This document shows positions 1 through 38,443 of a stretch of DNA of 38,443 nucleotides, one piece after another (positions within the stretch are counted from its first letter, which is position 1; the number at the start of each line of letters is the position of its first letter). Source of the DNA: an uncultured Eubacterium sp. Its GTDB lineage: Bacteria; Bacillota; Clostridia; Lachnospirales; Lachnospiraceae. The stretch covers positions 1 through 38,443 of the forward strand of contig CANOET010000010.1 in NCBI GenBank assembly GCA_947564835.1, written 5' to 3'. Both the position numbers and the translations under genes were made by a program. The notes beneath the pieces were generated by a model that did not search any database, was not told the origin of the DNA, and saw nothing but the letters and a program-made list of their open reading frames with translations.

Positions 1-215
1 CAGGCTTCTATGAAACGCAAATTCAGGTGTTGTAAAGCCTGCCATAATCAGACTCTCCGGTTCCCAGCCCGCAGAGTCGTCCGGTTAGCCACATCTCCCC
101 CGCAAACCAGGACTTCCACAGCCCGCAGAGTCGTCCGCATAGCCACATCCCCCCCGCTAACCAGGATCTCCACATCCCGCCAGGATCTTTGCAGCAGCAG
201 CATTTACGCAGTATT
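1..215. repeat. Composite intergenic repeat, copy 1
   Basis: This gene-free stretch carries one GTAAAGCCTGCCA-type unit (about 29-60) followed by two copies of the arm that reads CCGCAGAGTCGTCCG (about 80-98 and 125-140), each followed by AGCCACATC. The same modules recur in at least eight other gaps of the window. Its first 95 bases match 34510-34672 almost exactly, except that the latter has two extra tandem units. No convincing protein is encoded. Confidence 0.8.
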
Positions 216-721
216 TCCCAATAATTCTGGAATTTTCCTTGCAATTTTGTAAGATTGTGCTAAACTGTATCTATATAATCTCTATTCTAAAAAAGAAATA
301 GTATGATACATACAGTTCCATAGTATTACGTATACTTTTTCAAGTTTAGTCAATAATAGACAGAATATTCAGAAAATATTCTGTAAGCGAAACGCAGAGA
401 AAGAACCGTCCGTGAAACCGGATGCTTTTGTCATCTGCATCTGACCATGAGAAGGAATTGTTCCATTCCTTTATAGGAATCATTTAACAAGCAATAAAGC
501 CAATGCAGTTCACTTTGCGGCTGTCAGCTTTTGCTGCAGCACAAGTGGAATCCGGCCCGCCGCGGTTTTCCGGGCTTTGCGGTTGGTGCTTGTTTTGCGG
601 GCAAAAGAAGAAAGGAACGCATAGGCCGGATACAGGCAATGGAACAGACCGCATGGGATAAAAGATTAAGGAAAGGAAGTTTTTACAGTGGACTGACTGC
701 ACTGTAGCAAAGGAGGATACC
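216..721 (+). promoter_or_regulatory. Long 5' region of the hemerythrin gene with several dyads
   Basis: About 500 bases without a credible gene. A TATAAT hexamer sits at 274-279 without a good -35. Dyads seen directly: GTATG/CATAC at 301-313, a perfect 10-bp inverted repeat ACAGAATATT/AATATTCTGT at 360-384, and TACAGTG/CACTGTA at 684-706, just before the AAAGGAGG ribosome binding site and the ATG at 722. The last could hide or expose the ribosome binding site or act as an operator. I recognise no known riboswitch here. Confidence 0.4.
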
Positions 722-2068
722 ATGGGAAATCAATTAGTATGGCAGGATCGGTTTGACATAGGGGTAGATGTCATCGACAGGGAACACAGGAAGCTTTTCA
801 GTATTATGAACCGCCTGTTTACGTTTAGCGAGCAGGAAGATAAAATGCAGTGGGTATGCCAGGAAGGGCTGAAGTATTTTCAGGATCATGCGATGAAGCA
901 TTTTGCAGAAGAAGAGGTTTATATGGCTTCGATCGCATATAAAGGGTATGAGTCGCACAGGCGTATCCATGATAATTTCCGCCGGAATACGCTGCCGGCA
1001 TTGGAGCAGGAGCTGCAGCTGTCCCATTATTCCAAGGATGCGGTAAGCCATTTCCTAAGTGTCTGCGCCGGATGGCTGATCGGCCATACATTAACGGAGG
1101 ACCGTGCGATTACCGGAGAAGTAATGAGCAAATGGGACAATCTGCTGCCGGAGGAAGAAGAGCTGGCGGTCAAACAGCTGATTACCCATCTGGTCAAAGA
1201 TATGTTCCAGCTGGATATACGCCTGATCAGCGACCGTTACGGCGCGGAAAAATTCGGAAAGGGCATTTACTATCGGATGATCTACAAGAATCATAAGAAT
1301 GAAAAGTGGGAAGTTTTTATGGTGTTTGAAGAAAAACTGCTGTTGGAAACGGTTGGCAAAATGATGGGCGGCAAATCCGAAAAGATGAGCGCTGTAATTA
1401 TGAACGCGTCCAGATACACGATAAAACAGTTTGTAGAACGGATTTTGGAGTATTTGCCGGTTGCTGACGGATATGAGCTGCAGGATGAAAATCTGCTCTC
1501 ATTTGAGCAGTTCCAGAAAGTATTTACAAAGCCGCAGTGCAGCCTTTTGTTTGATACGGGCGCAGGTTATTTTGCATACTGTGCAATGCTGCCGCGCGCA
1601 TTGAAAAAAGCCGGAGTGTCTATCGTTACGGAGAACGCGGTAACGGAAGTGCGCAATTACTTAAAGAACAACGAAGAACAGCAGGCTGGAGATTCCAAGA
1701 AAAAGCTGCTGATTATCGACGATTCGGATACGATCTGCCTGGCTATGCAGGAGCTGTTCGGGAAGGATTATGATGTGGCGGTGGCAAAATCCGGTATGGC
1801 GGGAATCCGCTGCCTGATGCTGAACCGGCCGGATCTTGTCCTGCTGGATTATGAGATGCCGGTATGCGATGGCGTACAAGTACTGCAGATGATCCGTTCG
1901 GAGGAAGACTTTGCGAAGATTCCGGTATTTTTCCTTACCGGCAAGTTGGATAAATCCAGTGTTACCAGAGTGATGCCGTTAAAGCCGGAGGGTTATCTGC
2001 TAAAGAACCAAAAGCCTGCGGATATTAAGAAAAACATTGACGGTTATTTTCGTAAAAAAAAAGGATGA
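722..2068 (+). CDS. Hemerythrin domain protein with C-terminal response-regulator receiver domain
   Basis: 448 residues; AAAGGAGG lies 5 bases before the ATG. Residues 1-130 are a bacteriohemerythrin: the pattern with His22, His56, His60, Glu64, His79, His83 and a later GHTLTED segment fits the di-iron, oxygen-binding four-helix bundle. Residues 325-445 are a receiver domain: acidic pocket in LLIIDDSD, phospho-acceptor Asp376 in LLDYEMP, Thr in FFLTGK and the conserved Lys in YLLK. The middle (about 140-320) resembles a CheX/CheC-like module only loosely; the catalytic E..N pattern is not clear, so I leave that open. No signal peptide or membrane segment is seen, so it should be cytoplasmic. 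It probably couples oxygen or iron status to a phosphorelay or chemotaxis. No kinase is adjacent. Confidence 0.85.
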   Translation: MGNQLVWQDRFDIGVDVIDREHRKLFSIMNRLFTFSEQEDKMQWVCQEGLKYFQDHAMKHFAEEEVYMASIAYKGYESHRRIHDNFRRNTLPALEQELQLSHYSKDAVSHFLSVCAGWLIGHTLTEDRAITGEVMSKWDNLLPEEEELAVKQLITHLVKDMFQLDIRLISDRYGAEKFGKGIYYRMIYKNHKNEKWEVFMVFEEKLLLETVGKMMGGKSEKMSAVIMNASRYTIKQFVERILEYLPVADGYELQDENLLSFEQFQKVFTKPQCSLLFDTGAGYFAYCAMLPRALKKAGVSIVTENAVTEVRNYLKNNEEQQAGDSKKKLLIIDDSDTICLAMQELFGKDYDVAVAKSGMAGIRCLMLNRPDLVLLDYEMPVCDGVQVLQMIRSEEDFAKIPVFFLTGKLDKSSVTRVMPLKPEGYLLKNQKPADIKKNIDGYFRKKKG

Positions 2069-2075
2069 ACGTAGA

Positions 2076-2126
2076 AACCAGCTTTGGATGCTGCCGGCCA
2101 GGCAGAATGCAGAGCTGGTTTTTTAT
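2076..2126 (+). terminator. Rho-independent terminator after the hemerythrin gene
   Basis: AACCAGCT (2076-2083) pairs with AGCTGGTT (2113-2120), with an inner CTGC/GCAG helix, followed by a T run. It separates the hemerythrin gene from the sigma factor gene. Confidence 0.85.
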
Positions 2127-2132
2127 ATTTTT

Positions 2133-2163
2133 TGTAACCTTTTTGGATGCTCATTTGTATGAT
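2133..2163 (+). promoter_or_regulatory. Probable ECF-type promoter of the sigma factor gene
   Basis: TGTAACCTTTTT (2133-2144), then 13 bases, then TATGAT (2158-2163). An AAC-containing -35 followed by a T run is typical of ECF sigma targets, so autoregulation is likely. The same pattern with the same spacing occurs at 4299-4329. Confidence 0.6.
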
Positions 2164-2208
2164 TAGTGAAAGGGCCTTTCAAAGAAATCAGAAACTGAGG
2201 GATCACTC

Positions 2209-2691
2209 ATGAAGCAACCAACGGAAGAACTGATCAGGCGTTACCAGGACAATTTGTTTTCAGCCGCGTTTCAGGTTTGCAAAAATGCGGCGGATGCGGA
2301 CGATGTTGTCCAGGAGACGTTCCTGCAGTATCATGTAACAAAAAAAGAGTTTGACAGCGAGCAGCATATCCGTGCCTGGCTGATCCGGGTGGCGGTCAAT
2401 AAAGCGAAAAATGTGAACCGTTCTTTCTGGCGGCAGAATAAGGTGCCGCTGGAGGAGTATATGGAAACACTTGTTTTTGAGACGCCAAAGGAGGAAACGT
2501 TGTTTGAGACAGTGATGAAGCTTCCGCAAAAATACAGGATTGTTATCCATCTGTATTATTACGAAGAGTATTCCGTGCGTGAGATTGCCGGTATTTTAAA
2601 GCTGTCAGAAAGCAACGTGAAGGTCAGGCTGACAAGAGGACGCAAGCTGCTGCGGGAAGCATTAAAGGAGGACTGGGAAGATGACGAATAA
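2209..2691 (+). CDS. ECF-family RNA polymerase sigma factor
   Basis: 160 residues, the usual size for an ECF sigma factor. Region 2 covers about residues 10-75, including the DADDVVQETFLQ segment typical of the promoter-melting region. Region 4 covers about 100-152, with a helix-turn-helix in SVREIAGILKLSESNVKVRL. The upstream promoter has ECF character, so the protein probably drives its own transcription. The 3' end overlaps the next gene by 11 bases, and the AAAGGAGG of that gene lies inside this one, so the two are translationally coupled, as expected for a sigma factor and its regulator. The inducing signal cannot be read from the sequence. Confidence 0.92.
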   Translation: MKQPTEELIRRYQDNLFSAAFQVCKNAADADDVVQETFLQYHVTKKEFDSEQHIRAWLIRVAVNKAKNVNRSFWRQNKVPLEEYMETLVFETPKEETLFETVMKLPQKYRIVIHLYYYEEYSVREIAGILKLSESNVKVRLTRGRKLLREALKEDWEDDE

Positions 2692-3334
2692 AGAAAGATA
2701 CCGCAAAGCGTTTTCAACTCTGCATGCCTCCGGAACTATTTCTTTGGAGGAAGAGCATATGGAAAAAAGAATACGTTGTTATCGGTTGAAAAGGGCGGCT
2801 GCAGCCTGTGCGGCGGCTGCGGTCGTATGCGGCAGCATGACCGTGGCATATGCGGCTGACCTGGGCGGCATCCAGCAGAAAATGATGGCATGGTTCCATG
2901 GGGAACAGACGCAAATCAATGTCAGACGCACCGGGGAAAACAGCTACAGTTATACGTATACGGATGAAAACGGCAATGTCCGAAAAGGAGGCGGGGCCGC
3001 TGTAGGGATTGATGATAACGGCAATGAAACCGCTTTATCAGCAGAAGAAGTGCTCAAGGATGCAGGCAATGGACTGGAAGTGATGGAAGACGGGTCGGTA
3101 TGGTATTTTTACTATGATAAAAAATTCGATCTTACAGACCTGATTGACGAGGAAGGAAACTGCAAGTTCCAGTTTGCATATAAGGGCGAAACCCTTTATG
3201 TCAGCTGTTCCATCCAGCAATCGGAGGAAGGGGTGATCGATGAGGAAAACGGAATCAGCTATACGGGCGGTTACGAAACATCCATAGAAAGAGAAGCCCC
3301 GAAAGACGCAGACGATTATATATTTGTAGAGTAA
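2681..3334 (+). CDS. Membrane-anchored partner of the ECF sigma factor (putative anti-sigma factor)
   Basis: 217 residues. A short basic cytoplasmic N-terminus (1-35) is followed by one hydrophobic, alanine-rich segment (about 36-58). The outer domain (about 60-217) is polar and acidic, with many Tyr, Asp and Gly and an extracellular look. The 11-base overlap with the sigma gene and the single-pass layout are what is expected of a cognate anti-sigma factor. The cytoplasmic part is short and shows no zinc-binding HxxxCxxC motif, so it is not a classical ZAS anti-sigma factor. It resembles Clostridia sigma partners of the DUF4179 kind only in layout. Function is inferred from position. Confidence 0.65.
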   Translation: MTNKERYRKAFSTLHASGTISLEEEHMEKRIRCYRLKRAAAACAAAAVVCGSMTVAYAADLGGIQQKMMAWFHGEQTQINVRRTGENSYSYTYTDENGNVRKGGGAAVGIDDNGNETALSAEEVLKDAGNGLEVMEDGSVWYFYYDKKFDLTDLIDEEGNCKFQFAYKGETLYVSCSIQQSEEGVIDEENGISYTGGYETSIEREAPKDADDYIFVE

Positions 3335-3381
3335 CAGCACCGGAAAGGTACAGGCCGCAGGAAGATCCGGCATATAAAAGG

Positions 3382-3442
3382 CCTGTTTCGCACGGAGGAT
3401 CCGATACTTTTGCAATGCATACAGTCCGCCGCCCGAAACAGG
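3382..3442. terminator. Stem-loop between convergent genes
   Basis: CCTGTTTCG (3382-3390) and CGAAACAGG (3434-3442) form a perfect 9-bp inverted repeat, with a second CGGA/TCCG helix inside. It lies between the ends of the anti-sigma candidate and the convergent small gene and may serve both strands, but no clear T run follows. Confidence 0.45.
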
Positions 3443-3461
3443 TTGCTTTGGCATTGGGAAT

Positions 3462-3740
3462 TTAACGTTTCATACGTTTCATCATTTGGATCATGCTTTG
3501 TGCTTTTTTGCTTTCTTCCGGCGATAGATTTTTCAGCAGGACATCAAGCATCAGGTCCCGTTCCGCTTCATTAAAAGCGATCCCCTGCTTTGCAGCGTTA
3601 TTGGAGGCGGCCATTAAAGCAGCCATCATATCTTTCGGGCCGCCTCCGGCCTGCCTGGCAGACATGGCCTTTAGAAAAGCCAGCTTTTCGGGAGAGATCC
3701 CGGTTGTGTTCTGTGCATTAAATACATCATCAAAATTCAT
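3462..3740 (-). CDS. Small helical protein of unknown function
   Basis: 92 residues, starting at ATG 3740, which is preceded by GGAGG with 5-base spacing; the frame stays open upstream to 3857 but nothing supports a longer start. The protein is rich in Met, Ala and Lys and predicted to be helical. It contains SPEKLAFLKAM near the start and a central ALMAASNNAAKQG segment, and ends KRMKR. I do not recognise the family. It lies 183 bases downstream of another small minus-strand gene, possibly in the same transcript. No signal peptide or membrane segment is seen. Confidence 0.7.
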   Translation of the reverse strand: MNFDDVFNAQNTTGISPEKLAFLKAMSARQAGGGPKDMMAALMAASNNAAKQGIAFNEAERDLMLDVLLKNLSPEESKKAQSMIQMMKRMKR

Positions 3741-3923
3741 AACGTCCTCCATTCGGATTTCCTGTAACAATATTTCCAGCATCGGTCCGCTTTGGCGCCG
3801 CAGCCAATTCCGGGCCTGTATCCGGACCGGCAAGAAGTTTGCCTTTATCAACAGCATATGGCGGCAGCGGAAAAATGTGATGCATTTTGCAGAAAAGGCC
3901 GTAAAATCAAATGCCGCGGCAGA

Positions 3924-4253
3924 TCAGGAAAACATCGTCTCATACGTAGAAAACATAGAGAAAATATTCAGGATCATATCGATATGCTCCTGTTCCTGCT
4001 CCGAGCAGAATTTACGGATATCGCTCAGCATATGCAGCGTATTTTCCATTGGATTTTCAGTCGAACAGATGGACAGGGACGTATCGTCGCTGTCGATCAG
4101 GTCAATGGATTTTTTCAGCTCGATGGATTTGATCAGGGTTAAGATTTCTTTTTGCCGGGAACCGCGCATATAGGGCAGGGCGGTTTTTAAGATCTGCAGG
4201 TCTTTGTTCTGCGTCTTTTCATCAAAGGCGGTTGCTATGTAATTGTTGTCCAT
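3924..4253 (-). CDS. Small hypothetical protein upstream of the Met-rich gene
   Basis: 109 residues with an AAAGGAAA ribosome binding site upstream of ATG 4253. The protein is soluble and helical, contains YMRGSRQKEILTLIKSIEL and ends in a segment rich in Met, Ser and Phe. The family is not recognised. The pattern of two small helical proteins together recalls co-conserved pairs in Clostridia, but I cannot name one. It shares an intergenic region with the divergent 50-residue gene at 4437. Confidence 0.65.
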   Translation of the reverse strand: MDNNYIATAFDEKTQNKDLQILKTALPYMRGSRQKEILTLIKSIELKKSIDLIDSDDTSLSICSTENPMENTLHMLSDIRKFCSEQEQEHIDMILNIFSMFSTYETMFS

Positions 4254-4298
4254 AAAATTTCCTTTTTTATTTAGTGTATGAGCGGGCGGATGGAAATA

Positions 4299-4329
4299 TG
4301 ACACCTTTTTGAAAAGAGATCCATATAAT
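4299..4329 (+). promoter_or_regulatory. Second ECF-type promoter
   Basis: TGACACCTTTTT (4299-4310), 13 bases, TATAAT (4324-4329). This matches the sigma gene promoter at 2133-2163 in sequence (ACCTTTTT) and in exact spacing. An AGGAGG at 4336-4341 lies close to the expected transcript start and is followed by a 13-codon frame (4358-4399) before the gene at 4437. Confidence 0.5.
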
Positions 4330-4436
4330 GAAGAAAGGAGGTTTCTTAGTAATAGAAATGATATGGTATGGATCATTCTATATTTGGAAAAATATTTGAG
4401 AATAGAAATAAGAATAGAAAAGAAAATGGTACGATT

Positions 4437-4589
4437 ATGGGAAAACTGATTATTGATGGAAATAAGGTTTATACGGTGGATGAGGCATGTATGAAGAGGA
4501 AGAACCTGACATTGGCGCAGATCCGGGAACAGGAGCCGCAGCAGCAGGTACCGGGGCGGTCAAATGGGAGGCGTAAGGGGAGGAAATGA
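4437..4589 (+). CDS. Very small basic protein of unknown function
   Basis: 50 residues from ATG 4437. It starts with MGKLIIDGNKVYTVDEAC, then becomes very basic and ends NGRRKGRK. Similar short proteins with an IDGN-VY-IDE-C opening are, as I recall, common in Lachnospiraceae, but none has a function I know. In-frame ATGs reach back to 4368, yet no start has a well-placed ribosome binding site: the AGGAGG at 4336 is far from both. The gene lies downstream of the ECF-type promoter and is the likeliest target of the sigma factor here. The first copy-2 repeat begins 8 bases after its stop. Confidence 0.5.
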   Translation: MGKLIIDGNKVYTVDEACMKRKNLTLAQIREQEPQQQVPGRSNGRRKGRK

Positions 4590-4597
4590 GACACTTC

Positions 4598-4873
4598 TGA
4601 CATTGTGTTGCATTTGGGGGGGGGACTTTCCCGAAAGATTCTGGTTAGCCAGGAGATGTGGCTAACCGGACGACACTGCGGGCGGTGGGCAGGGGATGTG
4701 GCTAACCGAACGACACTGCGGGCGGTGGCCAGGGGACGCGCCCGCAGTGTCTAGTTATTGGCAGGCTTTACAACACCTGATTTGGTTATTGGCAGGCTTA
4801 CAACACCTGATTTGGTTATTGGCAGGCTTTACAACACCTGATCTGGTTATTGGCAGGTTTACAATAACTGAAT
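4598..4873. repeat. Composite intergenic repeat, copy 2, with four tandem units
   Basis: It opens with TGACATTGTGTTGCATTT (4598-4615), then TTTCCCGAAAGATTCTGG, then two GTGGCTAACCG arms with CACTGCGGGCGGTG. From 4752 to 4873 follow four tandem units of about 31 bases, each containing TTATTGGCAGGC and ACAACACCTGA. The end is abrupt: no inverted terminal copy of the opening motif is seen. No gene lies in 4590-4957. Confidence 0.8.
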
Positions 4874-4957
4874 TTCGGGTTCGGTACTGATAAATCTGTG
4901 ATGATATACTGGTTTATTGGCTTTGTATCAATGCGTCTATGCGTCTGGTTTTGTCTT

Positions 4958-6721
4958 TTATATACGGTTTTTAATTTTAGCCGTGATTGTGCTGATAAAA
5001 TCATCTAATGTCATTGTTTCGGTTTTTGAGGTATCTCTGCTGCGGATCGAAACAGTGCCGCCTTCGGCTTCTTTTTGACCGAGGATAAGCATATATGGTA
5101 TGCGGTCAATGAATTGTGCTTCTCTGATCATATAGCCGATTTTCTCGTTACGGCTGTCTATTTCACAACGGATTTTAGCTTTGCGGAGTGCAGTATATAC
5201 CTTGTTTCCATAATCAGCGCTTTTTTCTGACACAAGCAATATCTTAACCTGAATGGGAGCTAACCATATGGGGAATTTTCCTGCAAAATGTTCGGTGATA
5301 ATTCCAATAAAGCGTTCCATCGACCCAAAGCAAACACGATGTATCATGATCGGACGCTGTTTTTCGCCTTTTTCATCCATATATTCCAGGCAAAAGTTTT
5401 GGGGCATTTGGAAATCAAGCTGTATGGTTCCGCATTGCCAAGTGCGTCCAAGCGAATCTTCCAAATGAAAATCTATTTTCGGACCGTAAAATGCTCCGTC
5501 GCCTTCGTTTATGGTATATGGAAGTTCAAGTTTTTCAAGAGCCTGCTTTAAGCCATTTGTAGCAGCTTCCCAATCTTCATCGCTGCCCATACTGTCATCT
5601 GGGCGAGTAGAAAGTTCCATAAAATATGTAAAACCGAATTTGCTGTACACCTCGTTTATAAGATGAACGATATTCATGATTTCGGTTGTGATCTGTTCTC
5701 TGCGTAGAAAGATATGGGCGTCATCTTGTGTAAAACAACGAACACGGAATAAGCCGTGCAAAGCTCCTTTTAATTCGTGCCGATGGACAAGTCCAAGCTC
5801 TCCGATTCGCAGCGGCAAATCACGGTAGCTATGTGGCTGGCTACCATATACCAGTACACTGCCGGGGCAATTCATTGGCTTGATACAGTAGGTATCTTCA
5901 TCAATAACTGTGGAATACATATGGTTCTTGTAATGCTCCCAATGCCCGCTTGTTTCCCAAAGAGCCCGATGCATAATCATAGGCGTAGATACTTCAGCAT
6001 AATTTTCACGGGTATGAATATCCCGCCAATAATCAATTAAAGCATTTTTTAATGCCGTACCTTTCGGCAGGAAAAACGGAAAGCCTGATGCTTCGTCGCG
6101 GAACATAAATAAACCCATTTCCTTGCCTATCCTTCTGTGGTCGCGCTTTTTAGCTTCCTCAAAAAGTTTTAGGTAATCTTCAAGCTCCTTTTGCGAAGAA
6201 AAGGCGATGCCCTTAATGCGTGTAAGCATTTTATTGTTCTTATCGTTTTTCCAATACGCGCCCGATTGCCCTGTGATCTTAAAGGCCTTTAACGCTTTTG
6301 TATTACACAGATGCGGACCGGTACACATATCTATATACTCGCCCTGTCTGTAAAAACTGATTACCGCATTTTCGGGCAGATCATCCATATGTGCAGCTTT
6401 ATATTTTTCACCCCGGCTTTCCATTATAGCAATAGCTTCTTCACGGGAAAGAACAAAGGGCTTTATTGCAATATTTTCTTCGGCTATTTTCTGCATCTCA
6501 GCTTCGATAGCTTGTAAATCACCGTCGGATAATTTGGTTTCTCCTAAATCAACATCGTAATAAAAGCCGTTCTCTGTGGCAGGTCCATAAGCAAAAATAG
6601 CGTGTGGAAATAGCCGTTTCACTGCCTGCGCCAGAATATGGGCTGCTGTATGGCGTAAAATATGGTGTTCTTCCGCTTTTGGGCATTCGTTTACCAAACC
6701 GTTATTGTAAATTACTTTCAT
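4958..6721 (-). CDS. thrS: Threonyl-tRNA synthetase lacking the N-terminal TGS domain
   Basis: 587 residues from ATG 6721, with GGAAGGA 6 bases upstream; an earlier in-frame ATG (6751) has no ribosome binding site. It charges tRNA-Thr. Only about 15 residues precede the editing domain, so the usual 60-residue TGS domain is missing (family length is near 640). Editing residues are present: His24 and His28 in RHTAAH, and Cys/His in CTGPH. The catalytic core has the zinc ligands in NCPGS, in DDAHIF and in the later Trp/His-rich region, and class II motif 3 in HRVCFGSMERF. The anticodon-binding domain ends the protein. It is divergent from a TetR gene, has no T-box in its leader and is visibly AT-richer than the neighbours: a likely acquired, repressor-controlled second ThrRS rather than the housekeeping copy. 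Confidence 0.93.
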   Translation of the reverse strand: MKVIYNNGLVNECPKAEEHHILRHTAAHILAQAVKRLFPHAIFAYGPATENGFYYDVDLGETKLSDGDLQAIEAEMQKIAEENIAIKPFVLSREEAIAIMESRGEKYKAAHMDDLPENAVISFYRQGEYIDMCTGPHLCNTKALKAFKITGQSGAYWKNDKNNKMLTRIKGIAFSSQKELEDYLKLFEEAKKRDHRRIGKEMGLFMFRDEASGFPFFLPKGTALKNALIDYWRDIHTRENYAEVSTPMIMHRALWETSGHWEHYKNHMYSTVIDEDTYCIKPMNCPGSVLVYGSQPHSYRDLPLRIGELGLVHRHELKGALHGLFRVRCFTQDDAHIFLRREQITTEIMNIVHLINEVYSKFGFTYFMELSTRPDDSMGSDEDWEAATNGLKQALEKLELPYTINEGDGAFYGPKIDFHLEDSLGRTWQCGTIQLDFQMPQNFCLEYMDEKGEKQRPIMIHRVCFGSMERFIGIITEHFAGKFPIWLAPIQVKILLVSEKSADYGNKVYTALRKAKIRCEIDSRNEKIGYMIREAQFIDRIPYMLILGQKEAEGGTVSIRSRDTSKTETMTLDDFISTITAKIKNRI

Positions 6722-6761
6722 TTTGTGTTCCTTCCTGTCATTGATTAGCATTTCCCGTTTG

Positions 6762-6792
6762 CAAACAGTTACAGTTTACCCAGTAACTGCAA
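6762..6792. promoter_or_regulatory. Inverted repeats in the thrS leader, candidate operator
   Basis: Left GCAAACAGTTAC and right GTAACTGCAAAC: CAGTTAC and GTAACTG are perfect inverted arms around 10 bases, and the left side also contains the palindrome GTTTGCAAAC. It sits just upstream of the thrS start, where a repressor could block transcription. Confidence 0.45.
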
Positions 6793-6815
6793 ACATTCCT
6801 GCTGATAAAAAGCAA

Positions 6816-6854
6816 GATGCTACACTTGTGCCATCCTGTTTTTTATCCTATAAT
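6816..6854 (+). promoter_or_regulatory. tetR promoter overlapping a 20-bp near-palindrome
   Basis: TTGTGC (6826-6831), 17 bases, TATAAT (6849-6854) forms a good promoter for the TetR gene. The -35 lies inside a 20-bp near-palindrome (6816-6835; GATGCTACA against TGTGCCATC), a typical size for a TetR-family operator, so autorepression is likely. Confidence 0.6.
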
Positions 6855-6926
6855 AAATGGGCAGTTTTTTCAATACATCTGCGGCAGGTGCTACAACAAT
6901 CGTTTTTTGTGACAGGAGATAATACT

Positions 6927-7478
6927 ATGACACATCAAGAAAAGCAAAAAGAACAAAGCAAGAAGTGGATTGCCAGTGCCTTTTTCACACTTCTCCAAAA
7001 GAAAGACTATAATGCTATAACTGTATCAGAAATCGCTAAAAAAGCAGGCCTTTCCAGACGGACTTTTTACAGGGTGTTTAGCTGCAAACAGGATATCATC
7101 GAATATATGTTTGAAGAAATATTTCCGGATTATATTTCTGCGGTAAATGAACTGCCTGCTAAAAAAAGAGAGTATTTAGCAGTCGCTATCGTCGGGTTTG
7201 TGAACAAACATCTGGAGTTCTTTCGCTGCCTGAAAAAAAATCATTTAGATTATTTAATCATTGATTTCTTTGACAACCATTTGGCAGATGGGCGTGACAG
7301 CATATGGGAGCGTCCATTTTCTGAAAATGACGAAGTGGAACAGGTTTTTTTAATGACAATAAGCGTTGAACATTATAATATTATCCGCTTATGGCTTGAG
7401 CTTTATCATAAAAAAACGCCAGAAGAAATGTCAAAACTCATAGCAGACGCACTCGCATTATTCAATCACTTTCAATAA
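6927..7478 (+). CDS. TetR/AcrR-family transcriptional regulator
   Basis: 183 residues from ATG 6927, which follows AGGAG by 8 bases; an open frame reaches back to 6723 across the promoter and is not used. Residues about 10-58 are the DNA-binding domain, with the helix-turn-helix around TVSEIAKKAGLSRRTFYRVF. The remainder is the helical ligand and dimer domain, resembling the variable C-terminal domains of TetR members with a C-terminal LWLELYHKK segment. It is divergent from the TGS-less thrS, with dyads in the shared region, so it probably represses thrS and itself. The inducer is unknown; an antibiotic acting on ThrRS is one possibility. It is AT-rich like thrS. Confidence 0.88.
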   Translation: MTHQEKQKEQSKKWIASAFFTLLQKKDYNAITVSEIAKKAGLSRRTFYRVFSCKQDIIEYMFEEIFPDYISAVNELPAKKREYLAVAIVGFVNKHLEFFRCLKKNHLDYLIIDFFDNHLADGRDSIWERPFSENDEVEQVFLMTISVEHYNIIRLWLELYHKKTPEEMSKLIADALALFNHFQ

Positions 7479-7541
7479 ATTAGGCTCTTAGAAACGATTT
7501 TTTGCGCAAAATGGTAGAATTTTAATTCCAGGAGATAGAAT

Positions 7542-8051
7542 TGACATTGTGTTGCATTTTGAGGGCTTTCCCGAAAGATTCTGTTTAGCCAGGAGATGTG
7601 GCTAACCAGACGACTCTGTGGGTGGTGGGTAGGGGATGTGGCTAACCGCCCGCAGTGCCTGGTTATTGGCAAGCTTCCAAACACCTGAGTTTACGTTTCA
7701 TGTAAAGCGAGCGAAAACCAGCCGGACGAGGAGGAATGGTTTTACATGAACTAAAATTATAATGTTGTCTATCATGTACCTATAGGTGTGGACACGGAAA
7801 GTCTGGCTTTATATGGACTGAGTTTTAGATACTGGCAGATTTACATAAACTGAATTTTAGATACTGGCGGGCTTACATGAACTGGAATTTTAGATACTGG
7901 CAGGCTTTTACATGAACTGGAATTTTAGATACTGGCAGGCTTTTACATAAACTGGAATTTAGGTGTTGTAAAGCCCGCAGTGTCGTCCGGATAGCCACAT
8001 CCCCTGGCCAATCAACATCTATCGGGAAACCAAAAACATAACACTATGTCA
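7542..8051. repeat. Composite intergenic repeat, copy 3: 510-bp element with long terminal inverted repeats
   Basis: The left end reads TGACATTGTGTTGCATTT, then TTTCCCGAAAGAT, AGCCAGGAGATGTGGCTAAC and CAGACGACTC. The right end, read on the other strand from 8051, gives TGACATAGTGTTATG, TTTCCCGATAGAT, GGCCAGGGGATGTGGCTA and CCGGACGACACTG. The two ends are thus roughly 80-90-base imperfect inverted repeats. Inside, 7800-7960 holds five tandem units of 30-35 bases built on TTTAGATACTGGCAGG and TTACATGAACT. No protein is encoded. Confidence 0.78.
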
Positions 8052-8092
8052 AAAGTGTTCCTCTTCTGGTTGATCCAGATTAGGCAGGAAAA

Positions 8093-8130
8093 GAAAAACA
8101 GCTGGCCGGTATACCAGCCCGCTGTTTTTC
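8093..8130. terminator. Bidirectional terminator
   Basis: GAAAAACAGC (8093-8102) and GCTGTTTTTC (8121-8130) pair perfectly over 10 bases with an inner TGG/CCA helix. It follows the minus-strand Cys/Gly-rich gene and can terminate on either strand. Confidence 0.85.
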
Positions 8131-8198
8131 TCAAATGCTATTCACATACGGGGCTCTGCAGAAGGCCCGAAGGCCCTCCGCAGACACCAACCGGCGAT

Positions 8199-8456
8199 TT
8201 AGAAGAAGCCGTTGCCGCCGCATCCGCATCCGCACAGCAGCAGTAAAATCAGCCAGATACAGCTGTTGTCGCTGCCGCCGCATCCGCATCCGTTGCCGCA
8301 GCCATTGCCGCCGAAGAAAGAACCGCCGCCGTTGTTGCCGCAGCAGCAGAATAACAGCAGGATAATCCAAATAAAGGAATTATTTCCTCCTGCACATCCG
8401 CACCCACAGCTGGTGTTTTCTCCACATCCACAGTTTGTAGCAGCTAAATCACTCAT
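8199..8456 (-). CDS. Cys/Gly-rich small protein with two hydrophobic segments
   Basis: 85 residues from ATG 8456, preceded by GGAGG with 8-base spacing; an upstream in-frame ATG lacks a site. The sequence is built of GCGCG and GNGCG clusters around two similar hydrophobic stretches, SFIWIILLLF (about 27-36) and SCIWLILLLL (about 65-74), so it appears to be an internal duplication. About one residue in six is Cys. Firmicutes proteins of this composition are sometimes labelled chorion-class high-cysteine proteins from composition alone; the function is unknown. It may be membrane-associated, disulfide-linked or metal-binding. It has its own terminator and is divergent from the isocitrate dehydrogenase gene. 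Confidence 0.75.
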   Translation of the reverse strand: MSDLAATNCGCGENTSCGCGCAGGNNSFIWIILLLFCCCGNNGGGSFFGGNGCGNGCGCGGSDNSCIWLILLLLCGCGCGGNGFF

Positions 8457-8553
8457 AATGATTGCCTCCATTTTTTATTTGTTTTATGGTTTATACTATG
8501 AGCGCAGCTTGTATAGGTTTCCAAAAAAAATAAGATAATAAACCGTACATGCA

Positions 8554-8610
8554 TTGACAAACCCATGGGTATTTGTATAAAATGTTCTGGATATGAAGTG
8601 TACAAATACC
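8554..8610 (+). promoter_or_regulatory. icd promoter with a perfect 10-bp inverted repeat
   Basis: TTGACA (8554-8559), 16 bases, TATAAA (8576-8581). GGTATTTGTA (8568-8577) and TACAAATACC (8601-8610) are perfect inverted arms separated by 23 bases: one overlaps the -10, the other ends where the AGGAGG (8611-8616) begins. It could be a two-site operator or a leader hairpin that affects the ribosome binding site. Confidence 0.65.
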
Positions 8611-8625
8611 AGGAGGATGGATAAA

Positions 8626-9837
8626 ATGGAAAAAATAAAAATGACAACACCGCTAGTAGAGATGGACGGCGACGAAATGACCAGGATTCTCTGGCAGATG
8701 ATCAAGGATGAGCTGCTGCTTCCTTTTGTGGACTTAAAGACCGAGTATTATGACCTTGGCCTTGCCTGCAGGAATGAAACGGATGACCAGGTGACCGTAG
8801 ATTCTGCGAATGCGACGAAAAAATACGGTGTTGCCGTAAAATGCGCTACGATTACGCCGAACGCGGCCCGTATGAGCGAGTATCATCTAAAGGAAATGTG
8901 GAAAAGCCCGAACGGCACAATCCGTGCGATTTTAGACGGTACGGTGTTCCGTACGCCGATCAAGGTCAAAGGGATCGAGCCTTGCGTGAAAAACTGGGAG
9001 CTGCCGATTACCATTGCAAGGCATGCCTATGGAGATGTTTATAAAAATGTAGAAATCAAAGTGCCGGGCCCGGGAAAAGCAGAGCTGGTTTTTACGGCGA
9101 AGGACGGCACACAGATCAAAGAAACCGTATTTGATTTTGAAGGGCCGGGCATTATCCAAGGGCAGCATAATGTAGAGGCATCGATTGAAAGCTTTGCAAG
9201 GAGCTGTTTTAACTATGCACTGGATCAAAAACAGGAGCTTTGGTTTGCGACAAAAGATACGATTTCCAAAAAATATGACCATACGTTTAAAGATATTTTC
9301 CAGGAAATTTTCGACGCGGAATACAAAGAAAAATTTGATGCGGCAGGCATTACATACTTCTATACGCTGATCGACGATGCGGTTGCGCGTGTGATGAAGT
9401 CAAAAGGCGGATTTATCTGGGCCTGCAAAAATTACGACGGCGATGTAATGAGCGACATGATATCCTCGGCATTCGGCTCACTTGCGATGATGACCTCCGT
9501 ACTCGTATCGCCGGAAGGCTTCTATGAGTATGAAGCTGCGCACGGGACAGTGCAGCGCCATTATTACAAGCATCTGGAAGGAGAAGAGACCTCGACCAAT
9601 TCCGTAGCTACCATTTTCGCATGGACAGGCGCACTGCGCAAGCGCGGGGAAATGGACGGGCTGGCAGATCTGACAGCATTTGCAGACCGTCTGGAGCAGG
9701 CATGCATCAAGACGATCGAATCCGGAAAAATGACCAAAGACCTTGCGCTGATTACAGAGCTGGACCAGCCGACGGTGTTAAGCAGCGAAGGATTTATCAA
9801 GGAAATCCGTAAAGAACTGGAACGCAGTTATCAGTAA
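8626..9837 (+). CDS. icd: NADP-dependent isocitrate dehydrogenase
   Basis: 403 residues; ATG 8626 lies 9 bases after AGGAGG, whereas ATG 8617 abuts the site. It oxidises isocitrate to 2-oxoglutarate and CO2 with NADP+, supplying 2-oxoglutarate for glutamate synthesis in an organism that probably lacks a full citric acid cycle. The length and opening ([16 protein letters not shown]) fit the short, eukaryote-like isocitrate dehydrogenase type rather than the E. coli type. Landmarks are [24 protein letters not shown] (substrate contacts), [12 protein letters not shown] and [10 protein letters not shown] near the coenzyme site. The gene has its own promoter and no partner; aconitase and citrate synthase are not in the window. 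Confidence 0.96.
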
Positions 9838-9940
9838 GCGTTTATGCAAAACCCATAGGGAGTCAGAACCCGGCTTGCCGCACCGCTTCCTGCGTGTCAG
9901 AATGGGTGGATGCGGGATGGGGGTGGGTGGCCTTGCGGAC

Positions 9941-9986
9941 GTGTCCGGGTCAGCGGAAAGGAGCTGCGGCCCGGACACTGTTCTTT
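9941..9986 (+). terminator. Stem-loop after icd
   Basis: GTGTCCGGG (9941-9949) and CCCGGACAC (9970-9978) are perfect 9-bp arms with inner CAGC/GCTG pairs, followed by TGTTCTTT. It is probably the icd terminator, though its right half is also part of a repeat module shared with 20877-20950. Confidence 0.6.
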
Positions 9987-10111
9987 GGCAGGCGTTACAC
10001 GGCCTGAATGCAGTTATCTGACTGGCATCACATAATGCGGAATCAGATACTAAAAAGATCTACGCGAACCGTAATTCAGACAGTGTAAAGCCCGCAGAGT
10101 CGTCCGGCTTA
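9970..10111. repeat. Intergenic repeat copy 4 (GGCGTTAC module plus CCGCAGAGTCGTCCGG)
   Basis: CCCGGACACTGTTCTTTGG followed by CAGGCGTTACACGGCCTGAA matches 20902-20945 closely. A segment GTGTAAAGCCCGCAGAG with TCGTCCGG (about 10084-10109) joins the tandem-unit and arm modules directly. No gene lies in 9838-10267; the rest is the icd hairpin and the ABC-F promoter. Confidence 0.65.
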
Positions 10112-10160
10112 TTCCCCCCAAAAAAACAAAAATCATCCCAGAAAAGCTGAAATTATTCAT

Positions 10161-10226
10161 TTGACGATTACACAATAATTGTATATAATTACCGGGTGCA
10201 GCAAACAAATTGCAGCACCCGTTTTT
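10161..10226 (+). promoter_or_regulatory. ABC-F gene promoter and a terminator-like leader hairpin
   Basis: TTGACG (10161-10166), 17 bases, TATAAT (10184-10189). CGGGTGC (10193-10199) and GCACCCG (10215-10221) then form a 7-bp stem followed by TTTTT (10222-10226). The transcript should start inside or next to the left arm, so the hairpin would be its very 5' end: a possible early attenuator or a stabilising stem. Confidence 0.6.
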
Positions 10227-10267
10227 CATAACATAGATTGTAACGAATATACAGATCGGAGGTTCTT

Positions 10268-12208
10268 ATGGTACTTTCCTGTCAGAATATATCCAAATCA
10301 TTTGGAACAGACGTCATCTTAAAACAGGCGTCTTTCCATATGGAAGAATATGAAAAAGCAGCTATCGTAGGCATTAACGGCGCCGGGAAATCGACGCTGT
10401 TGAAAATTATCATCAAAGAGCTGGAGCCGGATGACGGCATCGTATCCATCGCAAAAGACAAGACCATCGGCTACCTTGCGCAGAACCAGGTGATCGACAG
10501 CGAACGCACCATTTATGAAGAAGTCCTGTCCGCCAAGCAGCCGGTTATTGACATGGAACAGCAGATCCGGCGGATGGAAGCGCAAATGCATGCGGTAATG
10601 CCGCAGGAGCTGGAAGCGTTTATGGAAAAATATGAACGGCTGGTGCATCAGTTTGAGCTGGCGGACGGCTATACCTACCGCAGTGAAGTGGCTGGTGTCC
10701 TGACGGGGCTTGGTTTTGCGGAAAGTGATTTTGAAAAAACACAGGCGGAATTGTCGGGCGGGCAGAAGACGCGCGTGGCCTTATGCCGCCTGCTTGTGAC
10801 CAGGCCGGATATCCTGCTGCTGGACGAGCCGACGAACCATCTGGATATGGAGTCGATCCAGTGGCTGGAAAATTATCTGCTGAATTATAAAGGGGCGGTG
10901 CTGATCGTGTCGCATGACCGTTATTTTATGGATAAAATCGTATCCAAGGTCATTGAGGTTTTTCAGCATCAGATCCACAGCTATAACGGAAATTATACGG
11001 CCTATGCGCAGAAAAAAGCACAGGTCCGTGCGGCCCAGCTGCGTGCGTATGAAAACCAGCAGCAGGAGATCCGCCATCAGGAGGAAGTGATCGCGAAGCT
11101 AAAATCCTTTAACCGCGAAAAGTCTGTGAAACGTGCGGAAAGCCGGGAAAAAATGCTGGATAAAATCGAACGCCTGGACAAGCCGGCGGAGGAAATGACG
11201 GATATCCGCCTGCATCTGGAGCCTTGTATTACAAGCGGCAATGATGTGATGAAGATCGAGGGATTGTCAAAATCCTTTGACGGGATCATGCTGTTTCAGG
11301 ATGTGGATATTTCTATTTTCCGCGGGGAGCGTGTGGCGCTGATCGGCAATAACGGGACCGGGAAGACTACGATTTTAAAGGTGATCAATGAAATGGTGCC
11401 TGCGGATGCAGGGGAGATTACGCTCGGCGCCAATGTGCAGATCGGCTACTATGATCAGGAGCATCAGGTGCTGCATACGGAAAAGACGCTGTTTGAGGAG
11501 ATTTCGGATGACCATCCGCATCTTACCAATACGCAGATCCGGAATGTGCTGGCGGCGTTTTTATTTACCAACGACGATGTGTTTAAACGGATCGGGGATT
11601 TAAGCGGTGGAGAGCGCGGGCGGCTGTCGCTGGCAAAGCTGATGCTTTCGGAAGCGAATTTTTTGATCCTGGATGAGCCGACCAACCATCTGGATATTAC
11701 CTCGAAGGAAATTCTGGAACAGGCGCTGGTGCAGTATGAAGGGACCGTATTGTTTGTTTCGCATGACCGCTATTTTATCAATAAAACGGCAACGAGGGTA
11801 TTAGACCTGTATGACGGGCAGGTGGATGCCTATATCGGCAATTATGACTATTACCTCGAAAAAAAGGATGTGCAGCGGGCCGCGCGGAAAAAAGAATGCC
11901 TGCCGAAAGAAGCCGGAAAGGCTGCGCAGGAGCAAAAGGATACGGGCGGTAAGCAGGACTGGAAGCAGAAGAAAATGCAGCAGGCCATGCAGCGGAAATG
12001 GGAAAACGAACTGCAGAAAACAGAAGAACGCATTGCACAGCTGGAGGCGCAGATCAAGGAGCTGGAAGCGGAAATGGCAAAGCCCGAGGTGGCTGTGGTT
12101 TCCGCAAAGGTGATGGAGCTGCATACCCAGGCGGCGCAGAAGGAAGAAGAACTGGAAGCGCTGTATGCGAAGTGGGAAGAAATGACAGAGGCCGCAGGAT
12201 CTTTCTAA
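10268..12208 (+). CDS. ABC-F family ATPase (ribosome-associated, YdiF-like)
   Basis: 646 residues with two ABC cassettes and no membrane segment. Cassette 1 has Walker A GINGAGKST (35-43), signature LSGGQ and Walker B LLLDEPTNHLD. Cassette 2 has GNNGTGKTT, LSGGERGR and LILDEPTNHLD. The charged linker between them (about 240-320) corresponds to the arm that reaches the P-site tRNA, and a coiled coil of about 80 residues (about 560-635) ends the protein. ABC-F proteins act on ribosomes as translation factors or antibiotic protection factors. As in Bacillus, where ydiF lies close to rex, the next gene is rex, which favours a housekeeping YdiF-type role over a resistance protein. The leader hairpin suggests attenuation. 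Confidence 0.93.
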   Translation: MVLSCQNISKSFGTDVILKQASFHMEEYEKAAIVGINGAGKSTLLKIIIKELEPDDGIVSIAKDKTIGYLAQNQVIDSERTIYEEVLSAKQPVIDMEQQIRRMEAQMHAVMPQELEAFMEKYERLVHQFELADGYTYRSEVAGVLTGLGFAESDFEKTQAELSGGQKTRVALCRLLVTRPDILLLDEPTNHLDMESIQWLENYLLNYKGAVLIVSHDRYFMDKIVSKVIEVFQHQIHSYNGNYTAYAQKKAQVRAAQLRAYENQQQEIRHQEEVIAKLKSFNREKSVKRAESREKMLDKIERLDKPAEEMTDIRLHLEPCITSGNDVMKIEGLSKSFDGIMLFQDVDISIFRGERVALIGNNGTGKTTILKVINEMVPADAGEITLGANVQIGYYDQEHQVLHTEKTLFEEISDDHPHLTNTQIRNVLAAFLFTNDDVFKRIGDLSGGERGRLSLAKLMLSEANFLILDEPTNHLDITSKEILEQALVQYEGTVLFVSHDRYFINKTATRVLDLYDGQVDAYIGNYDYYLEKKDVQRAARKKECLPKEAGKAAQEQKDTGGKQDWKQKKMQQAMQRKWENELQKTEERIAQLEAQIKELEAEMAKPEVAVVSAKVMELHTQAAQKEEELEALYAKWEEMTEAAGSF

Positions 12209-12242
12209 GGACACAAGCAGAGAGTATAAGGGGAAAACAGTA

Positions 12243-12878
12243 TTGGGAAAAGACATTTCACAGGCGGTGATCCGCAGGATGCCGCGTTATTATCGTTATT
12301 TAGGAGATTTGCTGGATGAAGGGGTTGAAAGGATTTCTTCCAATGAACTGAGTGAAAAAATGAAAGTCACTGCGTCCCAGATCCGCCAGGATTTGAATAA
12401 CTTCGGAGGCTTCGGCCAGCAGGGATATGGCTATAATGTGCAGTATCTGTATGATGAAATCGGCCGGATTTTGGGGCTGCAAAAGCAGCATAATATTATC
12501 GTAGTCGGCGCGGGCAACCTCGGGCAGGCGCTGGCAAATTACGGGAAATTTGAAAAGCTGGGGTTTGTGATTATCGGGCTGTTTGATGTGGATCAAAATC
12601 TCAGGGGGCAGTCCCAGAGGGGCATTCCGATTATGATGCTCGACGAGCTGGAAGCATTCGCCGCGTCGCATAAAATCGATATTGCAGCGCTTACGATGCC
12701 CAAGTATGCGGCGGATACGGTCGCAAACCGCCTGGTGCAGCTTGGAATCCGCGCGATTTGGAATTTTGCGCATGTGGATCTGGATCTGATGGATAAAAAT
12801 GTAGTAGTGGAAAATGTACACTTGTCTGACAGCCTGATGCAGCTTTCTTATAATATGCTGCAAAGCGAAGGGGAATAG
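12243..12878 (+). CDS. rex: Redox-sensing transcriptional repressor Rex
   Basis: 211 residues starting at TTG 12243, 9 bases after an AGGGG-like site; the start follows the ABC-F stop by 34 bases. Rex senses the NADH/NAD+ ratio and releases its DNA sites when NADH is high, derepressing fermentation and NADH-reoxidation genes. The winged helix occupies about 1-80 (ISSNELSEKMKVTASQIRQD, then FGGFGQQGYGY), and the Rossmann domain follows with VVGAGNLGQALANY. FDVD and the C-terminal domain-swapped helix complete the fold. I saw no clear TTGTGA-N6-TCACAA Rex box in the window, so its targets lie elsewhere. Confidence 0.96.
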   Translation: MGKDISQAVIRRMPRYYRYLGDLLDEGVERISSNELSEKMKVTASQIRQDLNNFGGFGQQGYGYNVQYLYDEIGRILGLQKQHNIIVVGAGNLGQALANYGKFEKLGFVIIGLFDVDQNLRGQSQRGIPIMMLDELEAFAASHKIDIAALTMPKYAADTVANRLVQLGIRAIWNFAHVDLDLMDKNVVVENVHLSDSLMQLSYNMLQSEGE

Positions 12879-12957
12879 TGTATACGGCGCAGGAAGGGAC
12901 GCAGATATGCAGCGATGCAAAAGGCAGCAGTATATGCGGCACAGGAAGGGCAGAGTT

Positions 12958-14565
12958 ATGAGATGGATTGTGAACAGTAAAGAAATGAAGGAATGTGACA
13001 GCAATACGATTGGACATTTCGGCGTGCCGTCCCTCGTATTGATGGAACGTGCGGCGCTTTGTGTGGCAGAGCAGGTACTAAGGGCCGTGCCGCGGCTTCG
13101 CACGGCGCTGATCGTATGCGGGAACGGCAATAACGGTGCGGACGGGCTGGCAGCCGCGCGGATGCTGCACCTTAAGGGCTGCCAGGTAACGGTTGTCCAA
13201 AAGCCGGAGTCAGGGAAGTGTTCTGCGGAGAATCAGCTCCAGCGGGATATCCTGGAACGTTACGGCATACATATAATAGGGCAGATCCCGCAGCATACGG
13301 CCTACGACTGTGTGGTTGACGCCTTGTTCGGCATCGGCCTGTCCAGAGAGCCGAAGGGAATTTACGCACAGTGGCTTGGGCAGATGAATGAACTTTGTGC
13401 GTATAAAGTGGCCGTCGATATGCCAAGCGGCGTATCCAGCGACAACGGTGCGGCATATGATCCGTGCTTTGCCGCGGACCTGACGGTTACATTCGCTTAT
13501 CAGAAAGCAGGGCAGATCTTATATCCCGGCTGCGAAAAATGCGGGACAGTTGCGGTCGCCGATATCGGAATTACAAAGGAAAGCTGGCTGGACACAAAGC
13601 CGTCCTGCTTCGCGCCGGAACCGGCAGATTTGAAACTGCTTCCGCAAAGGCCGGGACGGTCCAATAAGGGCACGTTCGGGCGCGTATTAGCGGTTGCGGG
13701 CAGTGAAAATATGGCAGGGGCCGCGCTTTTTTGCGCACGGGCAGCTTATCATACCGGCTGCGGGCTTGTGAAAATATATACGTGTGCCGCGAACCGTACT
13801 ATTTTGCAGACGGCGCTTCCGGAGGCCATTCTTGCTACTTTTCAGGACGCGAGGGAAGATACTGCACAGCTGTCTGCCTTGCAGGGTCCTATGGAATGTG
13901 ATGTACAGCCGTCTGCCTTGCAGGGTCCTATGGAATGTGATGCACACCTGTCTGCGGATACAGCTGCAGCAGAAGATGCAGCGCAGGCACTGGCAGATGC
14001 GGTCAAATGGGCGGACGCAATTGTTCTGGGGCCTGGGATCGGACAGAGTATGCAGGCGCGCCGGATGGTCAGCCAGGTGCTGCAGGAGGCAACAGTCCCT
14101 GTTGTTCTTGATGCGGATGCTTTGAATCTGATCGCCGGGCAGCCGGATCTGCTGGAGCAGGCAGCCGCGGAGCTGGTAGTTACCCCGCATCCCGGCGAAA
14201 TGGCAAGGCTGTGTCAAAAGCCGGTCGCCGAAATACTGGATACGGTCCGGGAGACGGCGGAAGCCTTTGCAAAAAGGTATCATCTGACTTGTGTCCTAAA
14301 AGATGCCGTAACGGTGACGGCCGGCCCGTCCGGCACCTGCCTGAATACATCCGGCTGCAGCGCCATGGCCAAAGGCGGAAGCGGCGACGTATTGGCCGGG
14401 ATGATCGCTTCCTTAGCCGCACAGGGGATGCAGCCGGAGGCCGCCGCCCGTATGGGCGTTTACCTCCACGGCCTTGCCGGAGAAGACGCTGCCAGACGCA
14501 AAGGCGCCCGCAGCGTGTCAGCTACAGACCTCATCGAAGCGATCGGAAACGTGATGGGAGGATGA
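12958..14565 (+). CDS. nnr: Bifunctional NAD(P)H-hydrate epimerase / ADP-dependent dehydratase
   Basis: 535 residues from ATG 12958, which has GGAAGGG 8 bases upstream. The N-terminal YjeF_N domain (about 1-215) epimerises NAD(P)HX, with NGNNGADG at 56-63 and VDALFGIGLS. The C-terminal ribokinase-like domain (about 225-535) dehydrates S-NAD(P)HX using ADP, with NKGTFGRVLAVAGS, VLDADALNLI, VTPHPGEM and GGSGD at 473-477. Together they repair damaged NAD(P)H. An oddity is a 39-base direct repeat at 13867-13944 that gives two 13-residue copies of QxSALQGPMECDx, probably a loop insertion in the dehydratase domain. Its position next to rex puts NADH sensing and NADH repair in one operon. Confidence 0.95.
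   Translation: MRWIVNSKEMKECDSNTIGHFGVPSLVLMERAALCVAEQVLRAVPRLRTALIVCGNGNNGADGLAAARMLHLKGCQVTVVQKPESGKCSAENQLQRDILERYGIHIIGQIPQHTAYDCVVDALFGIGLSREPKGIYAQWLGQMNELCAYKVAVDMPSGVSSDNGAAYDPCFAADLTVTFAYQKAGQILYPGCEKCGTVAVADIGITKESWLDTKPSCFAPEPADLKLLPQRPGRSNKGTFGRVLAVAGSENMAGAALFCARAAYHTGCGLVKIYTCAANRTILQTALPEAILATFQDAREDTAQLSALQGPMECDVQPSALQGPMECDAHLSADTAAAEDAAQALADAVKWADAIVLGPGIGQSMQARRMVSQVLQEATVPVVLDADALNLIAGQPDLLEQAAAELVVTPHPGEMARLCQKPVAEILDTVRETAEAFAKRYHLTCVLKDAVTVTAGPSGTCLNTSGCSAMAKGGSGDVLAGMIASLAAQGMQPEAAARMGVYLHGLAGEDAARRKGARSVSATDLIEAIGNVMGG
13867..13959 (+). repeat. In-frame 39-bp tandem duplication inside nnr
   Basis: Units at 13867-13905 and 13906-13944 differ at only a few bases, and the third begins at 13945 with only five codons (HLSAD) retained. 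The frame is preserved, adding 13 residues per unit. Confidence 0.9.
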
Positions 14566-14570
14566 TGAGG

Positions 14571-15728
14571 ATGAATGAATATAACCGTGTTTATGCAAAA
14601 ATAGACCTTGACGCAATCCGTAACAACCTGTATGCCATAAAAGCCCTGCTGTCCCCGTCTGCCCGTATCCTTGCCGTGATCAAAGCGGACGGTTACGGCC
14701 ACGGCGCCATCCCGATCGCAGAAACGCTCCAGGACGAAGACTGCCTGGCCGGCTTTGCCGTCGCCACAGCAGAAGAAGCGCTGGAGCTGCGCCAAAACGG
14801 CATTGCAAAACCGATCCTGATCCTGGGCTACGTATTTCCGGAGCATTACCCGATGCTCGTCGCTCAGCAGATCCGCCCTGCGGTCTTTACCCTGGATATG
14901 GCTGTGCAGCTGTCACAGGCAGCCAGCGGCCAGCAGCGGGATATCCCGGTACATATTAAAATCGATACCGGCATGAGCCGCATCGGCATGCCGGCAAATG
15001 CGCAGAGCGCGCAGCTGATCGCGCAGATCGCAGCTTTGCCGCATCTGGTTACAGAAGGCATGTTTACGCATTTTGCCCGTGCCGATGAAGCAGATAAAAC
15101 ATCCGCGCTTAGCCAGCTGTCGCAGTTTCAGCAAATGGTCCGTCTGACCAGGCAGGCAGGCGTGCGCATTCCGTATGTTCATTGCTCCAACAGCGCGGCG
15201 ATTATCGACCTGCCGCAGGCAAATATGGATCTGGTGCGGGCGGGTATTATCTTGTACGGCCTGTGGCCCTCGCAGGAAGTGCAAAAAGACCGGATCCGCC
15301 TGCAGCCGGCCCTGGAGCTGGTCAGCCATGTCGCTTATGTCAAACGGCTGGAGGCAGGCAGGAGCGTTTCCTACGGCGGTACCTATACAGCCGCGGAACC
15401 AAGGATCATCGCCACCATCCCGGTCGGCTACGCCGACGGCTATCCAAGGAGCCTGTCCAATAAAGGCTGCGTGCTGATTCACGGAAGACGGGCGCCGGTT
15501 CTCGGCAGGGTATGTATGGACCAGTTTATGGTGGACGTTACGCACATCCCGGATGTAAAAACAGGCGACCGTGTCATACTGGCAGGCAGGGACGGGGAGC
15601 AGGCACTGACACTGGAAGAACTGGGGGAGCGCTCCGGCAGGTTCAATTATGAATTTGCCTGCGGCCTTTCCAAACGGATTCCGCGGGTTTTTTATAAAAA
15701 TGGCGCCCGCTGTGAATACACTCGATAA
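14571..15728 (+). CDS. alr: Alanine racemase
   Basis: 385 residues. ATG 14571 lies 9 bases after GGGAGG, which is inside the end of nnr; ATGs at 14562 and 14565 are alternatives. It converts L-Ala and D-Ala using PLP, supplying D-Ala for peptidoglycan. Lys38 in AVIKADGYGHG binds PLP, and Tyr268 in VSYGGTY is the second catalytic base. Other landmarks are HIKIDTGMSRIG, HCSNSAA, RAGIILYG and GRVCMDQFMVD. The gene is closely coupled to nnr and followed by mazF, as in the alr-ndoA order of Bacillus. It looks intact. D-Ala made here would feed the cell wall enzymes, including the substrate pool of the carboxypeptidase at 19632. Confidence 0.96.
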   Translation: MNEYNRVYAKIDLDAIRNNLYAIKALLSPSARILAVIKADGYGHGAIPIAETLQDEDCLAGFAVATAEEALELRQNGIAKPILILGYVFPEHYPMLVAQQIRPAVFTLDMAVQLSQAASGQQRDIPVHIKIDTGMSRIGMPANAQSAQLIAQIAALPHLVTEGMFTHFARADEADKTSALSQLSQFQQMVRLTRQAGVRIPYVHCSNSAAIIDLPQANMDLVRAGIILYGLWPSQEVQKDRIRLQPALELVSHVAYVKRLEAGRSVSYGGTYTAAEPRIIATIPVGYADGYPRSLSNKGCVLIHGRRAPVLGRVCMDQFMVDVTHIPDVKTGDRVILAGRDGEQALTLEELGERSGRFNYEFACGLSKRIPRVFYKNGARCEYTR

Positions 15729-15773
15729 AACTGGTAATACTCACCGTATAACCTATTTTGTGGAGTGAGAAAA

Positions 15774-16124
15774 ATGTTAATCAGACGTGGAGATATTTAT
15801 TATGCCGACTTAAGGCCGGTCGTAGGTTCCGAACAGGGCGGCGTACGCCCGGTGCTTATTATCCAGAACGATATCGGCAACCTGCACAGCCCGACCGTGA
15901 TCTGTGCGGCGATTACCTCGCAGATGAATAAAGCAAAGCTGCCGACGCATGTGGAATTGTCCAGCAGCCGCTATTCCCTGGTCAAAGATTCTGTGATCCT
16001 GTTAGAGCAGCTGCGTACCATTGATAAAAAACGTTTAAAGGATAAAGTCTGCCATCTGGACGGCGACGTGATGGATAAAATCGACAAAGCGCTATGTATC
16101 AGCCTGCATTTAGCCGTTACATAG
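15774..16124 (+). CDS. mazF: MazF/NdoA-type endoribonuclease toxin without adjacent antitoxin
   Basis: 116 residues, the same length as Bacillus NdoA. ATG 15774 lies 8 bases after GGAG; a GTG at 15765 overlaps the site and is less likely. MazF cleaves mRNA at short sequence motifs. The opening [19 protein letters not shown] and RPVLIIQND are the hallmark of the fold, followed by [11 protein letters not shown] and LLEQLRTID, the active-site Thr/Ser and Arg region. In Bacillus the antitoxin ndoAI lies between alr and ndoA. Here the gap from the alr stop is only 45 bases and holds no antitoxin frame, and none follows. The antitoxin is absent, encoded elsewhere or not needed. Confidence 0.94.
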
Positions 16125-16125
16125 C

Positions 16126-16154
16126 TTGACGTATCCGCCTGGAAATGATATTTT
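16126..16154 (+). promoter_or_regulatory. Promoter before the CBS/CorC gene
   Basis: TTGACG (16126-16131), 17 bases, TATTTT (16149-16154), just after mazF. It makes the next gene a separate unit from the ABC-F to mazF operon. Confidence 0.55.
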
Positions 16155-16207
16155 ATTATTGATACACAAGAACGCATTGAAACGATTTACAAAAAGGAGA
16201 GAATAAT

Positions 16208-17074
16208 ATGGACGATGGTGCGAGTCCCAAGTCAGCCGATGCAGAAAAAAACAACTGGTTCAGTGATTTCATCAAAAAACTGAGCCGGAAAAATGCAGGC
16301 AGGGTGACGGAAGAAGAGATTATTTCCATGGTCAATGAAGGACAGGAAACAGGGGTGCTGCATGCCAGCGAAGTGGAAATGATCCAGAATATTTTTGAAT
16401 TTACAGACAAGGAAGCAAAGGACATTATGACCCACCGGTCGAACATCTGCGCACTGGACGGGACGATGGACTTACAGCATGCGCTGGACCGGGTGCTTTG
16501 CGAGCCATACTCAAGATTTCCGGTATACCTGGACGATATCGACAATATTATCGGAATCTTACATATCAAGGAGATTATGGCATTCAGCAGAAAAGAGGAT
16601 TATTTAAGCTGGCAGATCAAAGACATTGAAGGGCTGTTTTCCAAAAGCGAATTTATTCCGGAGACGCGCAAGATCAGCGACCTGTTCCAGAAAATGCAGG
16701 CGAAAAAAGCCCATATGGTGATCGTCGTGGATGAATACGGGCAGACGAGCGGACTCGTCGCCCTGGAAGATATTTTAGAAGAGATTGTCGGAAATATTTT
16801 TGATGAACATGATAAGGAGCGCCAGCTGATTACAAAGCAGCCGGACGGAAGCTTCCTGATGCACGGGATGGCGTCCTTTGACGATGTGATGGACCTGCTG
16901 GAGCTGGAAGCGCAGGAAGAGTATGATACGCTGAACGGATTTCTGACCTCGCTGATCGACCGGATCCCGGCGGATGGGGAGACGTTTTCGATCGCGTATG
17001 AAGGGTACCAGTTCCAGGTGACGAAGGTTGCGCATAAAATGATCCAGGAGGTGCTGGTCAGCAAAGGCGGGTGA
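16208..17074 (+). CDS. CBS-pair / CorC_HlyC domain protein
   Basis: 288 residues with AAAGGAGAG upstream of ATG 16208. Two CBS domains (about 70-195) contain VTEEEIISMV before them, IMTHRSNICALDG, SRFPVY, IIGILHIKEI and VVDEYGQTSGLVALEDILEEIVGNI. The C-terminal transporter-associated domain (about 205-288) has the EEYDTLNGFLTSLIDRIPADGE motif. It lacks the N-terminal DUF21 membrane domain of CNNM/HlyC exporters, so it is a soluble CorC-type protein that could regulate a Mg2+/Co2+ exporter elsewhere. It was formerly labelled hemolysin C-like; that name is not informative. It is probably monocistronic. Confidence 0.93.
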   Translation: MDDGASPKSADAEKNNWFSDFIKKLSRKNAGRVTEEEIISMVNEGQETGVLHASEVEMIQNIFEFTDKEAKDIMTHRSNICALDGTMDLQHALDRVLCEPYSRFPVYLDDIDNIIGILHIKEIMAFSRKEDYLSWQIKDIEGLFSKSEFIPETRKISDLFQKMQAKKAHMVIVVDEYGQTSGLVALEDILEEIVGNIFDEHDKERQLITKQPDGSFLMHGMASFDDVMDLLELEAQEEYDTLNGFLTSLIDRIPADGETFSIAYEGYQFQVTKVAHKMIQEVLVSKGG

Positions 17075-17125
17075 CGGGCGCCTGCCGGCTTAGTAAGTTT
17101 ATCCGGATTCCCTGGCGAATAGTTC

Positions 17126-17154
17126 TTGTCATCTGCACGATAAAATGATAAAAT
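17126..17154 (+). promoter_or_regulatory. yebC promoter
   Basis: TTGTCA (17126-17131), 17 bases, TAAAAT (17149-17154), 47 bases upstream of the gene start. Confidence 0.6.
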
Positions 17155-17201
17155 AATACCAGTACCGAAAAGATTACAATAACAGAAAAGAGGATTTATT
17201 T

Positions 17202-17930
17202 ATGTCAGGACATTCCAAATTTGCAAATATCAAACACAAGAAAGAAAAGAATGATGCTGCAAAAGGAAAAACATTTACCATGATCGGCCGGGAAATCGCC
17301 ATTGCCGTAAAAGAAGGCGGACCGGACCCGGCGAACAATTCCAAGCTGCGGGATGTAATCGCAAAGGCAAAAGCCAATAATATGCCCAACGACACCATTG
17401 ACCGCGGGATTAAAAAAGCAGCCGGCGATTCGGGCAATGTCAACTACGAGGTTGTTACTTACGAAGGCTATGGCCCGGGAGGCACGGCGATCATTGTGGA
17501 CGCGCTGACAGACAATAAAAACCGCACGGCCGCAAATGTGCGCAACTGCTTTTCCAAAGGGCAGGGCAGTATCGGCACACAGGGGTGCGTTTCGTATATG
17601 TTCGACAAAAAAGGACAAATACTGATCGACAAAGAAGAATGCGAGATGGAAGCGGACGATCTGATGATGACCGCATTGGACGCCGGCGCGGAAGATTTTG
17701 CGGAGGAAGAAGACGGATTTGAAATCACGGCGGATCCGGCTGAATTTCCGGCTGTGCGCGATGCGCTGCAAGAACAGGGCATCGCTATGACGCAGGCGGA
17801 GATCACGATGATCCCGCAGACGTATGTGACGCTTACCGATGAAAAAGACCTTGCGAATATTCAAAAAATACTGGATATGCTGGAGGAAGACGACGATGTC
17901 CAGACGGTATACCATAACTGGGATGAATAG
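17202..17930 (+). CDS. yebC: YebC/PmpR-family protein (TACO1-like)
   Basis: 242 residues, a typical size. It opens SGHSKFANIKHKKEKNDAAKG, then has FTMIGREIAIAVKEGG, NMPNDTIDRGIKKA, YEGYGPGGTAIIVDALTDNKNRTA and the acidic TDEKDLANIQKILDMLEEDDDVQTVYHN end. The family has been described both as a transcriptional regulator (PmpR) and, more recently, as a factor that relieves ribosome stalling at proline-rich stretches. It is cytoplasmic and usually constitutively expressed. It has its own promoter; no terminator is seen before the glycogen synthase gene, so read-through is possible. In RuvC-linked loci it sits next to Holliday-junction genes, but those are absent here. Confidence 0.95.
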   Translation: MSGHSKFANIKHKKEKNDAAKGKTFTMIGREIAIAVKEGGPDPANNSKLRDVIAKAKANNMPNDTIDRGIKKAAGDSGNVNYEVVTYEGYGPGGTAIIVDALTDNKNRTAANVRNCFSKGQGSIGTQGCVSYMFDKKGQILIDKEECEMEADDLMMTALDAGAEDFAEEEDGFEITADPAEFPAVRDALQEQGIAMTQAEITMIPQTYVTLTDEKDLANIQKILDMLEEDDDVQTVYHNWDE

Positions 17931-17994
17931 CGCGGGGATAATGATCAGGACAACAATCTTACCAAGAATGAAAAAATAAATGGAGGAGCTATTT

Positions 17995-19449
17995 ATGAAA
18001 AAAATACTTTTTGCAGCATCTGAATGTGTGCCGTTTATCAAGACCGGGGGACTGGCGGATGTATGCGGGGCGTTGCCGAAGGAATTTGACAAGGAATACT
18101 GGGACGTGCGTGTCGTTATTCCGAATTACACTTGTATTCCAGAACGTTTCCGCAATGAGTTCCAGTACGTAACTCATTTTTACATGGGAACCGGTCCAAT
18201 GCTTCCGGAAAAATACGTAGGCATTCTGACTTATGAGATGGACGGCGTAACCTATTATTTTATTGACAACCAGGAATACTTTAACTGCGCCGTGCCTTAC
18301 GGCGATATCCGCTATGATATCGAGAAATTTATTTTCTTTGACAAAGCTGTATTATCCATGTTAAAAGCGATCGATTTCCAGCCGGATCTGGTACATTGCC
18401 ATGACTGGCAGACGGGCCTGATTCCGGTCTATCTGAAAAATGAATTCCAGGGCGATATGTTCTATTGGGGCATGAAATCCATTATGACCATCCACAACCT
18501 GAAGTTCCAGGGAATCTGGGATAAAAAAGTATTCCAGGGCTTAAGCGGGCTGACGAACAACCTGTTTGTGCCGGATAAGCTGGAATTTAATAAAGACGCC
18601 AGCATGTTAAAGGGCGGCCTTGTCTATGCTGATTACATTACCACTGTAAGCGATACATACGCACAGGAAATCCAGACCTCTTATTATGGGGAAGGGCTTG
18701 ACGGCCTGCTGTCTGCAAGGCATATGGATATGCAGGGGATTGTCAACGGAATTGACTATGACATTTACAATCCGGCGACCGACCCGAAGATCTATTGCAA
18801 TTACGACGCCAGCAACTGGCGGAAAAAGAAAGCCAATAACAAGCTGAAAATCCAGGAAGAGCTCGGCCTTGCCGTAGATAAGAAGAAATTCATGATCGGC
18901 CTGATCTCACGCCTGACAGACCAGAAGGGCTTAGACCTGATCAACTATGTCATCGACCGTATTGTGGACGATTATACCCAGCTGGTAGTCATCGGAACCG
19001 GTGACCCGGGCTATGAAAATATGTTCCGCCATTATGCATGGAAATACGGTGACCGCGTATCCGCCAATATCTGCTATTCCGACGACCTGGCGCATAAGCT
19101 GTACGCCGCTGCGGACGCGTTCTTAATGCCGTCCCAGTTCGAGCCTTGCGGGCTGACGCAGCTGATCAGCTTTCGGTACGGCACAGCCCCGATTGTGCGC
19201 GAGACAGGCGGCTTAAAGGATACGGTAGAACCGTTCAACGAGTATGAAGACAGCGGAACGGGATTTTCTTTCTCCAATTATAACGGAGAAGAGATGTTAA
19301 AAGTGATCAATTATGCGAAGAAAGTATTTTATGATATGAAAAAAGACTGGAACCATATGATTGACCGCGGAATGGAAAAAGATTTTTCATGGAACGCTTC
19401 CAAGTTCAAATATGAAGGCTTGTATAATTACCTGATCGGTGAGAAATAA
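17995..19449 (+). CDS. glgA: Glycogen synthase (ADP-glucose type)
   Basis: 484 residues from ATG 17995, preceded by GGAGGA with good spacing; ATG 17980 is just upstream of the site and rejected. It adds glucose from ADP-glucose to glycogen. KTGGLADV (16-23) is the nucleotide-sugar motif, with HCHDWQTGLIPVYL, TIHNLKFQG, the GLISRLTDQKGLDL junction and PSQFEPCGLTQL with the retaining-GT catalytic Glu. The GT5 fold fills the protein. No glgC, glgB or phosphorylase is adjacent, so it is a lone member of the pathway, cotranscribed at most with yebC. A very strong terminator follows. Confidence 0.96.
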   Translation: MKKILFAASECVPFIKTGGLADVCGALPKEFDKEYWDVRVVIPNYTCIPERFRNEFQYVTHFYMGTGPMLPEKYVGILTYEMDGVTYYFIDNQEYFNCAVPYGDIRYDIEKFIFFDKAVLSMLKAIDFQPDLVHCHDWQTGLIPVYLKNEFQGDMFYWGMKSIMTIHNLKFQGIWDKKVFQGLSGLTNNLFVPDKLEFNKDASMLKGGLVYADYITTVSDTYAQEIQTSYYGEGLDGLLSARHMDMQGIVNGIDYDIYNPATDPKIYCNYDASNWRKKKANNKLKIQEELGLAVDKKKFMIGLISRLTDQKGLDLINYVIDRIVDDYTQLVVIGTGDPGYENMFRHYAWKYGDRVSANICYSDDLAHKLYAAADAFLMPSQFEPCGLTQLISFRYGTAPIVRETGGLKDTVEPFNEYEDSGTGFSFSNYNGEEMLKVINYAKKVFYDMKKDWNHMIDRGMEKDFSWNASKFKYEGLYNYLIGEK

Positions 19450-19454
19450 GAAGC

Positions 19455-19493
19455 AAAAAGCCGCGGCGCATGAGGTATGCGCCGCGGCTTTTT
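19455..19493. terminator. Strong Rho-independent terminator after glgA
   Basis: A perfect 16-bp stem: left 19455-19470 (AAAAAGCCGCGGCGCA), right 19478-19493 (TGCGCCGCGGCTTTTT), with a 7-base loop. A-rich left and T-rich right tracts make it bidirectional. Confidence 0.97.
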
Positions 19494-19631
19494 ACCGTCA
19501 GCCGGGAAACCGAAGGATCATTTATGTGAACGCATCGAAAGCTCAAGGGATTGCGTCCGCTTTTTTAAAAAAGTCATATTTTTTACCCATCCCGACTAAA
19601 CTATATAAAAGCATTTTCAGGTATTGCAATT

Positions 19632-20813
19632 ATGAAGCGTATGATCACCGCATTTCTGTCGCTTATCCTGCTTATCACGGCGCCCTGCCCGGCACAAGCC
19701 AAAAAGAAGCCGCAGCCGCCGCAGCCTTCTTTGGATCTTTCGGCCCCAAGCGTCCTGTTAATGGAAGCAGAAACCGGAACCATTCTTTATCAGAAAAAAG
19801 CACACACCGCACGTCCGCCTGCCAGTGTAACTAAAGTAATGACACTTTGCCTGATTTTTGACGCGATCGAAAAAAATCAGATTTCCCTGGCCGACGAAGT
19901 CACCGTTTCCGAACACGCCGCCAGCATGGGAGGTTCCCAAGTATTTCTGGAAGCCGGGGAAGTGCAGACCGTCGAGACGATGATCAAATGCATCAGCATC
20001 GCAAGCGCGAACGATGCATGTGTCGCGATGGCAGAATTTATCAGCGGCAGCGAAGAAGAATTTGTCGCGCAGATGAATCAGAAAGCTGCTGACCTTGGGA
20101 TGGAAGACACCCACTTTGTAAACTGCTGCGGCCTGTCTGCAGACGGGCATGTGACAAGCGCCTATGATATTGCGCTGATGGCACGGGAGCTAAGCGTCCG
20201 CCATCCGCAGATCCATGACTACTGCACGATCTGGATGGAAAATATCATACACCGCACAAAAAAAGGCGACAAAGAATTTGGCTTAGCCAACACCAACAAG
20301 CTGCTCAAACAATATCCATACGCCACCGGATTAAAGACCGGCTATACAGCCGCCGCGAAATACTGCCTGGCCGCAACAGCCGAAAAAGACGGCGTAAAGC
20401 TGATCGCGGCGCTGATGGCCGCTCCCGACATCAAATCACGCACAGCAGACGCCCAGACACTGCTCAATTACGGCTTTTCCGTCTGCCGCGTCTATCAGGA
20501 CAAAAACCTTCCCAAGCTGCGGAACCTTGCCGTAAAAAAAGGGGAAAAAGACGAGGTCGCACTTGCTTACGAATCCGGTATGAGCTATGTAAGCACAAGC
20601 GGGGAAGATTTGAGTAAAATCACCAGAAAAATACGGCTCCCAAAATCAGTGACAGCGCCTGTCAAAAAAGGGGATACAGCTGGAAAGGTGACTTATTACC
20701 TCGGTAAAAAGGAGATTGGGCATATTCATATTTTGTATGATGCGAGTGTGGAACATGCTGCATTTGCGGATTATTTTCTGGGGCTGGTGGGGAAGCTGTT
20801 CTTTTTATCCTGA
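19632..20813 (+). CDS. D-alanyl-D-alanine carboxypeptidase (DacF/PBP5-type)
   Basis: 393 residues with a signal peptide (1-23; MKRMITAF then LSLILLIT, cut after AQA). The penicillin-binding-protein motifs are all present: SxxK as S65-V-T-K68, SAN at 125-127 and KTG at 235-237. It removes the terminal D-Ala from peptidoglycan pentapeptides outside the membrane. The C-terminal 120 residues are the beta-rich PBP5_C-like domain, ending hydrophobic (FADYFLGLVGKLFFLS), which may anchor it. The ribosome binding site before ATG 19632 is weak. A sporulation-specific role, as for Bacillus DacF, cannot be told from the sequence. No partner gene is adjacent. Confidence 0.93.
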   Translation: MKRMITAFLSLILLITAPCPAQAKKKPQPPQPSLDLSAPSVLLMEAETGTILYQKKAHTARPPASVTKVMTLCLIFDAIEKNQISLADEVTVSEHAASMGGSQVFLEAGEVQTVETMIKCISIASANDACVAMAEFISGSEEEFVAQMNQKAADLGMEDTHFVNCCGLSADGHVTSAYDIALMARELSVRHPQIHDYCTIWMENIIHRTKKGDKEFGLANTNKLLKQYPYATGLKTGYTAAAKYCLAATAEKDGVKLIAALMAAPDIKSRTADAQTLLNYGFSVCRVYQDKNLPKLRNLAVKKGEKDEVALAYESGMSYVSTSGEDLSKITRKIRLPKSVTAPVKKGDTAGKVTYYLGKKEIGHIHILYDASVEHAAFADYFLGLVGKLFFLS

Positions 20814-20835
20814 TATTCATTAGGCGGACTTCCGG

Positions 20836-20985
20836 ATGGGAATAAGAGGGCAGAAGAGAAAGTGGCCTCTCGAATTGGAATAGGAGGGCGGAAGAGAAAG
20901 TGGCCTCCCGGACACTGTTTGTTGGGTGGCGTTACGTGATTCAGGCAGTATGTTTTGTTTGGCGTTACGTGACGCAGCCGCATAC
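20836..20985. repeat. Intergenic repeat copy 5 (direct repeats, GGCGTTAC module)
   Basis: GGAATAAGAGGGCAGAAGAG and GGAATAGGAGGGCGGAAGAG are near-identical starts of two direct copies about 40 bases apart, both running into AAAGTGGCCTC. After CCCGGACACTGTTTGTTGG comes TGGCGTTACGTGATTCAGGC, and a second TTTGGCGTTACGTGACGCAG. The same module occurs at 9970-10015 and, inverted, near 28635-28650. No clear gene lies in 20814-21310, apart from the remnant at 21120. Confidence 0.7.
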
Positions 20986-21119
20986 AGCAGATCCGGGGAA
21001 GAAAGCGGCGCGTATAATGTGGCCGGCAATCTCATTAGCTTTAGATGATGGGTTAAGGCTACAACATTGGTGATTGTCATAATGTATATTTTCTGTTATA
21101 ATTCCAGCATAAACGGACA

Positions 21120-21311
21120 TTGATATGTTCGGCAATGAGGAAAATAAACTGGAAGAGTTGTGAAGTGGCAAGGCGTGATTACACAACAGGCAGCGGAGGG
21201 CTGAGAGCTGCGGCGGCAATGACTGACAAGCTTGCGCAGAGGGTATCGTTAAAGGAGAAGCTGGCGGCATACAAAGCCCAAGTTTCCTACAAAAAGGAGG
21301 TTTATGGCTGA
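21120..21311 (+). other. Short open frame before the Rpn gene, possible gene remnant
   Basis: Up to 63 codons (30 from ATG 21219). Its end, KLAQRVSLKEKLAAYKAQV, is highly helical and looks like the tail of a larger protein. Its stop overlaps the Rpn start by one base (TGATG). No recognised family and no well-placed ribosome binding site; it may be a decayed fragment or a leader translated to couple the Rpn gene. Confidence 0.3.
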
Positions 21312-22255
21312 TGGATACGGAGATAAAAAATGCGGTCAGCGCAACAGACCAGGACGCACAGTATGATGATAAGGCAAAACGCTTGTTGGGAAATAAGATC
21401 ATTCTGGCGCATATTTTGGTAAAGACGGTTGATGAGTTCCGGGGAATGAAACCGCAAGATGTGGTATCCTATATCGAGGGAGAGCCATTTATCAGCGTGG
21501 TTCCGGTAGAGCCGGGGATGACCAATGTGGAAAAAGAAGAAAACGGGCAGCGCATTGTCGGGATGAATACGGAAAATGCGGAGATAAACGAGGGGCTTGT
21601 AAGGTTTGACATTATCTTTTATGTGCGCATGAAAGACGGCATTTCACAGGTTATCGTAAACGTGGAAGCACAGAAAGATGAACCGTCAGGCTACCATATC
21701 TTAAACAGGGCAGTTTTCTATGTGAGCCGCCTTGTTTCCTCGCAGAAGGAACGGGATTTTGTCAAGACAAACTATAATGACATCAGGCGTGTATTCAGTA
21801 TTTGGGTATGTATGGGCATGGACGAAAGCAGTATGGCTTATGTGCATCTTGCGAAAGACGATCTGCTCGGTTCCTATCCGTGGAAAGGCAGGCTTGACCT
21901 GCTGAATATTGTCCTGATAGGTATATCAAATGAACTTCCGGAGCATGATGAAAAGTATGAGCTGCACCGTTTGCTGAGTACGTTGCTTTCGGCGGAATTG
22001 ACCGTTGATGAGAAATTAGGGATTATTAAAACTGAGTACAGTATTCCGGTAGATGAAAAATTGAGAAAGGATATGAGCGCTATGTGTAATCTTTCACAGG
22101 GGATCAGAGAAAATGCAACAGATAATGCTATAACTGGCGTGATTATGAATATGCACAGAGATGGTTATTCATCAGAACAAATAGCAAGGATTGTAGAAAA
22201 GACCATAGAGGAAGTGGAGGCTGTCATTAGAAAAAGGGAGCCAGTGTTAGCATAA
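21311..22255 (+). CDS. Rpn-family PD-(D/E)XK nuclease / putative transposase
   Basis: 314 residues; AGGAGG at 21295-21300 lies 10 bases before ATG 21311. The nuclease core runs from about 30 to 230, with RFDIIFYVRM (Asp100) and VIVNVEAQKDE (Glu119, Gln121), the metal site of a PD-(D/E)XK fold, where the usual Lys is Gln. YDDKAKRLLGNKIILAHIL opens the domain. Rpn proteins promote RecA-independent recombination and cleave DNA; some have been linked to phage defence. The C-terminus (about 255-314) has a small helical domain, EQIARIVEKTIEEVEAVI. No transposon ends are visible. It lies between repeats and ilvN, unlike its neighbours, so it was probably acquired. Confidence 0.82.
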   Translation: MDTEIKNAVSATDQDAQYDDKAKRLLGNKIILAHILVKTVDEFRGMKPQDVVSYIEGEPFISVVPVEPGMTNVEKEENGQRIVGMNTENAEINEGLVRFDIIFYVRMKDGISQVIVNVEAQKDEPSGYHILNRAVFYVSRLVSSQKERDFVKTNYNDIRRVFSIWVCMGMDESSMAYVHLAKDDLLGSYPWKGRLDLLNIVLIGISNELPEHDEKYELHRLLSTLLSAELTVDEKLGIIKTEYSIPVDEKLRKDMSAMCNLSQGIRENATDNAITGVIMNMHRDGYSSEQIARIVEKTIEEVEAVIRKREPVLA

Positions 22256-22366
22256 TTACAGCAACTTAATAACACAAGAAGTAAAGCAGTGAAAAGGAAA
22301 ATCGAATATGGCAGATGCATTGTTTGAGGGTGTCGGCGTATTTGGAAAAAATGCCCCGATATCCTG

Positions 22367-22394
22367 TTGACATTCTCAACGAATGTGCTAGAAT
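22367..22394 (+). promoter_or_regulatory. ilvN-ilvC promoter
   Basis: TTGACA (22367-22372), 16 bases, TAGAAT (22389-22394), about 45 bases before ilvN. The leader is too short for a branched-chain attenuator or T-box. Confidence 0.65.
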
Positions 22395-22439
22395 AAATCC
22401 TGTGTAAATATACCGATTCAAAAAAGGATGGCATCCGCA

Positions 22440-23983
<1,544 letters not shown>

Positions 23984-24036
23984 ATAACCCTGCTGTCAGG
24001 CGGCCGGAAATGAATGCGGCCTGACGGCGGGCCGTA

Positions 24037-24177
24037 CAAAAAACTTTACCAGACAGTCTGGATCTTTATTTTCATGTACAGGGCAAACAATCTGCTGCTC
24101 CTGCAGGAACATCTGCGGGTGTCTGCAGGTGTTCCTGTGCGGTGGTCGGATCACAGGAGGGACGGTAAAGTTTTTTT
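24037..24177. repeat. 140-bp nested palindrome after ilvC (terminator or small mobile element)
   Basis: AAAAAACTTTACC (24038-24050) pairs with GGTAAAGTTTTTT (24164-24176). Inside are CCAGAC/GTCTGG just after the left arm and a 13-bp hairpin CAGGAACATCTGC (24104-24116) with GCAGGTGTTCCTG (24125-24137). Just before it, 24000s bases GTCAGG..CCTGAC form another stem. The outer right arm ends in a T run, so it can end ilvC transcription, but the size and nested arms also suggest a MITE or an RNA. Confidence 0.7.
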
Positions 24178-24553
24178 GTTTGCAGAGCTGGAAATAGTTT
24201 CCTGATTTCATGTACATTTCATATTAGAATACTAGAATATAGATATAGAAGAAGAACAGAGCGGAAACAGGCAGAAAGCCGGGAGACGGACAGGAAAGCA
24301 TCTGACAGGATGGTTTATGTATTTGTTTTTATTTTTTTGACAAAATTGACAATTATTCCTATTTCTTTGGAAATTCTCTTGCAAATACCTGGTTTTATGC
24401 TAAGATATTATTATATTTATTCTGTTGTGTAAAAATTGCGGGAGGGGGTATTACAATTGTTATATTATTGAAACGATCTCAACTTACAGAAACGAAAGTA
24501 CAGAAAATGGAAGATAACAGAGTAAAATATTTGCGAATAGGAGAATAGGAGTC
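24178..24553 (+). promoter_or_regulatory. Leader region of the chemoreceptor gene
   Basis: AT-rich, no gene. TTGCAA (24379-24384), 16 bases, TAAGAT (24401-24406) is a fair vegetative promoter. I see no sigma-28-type flagellar promoter (TAAA with GCCGATAA) and no c-di-GMP riboswitch signature. The leader from the promoter to ATG 24554 is about 150 bases and shows no obvious hairpin. Confidence 0.45.
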
Positions 24554-26260
24554 ATGTTGGAAAAGGGAAAAATCGAAAAGAGGCTCGTGAGGGCTTTTTT
24601 TAACGTAACATCGATAACAGCGCTTGCGGCAGTGATTGCATTTATTGCGGTTTTATTTATATCGGCAAGGTATAATTATGCATTACATAATTTTGGGTTT
24701 GCACAGGGGGATATCGGAAAGGCAATGTTTGAATTTGCGGATCTGCGTTCTTCTTTGCGGGCAACAATCGGATATGATAATCAGGAAGCGATTGATGCAG
24801 TGGTAAATCAGCATGATGAAATGAAAACGGCCTTTGAAAAAAGTTTTGCAACCGTAAAGGATACGGTCGTTTCTAAGGACGGCAAACAGGCATATGAGGA
24901 GATTACGGCTGAATTAGAGAAGTATATGGAGCTTGGGGCGACCACGGACCGGGAACGCTGCAAGCAGGCGCAGGAGCTGGCATTAAATGAACTGGCGGAT
25001 GTTTATAACGGCATTTATGATAAGCTGGAATGGCTGCTGTCCGTGAAGGTAAGCGAAGGCAACCGGCTGTCCAGACAGCTGACGGTTGCAAAGTGGGTAC
25101 TGGCAGTGCTGATACTGGCAGCCATTGTATTTGCATTTGCAGGTTCCATGGAGATTGGAAGAAGGATTGCAAAAGGTATTGCAAATCCGCTCAAGAGCCT
25201 GGGAGACCGGTTGGAGACATTTTCAGCGGGAGATATGACATCGCCGTTCCCGGAGATCCATACCGGTGATGAAGTAGAAGATATGGGAAGGCATATCGTT
25301 GATACATCTGAAAAATTGACGGCAATTATTTTTGATATGGAAGAAGCGCTCGGCAAGATGGCCGGAGGGGATTATACAGGCAGGTCGAAGTTCCCTGAAA
25401 AATATACGGGTGATCTGGAAAAGCTGTATCTGTCTATGCGCGACCTGCGCGAACAGATGGCTGAGACGCTGACCTCCATCGGCGAGACATCCAGCCATGT
25501 CAATTCCGGATCGAATGATATGGCAATGGCATCCCAAAGCCTTGCAGAAGGCGCAACGGATCAGGCAGGCGCTGTACAGCAGCTGCACGCAACGATCAGC
25601 GATATTACCGAAACGATGCAAAAGAGCGCACATAATGCAGAAGAAGCTTATACACAGGCACAGTATTATGCAGATGAAGCAGACAACAGCAGAGAAGAGA
25701 TGGATACGCTTATGGGTGCGATGGAGCGGATCAACGAAGCTTCCACCAGAATCGGGGATATTATTTCCGAGATCGAGTCAATCGCCTCACAGACCAACCT
25801 GCTGTCTTTGAATGCTTCCATCGAAGCAGCCAGGGCCGGGGAGTCCGGACGCGGTTTTGCCGTTGTGGCGGCACAGATCCGTGAATTGGCGGACCAGAGT
25901 GCAAAGGCGGCTGTCGATACAAGGAAGCTGATCGAAGGCTCCCTGCATGAAGTAGAACAGGGCAACCAGGCAGCGCAGCGTGCTTCAGGGGCGATCGAAG
26001 CAGTTGTGGACGGCATTAAGCAGATCGCAGATTTTTCAAAAAATCTGAAAGAGATGGTGGAAGGCCAGGCAGAAGCGATGCGCCAGGCTGAGATCGGGGT
26101 AAATAAGATCTCAGAGGTCGTACAGAGCAATGCGGCGACCGCGGAAGAAGCCGCCGCGACAAGCGAAGAGCTGTCTTCCCAGTCGATTGTCCTGGATGAA
26201 TTAATTGGGCAGTTTGTATTAAAACAAAACGAAAACGAGATGGCAGTCCAGCCGGTATAA
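24554..26260 (+). CDS. Methyl-accepting chemotaxis protein
   Basis: 568 residues. TM1 about 20-38, a helical extracellular sensor (about 39-185) of four-helix-bundle type, TM2 about 186-206 ([16 protein letters not shown]), then HAMP (about 207-262) and possibly a second HAMP-like stretch ([23 protein letters not shown]). The cytoplasmic hairpin has the conserved tip [20 protein letters not shown] and [19 protein letters not shown]. It signals to CheA/CheW. It is followed by a gene for a sugar-binding lipoprotein, after 67 bases, so the receptor may sense that protein with its ligand. No CheA, CheW or flagellar gene is in the window. Confidence 0.95.
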
Positions 26261-26327
26261 CATACCTTGATGCTGTCCGGACCGCGGGCAAAGCAGGATG
26301 CCTCTCACGCGGAAAGGGGGAACGAAT

Positions 26328-27575
26328 ATGAAAAAGAAACTTTTATACGCATTGTCCGGTGCGGTGCTGTCTGCCGCTGTGCTGTCCGGATGCGGCAAAG
26401 CCAGCGAGGAGACGGTCTCGGATCAGGCCAATCCGCCCAGCCAGACAAAAACCGATGATACAAAACAGGATCCGGACCGTGAGCAGCCGACAGAGCAGGA
26501 ATCAGACAACGCAGGGCAGGAACCAGACAACGCAGGGCAGGCACAGGATCCGTCTGCTTCCGCTGACCCGGCCGGCGCCGGCGGAAAAATCACGCTTGCA
26601 CTGCCGCAGCAGGAAAATCACAGCTGGGCATCGGATGCGCAGATCATGCAAACAGAACTGGAAGCAAAAGGCTATACTGTAGATGTGCAGTTTGCAGAAA
26701 CAGGCCGGCAGCAGGCAGAGCAGATCCAGGCATCCGTACAGGGCAAGGCGGACTGCATTGTAGTCGCGGCAATTGATTCCGGTCAGCTGACAGATGCGGC
26801 AGAGGCTGCCAAAAAGGCTAAAATTCCGATCATTGCTTATGACATGCTGCTGATGGATACCGATGCCGTATATTATTATACCGCATTTGACAAGAAAGGG
26901 ACCGGCCAGCTGATCGGCAGAATGATCGCAGAAAAAGCAAAGCTGGAGAAAATGGCAGACGATGCATATCAGACGATTGAGTTTTTTATGGGAAGCCCGG
27001 ATGATACACAGGCACAGCTGGTCTATGACGGCCTGATGGAAGTCCTGCAGCCTTATCTGGACTGCGGCAAACTGGTCTGCAAGACCGGCAGGACCTCCTT
27101 TGCGGATACAAGTATCAAAGAATGCTCACAGGAAACGGCACAGGAGCGGTGTAAAAACTATCTGGCAGGCTATTACGCCGATGAAGAGCTGGATATCTGT
27201 GCAGCCGCATATGACACGCTTGCCTATGGCTGCAAGGCTGCATTGCAGTCCGGCGGATACATCGCAGACAACTGGCCGGTCATCTCCGGGCAGGGCTGTG
27301 AGATCGAAGCCTGCAGGAATATATTGGACGGAACACAGGCTTTTTCCATCTACCAGGATACCAGCATCCTTGCAAAACAGTGCGCAGCCATGACAGATGC
27401 GGCCGTATCCGGCACAGAGCAGCCGCAGGTCAACGACACAGAACAGTCCGATAACCATATGCTGCAGGTTCCGGCTTATCTGTGTACGCCAACCGCAGTC
27501 GATGCCAGTAATTTGCAGGAAGCGCTGATTGACAGCGGGCATTATACCAAAGAGCAGCTGGATGCAGCAGAATAA
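26328..27575 (+). CDS. Sugar-binding periplasmic-type lipoprotein (ChvE/RbsB-like)
   Basis: 415 residues from ATG 26328, behind AAAGGGGG. A lipoprotein signal ends in LSGC with Cys22 as the lipidation site. Residues 23-85 are a Gln/Asp-rich linker with a 21-base near-repeat (ESDNAGQ/EPDNAGQ). Residues about 88-400 are a type 1 solute-binding fold (LALPQQENHSWASDAQIM, CIVVAAIDSGQLTDAAEAAKKAKIPIIAYD), resembling multiple-sugar-binding ChvE. There is no ABC permease or ATPase nearby. With the chemoreceptor just upstream, it is probably a chemosensory binding protein. A terminator lies 30 bases on, inside the convergent LysR gene. Confidence 0.9.
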   Translation: MKKKLLYALSGAVLSAAVLSGCGKASEETVSDQANPPSQTKTDDTKQDPDREQPTEQESDNAGQEPDNAGQAQDPSASADPAGAGGKITLALPQQENHSWASDAQIMQTELEAKGYTVDVQFAETGRQQAEQIQASVQGKADCIVVAAIDSGQLTDAAEAAKKAKIPIIAYDMLLMDTDAVYYYTAFDKKGTGQLIGRMIAEKAKLEKMADDAYQTIEFFMGSPDDTQAQLVYDGLMEVLQPYLDCGKLVCKTGRTSFADTSIKECSQETAQERCKNYLAGYYADEELDICAAAYDTLAYGCKAALQSGGYIADNWPVISGQGCEIEACRNILDGTQAFSIYQDTSILAKQCAAMTDAAVSGTEQPQVNDTEQSDNHMLQVPAYLCTPTAVDASNLQEALIDSGHYTKEQLDAAE

Positions 27576-28456
27576 AAATCAATAAATTGTTTCATGGACC
27601 TGGAAGCGTTCCGTTGAGATTTGTATACAAATCCGACGGAACGTTTTTGAATCGGTGCAGGCAACGGAAGCTCAACCAAAGTCCCGGCCGCCAGCTCCGG
27701 TTCCACAAACTGGCGGATCACACAGGCAACACCGAGGCTGATTTTGGCAAATTCAATTAAAAGATCCATGGAAGAAGCTTCAATGCATTCCTGTACAGAG
27801 ATCTTATTTTTTTGCAGATATTCATCAATAAACTGCCTGGAAATATTATGCTTATCCAGCATCATCAGCGAACAGTTCGCCAGCACGGCATCCCTGGCAA
27901 TGCCGCGCTGCTGCAGATGGTACAGATACTGCTCCGAGGCTGCGAACACATCCTGAATTTCCATCATACGGTCAAAGGCCAGCGTATGCGCCAGCTCATA
28001 AGTCCCAAGCCCCACCAGCCCGATATCCAGCTGGTCTTCCTGCAGCAGATGCAGCGTTTCATTTGTAGACAGGCAGGTGATGGAGATGCTGACATGCGGG
28101 TACTGCCTGGTAAATTCTTTTAAATATCCAAGCAGTACGTATCGGCACAGCGTAGAACTGACGCCTATTTTCAAATGCCCGACACCAAGCCCTGCTGCAT
28201 GCCGGACTTTTTTTTCACCCAGGGCCAGGGTATCGATGGCTGTTTTGACGTGCTCATAGAGCAGGCAGCCTTCCTCCGTCAGCGTAACACCGCGGGAACT
28301 GCGCACAAACAGCTGGCATCCGAGGCTGGATTCGAGTTTTTTTATGGAATTGCTGACGGCGGGCTGGCTGATAAATAGTTTGGCGGCGGCTTTTGAGATG
28401 TTTTGGCATTGTGCGACGGTATAAAAAATGTAATAAGATGATAGTGTTTGTTCCAT
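27542..28456 (-). CDS. LysR-family transcriptional regulator
   Basis: 304 residues from ATG 28456, behind AAGGAG with a C-rich spacer; frames further upstream run into a repeat and are not used. The N-terminal winged helix (1-60) has ISKAAAKLFISQPAVSNSIK, and the substrate-binding domain (about 88-300) follows. It is divergent from leuC (328 bases apart), so it probably controls leuCD with a pathway intermediate as co-inducer, the usual LysR-leuCD arrangement; the effector is not shown. Its 3' end overlaps the SBP gene by 34 bases tail to tail and carries that gene's terminator within its coding sequence (27607-27648). Confidence 0.92.
   Translation of the reverse strand: MEQTLSSYYIFYTVAQCQNISKAAAKLFISQPAVSNSIKKLESSLGCQLFVRSSRGVTLTEEGCLLYEHVKTAIDTLALGEKKVRHAAGLGVGHLKIGVSSTLCRYVLLGYLKEFTRQYPHVSISITCLSTNETLHLLQEDQLDIGLVGLGTYELAHTLAFDRMMEIQDVFAASEQYLYHLQQRGIARDAVLANCSLMMLDKHNISRQFIDEYLQKNKISVQECIEASSMDLLIEFAKISLGVACVIRQFVEPELAAGTLVELPLPAPIQKRSVGFVYKSQRNASRSMKQFIDFYSAASSCSLV
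27607..27648 (+). terminator. Terminator of the binding-protein gene, within lysR coding sequence
   Basis: CGTTCCGT (27607-27614) pairs with ACGGAACG (27636-27643), an inner GATTTGTATACAAATC helix extends the stem, and TTTTT (27644-27648) follows. It lies in the last 35 codons of the minus-strand LysR gene. Confidence 0.8.
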
Positions 28457-28488
28457 GGGGGCTCCTTTTTGTGTATGGTATATTTTCA

Positions 28489-28660
28489 TGGGATGTGGCT
28501 GATATGGCTGCCCGGATGACTCTGCGGGCTGTGGCCAGGGGACGCGCCGGGAGAGTCGTCCGGTTAGCCACATCCCCTGGCTAACCAGGATCTTTCGGGA
28601 AGTCCCAAATACAATACCGGATCTTGGCCATGTAACGCCAGCCAGTAAACCAACCCAGCC
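28489..28660. repeat. Intergenic repeat copy 6 (contracted palindrome)
   Basis: GGATGTGGCT at 28491, GATGACTCTGCGGGCTGTGG, CCAGGGGACGCGCCGGGAG, then directly AGTCGTCCGGTTAGCCACAT and CCCCTGGCTAACC: the two arms are joined without the long interior seen at 33051-33274. It ends in ATCTTTCGGGAAGTCCCAAA, the inverted form of the opening segment of copy 2, and an inverted GGCGTTAC module. It fills the leuC/lysR gap with the operator region after it. Confidence 0.72.
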
Positions 28661-28683
28661 CACCCAACGGAAACAGCTGTTTC

Positions 28684-28754
28684 ATAACTTATAATTATGA
28701 TATCCATATTTATTATATATTAGCATTATATCAGAAATTATGCTACACTATATT
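28684..28754 (+). promoter_or_regulatory. leuC operator region with LysR-type dyads
   Basis: An AT-rich 70-base stretch before leuC. The 21-base dyad 28723-28743 (GCAT at one end, ATGC at the other) matches its reverse complement at 16 of 20 off-centre positions. CATAAC..TTATG at 28683-28699 is a second T-N11-A-type dyad. TATATT (28749-28754) is a possible -10 without a good -35, as expected for an activator-dependent promoter. Confidence 0.5.
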
Positions 28755-28784
28755 CATCAATTTTCATAAAAGGAGGAATGAACC

Positions 28785-30041
28785 ATGGGTATGACAATGA
28801 CCCAGAAAATACTCGCTGCCCACGCAGGGCTGGAATCTGTTACGGCGGGGCAGCTGATTGAGGCTGAATTGGATCTTGTATTGGGGAATGATATCACATC
28901 TCCGGTAGCGATCCATGAGATTGAGAAAATGAAGGTGGACGGTGTGTTCCACAAAGATAAGATTGCGCTTGTTATGGACCATTTTGTACCGAATAAGGAT
29001 ATCAAGTCTGCGCAGCATTGTAAATGTGTCAGGGAGTTTGCCTGCAAGAATGAGATTACGAATTATTTTGACGTCGGGCAGATGGGGATTGAACATGCGC
29101 TGCTGCCGGAAAAAGGGCTGACGGTTGCGGGTGATGTGATTATCGGCGCAGATTCCCATACTTGTACGTACGGCGCGTTAGGTGCGTTTTCTACGGGTGT
29201 GGGCAGTACGGATATGGCTGCGGGTATGGCGACCGGGAAGGCTTGGTTTAAGGTGCCGTCGGCGATGAAAGTTGTGGTAACTGGCAAGCCTGCGAAGTAT
29301 GTCAGCGGAAAGGATCTGATTTTGCATCTGATCGGCCTGATCGGGGTGGACGGAGCGTTGTACCAGTCTTTGGAATTTACCGGGGACGGTATTGCGAATC
29401 TTACGATGGATGACCGCTTTACGATTGCGAACATGGCGATTGAGGCAGGTGCGAAAAATGGGATTTTTCCGGTGGATGATCTGGCGCAGGCATATATGAA
29501 GGAGCATTCCAAGCGGCCGTATCAGATCTATGAAGCGGATGCGGATGCGGTGTATGAACGGGAGATTGTGATTGATCTTAGTACTTTAAAGTCCACGGTT
29601 TCTTTCCCGCATCTTCCGGAAAATACGAAGACGATTGATGAAGTGGGAGAGATTTCCATTGACCAGGTCGTGATTGGTTCGTGTACGAACGGGCGGCTGG
29701 ATGATTTGCGCTGTGCGGCGGAGATTTTGAAAGGGAAAAAGGTCGCTGACGGTGTCCGTGCGATTGTGATTCCGGCGACGCAGCAGATTTATCTGGACGC
29801 GATGGAAGAGGGGCTTTTGAAAATTTTTATCGAGGCAGGCGCCATTGTCAGTACGCCGACCTGCGGCCCGTGCCTTGGCGGATATATGGGGATCCTTGCA
29901 CAAGGGGAACGCTGTGTATCGACTACAAACCGTAACTTTGTCGGACGTATGGGACATGTAGAATCCGAGATCTATCTCGCGAGTCCGGCAGTTGCCGCTG
30001 CGAGTGCGGTTGCAGGAAAAATCGCAGGACCAAAAGAGTAG
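28785..30041 (+). CDS. leuC: 3-isopropylmalate dehydratase, large subunit
   Basis: 418 residues, with AGGAGG 8 bases before ATG 28785. With LeuD it isomerises 2- to 3-isopropylmalate in leucine synthesis. The length and the opening ([14 protein letters not shown]) fit the shorter LeuC/homoaconitase-type enzymes. The [4Fe-4S] ligands are Cys in [10 protein letters not shown] and the pair in [28 protein letters not shown] is the other aconitase signature. leuD starts 12 bases on. leuA and leuB are absent here. Confidence 0.96.
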
Positions 30042-30053
30042 GAGGATAGTGCA

Positions 30054-30542
30054 ATGAAAGCGAACGGCCATGTATTTAAATATGGAGATAATGTTGATAC
30101 GGATGTCATTATTCCGGCAAGATATTTAAACTCATCTGATCCGAAGGAGCTTGCCGGACATTGTATGGAAGATATTGATGCGGAATTTGTGAAAAAGGTG
30201 CAAAAAGGCGATATTATTGTGGCGGATAAAAACTTCGGCTGCGGTTCTTCCAGAGAACATGCACCGTTAGCGATTAAAGCGTCCGGTGTCAGCTGTGTGA
30301 TTGCACAGACGTTTGCGCGTATTTTTTACCGCAACGCGATTAATATCGGGCTTCCGATTATTGAATGCCCGGAGGCTTCCAAGGGGATCGAAGCCGGGGA
30401 TGAGGTGGAAGTGGATTTTGACAGCGGCGTGATCCGGAATGTGACAAAAGGCACACAGTACCAGGGACAGGCATTTCCGCCGTTTATGCAAAAAATTATT
30501 GCGGCGGAAGGGCTGGTAAATTATATTAATCAGGGAAAATAA
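30054..30542 (+). CDS. leuD: 3-isopropylmalate dehydratase, small subunit
   Basis: 162 residues, with GGAGG 8 bases before the ATG. It is the swivelling domain of the dehydratase that completes the active site of LeuC. It opens [18 protein letters not shown], has [15 protein letters not shown] and [15 protein letters not shown]. Family members of this length pair with the short LeuC type, as here. The stop overlaps the start of tyrA by one base (TAATG), so the next gene is coupled to it, an unusual link between leucine and tyrosine synthesis. Confidence 0.96.
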
Positions 30543-31651
30543 TGGATACCATCAAAGACATTCAAAAAATAAGCTTTATCGGGCTCGGCCTGATTGGCGG
30601 CTCGATCGCGAAAACAATCCGGCGCGTCTGTCCGCACATCCGGCTTACCGCCGTTTCCGGGCATCTTTCTACGATCACACAGGCTTATCAGGCTGGTGTG
30701 ATCGAAAATGATACGATGTTAAGCCTGGAACAGATCGCGGATGCAGATTATATTTTTCTGTGTACGCCGGTACAGCAGAATGTGGGATATTTGGAAAAGC
30801 TAAAAAAGGCCGTTGCCCCGCATACGGTGATAACAGACGTCGGCAGCGTGAAAGGGGATATCCACCGCGCGGTTGTTTCCCTGGGCCTGGAGGAACATTT
30901 TATCGGCGGTCATCCGATGGCCGGTTCGGAAAAAACCGGATTTGCCGCGGCAACCGCTTATCTTTTGGAAAATGCTTACTATGTTATAACGCCGACTTTA
31001 AAAACAGCGCCGGACCAGATCGAACGCTTCCGCAGCCTGGTAACGATGCTTGGCGCCATTCCGCTCGTTCTGGATGCTGACCGCCATGATTTTGCAACGG
31101 CTTCGATCAGCCATCTGCCTCATATCCTTGCATACAGCCTGGTGCATCTTGTTCAGGAAATTGACGATCCGCAGGAAACGATGAAGACGATTGCGGCCGG
31201 CGGATTCCGGGATATGACGCGGATTGCCGCATCGTCCCCTGTGATGTGGCAGGAGATCTGCCTGTCCAACAAGAAGCAGCTGCTGCGGCTGATAGACCTG
31301 TACAGCGAACAGCTAGCGGGCATCCGCAGCGTGATTGAGGCGGAAAAAAAGGCGGAAATGACAGACTATTTTACAAAAGCCAAGGACTACCGCGATTCCC
31401 TGACCGTGCGCAAGCCCGGTTCCCTGCAGCCGGTTTATGAGCTTTATTGCGACCTGATTGACGAAGTAGGGGGCATTGCGACGATCGCGACCCTTTTGGC
31501 AAGCAATGGGATCAATATCAAAAATATCGGGATTTTGCATAACCGCGAGTTTGAAGACGGTGTCCTGCACATCGAGTTATATGACCAAGCATCGCTGGAC
31601 ACGGCCGGTTCGCTGCTGCGGAAATTCCATTATACGATTTACCAGCGCTGA
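30542..31651 (+). CDS. tyrA: Prephenate dehydrogenase with C-terminal ACT domain
   Basis: 369 residues. It oxidatively decarboxylates prephenate to 4-hydroxyphenylpyruvate for tyrosine synthesis. The Rossmann motif GLGLIGGS is at 14-21, the catalytic His lies in GGHPMAGSEKTGF, and ISHLPHILAYSL is the second active-site His region. From about 295 an ACT domain (VGGIATIATLLASNGINIKNI) probably senses tyrosine. No chorismate mutase is fused. It starts at the last base of leuD and is followed 48 bases on by aroA. Confidence 0.95.
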   Translation: MDTIKDIQKISFIGLGLIGGSIAKTIRRVCPHIRLTAVSGHLSTITQAYQAGVIENDTMLSLEQIADADYIFLCTPVQQNVGYLEKLKKAVAPHTVITDVGSVKGDIHRAVVSLGLEEHFIGGHPMAGSEKTGFAAATAYLLENAYYVITPTLKTAPDQIERFRSLVTMLGAIPLVLDADRHDFATASISHLPHILAYSLVHLVQEIDDPQETMKTIAAGGFRDMTRIAASSPVMWQEICLSNKKQLLRLIDLYSEQLAGIRSVIEAEKKAEMTDYFTKAKDYRDSLTVRKPGSLQPVYELYCDLIDEVGGIATIATLLASNGINIKNIGILHNREFEDGVLHIELYDQASLDTAGSLLRKFHYTIYQR

Positions 31652-31699
31652 CGGCCTTTATCCGTCGCGATCCATAAAATTAGCAAGGAGACCTGAACC

Positions 31700-32974
31700 A
31701 TGTTTATAAAACCAGCCAGTTCCCTGAAAGGGGAGCTTCCCATTCCGGGTGATAAATCCATATCCCACCGCAGCGTGATGTTCGGCGCGATTGCAAACGG
31801 GCGTACCGAAGTAACCCATTTTCTGCAGGGTGCAGACTGCCTGTCTACGATCTCCTGTTTCCGCAGGCTTGGCATTGAAATAGAAAACACAAAAGAACAT
31901 ATCTGCATCCATGGAAAGGGCCTGCACGGGCTGCGTCCGTCCAAAGAAGCGCTGGACGCCGGCAACAGCGGCACTACGATCCGCCTGATCAGCGGGATCC
32001 TGGCCGGACAGCCTTTTTCCTCCGTTTTAGACGGAGACGCGTCCATCCGCAGGCGCCCGATGAAGCGGATCATAACCCCTTTGCGGGAAATGGGCGCCGA
32101 TCTTACCGGAAGCGGCAACGACTGCGCACCGCTAACCATCAACGGCTCTGCGCTGCACGGCATCCATTACCTTTCGCCCGTCGCATCCGCGCAGGTAAAA
32201 TCCTGTATTCTGCTCGCGGGGCTGTATGCGGACGGACAGACAAGCGTTACGGAGCCATCTGTATCCAGAGACCATACCGAGCGGATGCTTTCCGCATTCG
32301 GCGCACAGGTAACCTGCCGGGATACGACAGCATCCATCTGTCCGGATCCGGTATTATCCGGGCAAAAAATCGAGGTACCAGGCGATATCTCCTCAGCGGC
32401 CTATTTTATTGCCGCCGCGCTGCTCGTGCCAAACTCCGAAATACTGATCCGCAACGTCGGCGTCAACCCAACCAGGGACGGTATCCTGCGCGCCGCCGGG
32501 GCCATGCATGCCAATATCAAAAAATACAACGAACATACCGTATCCGGCGAACCCGTCTGCGACCTGCTCGTGACGTCTTCCAGCCTGACAGGCACTGTCA
32601 TCGAAGGCAGCCTGATCCCGGCATTGATCGATGAAATCCCGGTACTTGCCGTTATGGCTGCTTTTGCAGACGGTACGACGGTAATCCGGGATGCGGCTGA
32701 GTTAAAAGTAAAGGAATCCAACCGCATTGATACGGTTGTTTCGAATTTACAGAAGATGGGAGCGGATGTAACGGCTACGGATGACGGTATGGTGATCCGA
32801 GGGGGAAGGCCGTTGCATTACGCGGTGATTGACCCGCAGGCAGACCACCGGATTGCAATGGCATTTGCGGTTGCGGGGCTTTGTGCGGAGGGAGGAGTGG
32901 AGATTGACAATGCGGAATGTGTTGCGATTTCTTATCCGGGATTTTATCGGGATTTGTGTGGATTGAGTTTATAG
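31700..32974 (+). CDS. aroA: 5-enolpyruvylshikimate-3-phosphate synthase
   Basis: 424 residues behind AAGGAG. It joins PEP to shikimate-3-phosphate on the way to chorismate. All landmarks are present: GDKSISHRSVMFGAIANG, DAGNSGTTIRLISG, DGDASIRRRPM, KSCILLAGL, IDEIPVLAVMAAFADG, KVKESNRIDTV and DHRIAMAFAVAGL. The glycine in the NSGTT motif followed by TIR suggests class II-like features are possible, but class is not certain. It is the last gene of leuC-leuD-tyrA-aroA; the repeat region starts 20 bases on and no terminator is obvious. Confidence 0.96.
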   Translation: MFIKPASSLKGELPIPGDKSISHRSVMFGAIANGRTEVTHFLQGADCLSTISCFRRLGIEIENTKEHICIHGKGLHGLRPSKEALDAGNSGTTIRLISGILAGQPFSSVLDGDASIRRRPMKRIITPLREMGADLTGSGNDCAPLTINGSALHGIHYLSPVASAQVKSCILLAGLYADGQTSVTEPSVSRDHTERMLSAFGAQVTCRDTTASICPDPVLSGQKIEVPGDISSAAYFIAAALLVPNSEILIRNVGVNPTRDGILRAAGAMHANIKKYNEHTVSGEPVCDLLVTSSSLTGTVIEGSLIPALIDEIPVLAVMAAFADGTTVIRDAAELKVKESNRIDTVVSNLQKMGADVTATDDGMVIRGGRPLHYAVIDPQADHRIAMAFAVAGLCAEGGVEIDNAECVAISYPGFYRDLCGLSL

Positions 32975-32994
32975 TTTGTTGGTACGGAAGGGGG

Positions 32995-33282
32995 AGGTGG
33001 CTAGCCGGACGACTTTGCGGGCTGTGGGCAGGGGAGGTGGCTAAGCGGACGACTCTGCGGGCTGTGGGCAGGGAATACGCTGGGAGACACACCTTGGGCG
33101 GACTGGGGCAACGCTGCGGTGAACGAATCGCTAACTGCGACTAAGACAGTCGGGGTGTGGCCCTCCTGTCTTAGTCTCCGTAAGCGCTGGATTTCACCTC
33201 CGCTAAGAGCGCCCCTTCAACGTCCTTCCAAGGTGTGTCTCCCAGCGCATTCCCGGCCCACAGCCCGCAGAGTCTGGTTGTG
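32995..33282. repeat. Intergenic repeat copy 7 with a 224-bp nested palindrome (33051-33274)
   Basis: Two direct GTGGCTAxCCGGACGACT arms (32998 and 33039) are followed by a perfect-looking cruciform. Left arm 33051-33097 (GACTCTGCGGGCTGTGGGC to GACACACCTTGG) and right arm 33228-33274 are inverted copies over 47 bases with two mismatches. The interior is nested: GGAC/GTCC, GGGG/CCCC, CGCT/AGCG, GGTGAA/TTCACC and GACTAAGACAG (33139-33149) with CTGTCTTAGTC (33166-33176). The start of another copy is at 38387-38443. It looks like a structured RNA or MITE-type element. Confidence 0.82.
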
Positions 33283-33518
33283 GCAGGCTTTACAATATCT
33301 AAATTACAGTTCATGTAAGCCTGTTAACATCTAAATTACAGTTCATGTAAGCCTGTCAACATCTAAATTACAGTTCATGTAAGCCTGTCAACATCTGAAT
33401 TACAGTTCATGTAAAGCATGTCAATATCTAAATTACAGTTCATGTAAGCCTGTCAACATCTGAATTACAGTTCATAAGCCTGCCAATATCTAAACTTCAG
33501 TTCATGTAAAGCATGCCG
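33283..33518. repeat. Tandem array of seven 32-bp units
   Basis: Seven units close to GCCTGTCAACATCTAAATTA plus CAGTTCATGTAA, some with GCATGTC or GAATT variants, and one missing two bases. Each holds a TTACA-N5-TGTAA dyad. Units abut with no spacers, so it is not a CRISPR. The last unit runs into the stop codon of the lipoprotein gene. The units are the inverted relatives of those at 7800-7960. Confidence 0.9.
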
Positions 33519-34272
33519 TAGGGATTCTGTCATACATTGCAGTATCTTCTTCCTGTTTAGACAGTTGCTCTTCGTCTAAATCAAGTCTTAACATACTTCT
33601 TATATTGTTCATGTATTCTGGGTCTTTCATCATATCATCTGTAACCATATAACTGGAAATAGGATTCTGCCATGGAATCACAAAAATATCTTTATCATCA
33701 ATATCAAAGGTAGACAAAATCAATGCCATTTCCTCTGATGTAGCGCCTTTTAATGCCATCATCTCTTTCAAAGTTTTATTGCGATTGGTTCCTTGCATCA
33801 GTCCAAATCGATAGTCATTCTCTGCCATTTGCCAAACGTAAACCTCTAGTCCCTTAAATGTTCCAAGATCAAAGTATTCTGGATATTTTTCACGCAATTT
33901 CTCTATATCAGTAGAGTTCCACTCATATTCTGATTCAAGGCCATCTGGAATATGAGTGACATTTACTTCTTTATACAACATGGCACCTCCATCTACTGTA
34001 AGGTAATTAGCAAGCCATTCATCCGTTGGATAATCTTTATATTCACATACCCTGTCATCAGTTTCCCCATTTAGATATCCAATTTGCGTTCCACAATCAT
34101 TTTTAGATACAACACAAAAAGGTGCGTATGTCCTATCTTCCCAAATGATAGACTTATACCCATCGCCCTCGCCTGTACTCATATCAATCAAATTTGTGTT
34201 TTTCCCACATGCACATAACATAATAGAAAAAAGGACACATAAGCAAATTATACTGTATAGTTTCTTTTTCAT
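33502..34272 (-). CDS. AT-rich lipoprotein of unknown function
   Basis: 256 residues from ATG 34272 (GGAGAAGGAAC upstream). A lipoprotein signal with CVLFSIMLCAC and the lipobox ending in Cys gives surface anchoring at about Cys21. The mature part is acidic, with YAPFCVV, WLANYLTVDGGAM and DDKDIFVIPWQ, and several Asp/Glu runs; family unknown. The last residues (TACFT) are encoded by a repeat unit (GCATGCTTTACATGA), so the array has replaced or extended the original 3' end. Codon and base use are much more AT-rich than the flanking genes. It lies between repeat copies 7 and 8a and may be a horizontally acquired cargo. Confidence 0.8.
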   Translation of the reverse strand: MKKKLYSIICLCVLFSIMLCACGKNTNLIDMSTGEGDGYKSIIWEDRTYAPFCVVSKNDCGTQIGYLNGETDDRVCEYKDYPTDEWLANYLTVDGGAMLYKEVNVTHIPDGLESEYEWNSTDIEKLREKYPEYFDLGTFKGLEVYVWQMAENDYRFGLMQGTNRNKTLKEMMALKGATSEEMALILSTFDIDDKDIFVIPWQNPISSYMVTDDMMKDPEYMNNIRSMLRLDLDEEQLSKQEEDTAMYDRIPTACFT

Positions 34273-34329
34273 GTTCCTTCTCCTTGCTGTAAATGATATT
34301 TCTATTTTGCATTGTCTGATACATTTTAT

Positions 34330-34358
34330 ATCATACATTATTTATGTGCATATTTCAA
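34330..34358 (-). promoter_or_regulatory. Promoter of the lipoprotein gene
   Basis: On the minus strand TTGAAA (34358-34353), 17 bases, TATGAT (34335-34330). A good match, 57 bases before the start codon. Confidence 0.65.
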
Positions 34359-34451
34359 GGCACATAATATACTAAGATAGTGTAACTTTACTTGCGGATT
34401 CAATGAACAAGATAATACCCTAACCTGGATGAACCAGAAAAGAAACATTTT

Positions 34452-34672
34452 TGACATTGTGTTGCGTTTTTTAGTGGCTAGGCGGACGCCGGATGAGGGG
34501 GAAAGGGCCTGGCTTCCATGAAACGCAAATTCAGGTGTTGTAAAGCCTGCCAATAACCAGACTCTCAGGTATTGTAAAGCTTGCCAATAACTGGACTCTC
34601 AGGTGTTGTAAAGCCTGCCATAATCAGACTCTGCGGTCCCCAGCCCGCAGAGTCGTCCGGTTAGCCACCCCA
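34452..34672. repeat. Composite intergenic repeat copy 8a with three 34-bp units
   Basis: Opens TGACATTGTGTTGCGTTT (34452-34469). From 34510 it matches 1-95 of the window. Three units (34532-34632) of CAGGTGTTGTAAAGCCTGCC plus AATAACCAGACTCT follow, then CCCAGCCCGCAGAGTCGTCC and GGTTAGCCACCC. It lies between the lipoprotein gene and the EF-G-like gene. Confidence 0.82.
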
Positions 34673-34731
34673 CCCCCTCCCATTCATTGTATATTTTGCT
34701 TGATACCATCCATAAAAATTCAAAAAAATTG

Positions 34732-34760
34732 TTGTAATTGCCCATGATCTTTGTTAAAAT
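34732..34760 (+). promoter_or_regulatory. Promoter of the EF-G-like gene
   Basis: TTGTAA (34732-34737), 17 bases, TAAAAT (34755-34760). A long leader of about 120 bases follows, with CTGCAGCATCTGCAG near 34814-34831, and no known riboswitch. Confidence 0.55.
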
Positions 34761-34887
34761 TAATATAGTGTTTGCGACAGACCAGAACCATTGCTGTGTA
34801 CACAGTATTTTGCAGCATCTGCAGCATCTGCAGAATCTGTAAATCCGCAACGGTTTGACAAAAAATATGCAGGAGGTAAAAAGCAAT

Positions 34888-36978
34888 ATGGAGGTATTTA
34901 CAACAGACAGGATACGCAACGTAGTACTTTTAGGGCATGGCGGGGCAGGTAAGACAAGCCTGGTAGAAGCAATGGCGTATCTGTCAGGCCAGACAAACCG
35001 CATGGGCAAAGTCAGCGACGGCAATACCGTCAGCGATTTTGATAAAGAAGAGATAAAACGCTCTTTTTCTATCCAGACGACAATAGTACCGATTCTTTGG
35101 GAGAATACAAAGATTAATATCCTGGATACGCCGGGCTATTTTGATTTTGTCGGAGAAGCAGAAGAAGCGGTCAGCGTGGCTGATGCTGCGATTATTGTAG
35201 TCAGCGGCAAGGCAGGGATTGAAGTAGGGACGAGAAAAGCGTGGGAAATGTGCGAGCGTTATAAGCTGCCGCGTATGTTTTTTGTAACGGATATGGATAT
35301 CGATAACGCAAGCTTCCGCCAGGTAGTGGAAGATTTGCAGGAGCTGTATGGCAAGAAAATTGCACCGTTCCATCTGCCGATCCGTGAAAATGAGAAGTTT
35401 GTCGGCTATGTAAATATAGTGGCGCAGACTGCAAACCGCTGGAATGATAAGGGGGAAGTCGTGCCGATGGATCTGCCAGATTATTCGGTGCCGTATCTGG
35501 AAAAATGCAGGGAAGCGCTGGTAGAGGCAGTGGCTGAGACAAGCGAAGAGTTTATGGACCGCTATTTTAACGGCGAGGAATTTTCAGAAAACGAAATCCG
35601 CCAGGCGCTGCGTGTGAATGTAACGGACGGCAGTATTGTCCCGGTTTCTATGGGTTCCTGCATTTTGGCACAGGGCGTCTATACGCTGCTTGACGATATT
35701 ACCAAATATTTTCCGAGCCCGGATAAAAGGGCATGTGCGGGCATTAATGCTACGACGAATGAAGTATATCAGGCGGATTATGATTTTTCCAAACCGAAGT
35801 CTGCTTACATATTCAAGACGATCCAGGATCCATTTATTGGCAAATACTCGCTGATCAAGGTTAATTCAGGCGTTTTGAAGACCGATGACGTATTGTTAAA
35901 TTATCACAGGGATACTGAAGAGAAAATCGGGAAACTCTATGTGATGAGAGGGGCAAAGGCGGAAGAAGTCAAAGAACTGCATGCCGGGGATATCGGTGCG
36001 CTTGCAAAGCTGAACAAGGCGCGTACAACGGATTCTCTGTCTACAAAGGCAAATCCGATTTTATATATCCGCACCACATTGTCGACGCCGTATACATGCA
36101 AGCGTTATAAAGTAAAGAACAAGGCGGATGTGGACAAAGCATCCCAGGCCCTGACCAAGCTGACACATGAGGATCTGACGTTAAAGGTAGTAAATGACAG
36201 CGCCAACGGGCAGACACTCCTTTACGGCATTGGAGAGCAGCAGCTGGATGTCGTAGTCAGCAAACTGGCGAACCGGTATAAGGTAGAGATTGAGCTTGGA
36301 AAGGCAAAGGTTGCCTTCCGTGAAACAATCAGGAAAAAAGCAGATGTTGAATATAAATATAAAAAACAGTCCGGCGGGCACGGACAGTACGGCCATGTAA
36401 AGATGACCTTTGAACCGTCCGGTGACCTGGAGACGCCTTACGAATTTTCACAGACCGTTGTCGGCGGGGCAGTTCCGAAAAATTACTTCCCGGCCGTTGA
36501 AAAGGGCATTCAGGAATCGGTAAAGAGCGGCCCGCTTGCGGCTTATCCGGTTGTCGGCATTAAGGCAAACTTGTACGATGGATCTTACCATCCGGTAGAT
36601 TCCTCCGAGCTTGCTTTTAAGGTTGCTGCCGCGCAGGCGTTTAAAAAAGGATTTTTACAGGCTTCCCCGGTATTGTTAGAGCCGATTGCATCTATGGTTG
36701 TAACTGCATCCGACAAGTATACCGGAGACATTATGGGAGACCTGAACAAACGGCGGGCGCGTGTACTTGGCATGAATCCGATAGAAGGTGGTAAGCAGGA
36801 GATCACTGCGGACATTCCTTATACGGAGCTGGACGGCTATACGACAGTACTGCGTTCCATTACCGGCGGGGAAGGCACCTACCGCTATGAGCTTGCCCGC
36901 TATGAACAGGCGCCGGAAGACGTACAAAAACGCGAAATTGAAGCCAGAGCGAATAAACTGGTGAATATTGAAGAGTAA
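34888..36978 (+). CDS. EF-G-like translational GTPase (paralogue with altered G motifs)
   Basis: 696 residues from ATG 34888, with AGGAGG (34871-34876) upstream; a TTG at 34855 precedes that site and is rejected. The five-domain EF-G layout is complete. G1 is GHGGAGKT (16-23). G2 has IQTTI. G3 reads DTPGYFDF, with Tyr where EF-G has the catalytic His. G4 reads TDMD where EF-G has NKMD, so guanine recognition is altered. Domain IV is present with QSGGHGQYGHVKM, close to the EF-G tip. It is a divergent second EF-G-like factor common, as I recall, in Lachnospiraceae; the housekeeping fusA should be elsewhere. No terminator precedes the next gene. Confidence 0.88.
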   Translation: MEVFTTDRIRNVVLLGHGGAGKTSLVEAMAYLSGQTNRMGKVSDGNTVSDFDKEEIKRSFSIQTTIVPILWENTKINILDTPGYFDFVGEAEEAVSVADAAIIVVSGKAGIEVGTRKAWEMCERYKLPRMFFVTDMDIDNASFRQVVEDLQELYGKKIAPFHLPIRENEKFVGYVNIVAQTANRWNDKGEVVPMDLPDYSVPYLEKCREALVEAVAETSEEFMDRYFNGEEFSENEIRQALRVNVTDGSIVPVSMGSCILAQGVYTLLDDITKYFPSPDKRACAGINATTNEVYQADYDFSKPKSAYIFKTIQDPFIGKYSLIKVNSGVLKTDDVLLNYHRDTEEKIGKLYVMRGAKAEEVKELHAGDIGALAKLNKARTTDSLSTKANPILYIRTTLSTPYTCKRYKVKNKADVDKASQALTKLTHEDLTLKVVNDSANGQTLLYGIGEQQLDVVVSKLANRYKVEIELGKAKVAFRETIRKKADVEYKYKKQSGGHGQYGHVKMTFEPSGDLETPYEFSQTVVGGAVPKNYFPAVEKGIQESVKSGPLAAYPVVGIKANLYDGSYHPVDSSELAFKVAAAQAFKKGFLQASPVLLEPIASMVVTASDKYTGDIMGDLNKRRARVLGMNPIEGGKQEITADIPYTELDGYTTVLRSITGGEGTYRYELARYEQAPEDVQKREIEARANKLVNIEE

Positions 36979-37020
36979 TTTTATTTAAATGATCAAAACG
37001 GAAGGAGGATCCGGTGAAAA

Positions 37021-38325
37021 ATGGCGCGTATGATGCTCTGCATTCTTCTTGCAGTTGTTCTGTTACTGGAACAGCCGCAGCTGACAAAGGGGCGCGGCGT
37101 CATGGAATGGCCGCATTCTCCTTCTGTTTACGATGGAAATACCCTGGATACTGCAAATAATTTAAACAGCAGTATACCAGTCTATCATATTATCTATAAT
37201 CTGAATCTGGGTGAAAACCATTACCTGAATCCATCTGTCTATTACGAACAGCTGCTGCCGGTAAAATTGATGCCTCCAAAGAGAGAGGGCTATAATTTTG
37301 CAGGCTGGTATACAGACAGCAGCTATAAGCATCCTCTGACCGGGATTGAAGACTGCGAAAACGGCAACCTGATCCTATATGCCAAATGGACCAAAAAAAT
37401 ATCCGGTTCCATGAATATCCAGCTGTATTCTTACGGCGCAGGCAGCCTGACAAGGTCGCCGGAAAAAAAGCTGTCCAACATGAGCTACCGGATCTTAGAA
37501 GATCTGGATATCCCAGGCATGCCAGGCACCAGGTTCGAAGATTATATCACCAATAAATTATTCAGCGTAGACCAGTGCCCGCAGGGGCTGTGCGTAACCG
37601 AGGAGCATATCCTCGTAACATCCTACAGCACGGGGAACCATGAGAATTACGGTTCTTTATACGTATTCGACCGCCGCACAGGCGATTATCTGGCCACGCT
37701 TTCCATGAAAAAAGGCAGCCATTTAGGCGGGATCTGCTACGACGGAGAAAACCTTTGGATCTGCCATTCCAACTACCGCACGATTGAACGTCTGGATTAT
37801 GCATTGGTAAAAGAAATTGCAAAACATCAGCCGGGCAGGACCATAGAGCTGACACAAAAACACGAAGAATACCGCGTCTTAAATTCACCTTCCTGTATCA
37901 CATTTTTCAGCGGAAAGCTATGGATTGCCACACATACCAGGTTTTTTAAATCCATTATGAAATCTTACCGATACAGCGGCGGCGTTTTGGAGGAATGTGA
38001 AGAATTTGCGATACCGGACAAGGTGCAGGGAGTCGCATTTGACGAAGACGGACATGTCTATCTGAGTACTTCCTTCGGGCGCAGCAAATCTTCTTATATT
38101 AAAGTCTATCGTTCCGCATATGACCTGAGCAAGCAGCCGGAAAAACCTGCGGAATGCGTGGAGATGCCGCCTTGTTCCGAGGAATTGTCGATTGCGGGGG
38201 ATGAATTGCTGGTTTTATTTGAATCGGGGGCGCAGAAATATATGGAAGGGACCGATGGGAAAGGGAAGGCGTTGGCGCCGTTGGATCATATGGTGGCGAT
38301 ACAGTTGGATTCTTTTGCGAAATAA
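37021..38325 (+). CDS. Secreted protein with InlB-type repeat and propeller-like domain
   Basis: 434 residues from ATG 37021, with AAGGAGG 12 bases upstream; ATG 37030 and GTG 37014 (other frame) are alternatives. A signal peptide or TM anchor (1-24, MLCILLAVVLLLEQP) is followed by a Listeria/Bacteroides InlB B-repeat (about 55-125, PKREGYNFAGWYTDSSYKHP and LILYAKWTKK), a known cell-surface module. Residues about 185-430 have short repeats of the type GGICYDGENLWICH, FFSGKLWIATHT, GVAFDEDGHVYLS: a beta-propeller-like fold. No sortase motif is visible. It follows the EF-G-like gene with a 42-base gap and no terminator, so it may share its transcript. Confidence 0.78.
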   Translation: MARMMLCILLAVVLLLEQPQLTKGRGVMEWPHSPSVYDGNTLDTANNLNSSIPVYHIIYNLNLGENHYLNPSVYYEQLLPVKLMPPKREGYNFAGWYTDSSYKHPLTGIEDCENGNLILYAKWTKKISGSMNIQLYSYGAGSLTRSPEKKLSNMSYRILEDLDIPGMPGTRFEDYITNKLFSVDQCPQGLCVTEEHILVTSYSTGNHENYGSLYVFDRRTGDYLATLSMKKGSHLGGICYDGENLWICHSNYRTIERLDYALVKEIAKHQPGRTIELTQKHEEYRVLNSPSCITFFSGKLWIATHTRFFKSIMKSYRYSGGVLEECEEFAIPDKVQGVAFDEDGHVYLSTSFGRSKSSYIKVYRSAYDLSKQPEKPAECVEMPPCSEELSIAGDELLVLFESGAQKYMEGTDGKGKALAPLDHMVAIQLDSFAK

Positions 38326-38352
38326 AATATAAAATTAAATAACTGGTTACCT

Positions 38353-38443
38353 GGATGAGTTGGCCGGGGGATGTGGCTAACCGGACGACTCTGCGGGCTG
38401 CGGCCAGGGGATGCGCCGGGAGACACACCTTGGGCGGACTGGG
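38353..38443. repeat. Composite intergenic repeat copy 9, cut by the window end
   Basis: CTGGATGAGTTGGCCGG and GATGTGGCTAACCGGACGAC lead into GACTCTGCGGGCTGCGG (38387 onward) and GGGAGACACACCTTGGGCGG, the same left arm as 33051-33097. The window ends before the interior. Confidence 0.8.

Follow-up and report, generated by a model that had tools for sequence, protein, structure and literature searches.

A core-bearing giant-hairpin repeat in a Lachnospiraceae genome and its possible nature as a non-autonomous DNA mobile element

The organelles of Volvox are rich in palindromes, which multiply there between genes, and MITEs are defined by their short length, terminal inverted repeats and target duplications. 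In Proteobacteria, REP, BIME and REPIN sequences with their RAYT transposases occur as hundreds of intergenic palindromes with a short conserved 5' motif and a hairpin, and they also form composite and inverted arrangements; the REPs tabulated in PMC2817692 measure about 20-40 nt. The mobile or repeat motif MRSC-65-2, as presented in PMC11109978, has a long stem with a UYCCGG repeat and is found in diverse phyla. Finally, mitochondrial hairpin elements, e.g. the sponge RHEs in the account given in PMC2800124, are palindromes proliferating between genes.

Here, we analysed a window of 38,443 nt, which is the entire contig CANOET010000010.1 of an uncultured Eubacterium sp. (Lachnospiraceae; assembly GCA_947564835.1). 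An earlier note made from its sequence had described composite palindromic repeats in nine gaps between genes, resembling REP/BIME elements. In our best reading these repeats represent a new family. We regard them as non-autonomous giant-hairpin DNA mobile elements, of which the window contains nested, truncated and tandemly duplicated copies, and assign this interpretation a probability of roughly 0.55. The view that these intergenic palindromes form a family which is dispersed and rearranges is supported, and the resemblance to REP/BIME holds for layout and location. However, it fails for length, for the large conserved core, for the 9-bp direct repeats of the congeners and for the missing RAYT: the unit measures 180-300 nt, the 5' motif is GGACG and not of the GTAG type, the model spans 180 positions plus flanks, the stems are mostly unrelated between copies of another genome (G137, see below), and this genome yielded no Y1 transposase. 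Like the MITEs covered by the review PMC10969869, the elements are short, and in congeners they have CAATGTCATTAACTT terminal inverted repeats and target duplications. Unlike MITEs, the whole element forms one hairpin with conserved internal loops, its stem sequence varies between copies in another genus, and it is known without a parent transposon. As with MRSC-65-2, there is a single long stem that covaries, copies number in the dozens per genome and the structure is possibly one of DNA, but it was found in one family only and has other conserved bulges. In contrast to the mitochondrial hairpin elements, it resides in a bacterial chromosome and has a long conserved core.

The architecture is best followed on the plus strand at 32990-33515. 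Two tandem left-arm units (32990..33050), the second of which bears the basal motif GGACG (33047-33051), precede the left arm of the core-enclosing stem (33051..33094), the 136-nt conserved core with its invariant bulges (33095..33230) and the right arm (33231..33274), which is followed by a CTGGTT motif (33274-33279) and a right-hand tandem array of ~32-nt units, GTAAGCCTGTCAACATCTAAATTACAGTTCAT (33275..33515). The modules of the window are pieces of this one architecture. The contig-start copy on the minus strand (1..172) comprises a right tandem unit (31-48) and two tandem left-arm units (67-92, 121-146). On the plus strand, the locus at 4597..4875 joins a TTGACATTGTGTTGC end, a CCCGAAAGATTC arm and two 40-nt left-arm units with three GGCAGGCTTTACA units of ~31 nt and a weaker fourth, without core and right end. 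A unit with unlike ends, TTAGGCTCTTAGAAACGATTTTTTGCGC on the left and CTGGTTGATCCAGATTA followed by GGC on the right, extends over 7480..8082 (plus), has TTAGGC at both borders and encloses nested arms and a tandem array of 33-35 nt. Further plus-strand pieces are a left arm and an inverted left arm without core, followed by an inverted CCCGAAAGATC arm (28501..28650), a combination of CCTGGATGAACCAG end, TTGACATTGTGTTGCG end, GGGGGAAAGGGCCTGG arm, three right tandem units and inverted left arm (34421..34680), and a left arm with the first core bases, cut by the contig end (38361..38443). Palindromes within palindromes are visible by eye.

Modules are present in all nine gaps named before, most strongly at 4597-4875, 7480-8082, 28501-28650, 32990-33515, 34421-34680 and both contig ends. 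Two gaps stand apart. The gap at 9970 does contain a module, namely a cut-off inverted left arm (10088-10107), but is mainly occupied by a second stem class (GGACGTGTCCGGGTCAGCGG, GGCGTTAC; 9921..10107, plus; compared by eye with L139, L142 and L145), which has one GGCAGGCGTTACA unit and lost its core through a deletion with CCCGG common to its ends. The gap at 20836 also carries the repeat, yet 20856..20975 (plus) holds the second stem class alone, as a remnant with two GGCGTTACGTGA units (by eye). The gaps house other repeat families as well.

Throughout the 4.1-Mb assembly, the 26-nt module GTGGCTAACCGGACGACTCTGCGGGC (up to 3 mismatches) has 535 matches (279 + 256), the reversed pattern 0. 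In a 766-kb sample, i.e. the window and 40 stretches, 58 arm copies with up to 4 mismatches were located, 31 on the minus and 27 on the plus strand. The claimed intergenic placement is confirmed, because only 3 of the 58 copies lie in ORFs (greedy ORFs of at least 120 aa), although these cover 84% of the sample. Two of the three are the copies at 28504/28546 of the window, where the ORF start is probably set too far upstream. The repeat is situated at both the start and the end of our contig, and of 22 further contig starts in the sample, 12 show at least one of seven module patterns in their first 300 nt. Hence, the assembly probably breaks in the repeats and the copies are likely undercounted.

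The core, with its borders defined by BLAST (query positions 28-163 are alike in congeners and in some of the genome's own copies), lies inside a covarying stem whose basal internal loop has GGACG on the 5' and CTGGT on the 3' side. Among 28 copies, 96.5% of the cells were paired and 32 pairs had changed on both sides; the covariation score was 0.446 compared to 0.145 in shuffles (0/500) and no more than 0.113 when partners were slid, and the number of further pair types was no higher than in shuffles (74 vs 73.4; 240/500). Folding as DNA gave z-scores of -11.7 and -13.0. In most copies that were read by eye, GGACG and CTGGT/CTGTT stand outside the stem, hence the stem lies inside the element. 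The left sides of the core were of the GGACG type in 12 of 30 cases and of a second class in 5, with 13 uncalled by the script. Of the 29 right sides, 3 have the left-motif complement at their end, and since all three are situated at contig ends, the idea of arm-to-arm copying is weakened; when the right-side classes were checked by eye, one of two 'A-type' sides was unrelated and two 'both/none' sides ended in the left-motif complement. From the sequences, arm-to-arm copying is at most weakly suggested. A flipped tip would give the same look at those right sides.

In the 22 outer stem pairs of 82 aligned rows (82 of 101 aligned matches were kept, the rest being further matches to the same element, e.g. 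on the reverse strand), the 1770 cells included 23 GT and 34 AC mismatches, and a second set of 82 hand-picked elements gave 28 GT and 37 AC. Mismatches without an excess of GT over AC would point to DNA rather than RNA, and the element appears to be structured DNA, with strong covariation but a stem that lacks wobble bias and varies between copies.

The strongest rival explanation is a structured RNA at mRNA 3' ends (a terminator, stabiliser or protein-binding RNA) that was multiplied and is under selection for pairing in the transcript. It would fit the strong covariation and the sense orientation behind stop codons. The G137 genome, which is nearly closed and comes from another genus, has 26 copies; in 14 of them the 5' side is no more than 120 nt from a stop codon that reads towards it, compared to 1 for the 3' side. 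In 25 loci counted by hand, one per genome (one from G137), the ratio was 14 vs 3 within 100 nt (p 0.013). Furthermore, sister species were compared at 14 orthologous flanks, where R1 gave no match and terminator-like hairpins were seen by eye in no fewer than 7 cases; L275 has a related hairpin that R1 missed, at a site initially regarded as empty. In the core, GT cells also exceed AC cells (86 vs 47), but 55 of the 86 fall on two pairs beside the apical loop. The outer stems show no wobble preference in either set, the stems are mostly unrelated among the copies of one genome, and the 9-bp direct repeats do not suit an RNA. An Rfam search up to E 5 likewise gave no family match in the window or in 8 copy-bearing loci, all listed hits (two in the window, six in the loci) being under their gathering scores. 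Altogether, we consider the RNA explanation rather improbable. The earlier note could not name the family, and indeed no described family matched in the libraries searched; among the papers listed by searches of the open-licence literature, none described the element in its title or the opening of its abstract, which does not establish its absence in print.

The giant-hairpin DNA element finds support in two congeners from this genus, where the unit length is 280-301 bp. Among 14 congener copies (not including L091, L098, L099 and L133), 3 were unscorable and 8 of the 11 scored ones are flanked by 9-bp direct repeats (at least 7/9 identical; 10/110 for mismatched pairings), which are missing in L088, L089 and L092. 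L087 and L090 look like one locus. Terminal inverted repeats, CAATGTCATTnACTT ... AAGTnAATGACATTG with up to 3 mismatches, were found in 11 of the 14. The direct repeats around the unit indicate that it moves as DNA in these congeners; the outermost ends differ in the genome of the window. Direct and terminal inverted repeats would suit an ordinary MITE as well, congener copies have stems in common, and other repeat families occur in the same gaps, so that one could think of unrelated MITE families which inserted into each other by chance, with nothing special about the core family. However, left GGACG, core and right CTGGT recur as one architecture across genera, and copy-specific stems in G137 are unlike the prediction of simple copy-paste. 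We regard chance nesting of MITEs as unlikely.

Different lineages have different stem sequences, and the same is often true of different copies. Most G137 stems are unrelated to each other (arm identity 0.30), yet 96% self-complementary; the comparison covers 22 arms and excludes four further copies as well as a short one at 2992937. Similar stems do occur in G137, by eye at L195, L249 and L253. These copy-specific but well-paired stems, together with the nesting of palindromes and the presence of several stem classes in our genome, could mean that the core alone is mobile and inserts into the tips of existing palindromes (terminators, other repeats), the stem then belonging to the target; L252, for instance, lies between arms that by eye resemble a terminator. 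The position of GGACG and CTGGT/CTGTT outside the stem in most copies speaks against such core-only movement, as it places the stem inside the element, and outside their own places the 22 G137 arms have no counterpart in that genome except for two partial copies nearby and some weak matches. This alternative is somewhat less credible still than chance nesting. Guide-like stems were also considered and rejected: the 22 arms match their own two places and the two local partial copies, remaining matches in that genome being 15-24 nt only, with E 0.49 or more. Relative to G428, G137 has an extra copy at 963401 with GGGGA at the junction (read by eye), which could be a deletion in G428 instead of an insertion. 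Speculatively, it may be the folded DNA and not fixed ends that defines the family; the tip would stay constant while a dedicated enzyme or hairpin-templated copying would rewrite the stem on both arms copy by copy, creating unique inverted sequences in each copy. We view this as doubtful.

The earlier note had proposed a search for a RAYT-type transposase. No Y1_Tnp domain (PF01797) was detected in this assembly (92% complete), while control genomes matched in 5 of 14, and 3 of 10 other carriers examined (G399, G093, G260) had none either; these results do not support RAYT/Y1 as the general partner. Hence, although the intergenic 3'-end location, a short 5' motif ahead of the hairpin, a Y1_Tnp gene in 7 of the 10 other carriers and close pairs with 5' motifs mostly outward (10 of 11 by hand count among those listed, with two more besides) would fit a REP/REPIN system moved by a RAYT-type Y1 transposase, the four genomes without the gene, the 9-bp direct repeats, the unit of 180-300 nt and the possibility that pair orientation simply reflects convergent genes make it very improbable.

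Regarding its spread, a covariance model matched 29 of the 397 family genomes, from 27 of 334 genera, and a second model, run on 391 genomes of the class, matched 3, each of them from this family. A deeper search of ten carriers, in which 150 candidates were scored per genome, yielded 8-47 copies each. Among the genomes searched, the exact arm occurs in this one alone, with no match in 60 relatives, but the architecture is spread across the family. Across 84,980 species, an arm 19-mer was found in at least 3 records, with one match each among the matches listed; the Roseburia-labelled record looks like coding sequence by eye. One core copy had no match in phage and plasmid records up to E 0.01, and viral contigs contained no exact arm or core pattern.

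If the repeats are indeed non-autonomous giant hairpins, a transposase supplied in trans, as the candidate enzyme, would recognise the folded or cruciform element, and the complementarity of the arms would be kept at the DNA level, perhaps via template switching within the hairpin. Long hairpins behind stop codons might be tolerated because they are able to replace or join an intrinsic terminator. In the genome of the window, the expansion would have taken place mainly as core-less derivatives, some of them within a second unit with TTA-bounded ends. A covarying structure is usually taken as a signal of RNA, and such DNA elements could mislead pipelines for RNA discovery. If stems were truly rewritten at each move, this would be an unusual way to change the sequence while the fold stays. 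Moreover, such elements could cause assemblies to break where genes end, and they could shape the 3' ends of transcripts across a large bacterial family.

The claim of the earlier note that the same modules recur in at least nine intergenic gaps was borne out, since all nine listed carry them as repeats and inverted repeats. Across the assembly (4.12 Mb in 385 contigs, of which the window is contig 10), the 26-nt left arm gave 535 matches with up to 3 mismatches and its reversed control none. Its placement between genes likewise held: of 58 copies in a 766-kb sample (up to 4 mismatches), 3 were located within greedy ORFs, which cover 84% of that DNA. The 26-mer was absent from all 60 relatives searched, 12 of them congeners. 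Among the genomes searched, the arm sequence is thus peculiar to this one; the architecture is not. Sampled clusters compared side by side consist of palindromes nested in palindromes.

A BLAST search with one window copy marked out a 136-nt core (33095-33230): query positions 28-163 recur exactly in several own copies and in two congeners, G003 and G009. Of 13 genomes from this genus, 3 have core matches, and the stem around the core in the two congeners differs from that of this genome. The full core with both arms is found in the window only at 33051-33274 (DNA fold z -11.7). Because this genome holds 26 core matches compared to 535 arm copies, the core has probably been lost from most copies, although assembly breaks also conceal cores. 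To the right of the core, 29 distinct sides were read and assigned partly by eye: 21 are of the CTGGT type, 4 belong to a second stem class, 1 is unrelated and 3 end in the left motif's complement; those 3 all lie at contig ends and could reflect arm-onto-arm copying, a flipped tip or misassembly. In stretch L131, an insert of approximately 17 nt is inverted in the left core half, as would result from a flipped hairpin tip, and several G009 copies have it in the right half.

The unit at 7480-8082, whose left end differs from its right and which has TTAGG at both, is possibly a second mobile unit with arms inside it. A 69-nt minimal derivative (L039:18474-18542) joins ends of this type almost directly. 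The small ORF at 8199-8471 has short repeated CCG-rich motifs and gives the impression of perhaps encoding a glycine/cysteine-rich small protein. Other repeats were seen as well: a dispersed one with CTTGCTGCTTGGACAAGGCC and GTTACAGTTCACACC palindromes (L031:6962-7122, L057:1-371, L036:19204-19300; approximately 11 self-matches in the sample), further families (TACTGTGTTATGGAAATAGCAGTGAATACAG; GAATGCCTAGGGATTCTTAACATTCTGGAATAGGAGC) that share gaps with the modules of the note (L036:17685-18090, L038:8320-8433, L052:9-263), and, also in this genome, an AT-rich array built from irregular GCTAAGAGAAAATAGCTGT units (L037:3160-4137).

The structure predicted for 28 aligned copies contains 63 pairs, and for 32 of them one or more sequences have both partners changed. 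The covariation score was 0.446 versus 0.145 for shuffled alignments (0 of 500), and slid partners gave no more than 0.113; further pair types did not exceed the shuffles. In another genus, 20 stretches of the nearly closed genome G137 yielded 23 copies in addition to others already in hand; by eye, the stem of most is preceded by GGACG and followed by CTGGT or CTGTT. Stems of G137 are Watson-Crick paired at 96%, and left arms of different copies share a mean identity of 30% (26 copies each). No two of 22 arms shared a 10-mer, and searched against G137 these arms gave their own two places, two partial copies nearby and weak matches, nothing else; the L195, L249 and L253 stems, similar by eye, are the exception.

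The most serious rival is that the hairpin acts as RNA. Selection on RNA should favour GT mismatches, and stem mismatches were GT 28 to AC 37 in 82 hand-picked elements; in 82 aligned rows they were 23 to 34 for the outer 22 pairs and 41 to 43 for the whole 26-pair stem, where 12 GT cells fall at pairs 23-26 in the genus of this genome. Hence, we take the stem pairing to be kept at the DNA level. For the core this is less certain: its helices gave GT 86 to AC 47, and 55 of these GT cells fall at two pairs adjoining the apical loop. No Rfam family matched the element. In 14 of 26 G137 copies, with mechanically called ORFs, an ORF that reads towards the 5' side stops no more than 120 nt away from it, and the same applies to the 3' side in 1 of 26; at 25 loci, one per genome, a stop codon within 100 nt was counted by hand 14 times at the 5' and 3 times at the 3' side. 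Among the matches listed, close pairs point their 5' motifs outward in 10 of 11 cases (hand count), which may follow from convergent genes.

Signs of mobility come from G003 and G009, where 11 of the 14 copies examined show both ends (unit 280-301 bp) and direct 9-bp repeats, at least 7/9 identical, flank 8 of the 11, compared to 10 of 110 mismatched pairings. Independent cases are fewer, because L087 appears to be the same locus as L090, and the target of L097 resembles that of L129; L088 and L089 show inverted flanks rather than direct repeats, and L092 neither. G428, a relative of G137, is 90-100% identical across matched flanks and, compared by hand, has a match to the covariance model R1 at 8 of 10 loci and a core-deleted remnant at one, L243 (the tenth is L238). 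The G137 copy 963401 is absent from G428, possibly through deletion at a short repeat, and the short copy 2992937 may also be absent. Across the two genomes there are dozens of matches to a repeat of approximately 70 nt with AGAGCGTGTTTGAAAAAGGCTTTC, also seen in the L245 flank. R1 matched none of 14 orthologous flanks in the G137 relatives G431-G433, several of them inside coding sequence; terminator-like hairpins were seen by eye at 7 or more, and L275 among these flanks has a GGACGC/CTGGTT hairpin that R1 misses, its core being larger and its stem different.

R1 matched 29 of 397 sampled genomes of the family (27 of 334 genera), a lower bound with six candidates scored per genome and strict filters; deeper search of ten carriers (150 candidates each) gave 8, 8, 8, 10, 10, 18, 20, 26, 36 and 47 copies. 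A second model, R2, was run against 391 genomes of the class, at least 16 of them from this family, and the 3 genomes that it matched all fall in this family. The RAYT-type transposase suggested earlier is probably not the general partner, because Y1_Tnp is absent from this genome and from 3 of 10 other carriers. We favour, at a probability of roughly 0.55, giant DNA hairpins that would be moved in trans by a putative transposase, with the complementarity of their arms maintained at the DNA level.
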